From positions 186,001 to 250,000 of the forward strand of contig JANWIP010000005.1 of assembly GCA_025449845.1 (NCBI GenBank): a stretch of 64,000 bases of DNA, written 5' to 3'. The stretch's first letter is position 1, and each line of letters opens with the position of its first letter. The position numbers were made by a program, and so were the translations under genes. The notes under the pieces were generated by a model. It saw only the letters and a program-made list of their open reading frames with translations. It searched no databases and was not told the origin of the DNA. The DNA comes from Solirubrobacteraceae bacterium. Its GTDB lineage: Bacteria; Actinomycetota; Thermoleophilia; Solirubrobacterales; Solirubrobacteraceae. Shown here piece after piece: positions 1 through 64,000 of the stretch.

Positions 1-329
1 TCAACGCCTGCGCGCAGTGCCAGCAGGGCGTGCTCGACGTGCAGCGCACTGGGCGTGCAGATCGAGACGGCCTTCACCTCGTCAAGCATCTCCTCGATGC
101 TGGCGAAGGCGTGCGTCTCAAACTGCCGGGCGACCGCCCGGCAGCGCTCGCCGTCGAGATCGTAGATCCCACGCAGTTCGCATATGCCGCCAAGCGAGCT
201 GTATGTGCGCACGTGATGAGAGCCCATGTTGCCCGCGCCGATCACGCCTACGGGAGTTGGGTCATCGCGGCGCCGGCCACCACGGCGGCGCTCGACCTGG
301 GGTTGGGTGGAAGAGTGCTCAGGTGTCAT
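1..329 (-). CDS. Gfo/Idh/MocA-family oxidoreductase, N-terminal part (runs off the window)
   Basis: Translation on the minus strand from the ATG at 329 gives about 109 residues. A basic, disordered first stretch is followed by VGVIGAGNMGSHHV, the Rossmann GxGxxG dinucleotide-binding signature of Gfo/Idh/MocA dehydrogenases. Further on come IYDLDGERC (the acidic residue that ends beta-2) and VSICTPSALH, the family's conserved CTP(S/N)xxH strand. These enzymes oxidise or reduce sugars and polyols with NAD(P). The C-terminal substrate domain lies beyond the left edge, so the substrate cannot be inferred. The gene ends at the window boundary; nothing suggests it is broken. Confidence 0.85.
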   Translation of the reverse strand, partial: MTPEHSSTQPQVERRRGGRRRDDPTPVGVIGAGNMGSHHVRTYSSLGGICELRGIYDLDGERCRAVARQFETHAFASIEEMLDEVKAVSICTPSALHVEHALLALRAGV

Positions 330-351
330 GTCAGATCATGCCGGTGTTAGC

Positions 352-1062
352 TCAGCTCATACTCACGTAGCCGCTCGCTTCGCCCGCCGGGCGCACGTTG
401 AGCGAAACCTTGTTTTCGTAGTTGCCCTCGATCGTCTGGATGCTGCCGTCGGGCAGCACGCCCTTGACGATGCCGACGTGCTCGCCGCCGAACACGATCA
501 GATCGCCCGGCTTGGGCACCACGCCCGGCCCGTTGGGTATGGCCCGCCCGGCGCCTTGTGCCCACGACCAGATTGCCGACACCGAACCAAGCCCTTCACC
601 CTGTGCACCTAATGGCTCGCCGCCCTGGCGTGCGGCCCAGGAGGAGAAGTACGCACACCACGGCTCCCCTGGAGCGGCGCCCGCGGTCGCGGCCCGGTAT
701 TCGGCGATGGCTGGCGATTCGTTGGAGCCCGGCGGCTGCTCGGCTTGGCCGATCTGGCTTTCGGCGGCGGCCACGATCCGGCTGCCGCCACTGGCCGGCT
801 GGCCGCTCAGGCCTTCCGCCGGCAGCGACGAGGTCGCTGCCGGCGCCGACAGCGTGGAGGCTGTTGTCGGTGCATAGCTGGCCGTGTTCGCGCCATATCC
901 CGCGTTGGCGCTTGCGAGCGTGGCCGCGAAGGTGCCTGCGCCGCTTGTAGAAGGCGCTGCTTCCGGCGCCACGGCTCCACCCGTCTGAGCCGCAAGGGCG
1001 GCGGGGTTGGAGACGGCCTGGTTGATCGCGGCAACGCGTTGCAGCGCAGTGTCGATCGACAT
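352..1062 (-). CDS. CHAP-domain peptidoglycan amidase/endopeptidase, probably flagellum-associated
   Basis: The product has 236 residues. An Ala/Ser/Thr-rich, probably disordered N-terminal half (no clear signal peptide) precedes a C-terminal CHAP domain. The catalytic cysteine lies in EPWCAYFSSW, the histidine in GGEHVGIVKG, and a polar residue in IEGNYENKV. CHAP enzymes cut peptidoglycan cross-links or the amide bond. The start at 1062 is preferred over upstream in-frame codons because a sigma-28-like promoter ends nine bases before it, implying a leaderless mRNA. Its N-terminus (MSIDTALQRVAAINQAV) resembles that of the lytic transglycosylase in the main flagellar cluster (32284-32982). I infer a role in opening the wall for flagellar assembly; a phage- or RHS-associated lysin is the alternative. 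Confidence 0.8.
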   Translation of the reverse strand: MSIDTALQRVAAINQAVSNPAALAAQTGGAVAPEAAPSTSGAGTFAATLASANAGYGANTASYAPTTASTLSAPAATSSLPAEGLSGQPASGGSRIVAAAESQIGQAEQPPGSNESPAIAEYRAATAGAAPGEPWCAYFSSWAARQGGEPLGAQGEGLGSVSAIWSWAQGAGRAIPNGPGVVPKPGDLIVFGGEHVGIVKGVLPDGSIQTIEGNYENKVSLNVRPAGEASGYVSMS

Positions 1063-1071
1063 CGCACCGGG

Positions 1072-1098
1072 TGATCGGCAGCAGCCGCTGGGACTTAA
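1072..1098 (-). promoter_or_regulatory. sigma-28-type promoter of the CHAP gene
   Basis: On the minus strand TTAA (1095-1098) is followed by 15 bases and GCCGATCA (1072-1079), 7 of 8 matches to the sigma-28 -10 GCCGATAA. Nine bases separate the -10 from the ATG, so the transcript would start at or next to the start codon. Confidence 0.65.
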
Positions 1099-1338
1099 GC
1101 GCTTGAGCTGGAACCGCTTGGACGAGTGACTCGTCAGAAACATTGTGGGGTGTGGTGGTCGTGGGGTGGGTTGGCTTGGGCGCTTGTCTTTGTGCTTGCC
1201 GTTGGGCGGTGGTGGGAGGTTGGTTTTATGAGTGTCGAGGTGATGGATAGTCTGAATAGATCTAATAACAGGAGTCAGGTCTGGTGTGCTCGTCGTTGGT
1301 GGGTGCCGGGGTCGTGGACGATGATTGGAGCTTTAGTT

Positions 1339-4300
1339 ATGCGCGGGGTGTGGCTTTTCTTGGGTGGGTTGGGTGGCGTGGGGTTGGTGTTGATTGTGGT
1401 GTTGGTGTTCGCGTCGGGGAGTGGTGCTACGCGGCCTGCTGGCGCGAGGTCGTCCGGCAGGATGGGTGCCGGCTCGGCGTCCAGCGTCAGGCGCGGACTG
1501 CGGGCGGCGAGTAGGGCGCGGTTGGCGCGTGCTCGGCGTGCGTTGGTTGTGCGCAGGCGTCGTCTTGGGGGTCCGGCGGCGCGTGCGGCGCGTGCTCGCT
1601 CCCGGATGGCTTTCAGCGGGCTGGGGGTGGGTGCCGCAAAGGGTCTGCTTGTGGGCGACTATGGCTCGTGGTTGGCTGGGGTGAGCGGGAACCCTGCGGC
1701 TACGGTCTCACGGTCGGGTGGCGTGGTCAGATATTTGAGCGACTACCGTGCTTTGGTTCGCGGCCGGCGTGGTCTTGAAGTCGTAACGTCGAGCGTGCCG
1801 TTGCGTGTCGCGGATGGTGGGCGTGGGAAGCGTCCGGTTGATCTGCGCTTGGCGGCAGGCGGGGGTGGGTTTGCCCCGGTGCGGCCGTTGGCTGGCGTGT
1901 CGATCGCACGGGATTCGGGCGGTGGCGTGGCGTTGGGGGGCGATGGTTTGCGGGTGGTGCCGGAGGGCGCGAACGTGCCGGGTGGGCTGGTGGATGGTGG
2001 GCAGGATGTGTTCTTTGGTGGTGTTGGCCGGGATATGGATACTGTCGCGGCTCCGGTGCTGGGCGGCGCGGAGTTGTTCGCAGTCCTGCGCTCACGGTTG
2101 AGTCCGCAGGAGATCCGCTATCGCATGACGTTGCCGCCTGGTGCTGTGTTGCGGGCCGAGGGGGGCGGTGCGGTGGTGTCGCGTGGGGATGTAGCGTTGG
2201 CGCGTATCCCGGCGCCTGTCGCGCGGGATGCCCAGGGCAGTCCGGTTGAGGTCTCGATGGCGGTGTCTGGTGATGAGTTGGTGTTAAGCGTCCCTCATCG
2301 GGGGCACAGCCTGGATTATCCTCTAATAGTAGACCCTAGTATCATCAATATCACCGAAAAATCTGAACACTGGAAAACCTTTAAGACGTTTCGTCAATGC
2401 GGGGAAGAAGCTGAGATTTTTGGTAAAGGTCCCGGTCTTGGTTCGCCGATGACGATAGAAGCGCCGGCAACGGAATATCCTCGTCCTGAAATCCCGTTTT
2501 GTAAAGAAGAAGAACGTAACTATCAGATAGCTAACTTTATCTGGATCTGGGAAGCGGCAAGCTATTTCACGGGAATCGAATTTTATAATGTGTCTCTTGC
2601 GACGAGCTCGACGCCTGAAGATGGGGAAGCTTCGCGGTGGGAACTGTATGCCTGTAAACATGATGTGACTGGGTATAATGGGACTCCGCCTCCTTCGACG
2701 GTTGTGGGTAGCGAAATTGGGTGTGCCGCTAGTGGGACAAATGAGGTTTATGTATCGTTGTTTGTCGGCCAATTGACTAAATTGGCCCCGATTACAGTGA
2801 GTGCGTCGCTGTCGGTTGAAGCGATCCTGTTGCATGAAGCGTGGGTGCTCCCGGAAGAATCTGAAGGTTACGGTCCGAGTAACCCTGGTGAGCCGCAGCG
2901 CCCGCGTTGTCTGCTGGGGCCGCGCCCGGTTGATTGCGCGACGGGTAACCAGGTTGAGAGCCAGCCCGATCTGCGTGTCGGCGGGCGCGGCCTGGGGCTC
3001 GGTTTGACGCGCACGTATAATTCGCGTCTGGCTGCGAAATTGACGAGTCACGGGGTGTTTGGGTACGGTTGGACGGGTCCGTATAGCGCGCATCTCACGA
3101 CGGAAAAAGTCGTGTTCGGCCTGGGGATGAAAGAAGTCGCTACGGTCTACCAGGACAACGGCAGCACAGTCCGCTTCGAACGGGGCTCAAGCAAAGAACC
3201 CTGGGTTGCGGCCGGCCCTCTCGTTCAGGCGACACTCGCGGCCGGGGGAGGCACCACCAGCGTTTATACGCTCCCAGACCAAAGCAAACTGACTTTCGAT
3301 GGGAACGGCCGTGTCAGCAGCGAGTCTGACCGCAACGGGAACCCGACGACGATGACCCGCAGCGGCGAAGGGCGCCTGGAATCGGTCTCCGACCCGGCGG
3401 GCCGTAAGCTCACGTTCGCGTATAACGGGGAAGGCCTCATCGAAAGCGTCAAAGACCCACTGGGGCACACCGTGAAATACACATACGAAGCCGGGAGCCT
3501 CGCAACGGTCACCGAGCCTGGGGAAAGCAGCCCGCACTGGCGGTTCAAATACGACAAAGCGCACCAGCTGGCCGCCCAGACCGACGGGCGCGGGAATACC
3601 ACAACCACTGAATACGACAGCTCGCATCGTGTGATCTCGCAGACCGACCCGATGAAACGCACCCGGAAATGGGAATACTCAGGGATCGCGGGCCTGGAAA
3701 ACACCGAAACCGTCATCACCGAACCGAACGGCACGCTCACACGTGAGACGTTCAATCTCCAAGAGGAGCCGCGGACGATCACACGCGCAATGAAAGAATC
3801 CACCGAAACGACGACGTTCCGCGAATACGACGAAAACTACAACCTGACTTCTATCACTGAACCGGAAGGCCGCAAAACCACTTACACCTATGACGCGGCC
3901 GGGAACCGCACGAGCGAAACGAACGCCGACGGGAACCAAGCCAAATGGACGTACAACGGGACACACGACCTGCTGATCGCGACACGACCGAATGGTGAGA
4001 CGACAACCATCGTACGCGACAGCCACGGCAACGCCGAAACGGTCTCCCGTCCCGCCCCCGGAAAAGCGACGCAGACAACGAGCTACCAGTACGAACCAAA
4101 CGGGGATCTCAAAAGTATGACCGACCCGTTGAAACACACCTGGAGCTACGAATACAACAAACAGGGCGACCGCACCGGAGAAACGGACCCCGAAAGCGAC
4201 AAGCGCACGTTCGTCTACGACGAAGACTCCCGCGAGACCTCGACCGTTAGCCCCGCTGGGAACGCCAAAGGCGCCGAACCCAGCCAGTACACCACCAAAA

Positions 4301-6393
4301 TCGAACGCGACGAACAGGGCAGGCCCAAAACCATCACCGACCCCCTCGGCCACACCAGCAAATACGCATACGACGCGAACGGGAACCTCGAAAACCAGAC
4401 CGACGCAAACGGGCACACCACCGGCTACGCCTACGACGCTGATAACGAGCAAACGAAAGTCAAAGAACCCAACGGCACCACCACCACAACCGGCTACGAC
4501 AGCGCCGGCGGCGTCACGAGCCAGACCGATGGCAACAAACACACCACCACATACACCCGCAACCCGCTGGAGCAGATCACCGAAACCACCGACGCCCTCG
4601 GACGCAAAACGCTCAAGGAATACTACAACACCGGGGATCTCCACCGGCTCATAGACGCCAGCGAACGGACCATCACCTACACGTATGATCCAGCAGGCCG
4701 TCTCACCGCGATCACCTACAGCGACGAAAAAACACCAGGAGTCAAATACGAATACGACGCTGACGGCAACCGGACCGAGATGACTGACGGAACTGGGACC
4801 ACCACCTACACCTATGACACCCTCGACAGGCCCGTCCACAACACCGACGGCCACGGCAACAAAACCGGCTGGGAATACGACCTCGCGGGTCAGCAAACAA
4901 AACTGACCTACCCCAATGGCACCCAGATCACCCGCACGTACGACAACGCGGGACGCCTGCAGAGCGTCACCGACCCATTCCAAAACACAACGACATTCAC
5001 ATACGACCCCAACTCCAACCTGACCACCACCGTCTTCCCCAAAGGAACACACGAGCAAGACAAAACAACCTACAACAACGCCGACCAGCAAACGAAAATC
5101 ACGATCGCCGGCAACGGTGTAAAAGCACTAGCGTCGCTCACCTACACGCGCGACAACGACGGACAGATCAAAACAACAACCACAACCGAACTGCCCGGAG
5201 AAGAAAAAACCAGCCACGCCTACGACACCAACAACCGCCTCGAAAAATCCAGCAGCACCACATACGCATACGACCCCGCGGACAACCCCACGACACTGGG
5301 GTCCAACACCAGTGTCTACGACGCCGCAAACGAGCTCAAAACCAGCGGCACCAACAGCTACGGATACAACCAGATCGGCGAGCGCGTCACCAACACCACC
5401 AAAAGCGGCCAGACCACGACATACGCCTACGACGAGGCGGGGGATCTGATCCAAGTCAAAAGCCCCACCCTCAACGTCAACTACGCCTACGACGGCGACG
5501 GCCTACGCACCTCCCAAACCAAAGGCAAAACCAGCTACACCACCTGGGACATCCACGCGGGCCTCCCCCTGATCCTCAGCGATGAAAAGAACAACTACAT
5601 CTACGGACCCGACGATCTTCCCATCGAGCAGATCCAACTAGGAAAAAACACGATCCTCTACCTCCACCACGACCAGCAGGGCTCAACACGCCTACTCACC
5701 AGCACCACTGGCACCATCGAAAGCACCAACACATACGACGCCTATGGCAACACGACCGCCACCAAAGGCACCGCAACCACCCCACTCGGCTACGACGGCC
5801 AGTACACCGACACCGATACCGGGCTCATCTACCTCCGCGCCCGCGCCTACGATCCCGGAACCGCACAGTTCCTCAGCGTCGATCCGCTTGTATCGACCAC
5901 AGGTGCACCGTACACCTACGGCGGCGATAACCCACTCAACAACGGCGACAGGACCGGGCTCTCCGGAGGACCCTTCGAAGGAGAAGTCAACCTTCCATGC
6001 GTCTGGCCGTGCGGCCCTCCACCGCCAGGCGCCCGCGAAGCCGTCGAAGAAGGCATCCACTCAGGCGAACAGGCGCTCGAAAGCCTCTTCAACGCAATCA
6101 CCGGTGACCAGTTAGCCGACGAAGGCGAGCAGGTACTACAGGAACGCCAGGCCGCAGACGAAGCGTGCAGTCTTCCCGAATTAGATAAGAAGGGGATGGT
6201 TCACAGAAAGATTCCAAGCTACCCGAATCCGAACTGGACACACGAAGACCTTGAGCAGATAGCCGAAGACCTACGTACGAGCATCGGCAAGCGTCTCGAA
6301 GTGATGGCGAAGAAGGGCGAGGAGGGGGGACACCGAAACAGAGTGTCAGAAGAGGAACAGCTTTTGCGCCAGATCGAACGACTGCTACGCTGA
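1339..6393 (+). CDS. Secreted RHS/YD-repeat protein with a variable C-terminal toxin-like tip
   Basis: From the ATG at 1339 (GGAG eight bases upstream) the product has 1684 residues. MRGVW followed by a long hydrophobic run is a good signal or anchor sequence; an ATG at 1228 with GGGAGG is the alternative start. A middle region (about 2330-2880) of unlike composition has no recognised fold. LGLTRTYNSRLA resembles the DUF6531-type entry to an RHS shell. Dozens of YD repeats (YDxxGNxT) follow, then the RHS core end GLIYLRARAYDPGTAQFLS. About 140 residues after the core form a distinct tip ending GHRNRVSEEEQLLRQIERLL, the arrangement of polymorphic toxins released from an RHS cocoon. I do not recognise the tip's activity. 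The next gene starts seven bases after the stop and is a candidate immunity gene. No type VI or VII secretion genes are nearby. Confidence 0.88.
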   Translation: MRGVWLFLGGLGGVGLVLIVVLVFASGSGATRPAGARSSGRMGAGSASSVRRGLRAASRARLARARRALVVRRRRLGGPAARAARARSRMAFSGLGVGAAKGLLVGDYGSWLAGVSGNPAATVSRSGGVVRYLSDYRALVRGRRGLEVVTSSVPLRVADGGRGKRPVDLRLAAGGGGFAPVRPLAGVSIARDSGGGVALGGDGLRVVPEGANVPGGLVDGGQDVFFGGVGRDMDTVAAPVLGGAELFAVLRSRLSPQEIRYRMTLPPGAVLRAEGGGAVVSRGDVALARIPAPVARDAQGSPVEVSMAVSGDELVLSVPHRGHSLDYPLIVDPSIINITEKSEHWKTFKTFRQCGEEAEIFGKGPGLGSPMTIEAPATEYPRPEIPFCKEEERNYQIANFIWIWEAASYFTGIEFYNVSLATSSTPEDGEASRWELYACKHDVTGYNGTPPPSTVVGSEIGCAASGTNEVYVSLFVGQLTKLAPITVSASLSVEAILLHEAWVLPEESEGYGPSNPGEPQRPRCLLGPRPVDCATGNQVESQPDLRVGGRGLGLGLTRTYNSRLAAKLTSHGVFGYGWTGPYSAHLTTEKVVFGLGMKEVATVYQDNGSTVRFERGSSKEPWVAAGPLVQATLAAGGGTTSVYTLPDQSKLTFDGNGRVSSESDRNGNPTTMTRSGEGRLESVSDPAGRKLTFAYNGEGLIESVKDPLGHTVKYTYEAGSLATVTEPGESSPHWRFKYDKAHQLAAQTDGRGNTTTTEYDSSHRVISQTDPMKRTRKWEYSGIAGLENTETVITEPNGTLTRETFNLQEEPRTITRAMKESTETTTFREYDENYNLTSITEPEGRKTTYTYDAAGNRTSETNADGNQAKWTYNGTHDLLIATRPNGETTTIVRDSHGNAETVSRPAPGKATQTTSYQYEPNGDLKSMTDPLKHTWSYEYNKQGDRTGETDPESDKRTFVYDEDSRETSTVSPAGNAKGAEPSQYTTKIERDEQGRPKTITDPLGHTSKYAYDANGNLENQTDANGHTTGYAYDADNEQTKVKEPNGTTTTTGYDSAGGVTSQTDGNKHTTTYTRNPLEQITETTDALGRKTLKEYYNTGDLHRLIDASERTITYTYDPAGRLTAITYSDEKTPGVKYEYDADGNRTEMTDGTGTTTYTYDTLDRPVHNTDGHGNKTGWEYDLAGQQTKLTYPNGTQITRTYDNAGRLQSVTDPFQNTTTFTYDPNSNLTTTVFPKGTHEQDKTTYNNADQQTKITIAGNGVKALASLTYTRDNDGQIKTTTTTELPGEEKTSHAYDTNNRLEKSSSTTYAYDPADNPTTLGSNTSVYDAANELKTSGTNSYGYNQIGERVTNTTKSGQTTTYAYDEAGDLIQVKSPTLNVNYAYDGDGLRTSQTKGKTSYTTWDIHAGLPLILSDEKNNYIYGPDDLPIEQIQLGKNTILYLHHDQQGSTRLLTSTTGTIESTNTYDAYGNTTATKGTATTPLGYDGQYTDTDTGLIYLRARAYDPGTAQFLSVDPLVSTTGAPYTYGGDNPLNNGDRTGLSGGPFEGEVNLPCVWPCGPPPPGAREAVEEGIHSGEQALESLFNAITGDQLADEGEQVLQERQAADEACSLPELDKKGMVHRKIPSYPNPNWTHEDLEQIAEDLRTSIGKRLEVMAKKGEEGGHRNRVSEEEQLLRQIERLLR

Positions 6394-6400
6394 GCCGATC

Positions 6401-7153
6401 GTGACCAGTGACATAGTACGAGGCGACGAACTGATCGAGCGCATCTTCACCGACGGCGACGACGGCCAGACGTCTAACGACCTACTTAAAGAGATGTTCG
6501 ACGGCTACCCCGTCGAGAAGCTCATACCACTGCTGCGCAGCGACGACGACGAGATCGCAAAGGCCGGCGCCTTCATCGCAGAGGAGCTGGCAGCCAAGGC
6601 CGCTCCACTTATGTCAGACCTGACACGGCTGCTCGGACACCGAAACAGAAGCGTCAGGTACGACATACTAAATGCTGTGCTCCTCGCCACGACCCCCAAT
6701 GACGGCGAAGTGATAGCGCAGGCGCTGACTTTGATTCATGATCCCGAGCGTATCGTCAGATCGAATGCTTTGGATTTCCTCGTGTGTGCCGACCGAGAGC
6801 AGCTCGTCGCCGGGCTACCGCACGTCGCCGACCGCAATATTGCAGCTGGGCTGGGTTGGCTGCTGGACGCCGAAGAGTCGCCTAGCGATGACGGCTACGT
6901 TGAGATCGAATCAAGGATTGATGACAATGACCGACTGGTGCGCTGGTTTGCCGCGGTGGCAGCTACACGGATATCACGACGCAAGCTTGACCCCCTCAAC
7001 CCTGATTCCCTTAACCTCGGCCCCCTCAATCACGCTGCCGAATCGAGCGATGAGGAGTTGCAAGAATTCGCGGCACGCCAGCAGCGAGCGCTTCCGGAAG
7101 AGCTAGAACGACTGCAACGGAGACTCCAGCGAGCGCGGAATCGAAAGCAGTAG
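6401..7153 (+). CDS. HEAT-like repeat protein, candidate immunity protein for the RHS tip
   Basis: The product has 250 residues and starts at a GTG seven bases after the RHS stop. It is made of short helical pairs such as EKLIPLLRSDDDEIAKAGAF, LTRLLGHRNRSVRYDILNAV and DPERIVRSNALDFLV, spaced like HEAT/ARM repeats. The C-terminal third is charged, ending in a basic coiled stretch (EELERLQRRLQRARNRK). It has no signal peptide, so it should be cytoplasmic. HEAT-like proteins are a known class of immunity partner in polymorphic toxin systems. The immunity role is inferred from gene order; the repeat architecture is visible in the sequence. Confidence 0.6.
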   Translation: MTSDIVRGDELIERIFTDGDDGQTSNDLLKEMFDGYPVEKLIPLLRSDDDEIAKAGAFIAEELAAKAAPLMSDLTRLLGHRNRSVRYDILNAVLLATTPNDGEVIAQALTLIHDPERIVRSNALDFLVCADREQLVAGLPHVADRNIAAGLGWLLDAEESPSDDGYVEIESRIDDNDRLVRWFAAVAATRISRRKLDPLNPDSLNLGPLNHAAESSDEELQEFAARQQRALPEELERLQRRLQRARNRKQ

Positions 7154-7369
7154 ACGCCTGTGCGACGAAGAGCGCGGTAGCTCATGATGTCGGGAGTGCC
7201 CCCGGGGCAGATCAAACCCTCAACTTCGGCTTGATGATCTAGACGCAGCGTTCCCACCCACGCAAGCCGCCCAAATCAAGGGGGGTCTTCCGGCCCATCG
7301 CTCCGACATACCTCTGTAAGGACCCAACCACGGGTCGAACCAGAAGGTGCCAAGGACGGTGATGGCGAG

Positions 7370-7708
7370 ATGGACTTCCACCCCGAGGGATTTGCGTGTG
7401 GCAAGGTGGTGCAGCATCGCGAGCTGATGACGCTGCACTGGCTGTGCGAGCAGTTCGCGGCCCGCTACGACCACCTGGAAGCGTTGGTCGGCAAAGGCAG
7501 GGGCACGGTGTCGCTCATGGTGACGAATTTGCGCGAGGCAGGCTGCGTGGAATCGCGCAAGATTATGGAGGGTGAGCGCATGTGGGTGTTCCCCACGAGG
7601 AAGGGCATTAAGCGATGCGGTCTGACCTACCGCCCGGTGACGCCCGGATGGATGTCGCTGGCGCATATAGCGGCGATCAACGACGTGCGCGAGGCGGTGG
7701 GGTCTTAA
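7370..7708 (+). CDS. Small winged-helix protein, replication-relaxation-like, probably truncated
   Basis: The product has 112 residues. HRELMTLHWLCEQFAARYDH, then a recognition-helix-like GKGRGTVSLMVTNLREAGCV and a beta-wing (MWVFPTRKGI), form a winged helix-turn-helix. The end, SLAHIAAINDVREAV, resembles the 'LxHxLAVNDV' segment where replication-relaxation family proteins of actinobacterial plasmids and integrative elements enter their second domain. Those are usually about twice this length, and here a TAA follows immediately. A remnant of a mobile element is likely; a free-standing small DNA-binding protein is possible. A strong hairpin lies just downstream. Confidence 0.5.
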   Translation: MDFHPEGFACGKVVQHRELMTLHWLCEQFAARYDHLEALVGKGRGTVSLMVTNLREAGCVESRKIMEGERMWVFPTRKGIKRCGLTYRPVTPGWMSLAHIAAINDVREAVGS

Positions 7709-7712
7709 CAAG

Positions 7713-7740
7713 GGGAGGGGCGGCCAGGGCCGCCCCTCCC
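7713..7740 (+). terminator. Strong GC hairpin terminator
   Basis: Perfect 12-bp stem GGGAGGGGCGGC/GCCGCCCCTCCC with loop CAGG, four bases after the stop of the small winged-helix gene. There is no T-run, as is common in high-GC actinobacteria. Confidence 0.75.
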
Positions 7741-7760
7741 ACCACCGTTCCCTCGATGAA

Positions 7761-7801
7761 TCGGCGGTATATAGCTTCTGCCGGCCTTCCCTGACCGCCG
7801 A
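7761..7801. repeat. 8-bp inverted repeat between accessory block and flagellin
   Basis: TCGGCGGT (7761-7768) and ACCGCCGA (7794-7801) form a perfect inverted repeat around a 25-base loop. It lies at the junction between the RHS accessory block and the flagellar gene. Its function is unknown. Confidence 0.4.
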
Positions 7802-7853
7802 AGCGTTGTTACCCACCGGGACGCCTTGTGAGCGCCCCGGACGGGCTTCGCTG

Positions 7854-7883
7854 CAGTGGTGACGACCAGAGCCGCCACCACTG
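7854..7883 (-). terminator. Flagellin terminator
   Basis: CAGTGGTG/CACCACTG arms enclose a second wobble-paired stem (GCGGC/GTCGT) with loop TCTG. The whole is a 13-bp hairpin 20 bases downstream of the flagellin stop on the minus strand. Confidence 0.8.
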
Positions 7884-7902
7884 AGGAAGGTTGAGCTGAC
7901 TA

Positions 7903-8697
7903 CTAGCCGATCAGCTTCAGCACTGCCTGGGGCAGCGAGTTGGCCTGCGCCAAAATCGCTGTACCGGCCTGCGTCAGGATCTGATCCTTGGTGAAGTTCG
8001 TCATCTCCGTCGCCATGTTGACGTCGACGATCGAGCTCTTTGCGGCAGCGAGATTCTGGCCGTAGACAGCCTCATTGCTCGCGGTGTACTGCAGGCGGTT
8101 CTGCACCGCACCGAACGCGCCGGCAGCGGCCGAGACCTTGCCGATCGCAGCATCGATCGTGGAGATCGCGTTTGCTTCCCCGAGGCTGATCGCGCCAACG
8201 GCTGCGCCGAGGCTGATCGTGTTGACGGAGATCACTTCACCGTCGTTGGCGCCGACCTGGAAGGAAATGGTCGCTGCTTCCTTCAGCAGGCTGATGCCGT
8301 TGAACTGGGTCGTCGATCCGACTCGTTCGATCTCGGAGTTCAGCTGCCCGACCTCGGAAACGATCGCTTCCTTGGCGGATTCTGAGTTGGTGCCGTTCTT
8401 GTACTGCACGGCGAGCTCGCGCACGCGCTGGAGCATCTGCTCCACCTCGTTGACCGAGCCCTGTGCCGTCTGCGTCAACGCAACGGCGTCCTGGGTGTTC
8501 TGCTGGGCCTGCATCAGGCCGTTGACCTGACCCGTCAGGGTCTGGCTGATGGCGTAACCGGCGACGTCGTCGGCGGCCGTGTTGATCCGCAGGCCCGAAG
8601 ACAGGCGCTGCATGGAGGTCGAGAGAGAATTCTCCGTGTTCTGGAGGTTCCGCTCGGCGTTCATCGCTTCGATGTTGGTGTTAATTGTCAGGGACAT
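7903..8697 (-). CDS. fliC: Flagellin (short form)
   Basis: The product has 264 residues. The N-terminal D0/D1 helix begins MSLTINTNIEAMNAERNLQ and contains the conserved LSSGLRINTAADDVAGYAI. The C-terminal D1/D0 helix contains EMTNFTKDQILTQAGTAILAQ and ends LPQAVLKLIG. Almost nothing lies between D1N and D1C, so the surface D2/D3 domains are missing. It polymerises into the flagellar filament after export. The ribosome site AAGGAG is six bases from the ATG and overlaps a CsrA-type site. It has its own sigma-28-type promoter and terminator, so it is monocistronic. The locus also encodes its cap (FliD), chaperone (FliS) and possible glycosyltransferase. Confidence 0.97.
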   Translation of the reverse strand: MSLTINTNIEAMNAERNLQNTENSLSTSMQRLSSGLRINTAADDVAGYAISQTLTGQVNGLMQAQQNTQDAVALTQTAQGSVNEVEQMLQRVRELAVQYKNGTNSESAKEAIVSEVGQLNSEIERVGSTTQFNGISLLKEAATISFQVGANDGEVISVNTISLGAAVGAISLGEANAISTIDAAIGKVSAAAGAFGAVQNRLQYTASNEAVYGQNLAAAKSSIVDVNMATEMTNFTKDQILTQAGTAILAQANSLPQAVLKLIG

Positions 8698-8704
8698 GCG
8701 TTCA

Positions 8705-8747
8705 TCTCCTTGATGACGGTTGGTTGATAGTCCCGAGCCGACTCCCT
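8705..8747 (-). promoter_or_regulatory. Two CsrA-type binding sites in the flagellin leader
   Basis: The minus-strand leader contains AGGGA (within ACAGGGAGT, 8743-8747) and AAGGA (within CAAGGAGAT, 8707-8711), both ANGGA cores. The second overlaps the Shine-Dalgarno sequence. Two sites about 36 bases apart, one on the ribosome site, match the layout of CsrA repression of hag in Bacillus subtilis. fliW and csrA are encoded at 51203-51889. Confidence 0.6.
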
Positions 8748-8770
8748 GTCGACTCTTGCTTCACGCCGGT

Positions 8771-8797
8771 ATATCGTCATGACGTGGTGGAACTTGA
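8771..8797 (-). promoter_or_regulatory. sigma-28-type promoter of flagellin
   Basis: TCAA (8794-8797), 15 bases, then GACGATAT (8771-8778) on the minus strand. The predicted transcript start is near 8764, giving a leader of about 67 bases that contains both CsrA-type sites. Confidence 0.7.
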
Positions 8798-8830
8798 GAG
8801 TGGCTGGCGTAGGTTGGCCAGGGGGGCATC

Positions 8831-10315
8831 TCAAGACCTCGGCAGGCGCAAGACGAAGGTGGCGCCGTCGCCCGTGGGGACGCAGTCGATGTCACCGCCG
8901 GCGGCGTGAGCGAGTCTGCGCGCGAGTGGCAGGCCTAGCCCCGCGCCCGAGCCATCATTGCCTGTGCCCGAGCCATTGTTGCCCGAGCCCGAGCCATCAT
9001 TGGGGTTGCCCTGGCTGACTCCGGGCTCGAAAATCCGCTCGCGAATGGCAGGGTCGACCCCGGGTCCATCGTCGTGCACCTCGAAGATCACCCTATTGGC
9101 GGTGGAGGCGATCGAGATGTCCACTCTGTGTGTGGCGAAGCGGGCGGCGTTCTCGACGAGCGGCATCAGCGCGCGCTCAATCAGCTCCGGCTCCGCGGCA
9201 ACGCCCACTCCCGCGGTGGCGCTCGGCGTGCGCACGACGATCTTGGGCTTGGTGGTGTTCTCGGGGGCCTGCCGGGACACCTGTTGAGCGGCACGTTCGG
9301 CGGCGGCGCACGCTTCGGTTGAGCTGGATCGCCCGGCGTTGTTCGCCCGCGCGCTCGTCAGCAGGGCATCGAGCGCGCCACCCAAGCTCTCGGCCGACCT
9401 ACGGATGGATCCCAGTGCGCGTCGATGGTCCTCCGGTGTGCTCTCGCGGACCTCGGCAAGCTCCGCTTCGGCGAGGATCTTCGCCAGCGGTGTGCGTAAC
9501 TCGTGCGATATCTCCGCCGTGAAGCGCTGCTCACGCTCAAGGCTCTGGGCGAGCCGGTCGAGCAGCCGATCGAAGGTGGCGGCAAGCTCGCTCAGCTCGT
9601 CGTGCGGCTCGCCCGCCAGGAAGCGCCGGGAGAGATCGTGCTCTCCCCAGTCGGCGGCCGTGGCGGTCATGCGCGCGACGGGAGCGAGCGCCCGGCCGAT
9701 GACCCAGGTCGAGAGCGCGGCGATGCCGAGCACCGTGAGCGCGCCGAGGATCAGCGATCCGAGCAGTGCGGTGTGGGCGCTGTTGTCGTACGGGCGCAGC
9801 GATGCGCCCACCACCAGAGTCCCCAGACGGCGCGAGCTCTGGAGGATCGGCACCGCGTACAGGCGCGTGCGCGTGGCCTGCACGGTGAGCAGACGGTGCG
9901 TGCCAGCGGCCAGGGCAGGCGTGCCAGCGGCCAGGGCAGGCGTGCCGGCGCCCGGGGCAGGCGTGCCGGCCGCCACGGCAGACGTGCCCTCGGCGAGGGC
10001 GAGCGCGGCACGCCGGTTCTCGGCAGGCACCCCCGCCGGCTGCTCCAGCGCCGTTGCGCCCGCGAAGACCCAGGTCTGGGTGTCTGGCACGCCGTTGTCT
10101 GGTGCCTCCTGAACGTCGAGCCGGCCGTCGAGCACCCCGATGGTCCGTAGCTGGGCCGCAGCCTGCGCGCGCAGGAGGTTGTCCACCTCGCCGCGCAGCC
10201 TCGCGTCGAGAATGACGTTGAATGCAAGGACCAGCGCGCTGAGCGCCAGCAGCGAGCCGACGAAGGTGATCAGCAGCAGGCGACCACGCAGCCCGGTGAT
10301 GGGGGGCCGCTTCAT
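8831..10315 (-). CDS. Sensor histidine kinase
   Basis: The product has 494 residues from the ATG at 10315, which overlaps the response-regulator stop as ATGA. In order: a transmembrane helix (LLLITFVGSLLALSALVLAF), an extracellular domain with five degenerate heptads of GTPALAA type, a second transmembrane helix, HAMP, a HisKA box with the phospho-accepting histidine in ISHELRTPLAKI, an N box (LVENAARFA) and G boxes DDGPGVD and GAGLGLPLA. Between the G boxes the ATP lid holds a Gly/Ser/Asn-rich insert of repeated NDGSG/NNGSG units, unusual for this fold. It is the last gene of an ABC-transporter operon, so it probably senses a substrate of, or stress relieved by, that transporter. Confidence 0.93.
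   Translation of the reverse strand: MKRPPITGLRGRLLLITFVGSLLALSALVLAFNVILDARLRGEVDNLLRAQAAAQLRTIGVLDGRLDVQEAPDNGVPDTQTWVFAGATALEQPAGVPAENRRAALALAEGTSAVAAGTPAPGAGTPALAAGTPALAAGTHRLLTVQATRTRLYAVPILQSSRRLGTLVVGASLRPYDNSAHTALLGSLILGALTVLGIAALSTWVIGRALAPVARMTATAADWGEHDLSRRFLAGEPHDELSELAATFDRLLDRLAQSLEREQRFTAEISHELRTPLAKILAEAELAEVRESTPEDHRRALGSIRRSAESLGGALDALLTSARANNAGRSSSTEACAAAERAAQQVSRQAPENTTKPKIVVRTPSATAGVGVAAEPELIERALMPLVENAARFATHRVDISIASTANRVIFEVHDDGPGVDPAIRERIFEPGVSQGNPNDGSGSGNNGSGTGNDGSGAGLGLPLARRLAHAAGGDIDCVPTGDGATFVLRLPRS
9899..10003. repeat. Five 21-bp tandem repeats inside the kinase sensor domain
   Basis: The unit CGTGCCAGCGGCCAGGGCAGG at 9899-9919 is repeated exactly at 9920-9940, then with increasing divergence at 9941, 9962 and 9983. 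It encodes a seven-residue GTPALAA-type repeat in the extracellular loop. Identical neighbouring copies suggest recent slippage or recombination. Confidence 0.9.
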
Positions 10316-11007
10316 GTCAGGCGATAGCCACGACCGTGGACCGTGAGGATCCCAGGGGCCTCGGGCAGCTCTCTGAGCTTCTTGCGCAGTCGCGCCAGGT
10401 AGACATCGAGGGTGTTGTCGTGGACGATGGCTCCCTCGGGCCATGCCGCGCGCATCAGCTCGCGCCGGCTGAGGGTGCTACCAGGGCGGCTCGCAAGCGC
10501 CGCGATCAGGCGAAACTCGGTCGGCGTCAGGGGGATCTCACGATCCCCGGCGCTGATCTCGTGGCCCGTCGGATCGAGCGTGAGTCCGGCTCCCTCAAAG
10601 ACCTGTGTGATCCCCGCGCGTGCCAGTAGCGCGCGCAGGCGCGCGGCGACTTCGGCAAGGTGAAAAGGCTTCGTGACGTAGTCATCGCCGCCTGCCGCGA
10701 AGCCGGACAGGCGGTCGCTCATGGCATCGCGCGCCGTGAGGAACAGGACGGGCGCCTGCACGCCGCGGGCACGCAACGCCTGACAGAGGTCGCGGCCGTC
10801 GGCGTCGGGCAGGCCGACATCGATGATCAGTGCATCCGGCTGGGTCTCCCGCACCCGCTGCATCGCCTCAGATCCCGTCCTCGCGCCCACAATCGCGAAT
10901 CCCTCGTGCTCGAGGCCACGGGCCAGCAGCTCGCGAAGCTCCAGGTCATCCTCCACGAGCAGGATTCGCAGGCCCGACACAGTGGAAGTATGCGCTACTG
11001 CGCTCAC
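10312..11007 (-). CDS. OmpR/PhoB-family response regulator
   Basis: The product has 231 residues from a GTG at 11007 that overlaps the permease stop as GTGA; this coupling decides the start over a longer frame. The receiver domain begins LRILLVEDDLE (acidic pocket), has the phospho-accepting aspartate in ALIIDVGLPDADG, the conserved Thr in LFLTARD and the Lys in YVTKPFHL. The C-terminal winged helix contains LTPTEFRLIAALASRPG and ends VHGRGYRLT. It should be phosphorylated by the kinase encoded immediately downstream and probably controls this transporter operon. Confidence 0.95.
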   Translation of the reverse strand: MSAVAHTSTVSGLRILLVEDDLELRELLARGLEHEGFAIVGARTGSEAMQRVRETQPDALIIDVGLPDADGRDLCQALRARGVQAPVLFLTARDAMSDRLSGFAAGGDDYVTKPFHLAEVAARLRALLARAGITQVFEGAGLTLDPTGHEISAGDREIPLTPTEFRLIAALASRPGSTLSRRELMRAAWPEGAIVHDNTLDVYLARLRKKLRELPEAPGILTVHGRGYRLT

Positions 11008-13709
11008 TGCTCGCGCAGTATCTCTCCGAGTGCCAGGCGCCGCAGCCCGCGGCTGGCGAGAGCCGTGGCGAGGAGTGTCGCCAGGATCGCCGCGCCGGCC
11101 AGGCCGGCGAGGAATCCCCACGGGACCGATAGCGCGTCGGGAGGCGGGTCGAACACGTGCTGGAGGATCGCGACGAGCATCTCCGAGAGCAGCCAGCCGA
11201 GCCCGACCGCGAGCAGGAGGCCGACGCTCAACACGATCGCCGCCTCACTCCAGAGAAAGGCCGATATCTGGCGCAACGGAGCACCTATCGCGGCCATCGT
11301 GGCGAACTCCTGACGACGCTCGGCGATCCCCAGCGCGACGAACAGGCCCATTGCGCCTGCGGCCAGGATGATGGCGAACGCCTGCTCGATGTGACTGATG
11401 CCGGCGAGATCCACGGCGGTGATCGAGCTCGCCGTGCGCGATGACTGTTCGGCGATGTCCTGCACCTTGGTGCCTGCCGAGCGAGTCACGGCCGCCACGC
11501 GGCGGGCTACGGCCGGGGGGTCGCCACTGACCTTGGCGAAGACCACATTGGGGCCGCCGGCATGCGTGACCGACTCCAGGTAGCCCATGTTGGCGACCAT
11601 GAAGGAGTCCTTGGGGGCGGAGGGGAACTCCTGCACGATCCCCGCTACATGGAAGGGCACGACCTGAAACTTCCCTGTTTGCCTGTCTAGCACCCTCAGC
11701 CGCAGCAGGTCGCCGGTGTTCAGCGAGAAGTCCTTGATCGTCTCCTTGCTGACCACGACCCCATCGGGGGTGGCCCGCAGGCGCCCCAGAACCTGCTGAG
11801 CGCTTGAGCCAATGAAGTAGGAGTCGCGCAGCGTCGTGGCCTTCGTGAACGTGGATGGGTCTATTCCGTAGATGTCCTGCAGGTCCGGGCCGACGTAGGC
11901 GTAGGAGTGCTGCACGGCGGTAGTGGCGCTCACACCGGGGACGCGGGCAATCGTTTCGGGGAGGTGGCGTTGCGCTGCCACGCCCGGGGCGGCCGTTGCT
12001 GTGACGTCAGCCCCGAGCGTCAGCTGGGCATCCACCTTGGACTGCTGGTCATAGGTCGCCGAGAAAATCCCCAGGTTGACTCCGAAGGCGAGCAGTAGAC
12101 CAACGACGAGCAGGCCGCGGTTGATGGCCGCTCCCCGGCGTCCGGCACTGGCGAGCAGGAACCCGCGTGGGGAGCGGGCGCGAGCGCCGACGAGCCCCGC
12201 AGCCAGCCGGCTCAGCACCCGACCCCGCAGTCGCAGCAGCAGCAGCGTCGCTCCGATCCACAGCAGCGCGGGGGCGAAGAACATATAGACCGACAGCGAC
12301 AACGTCGGGTTGGAATCGGGGTTGACGACCGCCGAGAAACCGGTGCTTGCTGTCAGCCAGTAGATCAGCCCGCTGATCGCCAGCGCCAGAAGATCGAGGT
12401 AAAGGCGCTGCCATAGGGGCTTTACCTCACGCCGTGTGCCGCGCCGCCCGGCCGCCACGCTGGCTCGCAGTGAGGACAGGCTCGCACCGATCCGAGCGGC
12501 GCCGGCGCCGGCGATGGCGAGCAGGATGCAGACCATGCCTGTGAGGAGCACCCGTCCGAGCGTGGCGTGAGCGCCGCCACTGACCAGCAACGAAACGGCA
12601 CCGAAGGCGGCAGCGGTGCCGGCAAGGCCGGCCAGCCCCCCGAGGATCACGCTCTCAGTGCCAGCCAGGGCGAGCAGGTCACGGCGCCGCGCGCCGCGGG
12701 CGCGCAGCAGCGCGAGGTCGCGGCGGTCGCGCTCCACTGTGCCCAGCGCCGCCAGGTAGGCCAGCCCGAGCGCGATCAGCGCGCCGGGAACGGCGAGCAT
12801 GATGTAGAGCGTCTGTGCGTAGAGAGCGTCGCCGGCCGCGGTCGACAGCGAGTCCGAGAGGTTGTCCACGAACTGCACCTGACCGGGCAGGCTGCGCTCG
12901 ATGCGGTTGCGGGTCTCGGTCGCTCGCGTCAATGCTGCGCTGGGGCTGCCACCGCTGAGCGCCCCCGGGTCGAGCTGCGTCTGGACCTGCCACTGCACGC
13001 CTGTCTGCGCGCCAGGCTGGGTGCTGGCGCCCGGGTTGGCCGCGTTGACAGTCGACAGGCCGCGGGCAAGCGTGGAGGCGAAGGTGTCAAGCGGCATGAT
13101 CGCGATGTTCGCCGGCGGCTGCGCGGGCGCGGGACCGAGCTGGGGGTTCAGCGGCTGAAAGAGCTGATCGGGCGCCGTGACGAGCGCCACTCCGGAGACG
13201 GGGAATGTCCGCGGGCGCCCCTGAGCGATGCTCTGCAGGGTGACCCTGTCGCCGATCTGGGCCTGCAGCGTCGCCGCCATCTGCTGGTCAAGGACGATGG
13301 CGTCGGGCTTGAGCGAACCCTGCAACAGACGAAAGGTGTGGATGTTCCTCTGGTAGCCAATGGGGATGGCCAGAACCGCCCCGGCCCCCGCGCTTGTCGA
13401 TCCGGCCGGCCCTTGATGCGTGGCTCCCAGCAGGGGGGCGGTCGCGCTCGCAGAGGCCTGCAGCACGCCGGGCTGACGGGCTACAGCGGCTGCCACCTGA
13501 CGGGCCTGTTCATAGGATGCCACCGGTCCCTGCAGGTCCAGCGGCACACTGCGCACCGCACTGCCCGCGACCGTGCGCAGGGAGTTGCCCACGAACAGCA
13601 GCATCCCCCCGAGCAGCGCCACCGAGGCCGTGAGTACGAGCACGCGGATCAACGAGCGTCCGGGAGCGCGTGCAAGGCCGGCGACGGCCAATCGCAGCGA
13701 GGTCATCAT
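11004..13709 (-). CDS. FtsX/MacB-like ABC transporter permease
   Basis: The product has 901 residues. An N-terminal membrane helix (LIRVLVLTASVALLGGMLLF) precedes a large extracytoplasmic domain, then a first FtsX-like helical block (near LAVPGALIALGLAYLAALG), further helices, a second extracytoplasmic domain, and a final FtsX block ending LASRGLRRLALGEILREQ. Two FtsX repeats in one chain of about 900 residues is the layout of actinobacterial permeases that act on lipoproteins, peptides or envelope stress rather than classical import. Its ATG overlaps the upstream ATPase stop (ATGA) and its stop overlaps the response-regulator GTG. Confidence 0.92.
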   Translation of the reverse strand: MMTSLRLAVAGLARAPGRSLIRVLVLTASVALLGGMLLFVGNSLRTVAGSAVRSVPLDLQGPVASYEQARQVAAAVARQPGVLQASASATAPLLGATHQGPAGSTSAGAGAVLAIPIGYQRNIHTFRLLQGSLKPDAIVLDQQMAATLQAQIGDRVTLQSIAQGRPRTFPVSGVALVTAPDQLFQPLNPQLGPAPAQPPANIAIMPLDTFASTLARGLSTVNAANPGASTQPGAQTGVQWQVQTQLDPGALSGGSPSAALTRATETRNRIERSLPGQVQFVDNLSDSLSTAAGDALYAQTLYIMLAVPGALIALGLAYLAALGTVERDRRDLALLRARGARRRDLLALAGTESVILGGLAGLAGTAAAFGAVSLLVSGGAHATLGRVLLTGMVCILLAIAGAGAARIGASLSSLRASVAAGRRGTRREVKPLWQRLYLDLLALAISGLIYWLTASTGFSAVVNPDSNPTLSLSVYMFFAPALLWIGATLLLLRLRGRVLSRLAAGLVGARARSPRGFLLASAGRRGAAINRGLLVVGLLLAFGVNLGIFSATYDQQSKVDAQLTLGADVTATAAPGVAAQRHLPETIARVPGVSATTAVQHSYAYVGPDLQDIYGIDPSTFTKATTLRDSYFIGSSAQQVLGRLRATPDGVVVSKETIKDFSLNTGDLLRLRVLDRQTGKFQVVPFHVAGIVQEFPSAPKDSFMVANMGYLESVTHAGGPNVVFAKVSGDPPAVARRVAAVTRSAGTKVQDIAEQSSRTASSITAVDLAGISHIEQAFAIILAAGAMGLFVALGIAERRQEFATMAAIGAPLRQISAFLWSEAAIVLSVGLLLAVGLGWLLSEMLVAILQHVFDPPPDALSVPWGFLAGLAGAAILATLLATALASRGLRRLALGEILREQ

Positions 13710-14458
13710 GGTCGCGTCTCCGCCACGATCGATCCGTCTGTCAGCTCGATGACCCGCGACATACGGGCCGCGACGTCGACGTCGTGCGTCGCGGTGATGA
13801 GCGCGAAGGCGAACTCACGCTGCAGCGCATCGATCAGATCAAGGACCCTGGCCGCCGTGTCGGAGTCGAGGTGCCCGGTCGGCTCGTCACAGAGCAGCAG
13901 CTCCGGGCTCTGGGCCAAGGCGCGGGCAATTGCCACGCGCTGAGCCTCGCCGCCGGAGAGCTCCGCAGGCAGAGCGTCGAGCTTGGCGCTGAGTCCGACC
14001 AGCTCCAGAAGCTCCTCGGGCGGATAGCGAGAGCTCGGTGTCCTCGGGGTTGAGCTCGGGGCGTGACTCCGTCTGTCTGCCGCCGGCGCGGCTGAGACCT
14101 CGCGGGCGAAGGCCACGTTCTCATAGGCCGTGAAGTGCGGAAGCAGGTTGGAGCCCTGAAAGACGTAGGCGATTCCCCGCGCCCGCCACCGGCCCCGCGC
14201 CGCGGCGTCCACCGAGGAAAGCGCCTCGCCCTTCCAGCTCACACGGCCCTCATTCGGCACGACCAAGCCGCCGAGGACGTGCAGCAGGGTCGTCTTGCCC
14301 GACCCCGAGCGCCCCCATAACGCCACACGCTCTGAGGCATCGATGGCGAGATTCACGCCGCGCAGCGCGTGGACGCGCGCGTCGCCATCTCCGTAGAAGA
14401 CGCTGACGCTCTGCGCGCCAACCAGAGCATCCACTGCCCGGGGGCTCGTGACGCTCAC
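13706..14458 (-). CDS. ABC transporter ATPase (second of two)
   Basis: The product has 250 residues from the GTG at 14458, preceded by GGAAGGG; a longer frame to 14506 would overlap the previous gene. Walker A is GRSGSGKTT, the Q loop YVFQGSN, the signature LSGGEAQR, Walker B LLLCDEPT, and the switch His is in TATHDVDV. It belongs to the LolD/MacB type that pairs with FtsX-like permeases. Before the signature a Ser/Pro/Arg-rich insert (about residues 126-145) interrupts the helical subdomain. Confidence 0.93.
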   Translation of the reverse strand: MSVTSPRAVDALVGAQSVSVFYGDGDARVHALRGVNLAIDASERVALWGRSGSGKTTLLHVLGGLVVPNEGRVSWKGEALSSVDAAARGRWRARGIAYVFQGSNLLPHFTAYENVAFAREVSAAPAADRRSHAPSSTPRTPSSRYPPEELLELVGLSAKLDALPAELSGGEAQRVAIARALAQSPELLLCDEPTGHLDSDTAARVLDLIDALQREFAFALITATHDVDVAARMSRVIELTDGSIVAETRP

Positions 14459-14522
14459 GCGGCCACCCTTCCGTCGCGCAGCTCGATCACGTGACCACCT
14501 TCCCATCGCGCAGCTCGATCAC
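14459..14522. repeat. 32-bp tandem duplication at the junction of the two ATPase genes
   Basis: Minus-strand copies 14522-14491 and 14490-14459 are directly adjacent and match at 27 of 32 positions. The first encodes the VIELRDGKVV end of the upstream ATPase. The second lies mostly past its stop, still spells VIELRDGRVA, and supplies the ribosome site of the next gene. Confidence 0.85.
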
Positions 14523-15206
14523 ACGCTCGGCGGCGGCGGCGACCTGCTCGGAGTGGGTGACGATGACCACGGTGCTTCCGTACTCGCCGCGCAGCTTCTG
14601 AAGGGCCTCCAGCACGATCCGCTCATTGCCCTGGTCCAGCTCCCCGGTGGGCTCGTCGGCCAGCACCAGCCGCGCACGGCGCGCGGCTGCGGCGGCGATG
14701 GCGACACGCTGCTGCTCGCCCCCGGACAGGGCTGACGCACGGTGAGCGCCGCGCTGGCCAAGGCCAAAGGAGGCGAGCGCGTCCCGCGCGGCGTGCGCCG
14801 CGTTCTCACGGCCGGCCAGGCGCAGCGAGACGGTGACGTTCTCCTGGGCCGAAAGCGCGGGCCAGAGGTTCTCGCTCTGAAAGACGATCGCCAGGTCGCG
14901 CGCGCGGTAGGCAGACAGCTCGGCCTCCTCGAGGCGTCCCAGCGACCTGCCCCATACGCGCACCTCGCCCGCCGAGGGCTCATCCAGCCCGGCCGCCAGC
15001 GACAGCAGCGTGCTCTTGCCACAGCCTGAGGGTCCGAGGACCGCTACGAGCTCACCCGCCTCGACGCGCAGGTCAAGGCCCCGCAGGGCGACGGTCTCAA
15101 CCGGACCGGAGCGGAAGATCTTGAAGACGTCGTGACATTCAAGCGCTCCCCACTGGACGGTCTTCGCGGTCGTATCCGGCTCGGCATAGAGGCTTCTCAA
15201 CCCCAT
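14487..15206 (-). CDS. ABC transporter ATPase (first of two)
   Basis: The product has 239 residues, LolD/MacB type. Walker A is GPSGCGKSTL, the Q loop IVFQSENL, the signature LSGGEQQR, Walker B LVLADEPT, and the switch His is in VTHSEQVA. The start at 15206 overlaps the lipoprotein gene by ten bases. It lies directly upstream of a second ATPase and a single large permease. The two ATPases differ in sequence, so they may form an asymmetric pair on a permease with two FtsX halves. Confidence 0.93.
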   Translation of the reverse strand: MGLRSLYAEPDTTAKTVQWGALECHDVFKIFRSGPVETVALRGLDLRVEAGELVAVLGPSGCGKSTLLSLAAGLDEPSAGEVRVWGRSLGRLEEAELSAYRARDLAIVFQSENLWPALSAQENVTVSLRLAGRENAAHAARDALASFGLGQRGAHRASALSGGEQQRVAIAAAAARRARLVLADEPTGELDQGNERIVLEALQKLRGEYGSTVVIVTHSEQVAAAAERVIELRDGKVVT

Positions 15207-15865
15207 CTGTAGCTCGCAACCATCTTCTTGTAGGCATCGACGTTGTCGACACCCGTGGGCGTGCCGAGGTCGATCGTCGCCACCTGCCCGCCACGAGCCA
15301 GCTCATAGCGATCGACCATCAGAGTCACGCTCTTGCCCGTCACGGGGTTGGGCGCGCTCTGGGTCGTATAGGTGATCTTCACGGCCGGCCCGCTCTTGAG
15401 GGCGATCGTCTGAGGAGTGCCCGCGAGGATCGTCGGGTTCGAGCGCTTGAGTGTCGCCAGCTGTGCCTGCACCGCCGCCGGGGTAGGAGCCGATCCCCTC
15501 CCGATGGCGATCCGCACCAGATTGTTCTTATCCTTGAAGGTGACTTCGCTGCCGCTCTGCTTCACGGTCCAGCCCTCCGGGTAGACGATCGAGAACCCGG
15601 GGGAGGCGTTGCGATAGGTCAGGAAGTTCTGGTTGTCGGGGATGTCTCCGGTTGCTGCCGATCTCGCGTCCGCGGCCAGCGCTGCCGCGCCTGAGGTCTG
15701 CGTTGAGGTTTCGGACTGCCCGCTTGACACTGAGCTTGAGGAGCCACTGCCGCACGCGCTCAAGAGGAAGCAGGCCATCAGCGCCCCGATACAGGCCAAC
15801 CGCGACCCGGGAACTGAGCGCAACCTGAGAACTGAGCCAGTCGTTGAGGTTCGCATGCCCCTCAT
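15197..15865 (-). CDS. Lipoprotein, first gene of the ABC/two-component operon
   Basis: The product has 222 residues. A basic n-region and hydrophobic stretch end in the lipobox LLSACG, then a Ser/Gly/Thr linker. The mature domain (from about residue 80) contains PGFSIVYPEGWTVKQSGSEV and later TYTTQSAPNPVTGK, resembling the PsbP/LpqN-like fold seen in many actinobacterial lipoproteins. It should be anchored on the outer face of the membrane, where it could present substrate to the permease or be part of the sensing input. The exact start (15865 or 15856) is uncertain. Confidence 0.85.
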   Translation of the reverse strand: MRGMRTSTTGSVLRLRSVPGSRLACIGALMACFLLSACGSGSSSSVSSGQSETSTQTSGAAALAADARSAATGDIPDNQNFLTYRNASPGFSIVYPEGWTVKQSGSEVTFKDKNNLVRIAIGRGSAPTPAAVQAQLATLKRSNPTILAGTPQTIALKSGPAVKITYTTQSAPNPVTGKSVTLMVDRYELARGGQVATIDLGTPTGVDNVDAYKKMVASYRWG

Positions 15866-15905
15866 GCTGAGGCGCGAGCCCTGACGATTTCCTTAAAGCG
15901 CGTGT

Positions 15906-16151
15906 TCAGGCACGCACGTCTATGTGGCGCGGTCCGTCCTCACCGGGATAAGGCGAGTCGGGCGCGCCTGCGTCGGGCTCGGGTGGCGCTGCGCGGGGTT
16001 CGCGCTCCGGCCCCCGTTCACCTCGGCCGCCCGTCCGCTTGCGCCGCTCGCGGCCATCGCGCGCGGTGGGGTCGCTTGGCTTGGACCCCAACCCACCCGC
16101 GATCGGGGCGATCGCCGGAGGGCGGGGAGTGATGGGATGGATCGGGTCCAT
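15906..16151 (-). CDS. Small Pro/Arg-rich hypothetical protein at the end of the flagellar operon
   Basis: Encodes 81 residues, beginning MDPIHPITPRPPAIAP and ending YPGEDGPRHIDVRA, with a charged, low-complexity centre. No domain is recognised. It follows the preceding membrane-protein gene by 15 bases in the same direction and would be the last gene of the flhF-PilZ transcript. The structured ends make it more credible than a random GC-rich frame, but no good ribosome site is visible. Confidence 0.4.
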   Translation of the reverse strand: MDPIHPITPRPPAIAPIAGGLGSKPSDPTARDGRERRKRTGGRGERGPEREPRAAPPEPDAGAPDSPYPGEDGPRHIDVRA

Positions 16152-16166
16152 CAGGGGATACGCCGG

Positions 16167-16583
16167 TTAGGAGGTGGCTCCGACTTGTGTGCGTGTGCCC
16201 TGCTCGGCGGCGCGGGCGCCAATCTGCGCAGTGGGAGCTCCAATCCGCGCAAGCTCTGCCTGCAACAGCTCGTGTTGGCGACTGCGCAGCTCTGCCACGA
16301 CAAGATGTCGCCATAGGAATACGGCGCCGCGCCACACGACCGCGTAACAGACAACTCCGGCCACCAGCGCGCGGAAGCCCGCTTCGGCCAGGGTGTGGGT
16401 GGACAGGGACAGGTAGCCGCCCGCCAGAAAACCCAACAGGCCACCCCAGCCCTTGGCCTGGGCCACGCGTCGTGCCGCGCGCGGGTGGGCGGCGATGCTC
16501 ATGGTGCCCTCGCCGGAGGGCGCGGTGCCCTTCTTGCCCTTCTTCTTTGCGTCCTTGTCCTTCTTGGCCTTCTTCTCAGCCAT
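16167..16583 (-). CDS. Lys-rich-tailed membrane protein of the flagellar operon
   Basis: The product has 138 residues. A strongly basic N-terminus (MAEKKAKKDKDAKKKGKK) precedes two hydrophobic segments, around WGGLLGFLAGGYLSLS and ALVAGVVCYAVVWRGAVFLW. A C-terminal amphipathic helix (RSRQHELLQAELARIG) follows. No family is recognised. It overlaps the PilZ gene by eight bases, so it is co-translated with a c-di-GMP receptor. A role at the flagellar base, for example tethering or export, is possible but unproven. Confidence 0.65.
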   Translation of the reverse strand: MAEKKAKKDKDAKKKGKKGTAPSGEGTMSIAAHPRAARRVAQAKGWGGLLGFLAGGYLSLSTHTLAEAGFRALVAGVVCYAVVWRGAVFLWRHLVVAELRSRQHELLQAELARIGAPTAQIGARAAEQGTRTQVGATS

Positions 16584-17232
16584 GGTTTTCCTCCTGCTCC
16601 AGGCCGCGGCGGCGCTCTGCCCGCTGACACTCGAAGATGAAGCGCACCAGGCGGCGGTGGTCGCCCTCGCCGATCTGCTCGAAGCTGACCGCGCGATGCC
16701 CGCGGGAGTCGGTGCGTACCACCGTGCCCGTGCCCGTGATCGGGGCGCTGCCGGGAGTGGTGGTCAGCCGGAACTCCACCCGCTCGCCGATCTTCAACGT
16801 GTTGGGGCCGGCCAGCAGCATCCCTCCGCCGCTGAGGTCCACCGAGTAGCTGCGCACCGTGCCCTGACTGCCTCCCGTGCACACCATCACCGGGCGTGTG
16901 GCCTTCACGCGCACGTACTCCCGTTCCTGCAGCACCTCGACCGAGCATAGGTCACGAAAGCGCAGCAGGTCGCTGTCCTCAAGCGTCACCGTGCCGCGCA
17001 CACGTACGCGTCCGCGGTGGCTGGCGTACTCCAGCACGATGTCATCAAGGCTGCCTGCGGTGAGGGGACGCTCGGTACGGAACATGACGCCCACCAGCAG
17101 CGAGTCTTGGCTGCTCTCCGCCACGCGTGCCTGGATGCGCTCGCCGGAGTCCCGCACGAGCGTCACCGTCGCGGAGCGCTTGGGCAGCTTCAGGGCATCC
17201 TTGTCGGCGGTGTTTCTGCGCAGAAGTCTCAT
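16576..17232 (-). CDS. PilZ-domain c-di-GMP receptor (YcgR/FlgZ-like)
   Basis: The product has 218 residues: an N-terminal beta-rich YcgR-type domain (to about residue 100), then PilZ. The c-di-GMP motifs are visible: REYVR (RxxxR) in the domain linker and DLSGGGM (D/NxSxxG) about 35 residues later. Such proteins slow the motor or alter stator engagement when c-di-GMP rises. It is encoded directly after flhF in the flagellar operon. The likely source of its ligand within this window is the GGDEF protein at 59737-61044. Confidence 0.9.
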   Translation of the reverse strand: MRLLRRNTADKDALKLPKRSATVTLVRDSGERIQARVAESSQDSLLVGVMFRTERPLTAGSLDDIVLEYASHRGRVRVRGTVTLEDSDLLRFRDLCSVEVLQEREYVRVKATRPVMVCTGGSQGTVRSYSVDLSGGGMLLAGPNTLKIGERVEFRLTTTPGSAPITGTGTVVRTDSRGHRAVSFEQIGEGDHRRLVRFIFECQRAERRRGLEQEENHG

Positions 17233-17251
17233 CTTTGAGGGCTCATTTGAT

Positions 17252-18748
17252 TTATGACAACAAGCGGTCAGCCAAATGGGTCGGGTCGATACGGGTCAGG
17301 CCTCCACGAACACGGCCCCGATCCAACAGATATTCGGGCGCGAGCCCGAAGCGGCAGGCAGCCTCGACGGCCACGCCGATCTGGTCGGTCTCGTCCGCGT
17401 GGGTGATCGCCATCGCGCTCGCCTGGAGGGGCCGCAGAGCCTCCAGCAGCTGCGCCGCGGCCCTTGCGCCAAGGGTGGCCGGCAGCGCCACCACCACCCT
17501 GTCGGGCTTCAGTTCCTCCAGCACGCCCGCCATCTTGCGGATGCCCGAGCGATCGGCGGGGGAGAGCGGCGGCAGATCGAGTAGCAGCAGTCCGGCTTCG
17601 CGGGCCTGCGCCAATGCCTGTCGTGCGCGCATGGAGGCGATCGCCTCGGGCTCCATGATCTGCGGGCTCAGCAGCATCGCCGGCTCCTCGGCCTCTCCCA
17701 CCAGGGTGATCGTCGCGCAGCTCGCCGGCAGCGAACCCGCCCTGCGGTAGGCACTCAGCAGCGCCGCGCAGCAGCTCGTCTTGCCGCTGCCTCCGGGACC
17801 CACGACTGCCACGGTTGCGCTCTGCGCGAGCAGCAGTGGCGTATGCGGGATGCGCGCGACCACGGCGCCGTGCACGGCCTTCGCCAGGCCGATGCGGGGG
17901 GCGAACGGCAGCCCGTGGGCGATGGCGGCGTCCACCAGCTCGCCCGTCAGCTCCTCGCTCACACCCGCGCCGGTCATGGCTTTTTCGATGCCCATGCGGG
18001 CGCGCCCGCGGCGCGGGACGTCCGGAGCCTGAGCGGCTCGTGGCCGCATGACCTGGAGGTCACTCATCTCACGATCCAGCAGGTCAAGTTCCTCGCCGAG
18101 AGGGCTTGCCGCGGGGGGTTGAGGTGCGGGCGTGGGCAGCGCCTGCTCGGCCTGTACCAGTGCCGAGGCGAAGGTGTCAGCCGTAAGCTCGCGGAACTCG
18201 CCCGGCAGATCCGCGGCGCGGCGCGGGGGGTCCTCAACAATGGACTCAGGCGCGGGCGGGGTGGCGAGGGCCGGCTCAGGTGTGCCTGCGGCGGCGATCG
18301 TGGCCAGCGTGTCGGTCACATAGGCCCCCGCGGGTCGCGCCACGGCGGGCATCGGGGCGAGTGCAGGCGCCCCCGCATGCGTAGAGGCCGCCGGTCGCGG
18401 CATGGGCGGTAACGCCGGCTCGCCCACACCCTCGTCGTAGATGTCGATGCGTGGCGTTCCCGGCTTGGCCTCGACCTCCACGAAGGTGCGCTGGAAGAAA
18501 CCGCCGATGCCGCCCTCAAGCCCGCGCCGGCGGCGCACCACGATCGCGTCGGTACCCAACTCGGCCTCGATGCGCGGGATCAGCTCGTCGATCGAGCGCC
18601 CCCGGTACACACGAAGATCGCCATCGGTGGAGGCTTGCCCGGCGCTTGGGCCACGCGCGCTTGCACCAAGCGCGCTCGCGCCGTGGAGCAAGGCATCTTC
18701 ATCGAGGGGCTGTGGCGGGGCGGTGAGCAGGGCGCTGTGGGTGCTCAT
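17252..18748 (-). CDS. flhF: FlhF, SRP-type GTPase for flagellar placement (variant motifs)
   Basis: The product has 498 residues. The ATG at 18748 overlaps the flhA stop as ATGA. The N-terminal domain contains VYRGRSIDELIPRIEAELG and DAIVVRRRRGLEGGIGGFF, typical of FlhF. A long Pro/Ala-rich linker leads to the N and G domains. The P-loop is VVGPGGSGKTS, close to consensus. The usual DTAG is replaced by DLPPLS and the TKxD specificity motif by THADE, so nucleotide handling may be altered. FlhF positions and nucleates flagella. No FlhG/MinD partner gene is present. Confidence 0.9.
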   Translation of the reverse strand: MSTHSALLTAPPQPLDEDALLHGASALGASARGPSAGQASTDGDLRVYRGRSIDELIPRIEAELGTDAIVVRRRRGLEGGIGGFFQRTFVEVEAKPGTPRIDIYDEGVGEPALPPMPRPAASTHAGAPALAPMPAVARPAGAYVTDTLATIAAAGTPEPALATPPAPESIVEDPPRRAADLPGEFRELTADTFASALVQAEQALPTPAPQPPAASPLGEELDLLDREMSDLQVMRPRAAQAPDVPRRGRARMGIEKAMTGAGVSEELTGELVDAAIAHGLPFAPRIGLAKAVHGAVVARIPHTPLLLAQSATVAVVGPGGSGKTSCCAALLSAYRRAGSLPASCATITLVGEAEEPAMLLSPQIMEPEAIASMRARQALAQAREAGLLLLDLPPLSPADRSGIRKMAGVLEELKPDRVVVALPATLGARAAAQLLEALRPLQASAMAITHADETDQIGVAVEAACRFGLAPEYLLDRGRVRGGLTRIDPTHLADRLLS

Positions 18749-20838
18749 GCGTGGATGACTCCAATCGTTTCGACGTTGATGCCCGGCGCGATCTCGTTGT
18801 AGGAGCACACCGGGAGGTGGGGCTGGGCCTGGGCGATCAGCCTGCGCAGATGGCGGCGCACGCGCGCGCTGCACAGCAGGACGGGCCCTCGCCCGCCTGC
18901 GGTTCCCCGCGCGGTGGCGTGCTCTACCTGGGCTCGCAGCGCGCCGACGATGGCATGCGCGCGCGGCGGGTCCATCGCCAGGTACTCGCCGTCTGTGGTC
19001 TGGGTGATCGAGGTGGCCACCTCCTGCTCGATCGCAGGATCCAGGGTGATCGCCTGCAAACGCAGCTGCTCGTCCAGGTGCGGAGCGGTGATGGCGCGTC
19101 CCAACGCCTGGCGGGCATACTCCGAGAGCAGGCTCGTGTCCCGTGTTATTCGTGCCTTGTCCCCGATCGCCTCCACGATCGTGCCCAGATCGCGGATCGC
19201 CAGACCTTCGCTGAGCAGCGACTGCAGCACGCGCTGGATCTCGCCCAGCGACAGCAGCTCCGGTACGACCTCCTCGACGACCGCCGCATTGGTCTCCTTC
19301 AGCTGCTCCAGCAGCGCCTTGACGTCCTGGCGCGTCAACAGCTCCGCGGCGTGAGCCCTGATGGTCTCCGTCAGGTGCGTGACGACCACCGACTCGGCAT
19401 CGACCACCGTGTAGCCCATCGACTCGGCCTCCGCGCGCGCGGACTCGTGCACCCACGTCGCGGGCAGCCCGAAGGCCGGCTCGGTGGTGGGGATGCCCTG
19501 CAGGGTGCCCACGGCATCGCCGGGGTCCATCGCCAACAGGTGCCCGGGCATGATCCGCCCGCGCGTCACCTCGCTGCCGCGCACCTTCACCGCATACTCG
19601 TGGCTCTCCATGCCTAGCTCGTCGTGGATGCGCACCGCCGGGATCAACACACCCAGCTCGCCCGCGATCTGGCGGCGGATCTGGCTGACACGGCGCAGCA
19701 GCGCGCCGCCGCCGCTGCCGTCCACCAGCGGCACGAGCCCGAAGCCGATCGCCAACTCCAAGGCGTCCAGCGGGGTGCGCTCGGTGCTGTCGCCCTCGGC
19801 GGGCGGTAAGGCGGCCTGCGCGCCCGCCGCCAGCGTGGCGGGGTGGGCGGGGTGGGCGGGATCCCATCCCTCCTCGCCAGGCATCCCATTGCGCACGGCC
19901 CAACCGATCGCACCGAAGATCGCGGCGATCATCAGAAATGGCAGCTTGGGCAGTCCCGGCACGAGTGCGAATAGGCCGATCACCACGGCGGCGACCATCG
20001 GCGCCTTGCGCTGGCGCAGGATCTGCCCCGCGATGTCCGAGCCCAGGTCGCGTTCGGAGGATGAGCGCGTGACGATGATGCCGGTCGCCACTGAGATCAG
20101 CAGCGCCGGTATCTGTGCGGCCAGGCCATCGCCGACGGTCAGCAGCGAGAAGCGTTGAGCGGCTTCGGCGAAGCTCAGATGGTGTTGGGCCACACCCACC
20201 ACGATGCCGCCGACGAGGTTGATGGAGGTAATGATCAGGGCCGCCATCGCATCGCCCTTGACGAACTTGGAGGCGCCGTCCATCGCCCCGTAGAAGTCGG
20301 CTTCGCGTGAAATCTCCGAGCGTCGCGCCCGCGCCTCATCGTCGGTGATCAGCCCCGCATTCAGATCGGCGTCGATCGCCATCTGCTTGCCCGGCATCGC
20401 GTCCAGCGTGAAGCGTGCTCCCACCTCCGCCACGCGCCCCGCGCCGTTGGTCACCACCACGAACTGGATAACCACCAGGATCAGGAAGATCACAAGGCCC
20501 ACCACGACGTTGCCGCCGACGACGAACTGCCCGAAGGACTTCACCACGCTGCCGGCTTCGCCATTGGTGAGGATCAAACGTGTGACCGACACGTTGATCG
20601 CCAGGCGGAACATTGTTGTCAGCAGCAACAGTGAGGGGAAGGCCGCGAAGTCGAGCGCCTTATTCAGGTACATCGTCGCCACCACGATCGTCAGGGCGGC
20701 GGAGATGTTGATGGTGATCAGCAGGTCCAGCAGCATCGGCGGCAGCGGCACGACGAGCATCGTCACCACCATCACCACCGCTACCGCCGCCAGCAGATCG
20801 GTGTGCTTCAAAAGTCGGCGTACGATCTCGCTGTTCAT
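18745..20838 (-). CDS. flhA: FlhA, export gate of the flagellar type III system
   Basis: The product has 697 residues from the ATG at 20838, with AGGAGG eight bases upstream. Eight membrane helices fill the first half, including the FHIPEP-type region (LNKALDFAAFPSLLLLTTMFR and the cytoplasmic loop GARFTLDAMPGKQMAIDADL). The C-terminal half is the cytoplasmic nonameric ring that docks chaperone-substrate complexes. It is the largest gene of the fliO-P-Q-R-flhB-flhA-flhF run. Confidence 0.97.
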   Translation of the reverse strand: MNSEIVRRLLKHTDLLAAVAVVMVVTMLVVPLPPMLLDLLITINISAALTIVVATMYLNKALDFAAFPSLLLLTTMFRLAINVSVTRLILTNGEAGSVVKSFGQFVVGGNVVVGLVIFLILVVIQFVVVTNGAGRVAEVGARFTLDAMPGKQMAIDADLNAGLITDDEARARRSEISREADFYGAMDGASKFVKGDAMAALIITSINLVGGIVVGVAQHHLSFAEAAQRFSLLTVGDGLAAQIPALLISVATGIIVTRSSSERDLGSDIAGQILRQRKAPMVAAVVIGLFALVPGLPKLPFLMIAAIFGAIGWAVRNGMPGEEGWDPAHPAHPATLAAGAQAALPPAEGDSTERTPLDALELAIGFGLVPLVDGSGGGALLRRVSQIRRQIAGELGVLIPAVRIHDELGMESHEYAVKVRGSEVTRGRIMPGHLLAMDPGDAVGTLQGIPTTEPAFGLPATWVHESARAEAESMGYTVVDAESVVVTHLTETIRAHAAELLTRQDVKALLEQLKETNAAVVEEVVPELLSLGEIQRVLQSLLSEGLAIRDLGTIVEAIGDKARITRDTSLLSEYARQALGRAITAPHLDEQLRLQAITLDPAIEQEVATSITQTTDGEYLAMDPPRAHAIVGALRAQVEHATARGTAGGRGPVLLCSARVRRHLRRLIAQAQPHLPVCSYNEIAPGINVETIGVIHA

Positions 20839-20933
20839 CGCCCGTCCCTCCTGTCGATGAGACGGTTTTGAAAACCATTGAAGAAAGGCCTCCGCCTGGC
20901 GGCTCCGGCGTGTGGGTCGCGCACAGCGTTCAT
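20835..20933 (-). CDS. Micro-ORF bridging flhB and flhA (32 residues)
   Basis: An ATG at 20933 overlaps the flhB stop (ATGA). The frame stays open for 32 codons (MNAVRDPHAGAARRRPFF... to DRRDGR) and its TGA overlaps the flhA ATG (ATGA). The peptide is basic and matches nothing I know. It may exist to keep ribosomes moving between the two genes. flhA also has its own strong ribosome site, so the frame could be accidental. Confidence 0.4.
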   Translation of the reverse strand: MNAVRDPHAGAARRRPFFNGFQNRLIDRRDGR

Positions 20934-22000
20934 ACCGCCTGCCTCCTACGCGCTGCCAACCGGTACACGAACGCCAGCACCTGGGCCACGGCGGCATACA
21001 ACTCCTCCGGGATCACCTGGCCGATCTCGGTGGAGCTGTGCAGGGCGCGTGCCAGCGGCGGGTCGGGCACGATCGGCACGTCGTTCTCCTCCGCCACGCG
21101 CCTGATCTGCGCGGCGATCAGGTCCTGGCCCTTGGCCACGACCTCGGGCGCCAGCTTCGCGCCGTCATAGCGCAGCGCGACGGCGTAGTGGGTGGGGTTC
21201 GTGACCACCACATCGGCCTCGGGCACCGCTGCCATCATGCGCGCTCGCGCTGCCTGCATCTGGCGGCGACGCAGGGCACCGCGCACCTCGGCCGAGACGC
21301 CGTACTGGCGCAGCTCGTCCTTGACCTCCTGCTTGGTCATGCGGATCTGCTTCGAGTGCCGGTGGCGCTGCCAGGCAAGGTCGATCGCGCCGATCGCCAG
21401 ATAGGCGAAGGCCGCATGCTGGGCGATGCCCATCGCGCGGCTTCCCATCATCTTGCCCAGGGCAGTCGGGGTGATGCCCACCAGCGAGGCCAGATTGCCC
21501 ATGCCCGGCAGCAGCGCCAGCGCTGCCACTCCCGCGACGGCTGACACCTTGGTCACGGCCTTCAGCGCCTCGAAGATCACGTTGGGACCCAGCAGGTTGC
21601 GCATCCCCGATATCGGGTTGATGCGCCGGAAGTCCGGCGCCAGCGCCTTGGGCGAAGGGTGAAAACCCACCTGCGCCACGCCAGCCAGCAGGCCCGTGGC
21701 CATGCAGATGCCGGCGATCGGCCCCACCGTGACGAGCATCGTCTGCAGCACCTCGTGGAGCAGTTCCTGCAGGCCCGCCGTGGAGGTGGCCTGGCTGGGG
21801 TGCGCGATCTGCGCGAGGATGCGCCGGAACGATTCTGCGCCCGCATTGACGATGCCCGGCCCCAGGATGCTCAGGCCGAACAGCCCGGCCACCAGCACCA
21901 AGGAGCCGCCGGCGTCGGAGGAGCGCGCCACCTGTCCCTTCTCGCGTGCCTGCTCGCGGCGTTTGGGCGTGGCCTTCTCGGTGCGGTCGTGTTGAGCCAT
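20930..22000 (-). CDS. flhB: FlhB, substrate-specificity switch of flagellar export
   Basis: The product has 356 residues. The N-terminus (EKATPKRREQAREKGQVARS) is typical. Four membrane helices follow, then the cytoplasmic domain with the autocleavage motif NPTH at residues 268-271 in VVVTNPTHYAVAL. FlhB cleaves between N and P and switches export from rod/hook to filament substrates. It starts 12 bases after fliR. Confidence 0.97.
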   Translation of the reverse strand: MAQHDRTEKATPKRREQAREKGQVARSSDAGGSLVLVAGLFGLSILGPGIVNAGAESFRRILAQIAHPSQATSTAGLQELLHEVLQTMLVTVGPIAGICMATGLLAGVAQVGFHPSPKALAPDFRRINPISGMRNLLGPNVIFEALKAVTKVSAVAGVAALALLPGMGNLASLVGITPTALGKMMGSRAMGIAQHAAFAYLAIGAIDLAWQRHRHSKQIRMTKQEVKDELRQYGVSAEVRGALRRRQMQAARARMMAAVPEADVVVTNPTHYAVALRYDGAKLAPEVVAKGQDLIAAQIRRVAEENDVPIVPDPPLARALHSSTEIGQVIPEELYAAVAQVLAFVYRLAARRRQAV

Positions 22001-22012
22001 GTCCCAGAGGTC

Positions 22013-22792
22013 CTATGCGACGTGCAGGGCGCCCAGAGCGGCCCCCACACTGGTCGAAAGTTGTTCGGACATCCATCCCGCCAGGAACGGCATCGAGGCG
22101 CCGACGATCAGCAGCGCCACCACCACCTTGGCGGGAAAGCCCACGGCGAAGACGCTTATCTGTGGCACGACCCGCGAGACCACGCCGAAGGCCACGTCGG
22201 TGATCAGCAGCGCGATCACCACCGGCGCGGCAACCTCCAGGGTCGCCGCGAACACGCCGGTGAACATGTGCTCGGCACCACCTATCAGCGAGGTGAGCTG
22301 TGGCGCCGAGGTCAGCGGAACGAGTTGAAAGGTGCGCGCGAGACCGCGCAGCGTCCACGCGTCCCCGCCGATGGCCAGGAAGATCAAGGTGCCGACCAAG
22401 GAGTAGAACCCGGTCAGCACACCCCCCTGGTTGCCATCTATTGGGTCGATCAGGCCGCCGTAGGAGAAGCCGGACTGGATGTCCGCCAGCGACCCCGCCG
22501 ACTCCACTGCGGCGAATAGCGCGGCCAGCGCGAAGGCGAAGCCGAAGCCCACCAGCAAACCCTCAAGCACGAGGCCCGCCAGCGCTAGCGCGTCGCTTGG
22601 TACGTGCTGACCCTGCAGGGCCACCGGCGCCAGCCCGATCGAGATCGCCACCGCGATGATTCCGCGCACGTGCGGGGGGATCATCTTCGAGGAGAACAGG
22701 GGCGCCAGGAAGAACAGCGGCGTGATCCGCGCCAGCACCAGGATGAAGCCGGCCAGCTCGTTGCCCGCCAGCTGTTCGAGCAGGTGATTCAC
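22013..22792 (-). CDS. fliR: FliR, export gate membrane protein
   Basis: The product has 259 residues from a GTG at 22792, with several hydrophobic helices: FILVLARITPLFFLAPLFSS near the N-terminus, then IIAVAISIGLAPVAL and LVLEGLLVGFGFAFALAALF. It forms the FliPQR gate complex at the base of the export channel. Its GTG overlaps the stop of an 11-codon micro-ORF that itself begins on the fliQ stop. Confidence 0.95.
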   Translation of the reverse strand: MNHLLEQLAGNELAGFILVLARITPLFFLAPLFSSKMIPPHVRGIIAVAISIGLAPVALQGQHVPSDALALAGLVLEGLLVGFGFAFALAALFAAVESAGSLADIQSGFSYGGLIDPIDGNQGGVLTGFYSLVGTLIFLAIGGDAWTLRGLARTFQLVPLTSAPQLTSLIGGAEHMFTGVFAATLEVAAPVVIALLITDVAFGVVSRVVPQISVFAVGFPAKVVVALLIVGASMPFLAGWMSEQLSTSVGAALGALHVA

Positions 22793-22824
22793 AGGGCCGC
22801 CGATGTCAGGGTGAACGCCGTCAT
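22789..22824 (-). CDS. Micro-ORF bridging fliQ and fliR (11 residues)
   Basis: ATG at 22824-22822 overlaps the fliQ stop (TGATG). The frame reads MTAFTLTSAAL and its TGA overlaps the fliR GTG (GTGA). It fills exactly the 31-base gap between two genes of one complex, suggesting translational hand-over. No ribosome site of its own is visible. Confidence 0.4.
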   Translation of the reverse strand: MTAFTLTSAAL

Positions 22825-23096
22825 CACGAGCCCACCAGTGTCGGAATGGAGGTGTAGAGGTTGGTGGTGTAGGACACCAGCTGTCCCAGCATCCACGGCC
22901 CCAGCAGCACCACCACGACCGCGATGCCCACGATCTTGGGTATCAGCGTGAGGCTCTGCTCCTGGATCTGCGTGACGGCCTGGAAGATGCTCACCAGCAG
23001 ACCGACGACCAATCCCACCAGCAGCAGGGGGCCGGCGACCTTCAACGCCAGGCTCATGGCCTGCGAGGCGAGGTTGACGACTGTGTCCTGATTCAT
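22824..23096 (-). CDS. fliQ: FliQ, export gate membrane protein
   Basis: The product has 90 residues with two hydrophobic helices (LKVAGPLLLVGLVVGLLVSI and VVVVLLGPWML) joined by FQAVTQIQEQSLTLIPKI, the conserved FliQ loop. Four copies surround FliP5-FliR1 in the gate. AGGAGA lies five bases before the ATG, nine bases after fliP. Confidence 0.96.
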   Translation of the reverse strand: MNQDTVVNLASQAMSLALKVAGPLLLVGLVVGLLVSIFQAVTQIQEQSLTLIPKIVGIAVVVVLLGPWMLGQLVSYTTNLYTSIPTLVGS

Positions 23097-23105
23097 CTCA
23101 TTCTC

Positions 23106-23756
23106 CTAGTGAAAGCTCTGCACGAGCGCTTTGATGACCAGATCCCAGCCGTCCACCAGCACGAACAGCAGCACCTTGAAAGGCAGCGAGATGAACGTCG
23201 GCGGCAGCATGATCATGCCCATGCTCATCAGCGTCGAAGAGACGATCAGGTCGATGATCAAGAACGGCAGGAAGATCAAGAAGCCGATCTGAAAGGCGCT
23301 CTTCAGCTCGGAGACGATGAACGCCGGGATCAGTACCTCGGTCGGCACTTCCGCGCGCGTCTTGGGCGGCTTGGCGTGCGCGAGATCGATGAACAACGAG
23401 ATGTCCTGCACGCGGGTCTGGCGAAACATGAACTGGCGCAGCGGTTCCTCCGCGCGCGCGATCGCGGTGGTGGTGTTGATGTGGTGGGCCGCAAGCGGTT
23501 CGATCGCATCGCGCTTGATCTGGCTCACAGTCGGGGCCATCACGAAGATCGTCAGGAACAGCGCGATGCCCACCAGCACCTGGTTGGGCGGTGCGTTGGC
23601 GGTGCCCACGGCCGTGCGGATGAAACCCAGCACGATCAGAATGCGGCTGAAGCCGGTGACGGTGAAGAGCATCGCCGGCACCAGCGTCAGGCCGCCCATC
23701 AGCAGCAGGATTTGAACGGCGTTCGAGGAGTTCAGGTTCACTTGCGCACCGTCCAT
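23106..23756 (-). CDS. fliP: FliP, export gate membrane protein
   Basis: The product has 216 residues with the family motifs FSRILIVLGFIRTAVGTA and LIPAFIVSELKSAFQIGFLI. The ATG at 23756 lies 19 bases inside fliO; an in-frame GTG at 23741 would give the 4-base overlap usual in this cluster. The protein has only a short extracytoplasmic start and no long signal peptide. It pentamerises to form the core of the export gate. Confidence 0.97.
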   Translation of the reverse strand: MDGAQVNLNSSNAVQILLLMGGLTLVPAMLFTVTGFSRILIVLGFIRTAVGTANAPPNQVLVGIALFLTIFVMAPTVSQIKRDAIEPLAAHHINTTTAIARAEEPLRQFMFRQTRVQDISLFIDLAHAKPPKTRAEVPTEVLIPAFIVSELKSAFQIGFLIFLPFLIIDLIVSSTLMSMGMIMLPPTFISLPFKVLLFVLVDGWDLVIKALVQSFH

Positions 23757-24322
23757 TCGCGCAGGCGATCCAACGCGCTGCGACCATGGCCGGGAATCTG
23801 GATCGCGGCGCGGCCGGGATCGGGGTGGCGGTCAGGGTGCTGCTGATCCTCCCCGTCCTCCCCAAGTAGCCCCGCCTCGCGCGCCTGCTCCTCGCTGTAG
23901 CGATAGATCGGCATCACGCCCTGCTCGGCGCTGCCCACCACGAGGTGGTCGCTGCCGGCGCGCACCAGGTGCAGTGAGCGACCCGAGCCCAGCGGCAGCG
24001 TGGCCACGTTCTCGAGCCCCTCGCCCGCCGAGCGCGTCTCGCGCCCGGACTTCACCTGCTTGAGGATCCACGTCAGCCCCCAGATGACCGCGATCACGAT
24101 CAACAACCCCACGATCGTGCGCACGATGCTGGGGCCACTCGAGCTGGTGTGCGTACCGACCTTCGAGGGGGTGAGGTTCAGCGGTGTGCTTTCGCCGCCC
24201 CCGGCCTGCTTGGTGGCAGGAGTGAACGCCTGCGCAAGTGTGGCAGGGGCCAGCACCAACACGGCAAGCGTGAAGATGGCGACCCGTACGGTCGCTCGCG
24301 AAAGCGGGAAGGACTTGGTCAT
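23738..24322 (-). CDS. fliO: FliO, export gate assembly factor
   Basis: The product has 194 residues: a cleavable signal peptide (to about TLAQA), a short Thr/Ser-rich outer segment, one membrane helix (IVRTIVGLLIVIAVIWGLTW) and a cytoplasmic FliO domain (ENVATLPLGSGRSLHLVRAG). FliO assists FliP ring assembly. It is first in the fliO-flhF run and has its own sigma-28-type promoter in the unusually large gap after fliM. Confidence 0.9.
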   Translation of the reverse strand: MTKSFPLSRATVRVAIFTLAVLVLAPATLAQAFTPATKQAGGGESTPLNLTPSKVGTHTSSSGPSIVRTIVGLLIVIAVIWGLTWILKQVKSGRETRSAGEGLENVATLPLGSGRSLHLVRAGSDHLVVGSAEQGVMPIYRYSEEQAREAGLLGEDGEDQQHPDRHPDPGRAAIQIPGHGRSALDRLREWTVRK

Positions 24323-24354
24323 CGAGGGACGACTCCGAGGGAGAGTCGCCCGGT

Positions 24355-24381
24355 TTATCGACGCCCATCAGGCGGGCTTTA
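24355..24381 (-). promoter_or_regulatory. sigma-28-type promoter upstream of fliO
   Basis: TAAA (24378-24381), exactly 15 bases, then GTCGATAA (24355-24362): a full -35 match and 7 of 8 for the -10. It lies 33 bases before the fliO start, inside the 125-base gap between fliM and fliO, the largest gap in this stretch of the cluster. Confidence 0.75.
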
Positions 24382-24447
24382 GAGGAGCGCGCGGGCTTGC
24401 AGAACTCTCCTCATCCCGCCTCATTCAGAAGGTCCGGCAAAGGCTTC

Positions 24448-25794
24448 TCAGATCAGCTTCTGGACCTGCACGGCCCACTCGCCCTCGGCGCTCACGAGCA
24501 GCGTTCCGTGGGCGAAGGGCAGGCCACCGGCGAATAGTTCAATCGGGGTATCGACGCTCTGCTCAAGCTCCACCACCGTGCCCGGCGGCATTTCCAGGGC
24601 GTGGCCCAACGGCATATGCGTGCGCCCCAGCTCCGCCCACACGCGCACCGGCACCCCGAGCATCCGCTCAAGCGTTCCCAGGCCGCGTTCGGTCTGTCGC
24701 GCGCGGCCCAACCCCTCCTCCTCATCTCCCTGTGCGTTTTCAGCGCTCTTGCCGTCCTTGCCGGCAGCGGCGGCGCCCAACGTCGATGACAGTCGGCCGC
24801 CGGCCGCGGGGGCCATCGTCGAGGTCAGCTTGATTGCGCGTCGCGTGCCGCGTAGGCCGGGCCGGCCGCGACCCAGTGCCACACCCTCGGCATACAGCGC
24901 CACTCCGTCCTCGGCACGGCCCTCAAGCGTCAGCGTTGCGCCGGGCGTCAGGGCCAGCATCTCCTCCACGGGCATCTGGCGCGATCCCACCTCGGCGCGC
25001 AGCAACACCTGCGCCTCGGCCAGTCCGCGCTGCACGGCCTGCTGCTCGCGCGGGTCGGCCTCGTGCGCGGTGCCCTCGGCACCGAGGATCTCGCCGGCCA
25101 CCGGCTCGATCGCCGACCAGGGGATTAGCAGCGACATGCCCGAGCGCTCGCCGTCGATGCGGCACTCGAAGGTAAGCAGGAAGGTGGGCTCGCCGATCGG
25201 CGCGAACACGCCCGCGTCGCCCTCCACGTCCACCTGCCCATAGGACAGCTCCAGGCCTCCGAGGTCGCGCCACGCCATCGCCAGCTGACCCACGATTGCG
25301 TCGAGGATGCCGCGCGTGAGCGCCCAGTCGATCTCACTCAGACGGCGCTCTGTGGGCGCCTGTGCGGCGGTGCCGCCGAGCAGGCATTCAAGCGACTGCA
25401 GCAGCATCGGCTGCTCGATCTCAAGCAGCATCTGGCGTTCGATCGGGCGCACCTGCAGAGCCACCGCCACCGACTGCGCTGGCAGTTGCGCGCGTGCGGC
25501 CGACCATGTGAGCTGGCTTGAGTCCGTCACGCGCAGTTCCACCTGTGCACGCAGCTCACTGGAGAGGCGATTGGCCACCGTCTCGCAGAAGGGCCCCAGC
25601 ACGCGCGCGATCTGACGGCGGAACTCGGTCGTGAACTTCGTGGGCTGCGAGAAGTCGAGGGTGCGGATACGCCGCGCGCGGCCGTGGGCGTCGATGTGCG
25701 GCTCGCCCGCGTGGGGGGAGGACGACCCCTCCTGGGAGTCCTTCAGGGACGCGTCCTGAGCTTGAAGGGACGCGTCCTGAGCTTGAGTACTCAC
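24448..25794 (-). CDS. fliM: FliM-like switch protein with two SPOA domains and no CheY-binding motif
   Basis: The product has 448 residues. The core is FliM: RTLDFSQPTKFTTEFRRQI at about residue 45, the middle domain, then a first SPOA (QVLLRAEVGSRQMPVEEML). After an acidic linker a second, FliN-like SPOA domain closes the protein (VRVWAELGRTHMPLGHALEM). Normal FliM is about 330 residues with one SPOA. The N-terminal LSQEEIDALL helix that binds CheY-P is absent; instead there is a tandem QAQDASL repeat (two 21-bp copies). The start overlaps the fliN stop (ATGA), so a longer N-terminus is unlikely. C-ring assembly is expected; CheY-dependent switching is doubtful. Confidence 0.9.
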   Translation of the reverse strand: MSTQAQDASLQAQDASLKDSQEGSSSPHAGEPHIDAHGRARRIRTLDFSQPTKFTTEFRRQIARVLGPFCETVANRLSSELRAQVELRVTDSSQLTWSAARAQLPAQSVAVALQVRPIERQMLLEIEQPMLLQSLECLLGGTAAQAPTERRLSEIDWALTRGILDAIVGQLAMAWRDLGGLELSYGQVDVEGDAGVFAPIGEPTFLLTFECRIDGERSGMSLLIPWSAIEPVAGEILGAEGTAHEADPREQQAVQRGLAEAQVLLRAEVGSRQMPVEEMLALTPGATLTLEGRAEDGVALYAEGVALGRGRPGLRGTRRAIKLTSTMAPAAGGRLSSTLGAAAAGKDGKSAENAQGDEEEGLGRARQTERGLGTLERMLGVPVRVWAELGRTHMPLGHALEMPPGTVVELEQSVDTPIELFAGGLPFAHGTLLVSAEGEWAVQVQKLI

Positions 25795-26255
25795 GCCCGC
25801 GCCTCCTCACTCGCCGGAGCGCCCAAGGGCGTGGCCTCATCAGATGTATCAGCCGGGAAATCGCCTTGGCCGTGGGCGTCCGGGTCTCCTTCGAGGATCT
25901 CCGTCACTCGCAGGCCGAACTCCTCATCGACCACGACGACCTCGCCGCGCGCGATGGGAGTGCCGTTGACGAGCAGGTCCACCGGCTCGCCCGCCAGGCG
26001 ATCGAGCGTGACAATCGAGCCCGCGCGCAGGTCGAGCGTCTCGCCGACGGTCATCTGCGTGCGACCGATCTCCACGCTCAGCTCAAGGGGCACCTCGCTG
26101 ACGCGACGCAGGTCGGCGTCCTGTAGGCCATTCACACCGGAGCCGCCGTTGCCCTGCACGCCTGACCCGTTCCCGCCCGCGGCGAGCTGCTCCTCGGCGT
26201 CGAACTGCTCGCTCGCGTCCGCCGGGGTGGGCTCGTTGTTGGCTGTCTCACTCAT
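25791..26255 (-). CDS. fliN: FliN, C-ring switch protein
   Basis: The product has 154 residues. An acidic, Gly/Asn-rich N-terminus precedes a single SPOA domain (VPLELSVEIGRTQMTVGETL ... VDEEFGLRVTEIL), then a charged C-terminal tail longer than usual. It should stack below FliM/FliG in the rotor and help dock FliH-FliI. Here it precedes fliM, and FliM carries an extra FliN-like domain, so C-ring stoichiometry may differ from the textbook form. Confidence 0.95.
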   Translation of the reverse strand: MSETANNEPTPADASEQFDAEEQLAAGGNGSGVQGNGGSGVNGLQDADLRRVSEVPLELSVEIGRTQMTVGETLDLRAGSIVTLDRLAGEPVDLLVNGTPIARGEVVVVDEEFGLRVTEILEGDPDAHGQGDFPADTSDEATPLGAPASEEARA

Positions 26256-26267
26256 GGGTCGGTCCTC

Positions 26268-26705
26268 CTATTGGACCGTCAGGTCGGGGAATAGAACCTG
26301 CGCTACCTTCACATCGGTATGCGCCTTGATCGCGGCCAGCATCTGATGCTTGACTCGCTCACGTCCGCTGTCGCTCACGAGGTCGCTGCTGCTTTCGTTG
26401 GTGATGAGGTTGGTCACGATGTCGCGTATCACTGCTTCCTCGGGCAGGGTGCCAACTCCTTCTCCGGCACTCGAGCTGCCGCTGGCTGAGGCGCCCGAAC
26501 TTTGCCCCGGGGCCAGCACCAGCGCCACGGTGAGCTTGACGAAGTGCCCGTCGCTGAGGTTCAGCAGGAAGTCCTTGGGCATCACATAGATGGTGCCCGT
26601 GATCTTGTCCTTGATGACCACCTTGGGCTTGGCCATCGAGTAAGCGGCGCCCAGGCCCATCATCACAACCACCAGCGGGATCAGGATTTTCTTGTTCTTC
26701 AACAT
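26268..26705 (-). CDS. fliL: FliL, stator-associated membrane protein
   Basis: The product has 145 residues from the ATG at 26705, one base after the motB stop. One N-terminal helix (KKILIPLVVVMMGLGAAYSM) is followed by the periplasmic-type domain with FLLNLSDGHFVKLTVALVL and a C-terminal VKHQMLAAIKAHTDVKVAQV. FliL rings surround and stabilise stators. Position directly after motAB is typical. Confidence 0.93.
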   Translation of the reverse strand: MLKNKKILIPLVVVMMGLGAAYSMAKPKVVIKDKITGTIYVMPKDFLLNLSDGHFVKLTVALVLAPGQSSGASASGSSSAGEGVGTLPEEAVIRDIVTNLITNESSSDLVSDSGRERVKHQMLAAIKAHTDVKVAQVLFPDLTVQ

Positions 26706-26706
26706 C

Positions 26707-27606
26707 TCAGGGGCCTTCCGGTCCACTTGAGGTGGATTCGCTGGCGCCCGCGGAGCTCTGCGTGGCGCTTGAGGAGCCATACAGGCGTTGCAGCACGATT
26801 TCCACCCGCCTGTTGCGGGCCCTGCCAAGGCTTGAGGCGTTGCTTGAGATGGGGCGCAGATCGGCATAGCCGGAAGCGCTCAGACGCCGCGGGAAGACGC
26901 CCTTGGCGATTAGGAAGCGCACCACCATGCTGGCCCGCGCCGTGGAGAGCTCCCAGTTGCTGGGGAAGGCGCCACCGTGGATCGGCACGTCATCGGTGTT
27001 GCCTTCCACGGCCACCGGATGGGTCCTGTCGATGTTGACAAGCGAGGCGATCTCGCCCAGCAGGGGCTGGGCCTGGGGGATCAGCGTGGCGCTGCCGGAG
27101 GGGAACAACAGACGGTCGGTCAGCACGCGGATCACAAGGCCCCGCGGCTGCACGGTGGTGTTGACATCCTTGGCGAAGCCATGGCGGGCGGCGTAGGCGT
27201 CGAGCTGATGCTTGAGGTGTTCAAAGTTGCTCTGCTCCTGCTGGGCCTGGGAGGCCGAAGCCGTGGCGTGGCTCGCGGGTGTGCTCTGGTCCGCGCTGTG
27301 GCTGGTGAGCGGCACGATCGACTGCACGTCGGCGGCGCTCGGCGCGTGGCTTGAGTTGGCGGTGGAGCCCGGCTGGGCGATGGCCTTGCCGCCGGGGAGG
27401 ATGTCGCCGGAGAAGGCCGCATGCAGCGCCTTCTGCAGCGTCTTGTACTTGGAGATGTTCACCGAGGAGATCGAGAAGAGCACCATGAAGAGCGCCATTA
27501 GCAGCGTGATCATGTCGGCGTAGGTCAACAGCCAGCGCTCGCCGTCCTCGTGCCCGGCGCCATGCGCCCCTCGCCTGCCTCCGCGGCGGCTGCGTGAGCG
27601 TGACAT
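26707..27606 (-). CDS. motB: MotB, stator with peptidoglycan-binding domain
   Basis: The product has 299 residues. A basic N-terminus leads to the single helix RWLLTYADMITLLMALFMVL, whose aspartate in YAD is the proton-accepting residue. A Ser/Ala/Gln-rich linker precedes an OmpA/MotB domain (VAVEGNTDDVPIHGGAFPSN, then STARASMVVRFL and NRRVEIVL). It anchors the stator to the wall and couples ion flow to torque. It starts two bases after motA. Confidence 0.96.
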   Translation of the reverse strand: MSRSRSRRGGRRGAHGAGHEDGERWLLTYADMITLLMALFMVLFSISSVNISKYKTLQKALHAAFSGDILPGGKAIAQPGSTANSSHAPSAADVQSIVPLTSHSADQSTPASHATASASQAQQEQSNFEHLKHQLDAYAARHGFAKDVNTTVQPRGLVIRVLTDRLLFPSGSATLIPQAQPLLGEIASLVNIDRTHPVAVEGNTDDVPIHGGAFPSNWELSTARASMVVRFLIAKGVFPRRLSASGYADLRPISSNASSLGRARNRRVEIVLQRLYGSSSATQSSAGASESTSSGPEGP

Positions 27607-27608
27607 TG

Positions 27609-28421
27609 CTAGGCCGCCTCTTGCAGGTTGGCGCTCGCGCCGCCGCTGGCGCCGCCGTCCTCATCGGAGGAGCGCTCGCTGGGGGGCAGATAGGACATCA
27701 GCTTGTCCGCCACCAGCCGTGGGTTATCGCCCGCCTGGATTGAGAGAATGCCCTCAAGGGTCATCATCCGCAGCTCTGTCTCTTCGGATGAGATCGCCTT
27801 CAGGCGGTTGGCGATGGGCAGGAAGATGACATTGGCCGAGCCCACGCCCATCAGCGTGGCCAGGAAGGCCGAGGAGATCGAGGGGCCGAGCGTCGAGGGC
27901 GCCGCCAGGTTCTCAAGCACGTGCACGAGCCCCATGACGGTGCCGATGATGCCCATCGTCGGCGCGAATCCCCCCGCCTTCTCAAACGGCGCCGCCGCCG
28001 CCATATGACGCGCGGACATGCCGTCCACCTCGGCCTCGAGGATGGCGTGCACCATCTCCGGGTCGGTGCCGTCGACCACCAATTGCAGCGCATTGCGCGT
28101 GAACATGTCCTCGACCTCGCCGAGCTGCGCGTCGAGCGCCAGCAGGCCCTCACGGCGGGCCTGGTCGGCGAGTCCCACCAGCAGATCGAGCCGCCCGCGC
28201 ATATCCGGCGGTTCGGCCGCGAAGACCATCTTGTAGAGGCTGGGGATGCGTTTCATCGAGACCATCCCCACGCTCGCCAGCGTCACACCGCCGGTGCCGC
28301 CGATGATGATGATCAGCGCAGGGATGTTCAAAAAGACAGCCGGACTCGTGCCATCCATCATGGCGCTCAACAAGAGGGCGCCGAAGGCGACCCCGATTCC
28401 AATGGCTGTTGCGGCTTTCAT
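27609..28421 (-). CDS. motA: MotA, stator ion-channel subunit
   Basis: The product has 270 residues with four membrane helices: N-terminal IGIGVAFGALLLSAM, PALIIIIGGTGGVTLASVGM, and the conserved pair around APTMGIIGTVMGLVHVLENL and FLATLMGVGSANVIFLPIAN. The cytoplasmic loop between helices 2 and 3 carries the charged residues that contact FliG. It lies 33 bases after flbD, a gap that holds a candidate sigma-28-type promoter ending nine bases before the ATG. Confidence 0.97.
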   Translation of the reverse strand: MKAATAIGIGVAFGALLLSAMMDGTSPAVFLNIPALIIIIGGTGGVTLASVGMVSMKRIPSLYKMVFAAEPPDMRGRLDLLVGLADQARREGLLALDAQLGEVEDMFTRNALQLVVDGTDPEMVHAILEAEVDGMSARHMAAAAPFEKAGGFAPTMGIIGTVMGLVHVLENLAAPSTLGPSISSAFLATLMGVGSANVIFLPIANRLKAISSEETELRMMTLEGILSIQAGDNPRLVADKLMSYLPPSERSSDEDGGASGGASANLQEAA

Positions 28422-28430
28422 CGCCCTCGT

Positions 28431-28457
28431 TCATCGGCCGCGGGCCGTGATCCTTCA
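28431..28457 (-). promoter_or_regulatory. Candidate sigma-28-type promoter of motA
   Basis: TGAA (28454-28457, overlapping the flbD stop), 15 bases, then GCCGATGA (28431-28438). Nine bases separate the -10 from the motA ATG, so the product would be leaderless. The -35 has one mismatch. Confidence 0.5.
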
Positions 28458-28706
28458 GTTCGCATGGACTGGACGGACAGGCGAGGGGTCGCGTTCGGGC
28501 CTTCGGTTTCGCATCGCCTCCGAGAGGACCTCCACGCGCCAGGCCCGCACGTAGTCGGCGACCTGCTCGGGTGACTCCGCCACGACGACCTTGGCCGTGG
28601 TGGCCAGGGTGACGACGGTATCGGGGGTGGACTCGATCGTCACGATCAGGTCCGGGTTGAGTTGGAATGGCTCGTCGGTGTGGCCGAGCCGGTGCAGGGT
28701 TATCAC
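28455..28706 (-). CDS. flbD: FlbD-family flagellar protein
   Basis: The product has 83 residues from the GTG at 28706. GAGGAGG seven bases upstream decides this start over an ATG twelve codons earlier. The sequence VITLHRLGHTDEPFQLNPDL and IESTPDTVVTLATTAKVVVA matches the small FlbD family found between flgE and motA in many flagellar operons. Its function is not well defined; a role near hook or stator assembly is assumed. The C-terminal tail is longer and more basic than usual. Confidence 0.88.
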   Translation of the reverse strand: MITLHRLGHTDEPFQLNPDLIVTIESTPDTVVTLATTAKVVVAESPEQVADYVRAWRVEVLSEAMRNRRPERDPSPVRPVHAN

Positions 28707-28743
28707 TTTGAGCCTCCTCTCTGATTGGTTTGGCGTTGCCACT

Positions 28744-28774
28744 GGGCGGACGGCGCATTACCGGCCGCCCGCCC
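28744..28774 (-). terminator. Hairpin between flgE and flbD
   Basis: An 11-bp stem (minus strand GGGCGGGCGGC/GCCGTCCGCCC, one G-U pair) with a nine-base loop, 56 bases after the flgE stop. There is no T-run. It may terminate or attenuate transcription so that hook protein is made in excess of flbD-motAB products. Confidence 0.65.
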
Positions 28775-28829
28775 GTGGCTCCTCGGTTCGTCCCTTCATG
28801 CTCTCGTCATACGAGCATCACCGCGGGGA

Positions 28830-29729
28830 TCACTGGACCATGCTCACCACCGTCTGCAGCATCTGATCGGCGACGGTGATCACGCGCGAGTTGGCCTGGT
28901 AGCCACGCTCGGCGGTGATCATCGACGTCATCTCGCCGGCGAGATCGACATTGGACATCTCAAGCTCCCCGCCGATGGTGGCTCCAAAGCCACCGGTGTT
29001 GGGCGTGCCCACGATCGGCCCCCCGGAGTTTGAGGTCTGCGCCCACAGCGAACCGCCCAGGCGCTCGAGCCCGGACTGGTTGGCGAACTGCGCGAGCGAG
29101 AGGTAACCAGCGGTGACCTGCTGCTGGTAGGTGGGGGAGGCGGGGTTCTCATCCGCATAGGTGACGGCGCCGTCCTGTCCGATCGACACGTTGGCCGAGC
29201 CGGGGGGAATGACGATGTAACTGTCTGCGGCGCCTGGCGCGTAGGTGGTGCCACCTTCGACTGGTGTGGCCACGGCGTTGCGACCGACCACATACTCACC
29301 TGCCTGCGTCGTCAGGAAACCCTTGGTGTTGGTCGTGAGATCGCCCGCGCGCGTGTACTGCATATTGGCGGGCAGGCCTGTGGTGTAGGGGGCTCCTGCT
29401 GGCGGCGTGCCGCTGCCCACGCGCAGGAAGCCCGCTCCCTCGATGGCGACATCGAGCGGGTTGTTGGTGGACTGGAATGACCCCTCGGACATCTCCGAGT
29501 CGGTCGAGTTGACCTGCACCCCGAGACCCACCTGCACGGGGTTGGTGCCGCCGTTGTTGGTGGTTGAGCCGGAGGCTCCGCGGAGCACCTGCGTGAGTGA
29601 ATCGGCAAACGTCACCCGCGCTGACTTGTAGCCGACGGTGTTGACGTTGGCCAGGTCGTTTGCTGTGACATTGAGCATCGTCTGATTTGCGTCCAAGCCG
29701 CTGATAGCGGCATACATTCCACCCATCAT
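28830..29729 (-). CDS. flgE: FlgE, flagellar hook protein
   Basis: The product has 299 residues from the ATG at 29729 (AAGGAAG upstream). The N-terminal rod/hook helix contains MYAAISGLDANQTMLNVTAN and DLANVNTVGYKSARV. A hook-type segment (NPLDVAIEGAGFLRVG, MQYTRAGDLTTNTKGFLTT) follows, and the C-terminal helix is AGEMTSMITAERGYQANSR. It is short for FlgE (often 400 or more), so outer hook domains are reduced. Its leader contains a 62-base G-free tract. Position after flgD and the TIGR02530 gene supports hook rather than rod identity. Confidence 0.92.
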   Translation of the reverse strand: MMGGMYAAISGLDANQTMLNVTANDLANVNTVGYKSARVTFADSLTQVLRGASGSTTNNGGTNPVQVGLGVQVNSTDSEMSEGSFQSTNNPLDVAIEGAGFLRVGSGTPPAGAPYTTGLPANMQYTRAGDLTTNTKGFLTTQAGEYVVGRNAVATPVEGGTTYAPGAADSYIVIPPGSANVSIGQDGAVTYADENPASPTYQQQVTAGYLSLAQFANQSGLERLGGSLWAQTSNSGGPIVGTPNTGGFGATIGGELEMSNVDLAGEMTSMITAERGYQANSRVITVADQMLQTVVSMVQ

Positions 29730-29790
29730 CGTGGTTGCACTTCCTTTCGCGGCCCCCTCAAAGAGGTCCAGCCGTCGTTGTCTTGTAGTC

Positions 29791-29852
29791 GTTTTGTGGG
29801 GTTGAAGTTGGGGTTGGTTGGGAGTTGTGGTTAAGGTTGAAGTGTGTTTGGG
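29791..29852 (-). other. 62-base G-free tract in the flgE leader
   Basis: On the transcribed (minus) sense strand these 62 bases contain only A, C and T, with repeated TTCAACC. In a GC-rich genome this is striking. It lies between the TIGR02530 gene and flgE. A C-rich, G-poor RNA is unstructured and resembles a Rho-utilisation site or a translation-enhancing leader; which one cannot be told from sequence. Confidence 0.6.
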
Positions 29853-29865
29853 CGGGGTCGGATCC

Positions 29866-30273
29866 TCACGCGATGACCGCGCTGTCGATATTGGTGAAAA
29901 CGTGCTCGCGCATGTGCTGGGCGCCCACGGCCGTAACCACGGTGCGGTTGGGCACCGACACCACAAAGGCGGTGCCATCGACGAGTACGACTGAATCGCG
30001 TGAGCCCTTGTCCGCCGCGCGTCCCACACCGTCGTTCAGCCTGGTGAGGGTGGAGGGATCAAGTTCGATGCCCCGGCGCTGCACCCGCTCGAGTGCATGG
30101 CGGGAGAAGTGCAGGGGTTCGCTTCCCGCGGCCTTGTGCAGGACCTCGGCGAACGCCGGGCCACCGCTCGGTGCCGGTCCGTTCGCCCGCCCCGGGCCAT
30201 TCGGGGGTGAACCCGCCTTGGCCGGCCCGATGCCCGGTACGAGCGCGGGGTTGGTGGGAATCGCTGCGCTCAT
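29866..30273 (-). CDS. TIGR02530-family flagellar operon protein
   Basis: The product has 135 residues from the ATG at 30273, four bases after flgD. A Pro/Gly-rich N-terminus precedes the conserved core FSRHALERVQRRGIELDPST and VVLVDGTAFVVSVPNRTVVTAV. This small family occurs between flgD and flgE in many Gram-positive and spirochaete flagellar operons. Its role is unproven; involvement in hook assembly is inferred from position. Confidence 0.85.
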   Translation of the reverse strand: MSAAIPTNPALVPGIGPAKAGSPPNGPGRANGPAPSGGPAFAEVLHKAAGSEPLHFSRHALERVQRRGIELDPSTLTRLNDGVGRAADKGSRDSVVLVDGTAFVVSVPNRTVVTAVGAQHMREHVFTNIDSAVIA

Positions 30274-30277
30274 GGCC

Positions 30278-30697
30278 TCAGGAGACCTGGGTGATCGTCG
30301 CGGGGTTGATGCCAGCGACGCCTTCCACCGTGAGCGCGGCACCGGAAGAGGTGATCTGCACGCTCTGCACCATGCCGTGGTGGGTTTCGCCGTTGGCGGG
30401 ATTGAGGCTGGTAACGGTGTGGCCGATGAGCGCCACCGCCTGGGAGACCTGCTGTGCGGTCGCCGACTGCGCGCTGGTCTGCGCCATGTTGGTGACCTGC
30501 TCGAGCTCGGTGAATTGCGCGAGCTGGCCCAGGTAGGCGGAGCTGTCGGTGGGCTGTAGCGGGTCCTGGGACTGCAACTGGGCGACCATCAGCTTGAGGA
30601 AGTCGTTCTTGCCCAGCGTCCCACCGGGGTTGGTCGGGGGGGTGCTCGAAGGAGCGCTTGCCGGTGTGATTGCCGCGGTGGCGGAGGTGGTTGTCAT
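30278..30697 (-). CDS. flgD: FlgD, hook cap/scaffold protein
   Basis: The product has 139 residues. A Thr/Ala/Pro-rich start precedes the diagnostic [20 protein letters not shown] and [17 protein letters not shown]. The C-terminal part is short, without the full Ig-like/tudor domains of enterobacterial FlgD. It caps the growing hook and is later discarded. fliK lies 30 bases upstream. Confidence 0.95.
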
Positions 30698-30727
30698 GAG
30701 AGTGGGTGCCTTTCGTGGTGTGGGAGG

Positions 30728-32287
30728 TCAGGCAAGTACGTCGATGAGAGCGCCGTGGGAGGTCCTGAGAGGAGAGAGCTCGGGGGTGGGGAGGGCTGCG
30801 TCTTGATCGCCATCGCTGCTGGGACCTGAGCCTCGCCGGTTCTCGGCAGGGGAGGCTGAGGGTTGGTGCGCGCGTCCCTCACGCTGCTGCATGCCGGCCT
30901 GGTTGAAGGATGAGGTGTCCATGTGCAACGCGGTGAGGCCGAGCGAGTCAAGTGACTGGCGAAGCTCCGAGTGGCCCTCCGCAAGCGCCTGCGCCGCCGC
31001 GTGTGTGTCGGCGGTGACGCGAGCGATGAGACCCTGGGCGCTCTGGGAAAGGTGGATGCGGATCTCTCCCAGCTCCTCGGGCTGCAGCGCGATGCGCGCT
31101 TGCGAGAGCCCTTGGCGGCTGGCCAGCTCGATGGTGGCGTGCACCGCCTCGATGGCCTGCTGCAGCCCCACGCCGTAGCTGAGCACGGGGACGCCGCTGG
31201 TACTGCTTGCGGCTGGAGCAAAGGGGGCCTGCGTGTCGGGAACCGTGGGTGGGGATGGTGACGTCGCAGTGCTGACGCTGGGTGCGCCGGAGGCGCCTGC
31301 ATGCGCGCTCAGCGGGACAGGAGCGGATATGTCGCTGGCGGCAGGCGCATTGCGCGGAGCATTCGTCGCGGGGGTGCTCTGTACCGAGGTGTCCGATCCC
31401 GCGACGGACTGGGTCTTCACAGTGGTGCTGCCCGAGGTATCGATGTTCGGGCCCGAGGATGGGCGGCTGGGAGGGGAGGAGGAGGGTTGGTTGGGTGCGG
31501 AAGTTGCTGCCGTAGTGGAGGGCACCTTTGCCGGGTTTGTCTCCGCGGTTTGGGCGGCTGGCTCTGTAGTTGGGAGAGCGCCGGCACCAGAGGTGCCCTG
31601 GGCCTGGCTGTCAGCGGTGGCGCGCGCGGCGCCCTGTCCGCTGGCCAAGAGCTGGGTAGCAGCGGGTGCCTGCGCGCGGGTGGAGGTAGTGAGGGGAGTC
31701 GATGTCTGAGCCTCGCCAGCGCCAGCAGCGTCCACCATCACCTGCGGACTGGGAGCGGTGGGGGTGGGCCGTGCTTGGCCCGCGGCCGTTGTGGTGGTCG
31801 TCAGCGGTTCCTGCCCCGTTGCCGATGGCTCCTGCCCGGTGGTTGAGGCCGTGGGGGAAGCTGGCGTTTGCGAGGCCGTAAGAGGAGCAGGCGTCTGCAC
31901 GGTGGCTGAGGTTGTGGCATCCGCATTCCCCTGCGCCACAGCCCGAGCCGTGCCGGCGGACTTGGGCTGTGCGGTGACTGGGTACACGACCGCCGCGATG
32001 GCAGCGGTGTCGGCGACTGTGGGCGACGCGCCAGCACTGGCAGCGGTTGTGTCGGTCGCTGCCGGCGCGTGATCCACATGACGACGCGCGGCGGGGCCAT
32101 GCCCCTCTCGGGGGCTCTGCTGGTGGCCTTCCGCAATGGCGGTCCGGGCCAGTCGATCCTCAAGGGCGCTCTGGAAGGGCGGCCCCTCGGGTGGCGCCCC
32201 CGGCGGGGCTCCACCGCCCCCCGGGGGCGGGGGCGGGGCACTCGGCGCGGGCGCCATGGAGACGGTGGGGGCGGAAGGTCCGCTCAC
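30728..32287 (-). CDS. fliK: FliK, hook-length control protein
   Basis: The product has 519 residues from a GTG at 32287 that overlaps the SLT stop (GTGA). A very long Pro/Ala/Ser/Thr/Gln-rich, disordered N-terminal region is expected for a molecular ruler. The C-terminal Flg_hook domain contains RIALQPEELGEIRIHLSQSA and later LRQSLDSLGLTALHMD. FliK is secreted, measures hook length and triggers the FlhB switch. The length of the low-complexity part suggests rapid expansion. Confidence 0.92.
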   Translation of the reverse strand: MSGPSAPTVSMAPAPSAPPPPPGGGGAPPGAPPEGPPFQSALEDRLARTAIAEGHQQSPREGHGPAARRHVDHAPAATDTTAASAGASPTVADTAAIAAVVYPVTAQPKSAGTARAVAQGNADATTSATVQTPAPLTASQTPASPTASTTGQEPSATGQEPLTTTTTAAGQARPTPTAPSPQVMVDAAGAGEAQTSTPLTTSTRAQAPAATQLLASGQGAARATADSQAQGTSGAGALPTTEPAAQTAETNPAKVPSTTAATSAPNQPSSSPPSRPSSGPNIDTSGSTTVKTQSVAGSDTSVQSTPATNAPRNAPAASDISAPVPLSAHAGASGAPSVSTATSPSPPTVPDTQAPFAPAASSTSGVPVLSYGVGLQQAIEAVHATIELASRQGLSQARIALQPEELGEIRIHLSQSAQGLIARVTADTHAAAQALAEGHSELRQSLDSLGLTALHMDTSSFNQAGMQQREGRAHQPSASPAENRRGSGPSSDGDQDAALPTPELSPLRTSHGALIDVLA

Positions 32288-32982
32288 GAGATCGACCCCG
32301 TGGGTGAAGGTGTCGAGGTGGAGGAGGGCGACTGCCGGTAGGCATTGGCGTAGCCGAGTACCTTGTTGACGTAGTCCTGTGTTTCGGCGTAGGGGGGCAC
32401 GCCGCCGTACTTGTGGACGGCTCCCGGGCCGGCGTTGTAGGCGGCGAGGGCATCGGCCGTGTTGCCGCCGAACTGGCTCATCATCTGGCTCAGGTAGCGC
32501 GCGCCGCCTTCGATCGACTGGATCGGGTCAAGCGGGTTTGAGACACCCAGCGACGACGCGGTGCCGGGCATGAGCTGGGTTAACCCAAGCGCGCCAGCGC
32601 CAGAGCGCGAGTTGGGATTGAAGCCTGACTCCTGCTGGATCAAGCCATGCAGGACGGCGGGGTCAAGGTTGTAGCGGGCCGCGGCCTGGGCGATGGCTCC
32701 GTCATAGGGCGTTGAGGTGGAGCCGCCTGCCGGCGATGTGTAGGGGGTTGAGGGCGAGATTCCTGCCGGCGACGCGGCATCGGCAGGTGAAATGCTAGTA
32801 GCGCCAGCAGCAGCCGAGGCGGCAGGAGAAGCCGTCGAGGCAGCTTGAAGTGCAGCGGCAAAGCCAGTGGGGGCGCGGCCCTGCTTGACCTGCGCGAGCA
32901 TTCCCCGCAGCTGCTGAACGCGCTGCGTGGCGGCGATCAGGTCGGCCGGGCCGGTGGCCGGCGTGAGTGTCTGTGCGCTCAT
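32284..32982 (-). CDS. Lytic transglycosylase (SLT) of the flagellar operon
   Basis: The product has 232 residues. The N-terminal segment (LIAATQRVQQLRGMLAQV) has no signal peptide, suggesting export through the flagellar channel. The C-terminal SLT domain has the catalytic glutamate in GLIQQESGFNPNSRSGAGAL, then GLTQLMPGTASSLGV and AAYNAGPGAV. It cuts glycan strands to let the rod pass, the job of FlgJ's muramidase half elsewhere. Here the rod-binding half of FlgJ is a separate gene at 47989. Confidence 0.93.
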   Translation of the reverse strand: MSAQTLTPATGPADLIAATQRVQQLRGMLAQVKQGRAPTGFAAALQAASTASPAASAAAGATSISPADAASPAGISPSTPYTSPAGGSTSTPYDGAIAQAAARYNLDPAVLHGLIQQESGFNPNSRSGAGALGLTQLMPGTASSLGVSNPLDPIQSIEGGARYLSQMMSQFGGNTADALAAYNAGPGAVHKYGGVPPYAETQDYVNKVLGYANAYRQSPSSTSTPSPTGSIS

Positions 32983-33437
32983 GCCGCGCTCCGTCGGAAG
33001 CGGTCCATGGCGATCTCATCGAGGACGTTGCCTTCTTGACGCTTGAACTCGCGCAGATGCTCGGTGCGGTGGCGCTCCTTCAGGCGCTCGAGCATCTCGC
33101 GCTCGCGCGCCACCTCGCCAAGCTCGGCATCGCGGTCGGCGACCTGACTGTCATGCTGGGCCAGCTCGCGGGCGCCGAGCAGGCGTTGTGTCTCGATGTG
33201 CTCCATGAAGGTTTGGCGAGCCTGCAACTCCGCCGCGCTGGTGGTCGCGCTGGCGCCTGTGGCCTGACGCTGCTCGGAGCGAGCATGCTCGAGGTGGGCC
33301 TCGACCGTGCGCAGGTGGTCAAGGCTCCCGTCGCGTTGGGTTATGGCCTGCGCAAGCGCCAATCGGGCCATGTCCTCGCGGCGCTCGCGCAGGGCACGCA
33401 CGCGCTCCAGTCGGAAACGGAATGAGGGTCCGGTCAC
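32979..33437 (-). CDS. fliJ: FliJ, export chaperone-escort protein
   Basis: The product has 152 residues, nearly all predicted coiled coil (FRFRLERVRALRERREDMAR to LERLKERHRTEHLREFKRQE), as in FliJ. The start is a GTG at 33437, seven bases after a sigma-28-type -10 element, so the mRNA is probably leaderless. FliJ links the FliI ATPase to FlhA. It is separated from fliI by a divergent regulator gene. Confidence 0.9.
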   Translation of the reverse strand: MTGPSFRFRLERVRALRERREDMARLALAQAITQRDGSLDHLRTVEAHLEHARSEQRQATGASATTSAAELQARQTFMEHIETQRLLGARELAQHDSQVADRDAELGEVAREREMLERLKERHRTEHLREFKRQEGNVLDEIAMDRFRRSAA

Positions 33438-33444
33438 GGCCCGG

Positions 33445-33471
33445 TGATCGGACGGCGACGATGGTTCTTTA
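33445..33471 (-). promoter_or_regulatory. sigma-28-type promoter of the fliJ operon
   Basis: TAAA (33468-33471), 15 bases, then TCCGATCA (33445-33452), seven bases before the fliJ GTG. It probably drives fliJ-SLT-fliK-flgD-flgE. The sequence CCGATCACCGG at its -10 recurs near other starts in the cluster. Confidence 0.65.
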
Positions 33472-33574
33472 GCGGTCCGTCGGCCTGATTCAGCTGTCCC
33501 TCAGCCCGCAGTTTCGTAAGAGTCTTCTAACAATGCCGCAAAAGTGATCCGATTGCCCCAACTATTCGCAAAGA

Positions 33575-33639
33575 GAATATTCGACTCGCGTCTAGCGAGT
33601 CGCGGGCAAATCACAAACGATGCTATGCGTCGAATATTG
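33575..33639. promoter_or_regulatory. AT-rich intergenic region with nested inverted repeats
   Basis: The 359-base gap between fliJ and the divergent HTH gene is the most AT-rich non-coding stretch seen here. GAATATTCGAC (33575-33585) and GTCGAATATT (33629-33638) are inverted copies. Between them CGACTCGC (33582-33589) and GCGAGTCG (33595-33602) form a perfect 8-bp hairpin with loop GTCTA. They are candidate operators for the adjacent regulator, or structural RNA elements. Confidence 0.5.
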
Positions 33640-33796
33640 AATCATTCTGACCCCCAAACAGGATCCCACCCCGGGCCGGTTCCCCGCAAGTCGTGGCGGA
33701 TCGCCGTTATCCCTGGATGCAGCGCTGGGTGCTGGGCTGCTTCAGACGTAATATCTATACAAAGTGCTCCATCTATCGAGACTGTGAGACGTCAAC

Positions 33797-34225
33797 ATGA
33801 AGACCACCAAGAAGGACGAAGACATTTCGATCACCCTCTCTCCCGTGCAGATCGAGCAGGTGATGCGTTCCGCCGGCCAGAGTCGCAACGGGACCGTGTC
33901 CAACCTGTTGCTGGCCGCGCTGGACAACGCTTACAAGCCGACCAACGGCAACAACAAACGCAACAAGGGCAAGTCGCTGCAAAAGGCCACGCAGGAGGCA
34001 CTTGAGGACGCCCTGACCGATCCCCAGCTCTCCCAGTCGCTGCTGCGCGGTCTTGCGATTCTCTCTTCCTATGGCCCCGAGCGCCCGTGGCGGGCAATCA
34101 TCGACCTGGCACAGCAATTGGGTATGTCTCCATCCACAACCCATCGCTACGTCAAGACGTTGCGCGCCGTGGGCCTGCTGGAGCAGAACCCCACGACAAG
34201 GGAGTATCGCCCGGTCGCGCGTTAG
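33797..34225 (+). CDS. Divergent HTH regulator with an IclR-like DNA-binding domain
   Basis: The product has 142 residues. The N-terminal part (ISITLSPVQIEQVMRSAGQS) ends in a Lys/Asn-rich linker. The C-terminal winged helix runs LLRGLAILSSYGPERPWRAI, DLAQQLGMSPSTTHRYVKTL and GLLEQNPTTREYRPVA, as in the IclR N-terminal domain, but the effector-binding domain is absent. It is the only plus-strand gene within the 15.9-45.5 kb flagellar region and splits fliI from fliJ. It has its own AT-rich upstream region with inverted repeats. I infer a locus-specific regulator of motility. Confidence 0.75.
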   Translation: MKTTKKDEDISITLSPVQIEQVMRSAGQSRNGTVSNLLLAALDNAYKPTNGNNKRNKGKSLQKATQEALEDALTDPQLSQSLLRGLAILSSYGPERPWRAIIDLAQQLGMSPSTTHRYVKTLRAVGLLEQNPTTREYRPVAR

Positions 34226-34239
34226 CGAACGTATCAGCC

Positions 34240-35733
34240 TTAGACGCTCAGGTGCAGCGCCGGGATCGCGGAGGGGCCCGGCTCGGCCTGGGGCGCAGGG
34301 TCTTCGGGCTCGATCTCCTCGCCTTCGAGGATTTCGCCGTCGCGGGGCTCCATGGCTCGCTCAAGCGAGCTCGCGATGTTCAGCAGCTGCTCGTCGGCCC
34401 CCTCGGGCGTGCTCGGCTCGACCGTGGCCTGGCGCAGGAAGGCATCGATGCGAGGCCTGTGCGCCAAAGCTGCATCGAGCGTTGGATCGGCGCCTGAGCT
34501 GTAGGCGCCGATCGCGATCAGATCCTCTTTCTCGTGCAATGCCGCCAGCGCCGTGCGCAGGCGTTGGCCAGCCGTCACGACCTCGGGGGAGGCGATCTCG
34601 CTCAGCAGTCGCGAGACGCTCTGCAGCACGTCGATCGCGGGGTAGTGCCCGGCGTGGGCAAGCGTGCGCGAGAGCACCACGTGACCATCAAGGATCGAGC
34701 GCACCGCGTCTGCGATGGGCTCATTCATGTCATCCCCGTCGACCAGCACCGTGTAGAGACCTGTGATGGAGCCTGCGGGGCTGGTGCCCGCGCGCTCCAA
34801 GAGGCGCGGCAGCAGGGCGAAGACGCTGGGGGTATAGCCGCGCGTCGCTGGAGGCTCGCCGATCGCCAGACCAATCTCGCGCTGGGCCATCGCGAAGCGC
34901 GTGACGGAGTCCATCATCAGCATCACATCGTGGCCTTGATCGCGGAAGTACTCGGCGATGGTGGTGGCGGTGAAGGCGGCCTTGATACGCACCAATGCTG
35001 GCTGGTCGGAGGTGGCGACCACGACCACCGAGTGCTCCAGGGCATCGCCGAGGTCTCGCTCGATGAACTCCCGCACCTCGCGTCCGCGCTCGCCGACAAG
35101 GGCGATCACGTTGACGGTGGCGGTGGTGGAGCGCGCAATCATGCCCAGCAATGAGGACTTGCCCACGCCCGAGCCCGCGAAGATCCCCAGGCGCTGGCCC
35201 AGGCCGCACGGCACGAGTCCGTCCAGGGCACGCACTCCCAGGCCGACGCGCCGATCGATACGCGGTCGGCTCATGGCGCTCGGCGGTGGGGCGATCGTGG
35301 AGCGCAGGCTGGTGGACGACGGCGCGCGCAGCGGAGCATCGCCCGCGGTCGCTCCTAGTTCGTCCAGGGGATTCCCCAGCCCATCGATCACGCGCCCCAG
35401 CAGGCTCGGGCCCACAGCCACGCGGAACGGCGCGCCGGTGCCCACCACCTTCGTGCCGGGGCCGATGCCGTGCAACTCACCCAGGGGCATCAGCAGCGTG
35501 CGGCCTTCGCGGAAACCAACAACCTCGGCTGAGACCGGCGGCCCGGAGCGGTCGCTATGCACGTGGCACACCTCGCCGACCTCGGCCTGCAGGCCGGTGG
35601 CCTCGATGATCAAGCCGATCAGGTTGCTGACCAGACCGTTGCGCTGGGCCAGGTCGCCGGCATGTAGGGCGCTTGCGGCACGATTCAGCCCGTCGTGGGC
35701 GTGCTCGTCGCAGAGCGCCTCGGCTGCACTCAT
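34240..35733 (-). CDS. fliI: FliI, flagellar export ATPase
   Basis: The product has 497 residues. Walker A GSGVGKSS lies at residues 187-194; Walker B is in HDVMLMMDSVTRFAMAQREI; the beta-barrel N-terminus and GEPPATRGYTPSVFALLPRL are typical of the F1-beta/FliI family. The C-terminus carries an acidic tail (EGEEIEPEDPAPQAEP) beyond the usual 440 residues. It hexamerises at the export gate with FliH and FliJ. Its end faces the plus-strand HTH gene, 14 bases away. Confidence 0.97.
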   Translation of the reverse strand: MSAAEALCDEHAHDGLNRAASALHAGDLAQRNGLVSNLIGLIIEATGLQAEVGEVCHVHSDRSGPPVSAEVVGFREGRTLLMPLGELHGIGPGTKVVGTGAPFRVAVGPSLLGRVIDGLGNPLDELGATAGDAPLRAPSSTSLRSTIAPPPSAMSRPRIDRRVGLGVRALDGLVPCGLGQRLGIFAGSGVGKSSLLGMIARSTTATVNVIALVGERGREVREFIERDLGDALEHSVVVVATSDQPALVRIKAAFTATTIAEYFRDQGHDVMLMMDSVTRFAMAQREIGLAIGEPPATRGYTPSVFALLPRLLERAGTSPAGSITGLYTVLVDGDDMNEPIADAVRSILDGHVVLSRTLAHAGHYPAIDVLQSVSRLLSEIASPEVVTAGQRLRTALAALHEKEDLIAIGAYSSGADPTLDAALAHRPRIDAFLRQATVEPSTPEGADEQLLNIASSLERAMEPRDGEILEGEEIEPEDPAPQAEPGPSAIPALHLSV

Positions 35734-36392
35734 GTCGCGCTCTCTGGGTCGGGGAGTGCCCCGAGCATCAACTCGCGCGCCCGCTCCAGCTGGGTCTCAA
35801 CCGTGGCGTCGATCTCGCCCTCGACGGTACGCACCACGGCGCCACCGCGGCCCACGCGCCGGTCGGCCTGCACGTCGCACAGCTCAATGCCGCCCGCCTG
35901 CGCTTGCAACTCACCGACGGCGCCGCTCACGACCTCCAGGTCTTCAGGGTCCACGAGCACGACGATTTGACGTCTGTCCGCCACCCGCCGCAAGGCGCCG
36001 CGCACGACATCCACCACGCGCTCTGGCTGGGCCTCCAGGGTGCCCGCGAGGATCTTGGCGGCCAGCGCCAGCGCCAACTCCACCGAATCGAGCTCAAGCT
36101 CATCGGCCATCTGCCCGCGCAGCTCGTGTAGCTCTCGCAATACCTCGCCCATAGCCAGCGCCGCGGCGGTGCTTTGCGCGAGGCCGTCCTGATGGCCTTG
36201 GGCACGACCTTCGGCATAGCCCTCCGCGTGAGCCCGCTCGCGGATCTGCTCGCTCGCGGCGACGGCCTTGGCAAGCAGTCGCTCGGAGGCGTCGCGCGGC
36301 GGGGGAGGGGAGGCCTCGAGCTGCTCGAAGGAGAAGCCGGCGAGCACGTCTGCTCCCGCCGTGGCCTGCGCCACGGCGGCGGTGTCAGACAA
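35730..36392 (-). CDS. fliH: FliH, negative regulator/linker of FliI
   Basis: From the TTG at 36392 the product has 220 residues; GTG codons at 36374 or 36347 (the latter with GGGAG) are alternatives. The pattern AHAEGYAEGRAQGHQDGLAQ is the GxxxG-rich helix of FliH. The C-terminal half (VELALALAAKILAGTLEAQP, VDPEDLEVV, CDVQADRRVGRGGAVVRT) is the V-ATPase-E-like domain. It tethers FliI to the C-ring. It overlaps fliG by eight bases and fliI by four. Confidence 0.92.
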   Translation of the reverse strand: MSDTAAVAQATAGADVLAGFSFEQLEASPPPPRDASERLLAKAVAASEQIRERAHAEGYAEGRAQGHQDGLAQSTAAALAMGEVLRELHELRGQMADELELDSVELALALAAKILAGTLEAQPERVVDVVRGALRRVADRRQIVVLVDPEDLEVVSGAVGELQAQAGGIELCDVQADRRVGRGGAVVRTVEGEIDATVETQLERARELMLGALPDPESAT

Positions 36393-37446
36393 CGTCCTCG
36401 CTCTCCTCGCCCTCGCCTGAGAGCACGATGGTGCCGGCCTCCTCCAGTTTGCGCACCACGGCCACGATGCGGCCTTGGGCCTCGTCAACGTCGCGCTTGC
36501 GCTGAGGCTGCTGGACCTCCATCTCCTCCACCAGCATCGCCGCGCCACGCTCGGACATGTTGGCCATCACGATCTCCTTGACGGGCTCCGGCGCGCCGCG
36601 CAGGGCCAGCACGAGGTCCTTCTGGTTGGCCTCGCGCAGCACCTGCTGGATGGCGCGCTCCTCGAGCTTGACGATGTCCTCGAAGACGAACAGCATGCGC
36701 CTGACCTGCTCGGCCAGGTTCTGATCGGTCGCGGTCAGATGGTCGAGCACATTGCGCTCGGTGGGGCGATCGGCATGGTTGAGGATGTTCGCCAGCGCCT
36801 TGGTGCCGCCGGCCGAGGCGTACTCCTGCTCGACCAGCGTCGTGAGCTTCTGGCGCATGATCTCCTCGACCTGCTGGATCGTGCGTGGGCTGGTCTCACC
36901 CATGCGCGCGATGCGCAGCGCCACGTCGGGCTGCAGTTCCTCAGGCACCTGCGCCAGCACCTGCGCGGCCAGCACCGTGTGCAGATTGGCGATCACCAGC
37001 GCCATCGTCTGCGGGGACTCGGTGCGCAGGAAGGCCACTATCTGCTCGGGCTGCGTACGTCGCAGGAACTCGAAAGGGCGCATCTCGATGACCGTGGAGA
37101 GACGCCCGATGAGTTCCTCCGCGCGCTCCGCGCCGAGGGCACGCTCGAGCACGTCGCGGGCAAAGTCGATGCCGCCTGTCACATCGCCGCCGCCATCGGA
37201 GCTGCTCAGAGCGGCGAGCTCGTTGAAGATCGTCTCGGTGGTCTCCTCCTGCACCGTGCTCAGCTTGGCCATCTCCAGGGAGAGGCCCTCGATCTCCTCC
37301 TCGCGCATGTGCTGCATGACTCCCGCGGCGCGCTCGGAGCCCAGGGCAGCCATCAGGACGGCCGCCTTGCGGCGTCCTGAGAGGCGCGCGGCGGTACGCG
37401 TGGGCAGGCCGGGTGCCTCCTCGGCGGCGGGCAGCTCGATCGCCAC
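36385..37446 (-). CDS. fliG: FliG, rotor torque-generating protein
   Basis: The product has 353 residues. N-terminal LSGRRKAAVLMAALGSERAA, middle RTQPEQIVAFLRTESPQTMA (the EHPQ-type surface) and C-terminal RGAPEPVKEIVMANMSERGA and DEAQGRIVAVVRKLEEAGTI are all characteristic. The last segment holds the charged torque helix. It starts three bases after fliF and ends in an acidic tail. Confidence 0.97.
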   Translation of the reverse strand: MAIELPAAEEAPGLPTRTAARLSGRRKAAVLMAALGSERAAGVMQHMREEEIEGLSLEMAKLSTVQEETTETIFNELAALSSSDGGGDVTGGIDFARDVLERALGAERAEELIGRLSTVIEMRPFEFLRRTQPEQIVAFLRTESPQTMALVIANLHTVLAAQVLAQVPEELQPDVALRIARMGETSPRTIQQVEEIMRQKLTTLVEQEYASAGGTKALANILNHADRPTERNVLDHLTATDQNLAEQVRRMLFVFEDIVKLEERAIQQVLREANQKDLVLALRGAPEPVKEIVMANMSERGAAMLVEEMEVQQPQRKRDVDEAQGRIVAVVRKLEEAGTIVLSGEGEESEDVV

Positions 37447-37449
37447 GGA

Positions 37450-38970
37450 TCAGTCCTCCTGCATCCACGTGCGCAACTGCTGGGCCACGCGGTCGGGGTT
37501 CTCCTGCGCGAGCTGCTCCACGCGCTGACGCACGGGGGCGTCGCCGCCGGCCACCGGCACGGGGGTGGGTGCCTCGGTGGGGGTGGAGGTTTCGCGCTCA
37601 AGCTCTGAGAGGCGCACCGGCAGCTCGAGTTCGCGCAGCCACACCGGCTCGTTGTTGATCTCCTCGCTCTCACGCTTGCGCAATGAGCGGCTGGTGAAGA
37701 ACAGGAAGGCCAGCGATGCCAGGGCGATCAGCGCGTACTTGGCGTAGCCGATGATCCCGCCGGCCGGCCCCGCAGAGGTCACGGTCGGCTTGGCGAAGGG
37801 CATCTGCCCCACGGACAGAGTGTCGCCGCGCTTGGTCTGCAGCCCCGCTGCATTGGTCACGGCTTCGCGGATCGCCGGCACGGATGCGGCGGGGACCGAC
37901 TTGTCGAGCAGCACCGAGACGTGCTGGCTCTTGACTTCTCCGGGCGCCACAGTGGAGTGGGTGACGGTCTTTTCCACACCTAGTGAGGTGTTGGTGATTT
38001 CGTGCTTGTAGTTGGACTTGCCGCCCGCGCCTGTCTGCGCGTATGCGGGGATGTTGGCTGTTCCCGTGCCCGCGCCGCCGCCCGAGCCGGTGCCGGCGAG
38101 CGTCTCGATGTCCTTGCTCTGCTGCAGGGGCACCCCGGTCTTGCCGTAGGTGAGCTTCTCTTCGGTGGTGCGATTGGCGTTCAGTTCGGCGTTCACCTGG
38201 ACCTGGGCCTTGCCCGGGCCGAGCGTCGAGGCGAGCATCGCGTTGAGGCCGGCCGCCGTGCTCGCGTCGTAGCGCTCCTGCGCTCCCTGCTTGCTGGCTT
38301 CGCTGCCGCCCGCGCCGCCTTCGGATCCGCCGCTGGGCCACAGCAGCTGACCAGTGCCGTCAGTGATGGTGACCTTGCTCAGCGACAGGCCCGGAACGCT
38401 TGAGGCCACCAGCTGGGCGATGCCGCGCACCGAGCCGGGATCCAGCGCGGTGGTGCCAGACAGCAGCACCGCTGCGCTGGCGGGGGTTTGGCTTGAGGCG
38501 AACAGCTGCGCCTGGGGGGAGGGCAGCACGAGCTGCACCTGCGCACCGGAGACCCCCTGCACGTTATCGATCGTCTCTTCCAGCTGACCCTGCATGGCAC
38601 GCTGGTAGTTGACCTGCTGCTGGAAGTTGCTTTCGCCGAGGCTCTGCTTTTCAAACAGCGACAGGTCGGGATGGGCTCCGCCGAGCACTCCGGCGCCCGC
38701 CAGCGCCACGCGTGCGCGAGCGGTCTCGTTGGACTGCACCGCCAGCGCCGTGCCGTTGCTCTGCAGCTGGTAGCTGATGCCTTGCTGGTCAAGGGCGCTT
38801 GTCATCTTGCCCGTCTGCGCTGGGTTCAGGCCACTGGCCAGCGTGGAGTAGCTGGGCTGGGAGACCATGTGCAGGAAGAAGTAGATGAAGAGGACCGAGA
38901 CGACGAAGGAACCGCCGGCGATCAGCCATCCGCGAGGGGAGAGCCTCGATGCGAGTTGTGTAACGGGCAT
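37450..38970 (-). CDS. fliF: FliF, MS-ring protein
   Basis: The product has 506 residues. An N-terminal membrane helix (LIAGGSFVVSVLFIYFFLHM) is followed by ring-building motifs: YQRAMQGQLEETIDNVQGVS, VQLVLPSPQAQLF and VRGIAQLVASSVPGLSLSKV. A second helix (YAKYALIALASLAFLFFTSR) and a cytoplasmic C-terminus bind FliG. It forms the base of the motor and houses the export gate. Confidence 0.97.
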   Translation of the reverse strand: MPVTQLASRLSPRGWLIAGGSFVVSVLFIYFFLHMVSQPSYSTLASGLNPAQTGKMTSALDQQGISYQLQSNGTALAVQSNETARARVALAGAGVLGGAHPDLSLFEKQSLGESNFQQQVNYQRAMQGQLEETIDNVQGVSGAQVQLVLPSPQAQLFASSQTPASAAVLLSGTTALDPGSVRGIAQLVASSVPGLSLSKVTITDGTGQLLWPSGGSEGGAGGSEASKQGAQERYDASTAAGLNAMLASTLGPGKAQVQVNAELNANRTTEEKLTYGKTGVPLQQSKDIETLAGTGSGGGAGTGTANIPAYAQTGAGGKSNYKHEITNTSLGVEKTVTHSTVAPGEVKSQHVSVLLDKSVPAASVPAIREAVTNAAGLQTKRGDTLSVGQMPFAKPTVTSAGPAGGIIGYAKYALIALASLAFLFFTSRSLRKRESEEINNEPVWLRELELPVRLSELERETSTPTEAPTPVPVAGGDAPVRQRVEQLAQENPDRVAQQLRTWMQED

Positions 38971-39036
38971 GGATCAGGTCCTCTGTGGTTTTGCTCTGAG
39001 TTGGTGGCAGTCGGGGCGAGGGCGATGGCGGCTGGG

Positions 39037-39414
39037 TCAGACCTGCGTCTGAAAGATGCTTGTGGCCGCTTCCACGGCCTTGTTGCGCAACTGCGAGGCG
39101 AGCTGCATCGCCAGCTGCGCGTCCTGCACGGTCACAACGGCGCTCTCCGGGTCGCTGACCGTTCCTGTGGCCAGCGCCTGCGCGGCGCTGTTGCCGCTCT
39201 GCTGGGTCTTCTCAAGCGAGGAGATGGCATCCGTGAGCGCGCCGCTGAAGCCATTGCCCGGGCCGGTTCCTACGGCGCCGCCGAGGGCGGATTCGCCTGC
39301 GCCGGCCGGCGCGCCCTGACCAACGCCTTCGAGCTGGCCAACGCCTTCGGGCTGACCACTGCCGAGCTGGTTGGCGGCAGCCTGACCGACGGCGCCGATC
39401 GCGGGCACGATCAC
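39037..39414 (-). CDS. fliE: FliE, MS-ring/rod junction protein
   Basis: The product has 125 residues from a GTG at 39414 overlapping the flgC stop (GTGA). A Gly/Gln-rich first half with a repeated EGVGQ motif is followed by the conserved core FSGALTDAISSLEKTQQSGN and AAQALATGTVSDPESAVVTV plus QLAMQLASQLRNKAVEA. It links the export gate to the rod. Confidence 0.94.
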   Translation of the reverse strand: MIVPAIGAVGQAAANQLGSGQPEGVGQLEGVGQGAPAGAGESALGGAVGTGPGNGFSGALTDAISSLEKTQQSGNSAAQALATGTVSDPESAVVTVQDAQLAMQLASQLRNKAVEAATSIFQTQV

Positions 39415-39857
39415 TTCAACAGCCCCAGCGTGGAGGTGAACATCGACTTGGCCGTCTGCATTGCGGTCACATCGGATTGATAGCCGCGCGACTCGGAGAT
39501 GAGGTCGACCATTTCGGTGACCGTGTTGACGTTGGGCATCTTCACATAGCCCTTGGCGTTGGCGTCGGGGCTGCCAGGGTCATAGATCTGCTGATCGGGG
39601 GTGCCGTCGGCGACGATCCCCGCCACCTTCACGCCGCCTGAGCCTGATCCCGGCTGAGCGCTCATGGCGCCGGCCAGGGCGGTGCCGAAGCCCGCCGTGC
39701 CCGTCTGTTCGAGGACCACGTCCTGGCGCTGGTAGGGCTGTCCGCCCGCGCCGCGCGTGGTCTGCGCGTTGGCAAGGTTCTCGGAGGTCACGTCCATGCG
39801 CACGCGCTCGGCCGAAAGGCCGCTGCCGGCGATGTCTAGAGCCGCGATAAGACCCAT
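39411..39857 (-). CDS. flgC: FlgC, proximal rod protein
   Basis: The product has 148 residues from the ATG at 39857, one base after the flgB stop. The N-terminal motif LSAERVRMDVTSENLANAQT and C-terminal VNTVTEMVDLISESRGYQSD with TAKSMFTSTLGLL identify a class I rod protein. Order flgB-flgC-fliE is canonical. Confidence 0.96.
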   Translation of the reverse strand: MGLIAALDIAGSGLSAERVRMDVTSENLANAQTTRGAGGQPYQRQDVVLEQTGTAGFGTALAGAMSAQPGSGSGGVKVAGIVADGTPDQQIYDPGSPDANAKGYVKMPNVNTVTEMVDLISESRGYQSDVTAMQTAKSMFTSTLGLLK

Positions 39858-39858
39858 C

Positions 39859-40212
39859 TCAGCCCACACCCATCGCGGATCGCAGGATGCCGTTGCGGGC
39901 GCCGAGCACCTGGGTCATCGCCTGGTAGTCGAGGCCGTTCTCAGAGAGCTGCGCTGACTCCTGATCGATATTGACCCCATTGCCGTTGGGGCCGGCTTCG
40001 CCCGGCTGCACTTCGGGCTGGAACTGCACCTGGGACAGCGATTCTTCACCGCCAGCCATCGCGTTGCGCAGCGTCGCCTGGAAGTTCACGTCCTCACGCC
40101 GGTACCCGGGAGTGTCGGCGTTGGCGACGTTGTTGGTCAGCAGCGTCTGGCGCATCCACGCGCCGCGCATGCCGGCCTCTAGCGTTAGTTGGGTGCTGTC
40201 AAGGAGGGACAA
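39859..40212 (-). CDS. flgB: FlgB, proximal rod protein
   Basis: The product has 117 residues if translation starts at the TTG at 40212 (LSLLDSTQLTLEAGMRGAWM), which matches usual FlgB N-termini. A longer frame to 40329 exists but its extra codons look non-coding. AAGGAGG lies about 17 bases upstream, further than ideal. Core motifs are RQTLLTNNVANADTPGYRRE and C-terminal LDYQAMTQVLGARNGILRSA. It heads the flgB-flgC-fliE-F-G-H-I operon, whose promoter is at 40358-40384. Confidence 0.93.
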   Translation of the reverse strand: MSLLDSTQLTLEAGMRGAWMRQTLLTNNVANADTPGYRREDVNFQATLRNAMAGGEESLSQVQFQPEVQPGEAGPNGNGVNIDQESAQLSENGLDYQAMTQVLGARNGILRSAMGVG

Positions 40213-40357
40213 GGTGGGAAGGCTTTCGGCTGTGCCCTCCTTGGGCCACTTCCGACCCCCATCCTTGAGGGCCGACGTATGATCAAAAGAGAGGGGCCCG
40301 GCTCCTCGGCCTCTGGCCGACCGCGCCACCCTCTAATCGAGGTTCAGGTCCCTCCCG

Positions 40358-40384
40358 TCATCGGCCGCCTGCGGGCAACCTTTA
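40358..40384 (-). promoter_or_regulatory. sigma-28-type promoter of the flgB operon
   Basis: TAAA (40381-40384), 15 bases, then GCCGATGA (40358-40365): a full -35 and 7 of 8 for the -10. It is one of the two best matches in the window. The predicted leader is about 140 bases. Confidence 0.8.
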
Positions 40385-40391
40385 GAGCTGG

Positions 40392-40739
40392 TTACGCGCT
40401 GCGATCGATGCGGCGGATGCGACGGCGTTCCTGCTGCGCGTAGCCGTGGGCCACACGGCTTGCCTGGGCGGTGGTGCGCATGTCGCACAGCATCGCCTCG
40501 CGCAGTCGCAGCAGCTCGGTGTGCGTGCGCTCGTGGGCGAGCGCCGCGCGCTCCAGGAGCGGCCGTGCCTCCTCGGGAGGCCGAGCCGGCAGCTGGGCAA
40601 CCAGTGCCCGCCACTCCTCACCGAGCGCGTGCAGATCGTCGATGCGCCCCATCCCCGCCAGCTCCAGCTCGCGCTCGGAGAGCTCGAGGATCGCGGTGTA
40701 TGGGTCAAGCGTGGCGTCGGCGCGGGTCATCCCGGTCAC
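40392..40739 (-). CDS. FliT-like flagellar chaperone/hypothetical protein
   Basis: The product has 115 residues from a GTG at 40739 overlapping the fliS stop (GTGA). It is helical throughout (LDPYTAILELSERELELAGM, RPLLERAALAHERTHTELLR). Size, helicity and position after fliS suggest a FliT-type chaperone for FliD, but similarity is only in general pattern. The basic C-terminus (QQERRRIRRIDRSA) is distinctive. Confidence 0.6.
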   Translation of the reverse strand: MTGMTRADATLDPYTAILELSERELELAGMGRIDDLHALGEEWRALVAQLPARPPEEARPLLERAALAHERTHTELLRLREAMLCDMRTTAQASRVAHGYAQQERRRIRRIDRSA

Positions 40740-41119
40740 CGCTCCCTGTCGTGCTCGGCAACCTCTGTCCAAGCTTCGCGCAGCTCGCCCAGCAGATTGC
40801 TCACCTCTTCGAGCATGCGCGTGTCCTGTCCCATGCGCCCGCGCGTGAGGTGGGCCAGGCAGAACTGGTAGATCGAGTGCAGCCGCTCGGAGATCTGGCC
40901 CTGCTCCAGATCCAGGGTTCCGTCGAGCTGCGCCACGATCAGCTCGGCGCGACGCAGCGCGTTGTGCGCGCGCTCAACCTCGCCTTCGTTCATCGCGACG
41001 CTCGCCTGGCGCAGAAAGCGGCGCGCTGCGTCATACAGCATCACCACCAGTTCGCCGGGTGAAGCCGACAGTACCGCGCTCTGGCGGTATGCCTGCGGCG
41101 ATGCCATCAAGGGGGCCAT
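40736..41119 (-). CDS. fliS: FliS, flagellin export chaperone
   Basis: The product has 127 residues. AYRQSAVLSASPGELVVMLY and DAARRFLRQASVAMNEGEVE are the conserved FliS helices; LNxxL-type contacts follow. FliS holds flagellin unpolymerised and can titrate FliW in related systems. The ATG at 41119 lies ten bases after a sigma-28-type -10, so the mRNA is probably leaderless; an ATG at 41107 is the alternative. Confidence 0.95.
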   Translation of the reverse strand: MAPLMASPQAYRQSAVLSASPGELVVMLYDAARRFLRQASVAMNEGEVERAHNALRRAELIVAQLDGTLDLEQGQISERLHSIYQFCLAHLTRGRMGQDTRMLEEVSNLLGELREAWTEVAEHDRER

Positions 41120-41129
41120 TCTGATCTGG

Positions 41130-41156
41130 TGATCGGCCGCGACTTTTGGAAGTTGA
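41130..41156 (-). promoter_or_regulatory. sigma-28-type promoter of fliS
   Basis: TCAA (41153-41156), 15 bases, then GCCGATCA (41130-41137), ten bases before the fliS ATG. It lies in the 47-base gap after fliD, so fliS can be expressed separately from the cap protein. Confidence 0.7.
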
Positions 41157-41166
41157 GGGCGGGGGG

Positions 41167-42594
41167 CTAGTGACCGGAGCTGGAACCGGTGATCGCGGCC
41201 GTGTTGGCGGTCATTGCGTTGATCTGGCCCGTGAGCCAGCTCTGCTGGGCCTGGATCTGGGACATCGCGGCTTCCATCGCCACGAACTGCTGCTGCAGGG
41301 ATCTCTGGCGAACTTCAAGCATTTCATTCATGGCAGAGATGTGTTGGCCCAACTGTGTGACGCTGGTGGTGTCGCCCGTGATCCTCGTTTCGAGCGTGCC
41401 CCCCGGTTCGGCGTCCACGTTGACCAGTTTCTGGAAGCCCTGCGACCACTTCTGCAGCATTTCTTCAACGCCCTTGGGATTGGTCTGAATCGCTTCGGAG
41501 AGCTTGGTCGTGTCCACCTTCAGTTCGCCTTCCACCGCGCCCTGCGAGGGTACAGCGCTGCCGGTGGCGGTGCCCGTGCTCACACCGATGTCGGCCAGGC
41601 TGGACATTTCCGGGGCAAGCCCTTCTGCCGAGGTGTAGACGGCCTTGCGCATATTGTCCACCAGCGCCCCGAGATCGCTGTCGCCGAACAGCGTTCCCGT
41701 GCCCAGTTCCCCCACCGTCTGGGGGTTTTCTGGGGGCTTGGTCGTCAACTGGGTGTGAATCGAGCCGACCGCGGAGTTGTACAGTTTCACAAACGATTCC
41801 ACCTGGGCGGTGATGGTGCTCACGCTCGCTCCGGGGGCACCAACGTTAATGGTCACCGGCCCGCTCACGGTCGTCAGTCCGTCGAGGTTCAGTGTCACAC
41901 CCGCGATCGCATTCTTGACCGTATTGGAGCTCGAAGTGCCTGCCACTCCATCGACGGTGTATTCCGCGTCCTTGCCCTGTTTGGCCTTGCCTGCCACTTC
42001 AGTCAGCGTGCCGCCCGCGTCGGCGAGCGCGATGAAACCTTCGCCGGTGTTTCCCGTGGCGCGGTTTGAGAGCACCACCTTGCCTTCTTCCAACGCTGCC
42101 GCGTACACCGTGGCGTTGCTGTCGGAATTGATCGCGTTCACCACTTCCTGGATGCTCGCGCCGGCCTTCACACTGATTTCGTGCCCATCGATCGTCAACG
42201 TGTCAGCGCTCGCCGGGCTTGTGAACGTGAAGGTGCGCTGTGCCGAGTTGGCCAACTGCGTAACGTTCACCTCGTAGCCGCCGACGCCCGCACCCTTGGT
42301 GCTCAGCGCCGTGATCTGGCTGGGGTTGCTGGATGTGACCGCCTGGGAGGTTTCAAACAGCGCCGGCGAGGCAAGGTCCGCCGCCGAGAAGGCCAGTTGT
42401 TGCAAGCTGCTCTGGATCTGCTTCAGCTGCGTCTCCTGGGCCTGCAGCGCGCTCTGCTGGTTGGTCAGCTGTGCGACCGGCCTGCGTTCCACCGCCATCA
42501 GCGCGTTGATGATTTCGTTGGTGTTCAGACCCGAGGCCAACCCGGTGATGTTGATGGGGGCGCCCGCGGGTGACCCTGTGATTGACGTTGGCAT
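41167..42594 (-). CDS. fliD: FliD, filament cap protein
   Basis: The product has 475 residues. The N-terminal INITGLASGLNTNEIINALM and later AVERRPVAQLTNQQSALQAQ are typical, and the C-terminal coiled end (MNEMLEVRQRSLQQQFVAME followed by AMSQIQAQQSWLTGQI) is diagnostic. It caps the filament and folds incoming flagellin. It follows flaG by 11 bases. Confidence 0.96.
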   Translation of the reverse strand: MPTSITGSPAGAPINITGLASGLNTNEIINALMAVERRPVAQLTNQQSALQAQETQLKQIQSSLQQLAFSAADLASPALFETSQAVTSSNPSQITALSTKGAGVGGYEVNVTQLANSAQRTFTFTSPASADTLTIDGHEISVKAGASIQEVVNAINSDSNATVYAAALEEGKVVLSNRATGNTGEGFIALADAGGTLTEVAGKAKQGKDAEYTVDGVAGTSSSNTVKNAIAGVTLNLDGLTTVSGPVTINVGAPGASVSTITAQVESFVKLYNSAVGSIHTQLTTKPPENPQTVGELGTGTLFGDSDLGALVDNMRKAVYTSAEGLAPEMSSLADIGVSTGTATGSAVPSQGAVEGELKVDTTKLSEAIQTNPKGVEEMLQKWSQGFQKLVNVDAEPGGTLETRITGDTTSVTQLGQHISAMNEMLEVRQRSLQQQFVAMEAAMSQIQAQQSWLTGQINAMTANTAAITGSSSGH

Positions 42595-42605
42595 CCGGCG
42601 CGCTC

Positions 42606-42953
42606 CTACTCCAGCGGCTTTCCGGCTGCCACATCGAGCGCCTCAGAGGGCGAGATCGTACGCAGCACGCGGCCCCCGCCGTCGCGCACCTCGATCCTCA
42701 TGCCCCCGCTCTGGGAGTCGTGGGCGAAGTGCAGTTCGCGGCCCTGTGCGCGCAGCGTGTCGTGCATGCGTGCCGCGCCGGCCATTTCATCCAGCACCTC
42801 CCGCGGAGGGCTGGAGGGGAACGTGTCTAAAGACACAGGAAACTCCCCCGGCGATGCCGTGGGGTTGGGGGCGCCCGTGCGCCGGGCAGCGCCGACGCCG
42901 TGGGCGGCGCGCAGCGTGATCGATCCCTCTGTGGGCGGGATTGGCGAGCTCAT
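42606..42953 (-). CDS. flaG: FlaG-family protein
   Basis: The product has 115 residues from the ATG at 42953, with CAGGAGG upstream. The C-terminal half, RELHFAHDSQSGGMRIEVRD, RVLRTISPSEALDVAAGK, follows the FlaG pattern (FxxDExTGxxVVKVxDxxTGEVIRQIPPEE). The N-terminal half is Pro/Ser-rich. FlaG proteins affect filament length or FliD function in other bacteria. It begins the flaG-fliD unit. Confidence 0.8.
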   Translation of the reverse strand: MSSPIPPTEGSITLRAAHGVGAARRTGAPNPTASPGEFPVSLDTFPSSPPREVLDEMAGAARMHDTLRAQGRELHFAHDSQSGGMRIEVRDGGGRVLRTISPSEALDVAAGKPLE

Positions 42954-43024
42954 GCCGTATTCCTCCTGAAAGCACTCTTTGCGGGTCCGTCCTTGGGCCG
43001 CTTCGCTCTTTGACTTGTCCACCG

Positions 43025-43052
43025 TGATCGACCCCTACCCCCGAAAGCTTTA
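43025..43052 (-). promoter_or_regulatory. sigma-28-type promoter of flaG-fliD
   Basis: TAAA (43049-43052, overlapping the stop of the glycosyltransferase gene), 16 bases, then GTCGATCA (43025-43032). The predicted leader is about 65 bases with a good ribosome site. Confidence 0.65.
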
Positions 43053-45476
43053 GGCTGCCGCGCGCCGCTCGGCATCCTCGTCCATCCGATTCTCGCCGCT
43101 TCCCTGCGCGGCGTCGCTCACGGCGGGCTCGTCCATGCCGCTCGCGCGCACGCGCTCAAGCAGTTCCGCCGCCGAGGAATGCTCGGGCTGGGCGGCAAGG
43201 GCCGCCTGCGCGAAGTCCACTGCCTCCCGCGCCATTCCCTGGCGCTCGGCCACGCGGGCGAGGCCGAACAGCGCTCGTACGTCCTCGGGCTGCTCGCGGC
43301 ACACCGTCAGCCATTCTTCCGCGGCGCTGGCCGCAAAGCCGCGGCGCAGATACAACTCCCCCAACAGCTCGCTGCGCTCGCGCGGTGCCAAGGGGGTGCG
43401 CTGAAGTAGCCCCAGCGCCACTTCAAACACCTCGAAGTCGTGCACTCTCAGCAGCGCCTCAAGAATTATCTCCAGGAGCACCAGCGCCTCGTCCGTCAGC
43501 TCGATCTCGGTCTGCCTGGTGGCGCCTGCCAGCTCAAACCAAGCTGTGAACAGATCCAGCTCAGCGGGCGTCATTGTCGTGCCCTGCGCACGTGCCAGGG
43601 CAGCTCCCGCGCCCACCTTGTCGCCGCCGGCAAGGCGCGCGAACAGCTCGCTGCGACAGGCCATGACCGCCAGCTGGTCCTCGGTGCGAATCTCGCAGGC
43701 CACGGCGGCCGCCTCGAAGTAGCGTCGCTGGGCCAGCAGCGACTCGGCCAGCGCCACGCGCGCGCGACTGGAGTTCGGTTGGCGCTCCAACACCAGCCGA
43801 AACTGTTGCTCGCCGGCCTCGGTTGCCCCACCCTCATACAGCGCCGTGCCCAGCAGGAAGCACGCTGCCGCATTGGGCTCGGGCACGCGTCGCTGCACCT
43901 CCGCCAACACCTGCTCGGGCGCCGCCCCCTGGGCCAACAGGGCGCTGGCGTAGGGCAGCAGCGCACCGATGAACTCGGGATACTCGCTCACGCAGCGCTC
44001 CAACAGCTCCTTGGCCTGCGCCACCTGGCCTTGGGTCAGGCGCAGTTCTCCGAGCGCGATCATCGCCAGGAAGGTGCCGCAGCCGACCGTTGCCGTGTAG
44101 TGGCCAGGGGCGTCGCCCATCTCGAGGCAGCGCTCATACAGCGCCATCGCCTGCTCGATCTCGCCCAGCCCCACGTGAGCGGCGCCCTGCTCCAGCACCA
44201 GGTCCGTGAAACCGGGGAAACGCGCGAGCCCTTCCTCGGCACGATCGATCGCGTCCTGCAGGCGCCCACAGGCGCGCGTCGCGCGCACCAGGCGGTTGGC
44301 CAGTGCCGGGGCGAACTGGTAGGTGTCGCGCGCGGGGTCGGCCTCCAGGATCTCCCACGCGCGCTCCAGCTCCACGAGCGCCGCCGCGGGGTCGCCGGCA
44401 ACGGCGTACTCCGCCCCGAGGTTGTAGTGCAGAAAAGGCGTCTCCGGGCCCTCCTCCTGCTGCATGCGCAGCAGCTCGATGTTGCGTCGCGACTTCTCGC
44501 GCGCGTCGCGCACCGCCCCTAGGTAGCCGTAGTGCTCGATGCGCACATTGGTGTACTCCAGACGCTCGGGCAGGTAGGTCGGAAGCGTGCTCGCGATCTG
44601 CTCGTGCAGCCGCCCGCGGTAGCGGTACTGCGGGCGGTTGCGAAAGACCCGCAGCGTGTTGTGGGTCACCGCGGTGCCGGCATCCAGCTCGCCCGTGTAG
44701 TTCGTCTCCGCCACATAGAAAGCCTCGCGCCAGGTGCGACCCGTCAGCGAGCGCAGCAGATCCACATCCTCCACGACCAGTAGCTCATCAGCGTCCAGCA
44801 CCAGCGTCCAATCCCCCGTCGCCGCGTCGAACGCCACGTTGCGCGCCTCGCCAAAGGAGCCCGTCCACTCGCGCTCGATCACGTTTGCTCCGAAGGACCG
44901 CGCGATCTCGATCGTGGCGTCCTTGGAGCCCGTATCCACGATCACCATCTCATCAACCGCTCCCCGCACCGCTTGCAGGCAGCGCCCCAGCATCTCCTGC
45001 TCGTCGCGCACGATCATGCAGAGGCTCAGTCGCAGACCTTGCGCCGGCTGCGCGCGCTGTGCAACGAGTGCCGCGCGCCGCTCGAGCTCGCCCACCGAGG
45101 GGTGCAGCATTCCGGCTCGCTTGCGCCCGCGCAGGGATCGGCGTCGCTGGGCGAGCTGGGCGAGATTGCGCTGCACCTCGCCGAGTGCCGGGTCCAGGCG
45201 TAGGGCGGCCTCGAACAGTTGCTGCGCGGCGTCCAGGCTCCACAGCTCATACAGCGCCACTCCAGCGAGGTTGAGCAGCTTCGGCTCGCTCGGTTCGCCC
45301 TCCAGTGCCTCAAGAGCGTTCGTGGCCACGGTGGCATACAGCTCTGGCAGGCGACTTTGCCGTGCGTTGGCAGCGTCCGCAAGGCCCCGCTCGATCAGCT
45401 TCACAACGGCCTGGTAACGGCTGTTGTGGTCCTGCTCGCCGAATGTGGGGTGGGCGGTCATGGCGATCACAGTCAT
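43050..45476 (-). CDS. TPR-containing family 2 glycosyltransferase, candidate flagellin glycosyltransferase
   Basis: The product has 808 residues (ATG at 45476; 45461 possible). A short N-terminal TPR-like segment (LLNLAGVALYELWSLDAAQQ) leads into a GT-A domain: LSLCMIVRDEQEMLGRCLQA, MVIVDTGSKDATIEIARSFG, and DWTLVLDADELL with the metal-binding DAD. The C-terminal two thirds are TPR helices (LVELERAWEILEA, ALYERCLEMGDAPGHYTA, and more). TPR-GT2 proteins sit in flagellin glycosylation islands of several bacteria. It lies between the filament-cap genes and fliA. Flagellin as acceptor is inferred from position only. The open frame continues upstream antisense to fliA; that part is not coding. 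Confidence 0.85.
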   Translation of the reverse strand: MTVIAMTAHPTFGEQDHNSRYQAVVKLIERGLADAANARQSRLPELYATVATNALEALEGEPSEPKLLNLAGVALYELWSLDAAQQLFEAALRLDPALGEVQRNLAQLAQRRRSLRGRKRAGMLHPSVGELERRAALVAQRAQPAQGLRLSLCMIVRDEQEMLGRCLQAVRGAVDEMVIVDTGSKDATIEIARSFGANVIEREWTGSFGEARNVAFDAATGDWTLVLDADELLVVEDVDLLRSLTGRTWREAFYVAETNYTGELDAGTAVTHNTLRVFRNRPQYRYRGRLHEQIASTLPTYLPERLEYTNVRIEHYGYLGAVRDAREKSRRNIELLRMQQEEGPETPFLHYNLGAEYAVAGDPAAALVELERAWEILEADPARDTYQFAPALANRLVRATRACGRLQDAIDRAEEGLARFPGFTDLVLEQGAAHVGLGEIEQAMALYERCLEMGDAPGHYTATVGCGTFLAMIALGELRLTQGQVAQAKELLERCVSEYPEFIGALLPYASALLAQGAAPEQVLAEVQRRVPEPNAAACFLLGTALYEGGATEAGEQQFRLVLERQPNSSRARVALAESLLAQRRYFEAAAVACEIRTEDQLAVMACRSELFARLAGGDKVGAGAALARAQGTTMTPAELDLFTAWFELAGATRQTEIELTDEALVLLEIILEALLRVHDFEVFEVALGLLQRTPLAPRERSELLGELYLRRGFAASAAEEWLTVCREQPEDVRALFGLARVAERQGMAREAVDFAQAALAAQPEHSSAAELLERVRASGMDEPAVSDAAQGSGENRMDEDAERRAAA

Positions 45477-45553
45477 CGACCGGCCCGCGCGATACCTGAG
45501 GCTCGTCCCACCTACTGAGGGCGCCCGATTTTCTGGCGCCTTCGATTCGGGGC

Positions 45554-45581
45554 TCAAGTGTCCGTGCAAAGCCACCGATGA
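45554..45581 (+). promoter_or_regulatory. sigma-28-type promoter upstream of fliA
   Basis: TCAA (45554-45557), 16 bases, then ACCGATGA (45574-45581), 57 bases before the fliA ATG. This would let the sigma factor activate its own gene. Confidence 0.55.
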
Positions 45582-45638
45582 GGACGACTGTCTCCCGGGA
45601 CGGAGACGTGAATGTTCCCTCGAAGCCGGAGCTGACAA

Positions 45639-46448
45639 ATGCAAACCAAGGAGCAGGGCGCCGCCAGGGTCTCGGCCGCTGAAGTGCTGACTTTGTGGCT
45701 GCGCTACCAGCGCACCGGCGACTCGCGTCTGCGCGACCGCCTCGTCTTCATCTTCATGCCCATGGTTCGCTACATCGTCTACCGCAAGGTCCGCGAGGTC
45801 CCCGCGCAGTGCGAGGTGGAGGACTTCCTCTCCTGTGGTCTTGAGGCGCTGCTGCGCTCGATCGACCGCTATGACCCCGAGAAGGGCGCCACGCTCGAGC
45901 AGTTCGCCTGGACGCGCATCCATGGCGCGGTGCTCGATGAGCTGCGCCGCCACGACTGGGCGCCACGTTCCCTGCGTCGCGCCGAGCGCGCCATCAACGG
46001 TGCGCGCGACCAGTTCGCCTCCACGCACGAGCGCCAGCCCACGCGTGAGGAGCTGGCCACCGCGGCCGGCATGGAGCCATCCGAGCTCTCGCATCGCCTC
46101 GATGAGATCGCGCTGGCCGATGTGGCCTCCTTGAACAAGACCGTGCGCTCTGAGGACTCGACCACGATCGAGCGCATCGACACGCTGGAGAGCACCGACG
46201 AGGACGCCGATCCCAGTCTCTCCGCCGAGCGGCGCGCGGCCAAGGAACGTTTCCGCACCGCTTTTGCCCAGCTGCCCGCCCGCGAGCGTCAGGTCGCGGT
46301 GCTCCTGTATGTCGAGGGGCGCACGCTGCGCGACATCGGCGCTCGTCTGGGCGTCTCCGAGAGTCGCGTCTCGCAGATTCACACCGAGCTGCGACGGCGC
46401 CTGCGCGAGCAGCTCGCCAGCGACGCCTCGCTCTTCTCGGCCGTCTAG
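45639..46448 (+). CDS. fliA: FliA/WhiG-family sigma factor (sigma-28)
   Basis: The product has 269 residues; GGAG is eight bases before the ATG. Region 2 is MVRYIVYRKVREVPAQCEVE and ALLRSIDRYDPEKGATLEQF with AWTRIHGAVLDELRRHDWAP. Region 3 contains RQPTREELATAAGMEPSELS. Region 4 has the helix-turn-helix GRTLRDIGARLGVSESRVSQ. It directs RNA polymerase to motility promoters of TAAA-N15-GCCGATAA type. No FlgM anti-sigma gene is recognisable in the window. Confidence 0.96.
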   Translation: MQTKEQGAARVSAAEVLTLWLRYQRTGDSRLRDRLVFIFMPMVRYIVYRKVREVPAQCEVEDFLSCGLEALLRSIDRYDPEKGATLEQFAWTRIHGAVLDELRRHDWAPRSLRRAERAINGARDQFASTHERQPTREELATAAGMEPSELSHRLDEIALADVASLNKTVRSEDSTTIERIDTLESTDEDADPSLSAERRAAKERFRTAFAQLPARERQVAVLLYVEGRTLRDIGARLGVSESRVSQIHTELRRRLREQLASDASLFSAV

Positions 46449-46472
46449 TTCTTGCCAGCACGCGGCCAACAC

Positions 46473-46495
46473 CGGCCCCCCTGGGGCCGTCTCTT
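46473..46495 (+). terminator. fliA terminator
   Basis: CGGCCCC/GGGGCCG stem (7 bp, loop CCT) followed by TCTCTT, 24 bases after the fliA stop. Confidence 0.75.
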
Positions 46496-46506
46496 AATTC
46501 GTTTCC

Positions 46507-46533
46507 TAAAGAAGCTGCGCTTGCGGCCGAACA
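46507..46533 (+). promoter_or_regulatory. sigma-28-type promoter of the flgF-csrA operon
   Basis: TAAA (46507-46510), 15 bases, then GCCGAACA (46526-46533), ten bases before the flgF ATG. It lies directly after the fliA terminator, so the operon needs its own promoter here. Confidence 0.65.
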
Positions 46534-46543
46534 CCGGAGTGAG

Positions 46544-47239
46544 ATGGACCTCGGTCTCTACATCGCCGCAACGGGCATGGTCGCTGAGCAGACGCGGCAG
46601 GATCAGCTCACCAACGATCTCGCCAACGCCTCGACGCCCGGCTTCAAGCCCGACAAGACTCCGCAGCGCAGCTTCGGCGAAATGCTGCTCTCCAACACCT
46701 CCACGGGGCAGCCCATCGGCACGATCGACATGGGCGTGCAGCTCGGTTCCACTGTCACCGACATGACGCCCGCCGGCATGCACGACACCGGGCAGCCGCT
46801 CGACTTCGGCATCGTCGGGTCAGGTTTCTTCGCGGTCAAGACCGCGCAGGGCGTGCGCTACACGCGCGACGGGCAGTTCAGCGCCTCGGCCTCGGGGCAG
46901 CTCGTGGACACCGCCGGCAATCAGGTGCTCGATCAGCTGGGCAAGCCGATCGCCGTCGGCTCCGAAGGGCACGTCGCCTCCTCCGCGCTCGGCGTCTTTG
47001 AAGTGCCCGCTGCCGTCAAACAGGGGGAAAACCTCTTCTCCGGCAGCGCATCCGGTAAGGGCGCCGGCAGCGTGCGCCAAGGCGCGCTTGAGGAAGCAGG
47101 CGTGGATGCCGCCAAGGCGATGGTCGACATGATCGGCTCCATGCGCACCTACCAGTCCGGCCAGCAGGCAATCCAGGCCATCGACCAGACCCTGCAGGCG
47201 GCCTCCACGCAGGTCGGCTCGCTGAACGCACCCGGATAG
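46544..47239 (+). CDS. flgF: FlgF-like rod protein
   Basis: The product has 231 residues. DLGLYIAATGMVAEQTRQDQ and LANASTPGFKPDKTP give the N-terminal rod helix; PLDFGIVGSGFFAVKTAQGV, RYTRDGQFSASASGQLVDTA and the C-terminal AAKAMVDMIGSMRTYQSGQQ complete the FlgF/FlgG fold. It is shorter than FlgG and precedes it, as flgF usually does. Assignment to FlgF rather than a second FlgG rests on order. Confidence 0.9.
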   Translation: MDLGLYIAATGMVAEQTRQDQLTNDLANASTPGFKPDKTPQRSFGEMLLSNTSTGQPIGTIDMGVQLGSTVTDMTPAGMHDTGQPLDFGIVGSGFFAVKTAQGVRYTRDGQFSASASGQLVDTAGNQVLDQLGKPIAVGSEGHVASSALGVFEVPAAVKQGENLFSGSASGKGAGSVRQGALEEAGVDAAKAMVDMIGSMRTYQSGQQAIQAIDQTLQAASTQVGSLNAPG

Positions 47240-47260
47240 AAAGGCAAGGACACCACCACC

Positions 47261-47992
47261 ATGCTCGAAGGTCTCTACTCAGCAGCGGCCGGCATGTCCG
47301 CCCAGCAGGAGCAGCTCGACACGATCGCCAACGATCTCGCCAACGTCTCCACCACCGGCTACAAGTCCGAGCGCGTCGGCTTTCAGGACCTGCTCTACAA
47401 CCAGGTCAAGCAGGCCGGCACGTCCACCACGTCAGGTGCGGGCGCCGTGGCGAGCGTCATCGGTCGTGACGGCGCGCAGGGGTCCCTGCAGCAGACCGGC
47501 CGCCCGCTCGATCTCGCGATCCAGGGTGAAGGGTTCTTTCAGGTCAAGCTTCCCTCCGGTCAGCTTGCGCTCACCCGCAACGGCGCGCTTTCCGTGGACG
47601 GGCAGGGCCATCTCGTCACCGCCGACGGCAGCCTGCTCGATCCCCCCATCACGCTGCCCGCCAAGGTGTCCGCCGCTGAAGTGTCGGTTGCCGCGGATGG
47701 CACCGTGAGCGCCGGCGCCACCAAGCTCGGGCAGATCGCGCTCGTCAACGTGCCCGCGCCCGACAAGCTGCTGGCCAACGGCCATGGGGGCTTCACCGTC
47801 ACCGCCGCATCTGGTGCCGCCAAGGCCGTCGCTCACCCCCAGCTCATGCAGGGGGCGCTCGAGGGCTCAAACGTGGATATGGGCGCGGAGATGGTCACCA
47901 TGATGAGCACCCAGCGCAACTACTCGCTGGCCTCCAGCGCCATCAAGACGCAGGACCAGATGCTCGCCATCGCCAACCAACTGCGCGCATGA
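47261..47992 (+). CDS. flgG: FlgG, distal rod protein
   Basis: The product has 243 residues: LYSAAAGMSAQQEQLDTIAN and DLANVSTTGYKSERVGFQDL at the N-terminus, RPLDLAIQGEGFFQVKLPSG in the centre, and GSNVDMGAEMVTMMSTQRNY at the end. The distal rod lies between proximal rod and hook. Its stop overlaps the next ATG (ATGA). Confidence 0.95.
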   Translation: MLEGLYSAAAGMSAQQEQLDTIANDLANVSTTGYKSERVGFQDLLYNQVKQAGTSTTSGAGAVASVIGRDGAQGSLQQTGRPLDLAIQGEGFFQVKLPSGQLALTRNGALSVDGQGHLVTADGSLLDPPITLPAKVSAAEVSVAADGTVSAGATKLGQIALVNVPAPDKLLANGHGGFTVTAASGAAKAVAHPQLMQGALEGSNVDMGAEMVTMMSTQRNYSLASSAIKTQDQMLAIANQLRA

Positions 47993-48366
47993 GTACCGGG
48001 CTGCCACCGATAGACCCCACCTTCGAGCCCGCCTCCGTGCGAAATGGCTCGCCCGCAATGCAGAAGGCCTATACCTCCGCGCTCAACTTTGAATCCATGC
48101 TCGTCCAGCAGCTCTCCCAGTCGCTCACCGAATCCGGTGGCCTCGGCGGGGAAGGGGAAGGCGAATCGGGAGGAGAAGGGGGAGGGGGAGGCGAAGGCGG
48201 CGGCGGTGGCAATCCCGTCAACACCCAGCTCTCATCACTGCTGCCCCAGACACTCACCAACAGCGTAATGAGCCATGGTGGCCTGGGGATGGCCCAGCAG
48301 CTCATGGGCTCGCTGTTGCCTGAGACAGCGTCGAAGATCAGCCCGAACGGAGGTGTGAAGGCATGA
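47989..48366 (+). CDS. flgJ: FlgJ-type rod-binding protein without muramidase domain
   Basis: The product has 125 residues. MQKAYTSALNFESMLVQQLS and LGMAQQLMGSLLPE flank the short rod-binding (FlgJ N-terminal) domain. A Gly/Glu tract (about residues 51-74, nearly all G and E) interrupts it. FlgJ of proteobacteria fuses this domain to a muramidase; here the lytic enzyme is a separate gene (32284-32982). It overlaps flgG and flgN by four bases each. Confidence 0.8.
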   Translation: MSTGLPPIDPTFEPASVRNGSPAMQKAYTSALNFESMLVQQLSQSLTESGGLGGEGEGESGGEGGGGGEGGGGGNPVNTQLSSLLPQTLTNSVMSHGGLGMAQQLMGSLLPETASKISPNGGVKA

Positions 48367-48905
48367 CCGTCCTTGATGCTCTCAGCGAGGATGAGATGCT
48401 CGCCCACGATGTGCTGGCCCACCTGGACGCCCAGGTCGAGTCGGCCGAGCGGCTGCTTGGGGTGGTGTTGCAACAGGGCGTGGCGATCCGTGCGCGCGAC
48501 GTGCACGCGGTAGTGCGTTTCGCGGGCCTGCTGCACGGGGAGATGAGCCGTCGCGAGGTGATCGAGGCCGAGCGCTCGCGGCTGTTGGCCCATAGTGGCG
48601 CGCTCTTGGGGATCGCTCCCGAGGCGGTAACGCTTACGCGTCTGGCGACTCTCATGGATCCGCAGCGGGCGGAGCTGGCAATCGCCCGCAGCGCGCAGCT
48701 GCGCGGACTGTTGCACGAGTTGCAGCGCGAGCACGCCTGCAACCGTGCGTTGATGCGCCTGGAGCTGTCCTTCCTGGACCACCTCATGACCTCGCTGGCG
48801 CTCGATGGGGCGCACGGCTACGACCCTCAGGGCTCGACCTCCTCAACCTCTGCCACCGCCTCCCACTCGCGCGGAAACCTGCACGTGCTCGATCTCCGCG
48901 CCTGA
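48363..48905 (+). CDS. flgN: FlgN-like chaperone for FlgK/FlgL
   Basis: The product has 180 residues, mostly helical (LAHLDAQVESAERLLGVVLQ, QLRGLLHELQREHACNRALM), with the C-terminal NRALMRLELSFLDHLMTSLA typical of FlgN. It ends in a Ser/Thr-rich tail. It immediately precedes its predicted clients flgK and flgL. Confidence 0.85.
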   Translation: MTVLDALSEDEMLAHDVLAHLDAQVESAERLLGVVLQQGVAIRARDVHAVVRFAGLLHGEMSRREVIEAERSRLLAHSGALLGIAPEAVTLTRLATLMDPQRAELAIARSAQLRGLLHELQREHACNRALMRLELSFLDHLMTSLALDGAHGYDPQGSTSSTSATASHSRGNLHVLDLRA

Positions 48906-48926
48906 GCTGCCGAAACATATATCGCC

Positions 48927-50240
48927 ATGTCCATCCCCACACTGCAAGGACTCCAGACCGCCCTCTCGGGCCTGATCGCCAATCAGGAGGCGATCGACAC
49001 GACGGGGCACAACATCACCAACGCCAACACCCCTGGTTACTCGCGCCAAACGGCGGTGATGCAGACCAACACGCCCCTGCCGATCGCGGCGATGTCGCCG
49101 CTCACCGGTGCGGGTGGGCAGATGGGCACGGGTGTGAACGTGACCACATTCACGCGCATCCGCAACAGCTATCTCGATGCGCAATATCGCGCGCAGAGCG
49201 GCGCGCTGGGTTCTGCGTCCACTGAAGCCAACGAGCTTCAGCAGGCCCAGAGCGCCTTCGACGAGCCCTCCACGTCGGGCATCTCAAGCCAGCTCTCGGC
49301 CTTCTGGAGCTCTTGGAACTCGCTTGCCAACTCGCCCGCCAGCGAAGCCGCACGCGAGGGGGTGATCAGCAAGGGCGCCCAGCTGGCGACCACGCTCAAT
49401 CAGCTCAGCGGCCAGATCGCGACGGTCTCCGCGCAGGCCACCCAGCAGTACGCATCGATCACAGGCCCCACCGGAGAAGTGCAGGACGCCGCCAACCAGA
49501 TCGCCCAACTCAACCATCAGATCCAGCTCTCCGAACAGGCCGGACAGCAGCCTAACGACCTGCTGGATCGTCGCGATCAGCTGCTTGACAAGCTCTCAGA
49601 ACTTGCCAACGTGACGGTCACCAAGGCCGCTAATGGGACTGACACCGTCACCTTTGGCGACGCCGCGAAGCCGCTCGTGGAAGGCACCACCGTCACCTGG
49701 CCGCAGGCATTGACCAAGGCTGCCGGCGGGTCGTTGGGGGCGCTGCTCGGAGTATCCGGCCCCGAAGGCGCCCTGGCCTCCTACAAGAGCGCATTGGATG
49801 AAGTGGCCAGCGCTCTGAATTCCTCCGTCAACGCGCTGCACACCTCAACGCCTTTCTTCACGGGCACCACCGCGGCCACGATCAAGGTTGCCGTGACCCC
49901 CGCGCAAGTGCAGACCTCCTCGACCGTCGCGTCCGGCGGAAACGACGTGGCACAGGCCATCGCCGCCCTGCGCGGCGGTGCCGCCGACCGCCGCTATGCG
50001 GGCCTCATTGCGCAGGTGGGCAGCGATGTGCAGACCGCGCAGGACAACCAGAACACCTCCCAGGCCGTCGTCAGCGCCATCAGCAACCAGCGCCAGAGCG
50101 TCTCCGGGGTGTCCCTGGACGAGGAAATGACCAACCTCATCAGCTATCAGCGCGGGTATCAGGCTTCTGCGCGCACGCTCACGGCGATGGATCAGATGCT
50201 CGACACCCTCATTAATCACACCGGCATGGCGGGGTTGTAG
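48927..50240 (+). CDS. flgK: FlgK, hook-filament junction protein 1
   Basis: The product has 437 residues. N-terminal LQTALSGLIANQEAIDTTGH and NITNANTPGYSRQTAVM, the LLDRRDQLLDKLSELANVTV segment and the C-terminal LDEEMTNLISYQRGYQASAR are diagnostic. It is shorter than enterobacterial FlgK (about 545), as in many Gram-positives. Confidence 0.97.
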   Translation: MSIPTLQGLQTALSGLIANQEAIDTTGHNITNANTPGYSRQTAVMQTNTPLPIAAMSPLTGAGGQMGTGVNVTTFTRIRNSYLDAQYRAQSGALGSASTEANELQQAQSAFDEPSTSGISSQLSAFWSSWNSLANSPASEAAREGVISKGAQLATTLNQLSGQIATVSAQATQQYASITGPTGEVQDAANQIAQLNHQIQLSEQAGQQPNDLLDRRDQLLDKLSELANVTVTKAANGTDTVTFGDAAKPLVEGTTVTWPQALTKAAGGSLGALLGVSGPEGALASYKSALDEVASALNSSVNALHTSTPFFTGTTAATIKVAVTPAQVQTSSTVASGGNDVAQAIAALRGGAADRRYAGLIAQVGSDVQTAQDNQNTSQAVVSAISNQRQSVSGVSLDEEMTNLISYQRGYQASARTLTAMDQMLDTLINHTGMAGL

Positions 50241-50243
50241 GTC

Positions 50244-51158
50244 ATGAGCACGCGCATCACATCCACGATGATCGCGGGCACCACGCTCACCGACATCAAC
50301 GCCGCCCTCAGCGGCATGCAGCGCAGCGAGAGCGAACTGGCCTCGGGCAAATCCATTTTGCAGCCATCCGACAATCCCTATGGCGCCAGTCGCGCGATCG
50401 AACTGCAGAGCACCATCGATGGCATGTCCTCCTATGCGGCCGGCGCGCAGGACGGCATCTCCTGGACGCAGACGGCGTCCAGTGCCTTGAACAACATCAA
50501 CGAAGTCGGCCAGCGTGTGCGGGAGCTCCTGGTGGAGGCCTCCAACGGAGTCAACAATCCCATCGACCGCACGGCCATCGCCGAAGAGGTGGATCAGCTG
50601 GCGGCGACGGTCAAGCAGGACGCCAACACGCAGTACGCCGGCCAGTACGTCTTCTCGGGCACCCTCACCGCCACAGCCCCCTACAAGGCGGGGGCTGAAG
50701 ACGAATACCAGGGCAACGCGGGCCAGATCACACGCGCGATCGGTCCCGGAGCCTCGGTGGCGATCAACACCAACATCTCCACGCTGCTGGGCAATGGCCA
50801 GGCCAGCGGTGACGGCAAGCTGCTCGATGTCCTGCGCACCATCTCCCAACACCTGCGCAGCGGCGTGCCCGCCGAAGAGGCGGCGCTCGGCAGCACCGAC
50901 CTGAAAAATCTCGACGGCAACCTCCAATCGCTCACCACTATGCAGGCAGGCGCCGGAGCCATCACCGCGCAGATGCAGGTCGCTCTCAATCGCATCGAAG
51001 ACCTGCAGATCACCGCTGCCAAGACGCTGTCGAGCACCCAGGACGCCGATCTGGCCAAGGTCTCGATCGCCTATTCCAGCGAGCAGGCCGCCTACAATGC
51101 CGCGCTGCGCGCGGGGGCGAGCATCGTGCAGACGTCCCTGCTTGACTTCCTGCACTAG
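50244..51158 (+). CDS. flgL: FlgL, hook-filament junction protein 2
   Basis: The product has 304 residues of flagellin-like fold: MQRSESELASGKSILQPSDN near the N-terminus, SALNNINEVGQRVRELLVEA, and QYAGQYVFSGTLTATAPYKA in the middle. The C-terminal helix runs to LRAGASIVQTSLLDFL. It starts three bases after flgK. Confidence 0.97.
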   Translation: MSTRITSTMIAGTTLTDINAALSGMQRSESELASGKSILQPSDNPYGASRAIELQSTIDGMSSYAAGAQDGISWTQTASSALNNINEVGQRVRELLVEASNGVNNPIDRTAIAEEVDQLAATVKQDANTQYAGQYVFSGTLTATAPYKAGAEDEYQGNAGQITRAIGPGASVAINTNISTLLGNGQASGDGKLLDVLRTISQHLRSGVPAEEAALGSTDLKNLDGNLQSLTTMQAGAGAITAQMQVALNRIEDLQITAAKTLSSTQDADLAKVSIAYSSEQAAYNAALRAGASIVQTSLLDFLH

Positions 51159-51202
51159 CCATCGCATCGATCCAGCACCAAGTCCGCATTACGCAAACCC
51201 CA

Positions 51203-51661
51203 ATGCCAGCCACCGACACCGCCACCATCGAGAGCTCCCGCTTTGGCACCCTCCAGGTGGTCGCCGAGGAGATAATTGAGTTCCCGTTTGGCCTCATTGG
51301 CCTGGAGGGTTCGCGCTACACGCTGCTCGACCGCAATCCGGGCAGCGGCATCCTCTGGCTGCACTCCCTGGACAGCCCCGAGCTGGCGCTGCCCGTGCTT
51401 GACCCCCACCCCTTCTTCCCGGCCTTCGAGCTCGCGCTCAGCGAGGAGGATCAGGAGCGCATCGGCGCTCCCGACCCCGCCGCGGCGCAGCTGTATGTGA
51501 CCATGCGGGCCGCCCCCGATCCCGCCGATGTGGTCGTCAATCTGCGCGCTCCGCTCATCGTCTATGAGGGGCGCGGCTACCAGGTGCTCAACGCGGCGCC
51601 GGGAGCCGATCTGCAGGCCCCCCTGTTCCCGGGGCGGTCGCGCGCGGTTGATGCTGCATAA
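51203..51661 (+). CDS. fliW: FliW, CsrA antagonist and flagellar assembly factor
   Basis: The product has 152 residues: RFGTLQVVAEEIIEFPFGLI with GLEGSRYTLLDRN, and LYVTMRAAPDPADVVVNLRA with PLIVYEGRGYQVL are typical. FliW binds CsrA until flagellin displaces it, so flagellin represses its own translation. It is next to csrA and both follow flgL, as in Bacillus. Confidence 0.96.
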   Translation: MPATDTATIESSRFGTLQVVAEEIIEFPFGLIGLEGSRYTLLDRNPGSGILWLHSLDSPELALPVLDPHPFFPAFELALSEEDQERIGAPDPAAAQLYVTMRAAPDPADVVVNLRAPLIVYEGRGYQVLNAAPGADLQAPLFPGRSRAVDAA

Positions 51662-51670
51662 TCAAGCGCC

Positions 51671-51889
51671 ATGCTGATCCTCACCCGGCGTGCAGGAGAG
51701 CGCGTGGTGATCGGGGATGACATCCTCGTCACCGTCATGGAGGTCTCGGGCCAGACCGTGCGGCTAGGTATCACCGCGCCTGAGCGCCTGCCCATCTACC
51801 GCGAGGAGATCTGGCTCGCCGTGCAGGCGGAGAACCGCGCCGCGGCGGAAGCATCCGTGGACTCGCTGCCGGCTCAGCGACCTTCGTAG
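51671..51889 (+). CDS. csrA: CsrA, RNA-binding translational regulator
   Basis: The product has 72 residues: MLILTRRAGERVVIGDDILV, VSGQTVRLGITAPERLPIYR and EEIW, with the RNA-contacting arginine in YREEI. The C-terminal extension is Ala-rich. Its likely target is the flagellin leader at 8705-8747. The gene end overlaps the convergent enoyl-CoA hydratase gene by 16 bases. Confidence 0.96.
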   Translation: MLILTRRAGERVVIGDDILVTVMEVSGQTVRLGITAPERLPIYREEIWLAVQAENRAAAEASVDSLPAQRPS

Positions 51890-52650
51890 GTGGCGTGACC
51901 CGGGCCCTGCTCCAGGAAGGAGCGCACGGCGCCCTTGAGATCCTCGGTGGCGAAGAGGTCGCCCGCGAGTTCCGGCACTCTGGCGTCGGCCGCGCGCGCA
52001 CCGCCGTCCTCGCGTATGGCCCGCACGATCGCCTTGGTCGCCGCGTGGGCGCGCGTAGGTCCCTCGGCCAGCTTTCGTGCGAAGGCTCTGGCGGCTTCAT
52101 CGAAGCCCTCGTCGGGAAGCACCCGGTTGACTACGTTCCAGCGCTCAAGCGTTGCGGCGTCATACAGCTCGCCGGTCATCACGAACTCGCGCGCCCGCGC
52201 GGGACCCGCCCGCTCGGCCAGGCGCTGGGTGCCGCCCATCGCGGGAGTCAGACCCACGACGGTCTCCACCAGGCCAAAACGCGCCGAGGAGGCGGCCAGT
52301 AGGAGGTCACAGCCCAGCGAGAACTCAAAGGCTGCCGTCAGGCACAGGCCGTGAGCGGCGAACACAGTGGGCAGCGGCAGCTCCTCGACCCGGTGCACCA
52401 ACCTCAGCAGGCGCTCCCACAGCTCCGCTCCGCGCTCGCGCGTGAGTCCGTCGAACTCGTGCACATCCACGCCGCCGCTCACCACGCGACCTTCGGCGCG
52501 CACCAGCAGGCCCCGCGGAGGTTCCGCGGTCAGCGTGTCCACGTGCGCGATCAGCTCCCCGATGAGCTCGTGCTCGAAGAGGTTCAGCGGCGGGCTGTCC
52601 AGCGTCAGCACCGCCAGCGGACCTTCATGCTCCAGGCGTACCTTGCTCAT
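51874..52650 (-). CDS. Enoyl-CoA hydratase/isomerase family protein
   Basis: The product has 258 residues from the ATG at 52650 (a second ATG two codons upstream is possible). Crotonase motifs are the oxyanion-hole strands in VVSGGVDVHEFDG and TVFAAHGLCLTAAFEFSLGC, then ARFGLVETVVGLTPAMGGTQ. The glutamate in GLVE is conserved; the second catalytic position falls in PAMGGTQ, where glycine replaces the usual acidic residue, so isomerase or another crotonase activity is possible. It is unrelated to the flagellar genes. Confidence 0.88.
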   Translation of the reverse strand: MSKVRLEHEGPLAVLTLDSPPLNLFEHELIGELIAHVDTLTAEPPRGLLVRAEGRVVSGGVDVHEFDGLTRERGAELWERLLRLVHRVEELPLPTVFAAHGLCLTAAFEFSLGCDLLLAASSARFGLVETVVGLTPAMGGTQRLAERAGPARAREFVMTGELYDAATLERWNVVNRVLPDEGFDEAARAFARKLAEGPTRAHAATKAIVRAIREDGGARAADARVPELAGDLFATEDLKGAVRSFLEQGPGHATYEGR

Positions 52651-52824
52651 GCACAAGCCTCCGAGGTGGGGTGGGGAGATCGTCGCATCTCTGTGCCCAA
52701 GCCTACCGGCGGGTCGGCAGGGAAGATTGAAGTGGTTGTCGGAGTCATTGCTGAGCAGCGCTCTATGCCCGCCCAGAGTATGCTCGGGCGAGGTTCACAC
52801 CATGCGACAAGTTGGAGGTTGGCG

Positions 52825-53319
52825 ATGAACAGATTCCTTGGTATCCGCGGCACGGCAGTTACGGCCCTCCTGGCGGCCGGAGTGCTGGTTGCGGGCTGCG
52901 GCAGTTCCAGCAGCTCAAGCACCACCACCAGCTCCACCGAATCGAGTGCAGCCACGCCGGCCACCACCTCAACCGCGGCCAGCTCTTCGACGGCTGCTGG
53001 GGGGGCGGGCACCTCATCGCCCAGTGGGGCTGTGCAGGTCGTCAAGCTGGCGGCTGACCCCAGCGGTGGCCTCAGCTACGACACCACCACGCTCACTGCC
53101 CACCCGGGCAAGGTGACGATCGAGTTCACCAATATGGCGTCCATCGAACACAATGTCACTGTGGCCTCCAGCGCCGGCTCCACAGTTGGGGCCACGCCTA
53201 CCTTCAGCGGAGGCGCCAAGCCGCTCACCCTGGAACTGAAGGCCGGCACCTATACGTTCTTCTGCTCCGTTCCCGGCCATCGCCAGGCCGGCATGCAGGG
53301 CACGCTTACCGTGCGGTAG
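52825..53319 (+). CDS. Cupredoxin (plastocyanin-like) lipoprotein
   Basis: The product has 164 residues from the ATG at 52825, with TTGGAGG upstream. The signal peptide ends in the lipobox VLVAGCG, then a Ser/Thr-rich linker of about 60 residues. The blue-copper domain supplies His in SIEHNVTV, Cys, His and Met in FFCSVPGHRQAGM. It probably carries electrons on the outer membrane face. A longer frame starting upstream is not coding. Confidence 0.9.
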   Translation: MNRFLGIRGTAVTALLAAGVLVAGCGSSSSSSTTTSSTESSAATPATTSTAASSSTAAGGAGTSSPSGAVQVVKLAADPSGGLSYDTTTLTAHPGKVTIEFTNMASIEHNVTVASSAGSTVGATPTFSGGAKPLTLELKAGTYTFFCSVPGHRQAGMQGTLTVR

Positions 53320-53380
53320 TTAGTCGGGGCTCGGCATGTGTGGCAGGCGTAGGCGCCTCGGCGCCGCGCCAGCGCCGCAG

Positions 53381-53403
53381 ATAGGCCCGCATTTGCGGGC
53401 TAT
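53381..53403 (-). terminator. Hairpin after tRNA-Gly
   Basis: GCCCGC/GCGGGC stem with loop ATTT, extended by three A-T pairs past a one-base bulge, 7 bases downstream of the tRNA on the minus strand. Confidence 0.6.
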
Positions 53404-53409
53404 CGTGAG

Positions 53410-53483
53410 AGCGGATGAAGGGACTCGAACCCTCGACCTTCTGCATGGCAAGCAGACGCTCTAGCCAACTGAGCTACATCCGC
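53410..53483 (-). tRNA. tRNA-Gly (anticodon GCC)
   Basis: Minus strand: acceptor stem GCGGATG pairs with CATCCGC. D-arm GCTCAGTTGGCTAGAGC, anticodon stem-loop TCTGC-TTGCCAT-GCAGA with anticodon GCC, and T-arm GAGGG-TTCGAGT-CCCTT are all present. The discriminator base is T. The CCA end is not encoded. Confidence 0.97.
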
Positions 53484-53524
53484 GCGGGGGCGTAACTATA
53501 GACGGAACCTCCAGGCGGAACCAC

Positions 53525-53890
53525 TCACAGCCATCCGCCGATCGCGCGACCCAGCGCCACTGCCGCGACCCCCAGCACGATGCTCACCATGACGTTTGCC
53601 ACGGCCATCGACTTCTGGCCATCGGCGCTGAGGCGATGGGTCTCGAGCATCCAGGTGGAGAAGGTCGTGTAGGAGCCGATCGTGGCTGCTCCCACCAGCA
53701 CCAACGCATTGCCCGACAGAGCCACGCCGGCGACCAGCCCCAGCAGCAACGCTCCGCTGAGGTTGACGACCAGTGTGCCCACGGGGAAGGGGGAGGAGAT
53801 GTGGGCCGAGATCCATCCACCCACCAGGAAACGGCTCACAGCGGCCACGCTTCCCAAGGCCGCCACGGCGACCCACGTGACCGCTGTCAT
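53525..53890 (-). CDS. crcB: FluC/CrcB fluoride channel subunit 1
   Basis: The product has 121 residues from the ATG at 53890 (ATGA overlap with the upstream paralogue). Four helices carry the Fluc motifs AVSRFLVG, PVGTLVVNLSGALLLG and GSYTTFSTWMLET, the latter with the pore Phe/Ser/Thr residues. Fluc channels export fluoride as dual-topology dimers; adjacent paralogues usually form heterodimers. Confidence 0.93.
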   Translation of the reverse strand: MTAVTWVAVAALGSVAAVSRFLVGGWISAHISSPFPVGTLVVNLSGALLLGLVAGVALSGNALVLVGAATIGSYTTFSTWMLETHRLSADGQKSMAVANVMVSIVLGVAAVALGRAIGGWL

Positions 53891-54354
53891 GCCACCACCG
53901 ACGCAGGTCGCACCATAGCCGTCGCGATCGACACCAGCAGGTAGCCACACACCACGCTGCTCGCTACATATGCGAGGGCCATCCCGTTGTGATGACGATC
54001 GATCATGCGCAGCACCTCCAGCTGCATCGTGGAGAAGGTGGTGAAGGTGCCGCATAGGCCGGTGGCCAGCAGCGGGTGATGCAGTGTTGAAAGCGGGCGG
54101 TGTCGCTGCAGGTAGGTGACCAGGAAGCCCAGTGCGAAGGTGCCCGCGAGATTGATCGCAAAAGTCACCCAGGGCCAGCTGCCGGGCGTGGGGGGAAACG
54201 CCTGGCTCAGTGCGACGCGACTGAGCGCACCCACCGCGCCGCCGAGCGCGATCGCGCCCAGCTCCAGGCGGTCAATGCGCGGATGACGGTCAACAACGGG
54301 CAGATGACGGTCAACGGGCGGATAGCGGTCAACAGGCGGATAACCATCCTTCAT
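53887..54354 (-). CDS. crcB: FluC/CrcB fluoride channel subunit 2
   Basis: The product has 155 residues. The Fluc core is GAVGALSRVALS, WVTFAINLAGTFALGFLV and GTFTTFSTMQLEVL. The N-terminus is unusual: a repetitive run of (P)PVDRx/RHPRIDR units encoded by GCGGTCAACxGGCGGATA-type DNA repeats before the first helix. This extension is absent from ordinary FluC. No fluoride riboswitch is evident upstream. Confidence 0.92.
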   Translation of the reverse strand: MKDGYPPVDRYPPVDRHLPVVDRHPRIDRLELGAIALGGAVGALSRVALSQAFPPTPGSWPWVTFAINLAGTFALGFLVTYLQRHRPLSTLHHPLLATGLCGTFTTFSTMQLEVLRMIDRHHNGMALAYVASSVVCGYLLVSIATAMVRPASVVA

Positions 54355-54391
54355 GACCGCGCCACCCTATCCGCCGCATGGGACCTTTGGG

Positions 54392-55270
54392 TCAACCTCG
54401 CGGCAGGTACCTGCCACCGTCTCCCCGCACCAGCGCGCCAGTCAGCTCCAGCTCGGCCAAGGCCACGATCGTCTCCTCGGCATCGTTGCCGGCGGCGGCG
54501 AGTTTGGCGAGCGTGTCGTGTCCGCTGCCAACCTGCGCCAGGACCTCTCGCAGCGATGGTGTCAGGGGGATCTTCTTTGCGGGGGCTTGCTTGACGCCTA
54601 CGCCGTAGAGGGCATCGAGCGCGTCCTGGGGACCTCGGATCAGGCGCGCGCCGGCAGCCAGGAGGGCATGGGGACCTTGGGACACTGGTGAGCTGACGCG
54701 CCCGGGGACCGCCGCGACGGCTCTGCCCAGGACTTCGGCCAAGCGGGCTGGGGCGAGCGCCGTAGGGTGCTCCTCGGCCTCCACGACGATCACCATCTGC
54801 GCCATCCCCACGACGATCCTGGTGCGGGCGAGGTGAGACCAGCGCCGTATGCCGCGGCCCCACGGCTGCTCGGACACGACGCAGCCGACGTCTCCGATGC
54901 GCTTGTGCAGGGCTCTGCGCGACGCCGGGGAGCAGACATCGGCGCCGCCGGGCATGACGGTGACGGTCGGGCCGTCCACCTCCAGGGCGCCCAGGTGCGC
55001 GGCGGCCGCGATGCCATCGGCCAGGGCGCCGAGGACGGTCACGCCACTGGCGGCCAGGCCCCGCGCCAGTCCGCGGGTCGTCTCCATCCCATAATCGGTC
55101 GCCTTGCGCGAGCCCACGATTGCGACCGCCGGCTGACTCAGCAGGCGCTCCAGGCGCTCGGGGCCGCCCACTACATAGAGCACACGCGGTGCGCCTCGCA
55201 TCTGCGCCAGAGCGGCCGGGAAGCACGGGTCGTGGCGACAGAGCTCCCCACGTGAGGGCTCGGCGCTCAT
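54392..55270 (-). CDS. dprA: DprA/Smf-like DNA-processing protein (divergent)
   Basis: The product has 292 residues. The Rossmann-like core has VAIVGSRKATDYGMETTRGL, AAHLGALEVDGPTVTVMPGG and a C-terminal winged-helix-like region (LREVLAQVGSGHDTLAKLAA). Several conserved DprA positions differ: the usual SGxAxGID is LGALADGIA, and the FPxRNRxIAGLS loop reads WSHLARTRIVVGMAQ. It precedes nothing competence-specific but follows comM with a 4-base overlap. DprA loads RecA on incoming DNA; activity of this variant is uncertain. Confidence 0.88.
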   Translation of the reverse strand: MSAEPSRGELCRHDPCFPAALAQMRGAPRVLYVVGGPERLERLLSQPAVAIVGSRKATDYGMETTRGLARGLAASGVTVLGALADGIAAAAHLGALEVDGPTVTVMPGGADVCSPASRRALHKRIGDVGCVVSEQPWGRGIRRWSHLARTRIVVGMAQMVIVVEAEEHPTALAPARLAEVLGRAVAAVPGRVSSPVSQGPHALLAAGARLIRGPQDALDALYGVGVKQAPAKKIPLTPSLREVLAQVGSGHDTLAKLAAAGNDAEETIVALAELELTGALVRGDGGRYLPRG

Positions 55271-56808
55271 GCCACGCGCCTGCTCTGCAGCGTTACCTCC
55301 GCGCGCCAGCCCAATGCCTCCGCGAGGTGCCGCTTGCTGGTGTGTCTGCTGCCTTCGAGGTCAGCCACCGTGCGGGCCACGCGCAGCAGGCGATGCTGCC
55401 CGCGGGCGCTCAGCTCGCCGCACTCCTGCACCTTGCGCAACATCTGCACGCCACTCGCATCCAACGCCATGTGACGGCGCAGCATGTGCACATCCATCTG
55501 GGCATTGGCCGTCACTCCGTCGTCTTTCAGTCTCGCCGCCTGGCGCTCGCGCGCACCAATCACCTGCTCGCGGGCGTTCTGAGAGCTCGTCACGGGCGCA
55601 GCGCGCAGCTCGCTCGCGCTGGGACGCTCGACGGTGGCAAGCAGATCGATGCGATCTAGCAGCGGGCCGCTCAGCTTGCGGCGATGACGAGCCAGGTCGG
55701 CTTCGGTGCAACGGCAGCGTTCGCCTTCTCCCAGATAGCCGCAGGGGCAGGGGTTGGTTGCGGCAACCAGCATCAGCCTTGCCGGGTAGACCGCCGAGTG
55801 CTGGGCCCTCACGATCGCCACCCGGCCGTCCTCCAGCGGCTGGCGCAGGGCCTCCAGGACGCTGCGCGAGAACTCCGAGAGCTCGTCCAGGAACAGCACG
55901 CCGTTGTGGGCCAGCACCACCTCGCCCACCCAGCCGCGTCCGGCGCCGCCAATCAAGCCGGCGGTGGTGACCGAGTGGTGGGGGGAGCGAAACGGACGGC
56001 GCCGCACCAGCTCTTCGCTGTCCAGGCTGCCGGTGATGCTGTGGATTCTTGTCACCTCGATCGCCTCGCTGCTGCTAAGCGGCGGCAGAATCGAGGGCAG
56101 CCTTTGCGCCAGCATCGTCTTACCTGTTCCCGGCGGCCCGCTCAGCAGCATGTTGTGTGCGCCCGCTGCCGCCACCAGCAGTGCTCGCACCGCCTGGCGC
56201 TGTCCGCGCACGTCACCCAGATCCTGCTCCCACTCCTCGCCCATCTCGCCGCGCCCTATGCGCGGTGGCACCGACGCCGGGGTAACCGCATCGCCGGGGC
56301 CGCCATTGAGGACTCGCACAACGCTTTGCAGGCAGCGCGCGGCCACCACTCCTAAATCCTCCACCAAGCCCGCCTCGCGCGCTCGCTGGGGGGCCAGCAC
56401 CAGGGCGTGAAGCCCGGCCTCGCGCGTTGCCTGAGCAATCGCCAGCGAGCCGTGGCACGGTCTGACTTCGCCGTCCAGCGACAGCTCGCCGAACAGCGCA
56501 TGATTCGCTAGTCGCTCATTGGAGATCTGGCCGCTAGCCGCCAATACCGCGCAGGCCAGTGCCAGGTCAAAACCGGGGCCCGCCTTGGGCACGTCGCCGG
56601 GAGCCAGGTTCGCGGTGATTCGTCGCGCCGGAAATTCGTAGCCCGAGTTGAGGATCGCCGCCTGCACACGGTCGCGCGCCTCGCGCACCGCCGCATTGGC
56701 CAAACCCACGATCGCGAAGTTGGGCAGCCCGCCGCGGATATCGACCTCAACGGTCACCTGCCGCGTCTGGAGCCCTTCGATCGTGAACGTCTGCGCGCGA
56801 GCCAGCAT
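55267..56808 (-). CDS. comM: ComM/YifB-family Mg-chelatase-like AAA+ ATPase
   Basis: The product has 513 residues: an N-terminal Lon-protease-like domain (VDIRGGLPNFAIVGLANAAV), then AAA+ with Walker A SGPPGTGKTMLAQRLPSILP and Walker B GVLFLDELSEFSRSVLEALR. A zinc-like cysteine set is in NPCPCGYLGEGERCRCTEAD. The C-terminal lid contains GARERQAARL. ComM is a branch-migration helicase helping recombination during transformation, consistent with adjacent dprA. Confidence 0.95.
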   Translation of the reverse strand: MLARAQTFTIEGLQTRQVTVEVDIRGGLPNFAIVGLANAAVREARDRVQAAILNSGYEFPARRITANLAPGDVPKAGPGFDLALACAVLAASGQISNERLANHALFGELSLDGEVRPCHGSLAIAQATREAGLHALVLAPQRAREAGLVEDLGVVAARCLQSVVRVLNGGPGDAVTPASVPPRIGRGEMGEEWEQDLGDVRGQRQAVRALLVAAAGAHNMLLSGPPGTGKTMLAQRLPSILPPLSSSEAIEVTRIHSITGSLDSEELVRRRPFRSPHHSVTTAGLIGGAGRGWVGEVVLAHNGVLFLDELSEFSRSVLEALRQPLEDGRVAIVRAQHSAVYPARLMLVAATNPCPCGYLGEGERCRCTEADLARHRRKLSGPLLDRIDLLATVERPSASELRAAPVTSSQNAREQVIGARERQAARLKDDGVTANAQMDVHMLRRHMALDASGVQMLRKVQECGELSARGQHRLLRVARTVADLEGSRHTSKRHLAEALGWRAEVTLQSRRVA

Positions 56809-56871
56809 GTCTTTTCCGTCTCCTCGGTCAGTTGCGGGAGACGGTCAGGCTAAGCCGCGCTGGCGATGGGA

Positions 56872-56894
56872 CTCTCGGGCGGACCGCCCGAAAG
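56872..56894 (-). terminator. Terminator of the NlpC/P60 gene
   Basis: Minus strand CTTTCGGGCG/CGCCCGAGAG, a 10-bp stem with one G-U pair and loop GTC, five bases after the stop. Confidence 0.75.
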
Positions 56895-56898
56895 GCTT

Positions 56899-58578
56899 CT
56901 ACAAGCCGGCCGGGTGACGCGCGACGTAGCCGCCCGTCGAGGTCATCGAGCTCGACCAGCGCGTTCCCGTCTCGGCCTGCGCCACGGTGTCAAAGCGCCG
57001 CCCGTCGATCACCATGAAGGCATGTTCGGCATTGGCGTAGATCGTGATGTGGCTGCCAGGGCCTGCTTCGCCGTAGGACTCAAGCGCGCTCGAGTCCTCA
57101 GGAGAGCTCAGCAGCCCGCCGCCGTGCAGTGCGTAGGACACCGATCCTGAGCAGTCATAGCCAGTCGACTGGAAAGAGCCGTGCCCGCCGCCATACACAT
57201 ACGGCCGCGTGGCGATTTCATCGGCCGCTGCGATCACACGCGACACGACGCCTTCACCGCCGCTGCTGCTCGAACTCGAGGAGTCCCCGCCGCCGCTTGA
57301 GCCGCCGCTGCTGTGAGCGTGGGGGGGATGCAGCGTGCTCTGTCCGCTCACGCCCAAAGCGCTCCACGTGGCCGGGCCCACGACGCCATCCACCGTAAGA
57401 CCGTGGCGGGCCTGCAGGCTGCGCACGGCTGCCTCGGTTTCCGGGCCGAAAGTCCCGTCGGCGGGCAGGTGCAGGGCCGCCTGCAAGCGACTGACCGGAC
57501 TGCCGCTGCCAGCTTCTTCGCCGGCATGACTTTCAGTGTCGACATGATTCGCGGTGTCCGCTGGCTGCGCATGTGCCGCCGCGTGGCGATGGCGGATGTG
57601 GGGAGGTTCAGGGAGCGCCGAGGCCGGCGGTTCGAGCATTTCATGGCTGCTCACCCCGACCGCCTTCCAGGTGGCCGGCCCGACGACGCCGTCCACGTTC
57701 AGGCCCTCGCTGGCCTGCAGATGACGGATGGCTGCCTCGGTTTCGGGTCCGAATTCCCCGTCGACGTGCAGGTGCAGACGCTGCTGCAGACGGACCACGG
57801 GATTGACCGTGCTCGGTGTCTTGCTCGGCTGTGGGGTTTCTTCGCTCGGCTGTGAGGCTGCCGCGACGGCGTCCTGCGCGGGCTGTGCGACCTGTGCAGC
57901 ACTCGCGGTGGCCTCGACTGCGGTGCCCCCCTCGACCGCCGTGCCCGTGGTGCCCTTGTTGGAGCTTTCGCCAAGCTGATCCAGCACATCCGCGCTTGAG
58001 ATCACCGGGGGAGCGTTCTTCGCCAGGGCGCCGCTCGTGGCCGGTCCGGCCACGCCATCCACCATCAGGCCGCGACTGGCCTGGAACTGCTTGACGGCCG
58101 CTTCTGTCTGCGGGCCGAAGATGCCGTCGGCGGCAATCCCCAGCGCAGCCTGCAGCAGACGCACCTGGCGTCCTTCGCTACCGCTGCTCAGAACGATCGT
58201 GTGTTCTGTGGTCGTCGGCGGCATCGGCGCGGCGGGGAGGCTTGAGCTGGATGTGGCGCTGGCGTCAGCCAGGCCTGAGGCGGGCCCTGCGGTGAGCGCA
58301 GCGAGCGCTCCCAGCGAGATGCGTTTGGCGCGCGAGCTGGCCGGCACGAAGCGCAGCTCCGCTGCCCTGCGGCGCGCTCTGGAGCGCCCCAAGGACAGCT
58401 CCCACGGTTCGTTGTTTGAAAGGTCCCGGCGCAGCCGGTTGCGTGCCTCGATCAGCGAGGACATCGAGGAGGTCATGGGCCTGCGTCCACCGGTGGCGCG
58501 CTGGCGACGCGACTGTGAGCGCTCCAAAGAAGCGTCCCACAACTCGAGCGCAGCAAGATCTCGCGGGAATCCCGACAT
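56899..58578 (-). CDS. Peptidoglycan-binding NlpC/P60-like hydrolase under a c-di-AMP riboswitch
   Basis: The product has 559 residues. The N-terminus twice shows an [18 protein letters not shown]-type motif followed by basic residues, then a hydrophobic segment ([20 protein letters not shown]). Three PG_binding_1 repeats follow, each with DGxFGPxTEAA and VDGVxGPAT (around residues 135, 270 and 375), separated by Ser/Thr/Gln linkers. The C-terminal NlpC/P60 domain has cysteine in [12 protein letters not shown] and histidine in [10 protein letters not shown]. It should cleave peptide stems in the wall. A ydaO-type riboswitch precedes it, as for many actinobacterial wall hydrolases. Confidence 0.92.
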
Positions 58579-58599
58579 GCGTATAGCGTCCTTTCAAAT

Positions 58600-58745
58600 G
58601 TTGCTGGGCGCCTACGGGGTTAGCTGTCGGGCTCGCGCACTTACGCTACGCCACAGGAGTGGCGATTCGCCCCCGCCGCCTCAGAAAGGCAGCATTTGGG
58701 TCCCCCGCTCCTTCACCCCTTGGGGAGAAGGACTCGGCACGAACA
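58600..58745 (-). promoter_or_regulatory. c-di-AMP (ydaO/yuaA) riboswitch
   Basis: The minus-strand leader contains the ydaO consensus blocks in order: AAGGGGTGAAGGAG, GGGGGACCCAAAT, GGGGGCGAATCGC and CCCGACAGCTAACC followed by CCGTAGGCG. The last block is nearly identical to the family's conserved CCGACAGCTAACCTCGTAGGC. It lies about 20 bases before the NlpC/P60 ATG. The class binds c-di-AMP and usually turns expression off. Boundaries are approximate. Confidence 0.9.
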
Positions 58746-58854
58746 GGCAGGACCGTACCAGGTCCAATTGCAATTTGCATCACATTGGAAGGAGTGCAAG
58801 GTTTCTTGCCGACGACTTGGTGGCTCCGCATGAGGCGCAGAGAGGGCTGGCGCG

Positions 58855-59592
58855 GTGATAAGTTCGAGTTGGATGGACCCCGACTCCGCACCAACATCCT
58901 CGTCTGAGCCGCCCGCACCTGAGCCTCCTCCTGCGCCGCCGCGCCGGGGTTTTGACGCGCGTGTGTTGATAGCGCTTGTCGCGATTCTCGTGATCGCAGG
59001 TGGCGTGGCGGTGGTGACGCAGGGCAGCAGCAGCAGCAAGCAGCAGTTGCCGGGTAACGTCAACAGCGCCAGCTCATCGAGCTTCATTGGCTCGGTCGCC
59101 ACGCCGTTGAAGCCCGCGCCGTCGCTGCGGCTTCACAACTACCTGGGCAACGCCGTCAACATCGCCAGCTACCGAGGCAAGGCGGTGCTGGTGACTTTCC
59201 TCTACACCAACTGCCCTGATGTGTGTCCTCTGATCACGGCCAATCTGCGCGTGGCCCTCAGCATGATGAGCCCGCAGCAGGCTGCCAAGACACAGGTCAT
59301 CGCCGTATCGGTGGACCCCCGAGGGGATACGTCCAAGGCCGTCGCGGCCTTCCTCAAGCGTCACGAGATGACAGGCCGCATGCAGTATCTCATCGGCTCG
59401 GCCCATGAACTGGCCCATGTGTGGCAGGAATGGAACGTCGGCTCTGAACAGGACGCGCAGCAGCCTCAGCTCGTCAATCACTCGGGCTTGGTCTACGGCA
59501 TCAGCGCCAGCGGCAAGCTGACCACGCTCTACGCCGCGAACTTTAAGCCCAGCGATATTGCTCACGACGCGCCGCTGCTGAGCTCGCAGTAG
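58855..59592 (+). CDS. SCO1/SenC-family copper chaperone
   Basis: The product has 245 residues (GTG at 58855; an ATG at 58873 is possible). A Pro-rich cytoplasmic start precedes one membrane helix (VLIALVAILVIAGGVAVVTQ). The thioredoxin-fold domain has the copper-binding CPDVCP in FLYTNCPDVCPLITANL and the ligand histidine in QLVNHSGLVYGI. It delivers copper to cytochrome oxidase, which fits the nearby cupredoxin and cytochrome b genes. Confidence 0.93.
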   Translation: MISSSWMDPDSAPTSSSEPPAPEPPPAPPRRGFDARVLIALVAILVIAGGVAVVTQGSSSSKQQLPGNVNSASSSSFIGSVATPLKPAPSLRLHNYLGNAVNIASYRGKAVLVTFLYTNCPDVCPLITANLRVALSMMSPQQAAKTQVIAVSVDPRGDTSKAVAAFLKRHEMTGRMQYLIGSAHELAHVWQEWNVGSEQDAQQPQLVNHSGLVYGISASGKLTTLYAANFKPSDIAHDAPLLSSQ

Positions 59593-59678
59593 CCCACTGC
59601 TTTGCCTGCCGCGGCGTCCACGCTTAGGACTGCGGCGTTCAGGGCCTAGGACTGTCAGCGCAAGGACTCGTTGCACAG

Positions 59679-59706
59679 TCAAGTTTTGGCTCTCCCGAGC
59701 CGATAG
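59679..59706 (+). promoter_or_regulatory. sigma-28-type promoter of the PAS-GGDEF gene
   Basis: TCAA (59679-59682), 16 bases, then GCCGATAG (59699-59706; 7 of 8), 30 bases before the ATG at 59737. The -35 region reads TCAAGTT, as at the flagellin promoter. Confidence 0.7.
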
Positions 59707-59736
59707 GGCGAAGTGTCAACACTGGAGAGCCACTCG

Positions 59737-61044
59737 ATGAGCGACCTTAGCGCCGGGAGTGTGGCGCTGTCGGTCTTGCGCACACTCCCACTGACATCGA
59801 CGCTCGTCTTCGACGACGAGCTTCGCTTCGTGCTTGCCGCAGGGCAGGCACTCGAATGCTTTGGCTCGGGCGATCTCGATCTGGAGGGTCGGCTGGCGGC
59901 AGAGGTGCTCCCGGTCGAGCGCTGGGAGATCTACGAGCCGCTCTTCAACGCTGCCCTGCGCGGGGAGACCCGCAACCTCGAGATCTGGTCGATTGGGGAA
60001 ACTCACTGCTACCAGGTTGAGGTCAGCCCCCTGTGTGGCGAAGCGGGAGAGATCCTCGGCGGCACCGCGATCTTCCGCGACATCACACCGCGCAAGCACG
60101 CCGAGGAGGCGCGTCGCCACGCGCAAGAGCGCTTCGAGCTGGTGTTCGAGCAGGCGCCCATCGGCATGGCGCTGCTGACCCCCGACGGGCGCTGGGTGCG
60201 CGTCAATCAGGCGCTCCTGAAGATCACCGGCTACAGCTCGGATGAGCTGCTGCGCAAGACCTTTCACGAGATCACGCATCCCGACGATCTGTCCTTGGAC
60301 ACCGAGCACATGCGGCGGCTGCTGTTGGGGGAGATCCGCGATTACCAGATCGAGAAGCGCTACCACCACGCGCAGGGGCACGTCATCTCAGCAATGCTCT
60401 CTGTGTCTTTGGTGCGCGACCTGCAAGGCAAGCCCTTGCATCTGGTCGCCCAGATCCAGGACATCACCGAACGCAAGCTGATGGAGGAGCGCCTGCGCCA
60501 TCTCGCCGAGCACGACGCGCTGACGGGCATCCGCAACCGCCGGCTGCTTGAGCACGAACTCAGACAGCAGGTGCAGCGCTGCCAGCGCTATGGGGAGCAG
60601 GCGGCGCTCTTGGTGATCGACCTGGATGACTTCAAGCAGGTCAACGATCTCCACGGCCACAAGACCGGCGACGATCTCTTGAAGGCGGTCGCCCACGAGC
60701 TGGAACTGCGCCTGCGCGGCACCGACCTCGTTGCCCGCCTCGGTGGCGATGAGTTCGCCGTGCTGTTGCCGGGCACCAGCGCCGAGGCAGCGCAGCGGGT
60801 CGCCAAGGATCTCGCGCGGGTCATCGGCGACTGTGGCGTCACCGTTGCCGACCAGCGGATCGCGACGACCGCCAGCGTCGGCGTCGGCGTGATCGACCGC
60901 GACACCTCAAGCCACGAGAACGTCCTGATCGAAGCCGACCGGGCGATGTACTCGGCCAAGGACGCCCGCCACGGGGTTCTGTTCGGGCACGGGGCTGGCG
61001 CTAACGCCTCGATCACAGTGCGGACAGCCCCGAATACGCTGTAG
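59737..61044 (+). CDS. PAS-PAS-GGDEF diguanylate cyclase
   Basis: The product has 435 residues from the ATG at 59737 (GGAGAG upstream; a GTG at 59713 is possible). The first PAS domain ends GGTAIFRDITPRKHAEEA; the second includes IGMALLTPDGRWVRVNQALL and ends VAQIQDITERKLMEERL. The GGDEF domain begins AEHDALTGIRNRRLLEHEL, has the active site ARLGGDEFAVLL, and the inhibitory I-site RGTD five residues before GGDEF. It makes c-di-GMP from GTP. No membrane helix is present. The upstream sigma-28-type promoter ties it to motility. Confidence 0.95.
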   Translation: MSDLSAGSVALSVLRTLPLTSTLVFDDELRFVLAAGQALECFGSGDLDLEGRLAAEVLPVERWEIYEPLFNAALRGETRNLEIWSIGETHCYQVEVSPLCGEAGEILGGTAIFRDITPRKHAEEARRHAQERFELVFEQAPIGMALLTPDGRWVRVNQALLKITGYSSDELLRKTFHEITHPDDLSLDTEHMRRLLLGEIRDYQIEKRYHHAQGHVISAMLSVSLVRDLQGKPLHLVAQIQDITERKLMEERLRHLAEHDALTGIRNRRLLEHELRQQVQRCQRYGEQAALLVIDLDDFKQVNDLHGHKTGDDLLKAVAHELELRLRGTDLVARLGGDEFAVLLPGTSAEAAQRVAKDLARVIGDCGVTVADQRIATTASVGVGVIDRDTSSHENVLIEADRAMYSAKDARHGVLFGHGAGANASITVRTAPNTL

Positions 61045-61074
61045 CCGCTGCGACGCGGGCTGGAAAAGGGGAGG

Positions 61075-61095
61075 AGGACCCCCGGAGGGGGTCCT
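61075..61095 (+). terminator. Terminator of the diguanylate cyclase gene
   Basis: Perfect 9-bp stem AGGACCCCC/GGGGGTCCT with loop GGA, 30 bases after the stop. Confidence 0.8.
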
Positions 61096-61101
61096 GTGGT
61101 G

Positions 61102-61134
61102 GCCGCGTGATGCGTGTGCTGCCGCGTGATGCGT
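61102..61134. repeat. 14-bp direct repeat upstream of the antiporter
   Basis: GCCGCGTGATGCGT at 61102-61115 and 61121-61134, period 19, ending 31 bases before the antiporter ATG. It is a possible operator; no regulator is identified. Confidence 0.5.
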
Positions 61135-61165
61135 TTGCGCGGAGAGCGCATAGGCTGCCCTCGCC

Positions 61166-62320
61166 ATGACCTTCGGAACGCTCGTCGTGATCGTGCTCGC
61201 CGGGTTGGGCGGCCCGCTGCTGGGCCTCAGCGGACGCCGCTTCGTGCCGGTGGTGATCGGTGAGATCCTCGCCGGGATCGCGGTTGGGAAAACGGGGCTG
61301 GACATCGTGCACCCCGCCAACCCGACCGTTGCCTTCCTCGGCCAGATCGGTTTCGCGATGCTGATGCTGACCGTCGGCATGCACCTGCCGCTGCGCGACC
61401 GCCGCCTGGCCGCCTCGCTGCGCGGCGGTGCGCTGCTCGCGGCGATCGTCGCCGTGCTCGCGCCCCTGGCCGGTCTTGCCGCCGCTGCGGTGGCAGGTAC
61501 CTCGCACGCCGCGATCTACGCCGTGGTGCTCGCGTCGGGGTCGGCCGCCGTACTGCTGCCGGCGCTCGCGGAGGCCGACGCCGCGGGGCGCGATGCACTG
61601 ACGGTGATGGCCTGGGTGACGATCGCCGATGTCGTGACGATCCTCTCCGTTCCGATCGTGCTGGCGCCCGGCCGCGCAGCTCACGCGGTGCTTGGCTCCG
61701 CGCTTGTGGCCGTCGCGGTGGTGCTGATACTCGGCGCCTCGCGGCTGCTGGCTGGCCACACGTGGGTGCACCACGTACGCCGGCTCTCCAAGCAGCGCCA
61801 CTGGGCGCTGGATCTGCGGCTGTCGCTGCTGGTCCTGTTCTTTCTCGCCTGGCTGGCCCAGAAGAGCGGTACCTCCGTGCTCGTCGCGGGCTTCGGCGCG
61901 GGCGTGATGGTCGCGCTGATCGGTGGCCCAAAGCGGCTGTCGACGCAGATGCGAGGCATCGCCGAGGGGTTCTTCATTCCCCTCTACTTTGTCGTGCTCG
62001 GCGCCCAGCTCGACCTCCGCGGGCTGTTCCACGATCCGGCGATGCTGGCGCTCGCGGGGATGCTGGTCCTGCTGAACGTCCTCATTCACCTGGCCGCGGC
62101 AGTGCTGACCCGCCGGCCGCTGTACACCGGGCTTGCCGCCAGCGCGCAACTCGGAGTGCCGGCTGCCGTGGCCTCGCTCGGGCTCGCCGCGGGCGTGCTC
62201 TCAAGCACCGTCGCCACGGCGATCGTCGCCTCAGCGGTGATCAGCCTCGGTGTCTGCACCTTCGGCGTGGAGTCCCTTATCCACCGCGAAGCTGAAGCCA
62301 CCCCGACGGTATCGGCCTGA
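61166..62320 (+). CDS. CPA2-type cation/proton antiporter
   Basis: The product has 384 residues and about 11-12 hydrophobic helices. VVIGEILAGIAVGKTGLDIV and FLGQIGFAMLMLTVGMHLPL are the conserved N-terminal helices; YAVVLASGSAAVLLPALAEA and VMAWVTIADVVTILSVPIVL contain the helix 4/5 acidic pair region. It exchanges Na+ or K+ for protons. The cytoplasmic TrkA-N domain of KefB/C is absent. Confidence 0.92.
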   Translation: MTFGTLVVIVLAGLGGPLLGLSGRRFVPVVIGEILAGIAVGKTGLDIVHPANPTVAFLGQIGFAMLMLTVGMHLPLRDRRLAASLRGGALLAAIVAVLAPLAGLAAAAVAGTSHAAIYAVVLASGSAAVLLPALAEADAAGRDALTVMAWVTIADVVTILSVPIVLAPGRAAHAVLGSALVAVAVVLILGASRLLAGHTWVHHVRRLSKQRHWALDLRLSLLVLFFLAWLAQKSGTSVLVAGFGAGVMVALIGGPKRLSTQMRGIAEGFFIPLYFVVLGAQLDLRGLFHDPAMLALAGMLVLLNVLIHLAAAVLTRRPLYTGLAASAQLGVPAAVASLGLAAGVLSSTVATAIVASAVISLGVCTFGVESLIHREAEATPTVSA

Positions 62321-62349
62321 CCGGCAACTACGGTTTGACCGGCAACCAC

Positions 62350-62369
62350 GGCCGCCCCTCAGGGCGGCC
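62350..62369. terminator. Bidirectional hairpin between convergent genes
   Basis: GGCCGCCC/GGGCGGCC (8 bp, loop CTCA) in the 84-base gap between the antiporter and cytochrome b genes, which converge. AAAAA follows a few bases later on the plus strand, giving TTTTT context for minus-strand reading only upstream. Confidence 0.65.
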
Positions 62370-62404
62370 CCTCAAAAACCTGTTTGCCACTGCGCGGGTG
62401 CCGC

Positions 62405-63343
62405 TCAGGTTCGCTGTGCGCGGTAGTGCTCTCGCCAGATCAAGCGGTAGATCGGGATGCGGCGCGGGAGGTCGCGTATGCCCGGTATGAACGGGATCAG
62501 GATGAACGCCAGGCTGAGCGCGCCCATCACGAGCATCACCAGGGCGTCGGCGTTTTCAGAGGACTTGAAGGGTTCGACCTGATACCAGAGGGTGTAGAGC
62601 CATAGCCACACCTGGCCGGGGTAGCTGCCCGTCTCGTTCATCATCCCCCACTGGTCGCCCAGTAGATGCTGCTGTTCGGCGCGTCCGCTCAGCAGGCCGC
62701 CGTCGGCCATGAACAGCAGGGGCTTGGTGTAATCGGTCTTGTAGAACTGGCGGCTGCTGAGTAGCGCGCCGTCCAGGCCGCCGCTCTGGGCGAGCACCAG
62801 CAGGCCATTCATCATCACCGGCAGCGGCCCGTATTCGCCGGGCGCGACCCGCACCGCTCCGTTGGGTCCCGTCGTGGCCTTTTCAAGCGCTGTCGCGTAG
62901 GCCGTGCTCCAGCCTTCCTGGGTCTTGGTGGGGGCTGCCTGGTAGGTCGCAATCGCGCTGTGCAGCGCCGGGGCGCCGGGAACGCTGCGCAGCGGGTTGA
63001 TCACGAAGTCGTTGGCGGTGTCGATCGGGTGGCTGACGCCGAGCCACTTCTGAAGTTCGATGAAGGCAATGTGCTGGCCAGAGCCGTTGTGGTTGTAGGG
63101 CGGCCCATAGCCGCCCGTGCCGCTTGAGCCATCGAGCTCCGCCGTCGCGGTGCTCACGAAGTCCACCGGCATCTGCCGTGACCACTGTGCGATCGTGCTC
63201 GGAGGATCATCAGGTGAGGAGAACAGGACTGCCAACAGCACCGCCAGCAGCGCGATCACACCGACCGCGACGCACAGCTCCTTGACGAGGTCATAAGGGG
63301 CGTAGCCGCCCGTCCAGGTACCCGAGTCTTCGCGGCCGCTCAT
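62405..63343 (-). CDS. Cytochrome b C-terminal-domain-like protein (atypical)
   Basis: The product has 312 residues, start overlapping the cytochrome b N-terminal gene (ATGA). One N-terminal helix (LCVAVGVIALLAVLLAVLFS) and one near the C-terminus (ALVMLVMGALSLAFILIPFI) enclose about 200 extracytoplasmic residues. The position and PxDLVKE start match cytochrome b subunit IV, but the quinol-site PEWY motif is not visible and only two helices instead of three are clear. It may be a divergent subunit IV or an accessory subunit specific to this lineage. Confidence 0.65.
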   Translation of the reverse strand: MSGREDSGTWTGGYAPYDLVKELCVAVGVIALLAVLLAVLFSSPDDPPSTIAQWSRQMPVDFVSTATAELDGSSGTGGYGPPYNHNGSGQHIAFIELQKWLGVSHPIDTANDFVINPLRSVPGAPALHSAIATYQAAPTKTQEGWSTAYATALEKATTGPNGAVRVAPGEYGPLPVMMNGLLVLAQSGGLDGALLSSRQFYKTDYTKPLLFMADGGLLSGRAEQQHLLGDQWGMMNETGSYPGQVWLWLYTLWYQVEPFKSSENADALVMLVMGALSLAFILIPFIPGIRDLPRRIPIYRLIWREHYRAQRT

Positions 63344-63996
63344 GACGGTGCTCCCTCGGCGCTCGATGGGGAGGGCCTGACGCTCTCAAGCGGGAACGGC
63401 GGTACGACGCCATGGCGGCGCACCAGCAGCACGTGCCCGACCACCAGCGCGATCACCGCCGCCGGCAGCAGCAGCACGTGATAGCTGTACATCTGTCCGA
63501 AGTCGGTGACGTTGAAGAACGCGCCGATGCCCGTGGAGTTCAGACCATCCTTGGCCTGCGTTGAGATCCACTGCGCATCGAAGTTCTGCTGCGAGACATA
63601 GCCCGTCAGCGCTGTGGGGATCGCGACGATGAATGTCACCGCGCCGGTGATCCAAACACGCGCGCGCCCGCCGCGCCAGGCGGCCATCCAGTACTTGCCC
63701 CACAGGTGCACGACCATCGCGAAGAAGAACAGCTCAACGGCCCAAAGGTGAATGCTGTTGAAGAAGTGGCCGATGCCTGTTTCGTGCCACCAAGCCGGGC
63801 CCTTCAGCGCCAGAATCGTGCCCGAGCCGACGACCACGATGAGCGAAGCGAGGCTGGCCACGCCGAACACATAGATCCAGGAGGCCACATAGGTGGGCTG
63901 GCTGTCGGGCAGCAGTTTCTCGGGCGGCAGCGCGTCCACCGCGTGTTCGCGGGTGCGGGTCGTCCACGAGGTCTTGGGGGGTGTCGCCACGCTCAC
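63340..63996 (-). CDS. Cytochrome b/b6 N-terminal domain protein
   Basis: The product has 218 residues; GTG at 63996, near the window edge. Four helices carry paired heme ligands: histidines in NSIHLWAVELFFFAMVVHLW and in SYHVLLLPAAVIALVVGHVL. It also has WITGAVTFIVAIPTALTGYV, equivalent to the conserved G/T-rich helix. It should hold the two b hemes of a quinol:acceptor oxidoreductase. A Rieske protein gene would be expected just outside the window. Confidence 0.92.
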   Translation of the reverse strand: MSVATPPKTSWTTRTREHAVDALPPEKLLPDSQPTYVASWIYVFGVASLASLIVVVGSGTILALKGPAWWHETGIGHFFNSIHLWAVELFFFAMVVHLWGKYWMAAWRGGRARVWITGAVTFIVAIPTALTGYVSQQNFDAQWISTQAKDGLNSTGIGAFFNVTDFGQMYSYHVLLLPAAVIALVVGHVLLVRRHGVVPPFPLESVRPSPSSAEGAPS

Positions 63997-64000
63997 GAGC

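Follow-up and report, generated by a model that had tools for sequence, protein, structure and literature searches.

Eleven sigma-28-type promoters in a 64-kb flagellar locus probably form a one-tier regulon with leaderless and CsrA-type mRNAs predicted

Tiers of sigma factors are the usual explanation for the order of flagellar assembly, and hag of B. subtilis is an example of a flagellin leader under CsrA-FliW control. Sigma-28 promoters follow the consensus TAAA / GCCGATAA (PMC8325347), and the genes for the major flagellin, the filament cap and the chaperone are sigma-28-dependent in H. pylori and C. jejuni (PMC3930126). In the window, i.e. the whole 64-kb stretch of DNA analysed here, eleven elements of this type stand before flagellar and other genes. 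We consider it probable that these FliA/WhiG-family promoters make up a one-tier flagellar regulon, the mRNAs of which fall into two classes separated post-transcriptionally. The promoters, their conservation, their spacing to the start codon, the enrichment in ANGGA, the covariation at fliC and the presence of fliW and csrA were read from the sequence.

All eleven elements of the original prediction were found (Table 1), each on the strand of its own gene, eight on the minus and three on the plus strand. They consist of TNAA, a spacer of 15 (eight sites) or 16 bases (three sites) and a -10 box with CGA, and have the sigma-28 form (-35 TAAA-like, -10 GCCGATAA-like, 15-16 bp spacing). As an exact string, the motif first proposed, TNAA-N15/16-GCCGATNA, occurs in just four of the eleven, and what stands of it is the graded signal of a matrix, which is strong. 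The loosest rule common to all eleven, TNAA-N15/16-NNCGANNN, is not above chance when used alone, giving 48 matches in the 64-kb window against a mean of 36 and a maximum of 48 in 20 order-3 Markov sequences. A matrix built from the eleven elements puts the same eleven at places 1-11 of all positions on both strands (16.8-21.7 bits), with the next position at 14.9 bits and the best in reversed sequence at 13.8 bits. With leave-one-out matrices, ten of the eleven stay within the top 12, and fliC drops to place 31. An equal density of sites inside coding regions had been named as evidence against the regulon; this comparison came out in favour of the promoters in the locus, but genome-wide motif matching did not bear it out. 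TNAAG-N15/16-YCGAWNA, which is not specific alone, has 70 matches in the genome, eight of them in the window against about 1.4 expected by length, and 14 of 20 high-scoring matches outside the window sit inside an ORF of at least 200 aa (these 20 are the best of 52 picked by hand among the matches listed, which in one case were 100 of 206). A genome-wide extension of the regulon is not claimed; the outside matches L132 (with a downstream ORF at +9), L119 and L120 could be real and are likewise not claimed, and no chemoreceptors were found in the genome as further targets.

Table 1. Promoters, leader elements and regulatory genes in the window (fractions: regions before orthologs in relatives with a site of at least 14 bits; gap: bases between the -10 box and the start codon)
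Feature	Position	Strand	Evidence	Remarks
CHAP gene promoter, sigma-28-type	1072..1098	-	matrix	start codon ATG 1062, gap 9; predicted leaderless
fliC promoter, sigma-28-type	8771..8797	-	matrix	start 8697; 73 nt from start codon
fliC leader hairpin 2, AAGGA over Shine-Dalgarno sequence	8703..8715	-	ANGGA rule	
fliC leader hairpin 1, AGGGA in loop, CsrA-type	8735..8755	-	covarying stem	
fliO promoter, sigma-28-type	24355..24381	-	matrix; 8/8 relatives	start 24322; heads fliOPQR-flhBA-flhF (putative operon)
motA promoter, sigma-28-type	28431..28457	-	matrix; 8/8 relatives	start ATG 28421, gap 9; heads motAB-fliL-fliN-fliM
fliJ promoter, sigma-28-type	33445..33471	-	matrix; 5/9 relatives	start GTG 33437, gap 7; heads fliJ-SLT-fliK-flgD-flgE
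flgB leader hairpin with AAGGA	40234..40247	-	ANGGA rule	
flgB leader hairpin with AAGGA	40257..40271	-	ANGGA rule	
flgB promoter, sigma-28-type	40358..40384	-	matrix; 6/12 relatives	long leader; start probably TTG 40212 (uncertain); heads flgBC-fliEFGHI
fliS promoter, sigma-28-type	41130..41156	-	matrix; 11/13 relatives	start ATG 41119, gap 10
flaG leader weak second stem at Shine-Dalgarno sequence	42960..42972	-		loop without full ANGGA
flaG leader ANGGA site, imperfect stem	42981..43001	-		outside hairpin rule
flaG-fliD promoter, sigma-28-type	43025..43052	-	matrix; 9/12 relatives	start probably ATG 42953
fliA promoter, sigma-28-type	45554..45581	+	matrix; 3/17 relative regions	possible autoregulation
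fliA, FliA/WhiG-family sigma factor	45639..46448	+	TIGR02479, 198.2 bits (cut-off 189.6)	
flgF promoter, sigma-28-type	46507..46533	+	matrix; 8/12 relatives	start ATG 46544, gap 10; heads flgF-flgG-rod binding-flgN-flgK-flgL-fliW-csrA (putative operon)
fliW	51203..51661	+	PF02623, E 1.4e-20	
csrA	51671..51889	+	PF02599, E 2.3e-22	
PAS-GGDEF gene promoter, sigma-28-type	59679..59706	+	matrix	start GTG 59713 (gap 6) or ATG 59737

The promoters recur in relatives. At 14 bits or more, the matrix finds a site in 63 of 104 regions before orthologs of the same genes, compared with 19 of 300 for other locus genes and 1 of 404 reversed regions; the 63 include a PAS-GGDEF "1 of 1" that is a partial match to another protein and is not claimed, as the stretches of relatives hold no real ortholog of this gene, and one fliM row (G054) in the table of relatives' upstream regions is an edge artefact. 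The 12 flagellar stretches of relatives (558 kb) contain 68 sites of at least 16 bits and none in reversed sequence. Since reversed sequence gives too low an estimate of the matches that arise by chance in coding DNA, the better comparison is that of upstream regions with the rest: 48 of the 68 sites fall in sense upstream regions of candidate genes, which amount to 30,000 of 1,116,306 strand-bases (2.7%), and 20 lie elsewhere, five of these before flgG. What counts against the model is that six of 12 relatives have an additional site, 77-87 nt before flgG, that is absent from the window. Also against it, sites of at least 16 bits number zero in the 40 kb of G052, two in G033, and three in the 20 kb of G020b, a stretch with a second copy of the sigma in which no flagellar genes were found. 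By gene, the site falls below 14 bits in 6/12 relatives for flgB, 4/9 for fliJ and 4/12 for flgF. Conservation is weak for fliC, where three of eight relatives reach 14 bits and five do not; at class level, 18 of 29 fliC sites have at least 13.6 bits. The CHAP site is seen in one of four relatives in the standard region and in four of four only in a wider region (which has no reversed control), where all four relatives with an ortholog show the same arrangement at 14.1-15.8 bits. The fliA site was not found to be conserved, and autoregulation is not general, because it recurs in so few relative regions. A chance origin, i.e. a loose motif picked by eye in a GC-rich locus, would fit the chance level of the loosest wording and the genome-wide matches inside ORFs, but is refuted by the leave-one-out ranks and by the comparison in relatives, and we regard it as extremely improbable. 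The proposed sigma-28 (FliA/SigD-type) regulon is instead supported as the best reading of the elements by motif form, orientation, place before operon starts and conservation in relatives.

The placement of fliA in the locus was also borne out, in that a FliA/WhiG-family sigma gene is present that co-occurs with flagella. Only the subfamily name is claimed, because the narrower models missed their cut-offs (FliA NF005413, 175.6 of 201 bits; WhiG NF004935, 206.5 of 343 bits). Orthologs of at least 54% identity are found in 20 of 61 genomes, comprising all 16 with FliG and four of the 45 others (Fisher p 2.4e-11, kinship ignored). A simple gene caller missed fliA and mis-chose starts, and was excluded from the conclusions. 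Most likely, the sigma encoded at 45639-46448 would read the eleven promoters. A second FliA/WhiG-type sigma, L001 (G000:C5:158825-159589), might be their main reader, with fliA of the locus being minor or a late amplifier, given that L001 shares 38% identity with the window sigma and has a similar region 4 helix (ESRISQLHT vs ESRVSQIHT in the window sigma), that at least 52 of 61 genomes have matches to the window sigma of 35-42% identity and at least 143 bits, and that flagellar promoter specificity is common to WhiG (PMC8325347). However, such matches are not confined to genomes with FliG, while the distribution of the locus-type sigma follows that of FliG, so that a leading role of L001 appears quite improbable.

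Sigma-54 (PF04552) was detected in none of the 61 genomes, with a control positive in 4 of 14, and FlgM (PF04316) in neither this genome nor this genus. FlgM-like matches were obtained in nine of 61 relatives, among them the flagellated G025 and G035, with eight over cut-off, and a divergent FlgM could be present in the genus. The ORF at 47989, considered as FlgM, matches a rod-binding protein instead, just over cut-off. As neither sigma-54 in the 61 genomes nor FlgM in the genus was detected, one sigma-28 tier may serve the rod, export, hook, motor and filament genes. In reviewed hierarchies, basal-body genes are expressed early and those that depend on FliA late (PMC3930126), and the first switch-on of fliA lacks an explanation by a conserved site. 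Both points would suit a two-tier hierarchy in which the sigma-28 promoters are real but secondary and early operons are expressed mainly from putative sigma-70 promoters. We nevertheless think this unlikely, since a sigma-28 site precedes both fliO and motA in every one of the eight relatives, and retain the single sigma-28 tier.

In 44 of 49 cases at motA, fliJ, fliS, flgF and CHAP, relatives included, the start codon lies 7-11 bases after the -10 box (motA 6/9, fliJ 9/9, fliS 11/13, flgF 13/13, CHAP 5/5). Only rows of at least 11 bits were read, one fliJ and one fliS row were dropped, and for several fliS rows and one fliJ row the start was taken from in-frame candidates rather than from BLAST extrapolation. 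In its longest form (to 1143) the CHAP ORF runs across its own promoter element, which is resolved by the start codon at 1062. Mapped transcript starts in C. jejuni are found 6-8 nt downstream of the sigma-28 site (PMC3847290). With the gap of 7-11 bases, leaderless mRNAs are predicted for these five, their transcripts beginning at most about 4 nt from the start codon. A GGAG just before the start codon of flgF was counted against this model. Not all motA genes have this leaderless layout, since the order's second family has gaps of 15-26 nt there. In the distant relatives G245 and G227 the motA gap is 63-66 nt and contains ANGGA (the G227 site has just 11.7 bits), which suggests that operons switch between leaderless and CsrA-type leader during evolution. 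The short gaps could also reflect compact intergenic space, with transcripts that start upstream or arise by read-through. Space is indeed tight, since at two promoters the -35 box shares bases with the stop codon of the preceding gene, namely the TGA of motA (ORF 28455-28742, which we take to be flbD-like) and the TAA of flaG (a TPR/glycosyltransferase ORF ending at 43050). Yet 7-11 nt are kept in four operons and CHAP while the spacer sequences vary, and without exception at flgF; we therefore give compact spacing a low probability and prefer the leaderless reading.

The leaders of fliC, flgB and flaG, by contrast, are longer and show an enrichment of ANGGA sites of the CsrA type. The counts exceed those of dinucleotide shuffles for fliC (11 vs 3.6), flgB (21 vs 5.4) and flaG (10 vs 4.3), but not for fliO (0 vs 0.25), the window's own fliO leader being without ANGGA; counted were leaders with a fixable start (fliC 5/5, flgB 9/10, flaG 6/11, fliO 8/9), and three of the five flaG leaders outside the count have no ANGGA in the first 100 bases. 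The gene flaG is named by position, its Pfam match being below cut-off (15.4 of 23.8 bits). Its leader in the window has no 4-bp ANGGA hairpin under the counting rule, and the second stem is well formed in the relatives G002, G020 and G022. At class level, an ANGGA hairpin is found in 17 of 18 fliC genes with a site of at least 13.6 bits vs three of 11 others, a table without shuffle control for which the threshold was chosen after it was seen, and which covers 29 of 30 loci (the DNA upstream of L190 was too short). In 13 of the 18 fliC hairpins, five with a shifted loop being left out, five of seven pairs have changed on both sides (covariation score 0.48 vs 0.17 shuffled). The features of a CsrA-FliW flagellin leader are thus found at fliC, namely ANGGA loops, one of them over the ribosome site, and compensatory changes in the stem. 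From these sequences, binding of CsrA to the fliC, flgB and flaG leaders is predicted.

Taken together, every flagellar gene group mapped here begins with a sigma-28-type promoter, with no sigma-54 tier detected. The motA, fliJ, fliS, flgF and CHAP mRNAs, if leaderless, would offer CsrA no leader to bind, and CsrA would occupy the ANGGA sites in the fliC, flgB and flaG-fliD leaders. Export of flagellin would then free FliW, which would titrate CsrA and release the leaders. The sigma that reads the promoters, the operon extents, the transcript starts, the binding of CsrA and this order of events are what we infer. More tentatively, and with some doubt on our side, transcriptional tiers may be absent altogether, so that within one sigma-28 class the 5' end of the mRNA decides between escape from CsrA and gating released by FliW; the motA, fliJ, fliS and flgF groups would then escape CsrA, and the fliC, flaG-fliD and flgB groups would be CsrA-gated. 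A lineage without sigma-54, with no FlgM detected in the genus and with one promoter class across its flagellar gene groups, would need another way of ordering assembly, and the conserved split between predicted leaderless mRNAs and CsrA-type leaders offers a testable one. A literature search limited to open-licence papers, and based partly on a guessed phylum, found no description of such an arrangement.

With the FliA/SigD regulons of enteric bacteria, Bacillus and Campylobacter, the elements of the window share the promoter form, but in contrast to those regulons a site also stands at the head of the gene groups for the rod, ring, export and hook, and neither sigma-54 here nor FlgM in this genus was detected. 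Actinoplanes missouriensis resembles the present case in that WhiG-like flagellar sigmas direct flagellar genes (PMC8325347) and in having several FliA-family sigmas per genome (PMC13293333). The fliC leader, with two ANGGA stem-loops of which the second lies over the ribosome site, is similar to the CsrA-FliW control of flaA in C. jejuni (PMC4894983), and the likeness extends to the covarying stems and the adjacent fliW and csrA. Unlike with flaA, the flgB operon leader also has probable sites, and the sister operons that share this promoter appear to lack a leader. Transcripts that begin at or close to the start codon, as predicted here, are known from the leaderless mRNAs of Leptospira, Deinococcus and mycobacteria (PMC5243855). 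In Leptospira at 37 °C, however, cell-motility genes are under-represented among leaderless genes (PMC5243855), whereas flagellar operons are those that would be leaderless in this locus.

All 11 predicted promoter elements, before CHAP, fliC, fliO, motA, fliJ, flgB, fliS, flaG, fliA, flgF and PAS-GGDEF, lie at their predicted positions on the strand of their own gene, and reading them as a sigma-28-type regulon was right, but the consensus that headed the original prediction fits 4 of the 11. As worded, the motif rule is a weak signal (the window contains 48 matches to TNAA-N15/16-NNCGANNN, and 20 order-3 Markov sequences contain 36 on average), whereas as a graded matrix score it is a strong one. 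With a matrix built from the 11 elements, these score 16.8-21.7 bits, the next-best position 14.9 and the best in reversed sequence 13.8; upon leave-one-out testing the top 12 retains 10 of the 11, with fliC dropping to place 31. The -35 boxes of motA and flaG share bases with the stop codon of the preceding gene. Genome-wide, TNAAG-N15/16-YCGAWNA has 70 matches, of which the window holds 8. Since 14 of 20 inspected matches outside the window sit within ORFs of at least 200 aa, the motif alone is insufficient to define a genome-wide regulon, and the expectation that such sites are not equally dense in coding regions, which holds at this locus, does not hold for genome-wide motif matching.

The sites recur in relatives, whose stretches were fetched, orthologs identified and upstream regions scored with the window matrix. 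At least 14 bits are reached before fliO (8/8), motA (8/8), fliS (11/13), flaG (9/12), flgF (8/12), flgB (6/12), fliJ (5/9), fliC (3/8), fliA (3/17) and CHAP (1/4, or 4/4 with a wider region), altogether in 63 of 104 candidate regions versus 19 of 300 regions of other locus genes (controls: reversed 1/404, antisense 9/404). Six of these 19 precede flgG and four TPR-GT. The flgG site, strong and 77-87 nt upstream in 6 of 12 relatives (G002, G020, G022, G031, G033 and G054), is probably a real extra promoter missing from the window. Across 12 flagellar stretches of relatives (558 kb), 68 sites reach at least 16 bits (none in reversed sequence), and 48 of them fall in candidate upstream regions, which make up 30,000 of 1,116,306 strand-bases. 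The signal is uneven, with no such site in G052, two in G033 and three in 20 kb of G020b, a region that surrounds a second copy of the sigma gene and lies apart from the flagellar stretch.

The window sigma, the fliA product, exceeds the cut-off of the FliA/WhiG subfamily model, while neither the narrower FliA nor the narrower WhiG model was passed; among solved structures its best matches are 6pfv and 6pfj, both entered as RNA polymerase sigma factor and probably Streptomyces WhiG, with FliA entries behind. Orthologs of the window sigma (at least 54% identity) were identified in 20 of 61 genomes, and every one of the 16 genomes with FliG is among them (Fisher p 2.4e-11, uncorrected for kinship). 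A second FliA/WhiG-type sigma of the same genome, L001 (38% identity to the window sigma), remains a rival reader of the promoters; matches at its level (35-42% identity to the window sigma) occur in at least 52 of 61 genomes, some of which have FliG and many of which lack it. In G024 (L094-L096), where FliG was not found, a locus-type FliA is present and the strongest promoter match lies ahead of the gene for a sensor-like protein of 630 aa.

Coordinates of features discussed in the text (window positions unless a contig is named)
Feature	Position	Strand	Remark
Large RHS-repeat protein	1126-6393	+	divergent from CHAP gene
fliO leader hairpin	24331-24347	-	without ANGGA, likewise in several relatives
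Antisense ORF, fliI-fliJ interval (~770 bp)	33797-34225	+	resembles HTH regulator by eye
fliA (window sigma)	45639-46448	+	
fliW and csrA	51203-51889		
L001 (second sigma)	G000:C5:158825-159589		

Each of the gene groups fliO-flhF, motA-fliM, fliJ-flgE, flgB-fliI, fliS, flaG-fliD, fliA, flgF-csrA and fliC opens with a site, operon extents being inferred from gene order and strand, and flhF, flgE and flaG being named from domain and position. Of the tiers sought, sigma-54 was found in 0 of 61 genomes with the control search working, and FlgM was not detected in this genus; FlgM matches occur in 9 of 61 relatives, 8 over the cut-off, and some of these are flagellated. This suggests one-tier transcription of the flagellar genes, behind which a second tier of sigma-70 promoters may be hidden. 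In G002 fliI and fliJ lie far nearer each other than in the window. The chemoreceptor signalling domain MCPsignal was not found in the genome (92.6% completeness), which apparently has flagella without chemotaxis receptors.

The distance from the -10 end to the start codon is short at five genes: 7-9 bases for motA in 6/9 genomes, 7-8 for fliJ in 9/9, 7-11 for fliS in 11/13, 8-11 for flgF in 13/13 and 7-9 for CHAP in 5/5. In a class-wide draw, 16 of 30 motA loci have a site of at least 14 bits (reversed 0/30), with a gap of 7-10 in 10 of the 16; the order's other family has gaps of 15-26 at motA and mostly 7-10 at fliJ, fliS and flgF. In C. jejuni the mapped transcript start falls 6-8 nt downstream of the sigma-28 site (PMC3847290); with this spacing the five mRNAs should carry 0 to ~4 leader bases and are predicted to be leaderless. 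At the level of sequence, the layout suggests a leaderless versus leadered split among flagellar operons; searches of open-licence papers found no description of this split or of the one-tier transcription.

The CsrA-type site ANGGA was counted in leaders with a fixable start (fliC 5, flgB 9, flaG 6, fliO 8) and compared with 500 dinucleotide shuffles, which gave 11 vs 3.6 for fliC, 21 vs 5.4 for flgB, 10 vs 4.3 for flaG and 0 vs 0.25 for fliO, and within hairpin loops 9 vs 0.25, 9 vs 0.68, 3 vs 0.28 and 0 vs 0.02, respectively. Five of 11 flaG leaders were excluded; in three of the five, the first 100 bases contain no ANGGA. In the window and four relatives, the fliO leader hairpin is followed by TCCCTCG, directly ahead of the start codon. 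Class-wide, 20 of 29 fliC upstream regions have an ANGGA hairpin (17/18 with a promoter site of at least 13.6 bits vs 3/11 others); in its stem 5 of 7 pairs are altered on both sides (13 of 18 hairpins used), and covariation is 0.48 vs 0.17 in shuffles, which ignore kinship. In C. jejuni, CsrA binds the two-hairpin flaA leader and FliW antagonises it, and the fliC leader here has the same two-hairpin form as the flaA leader described in PMC4894983.
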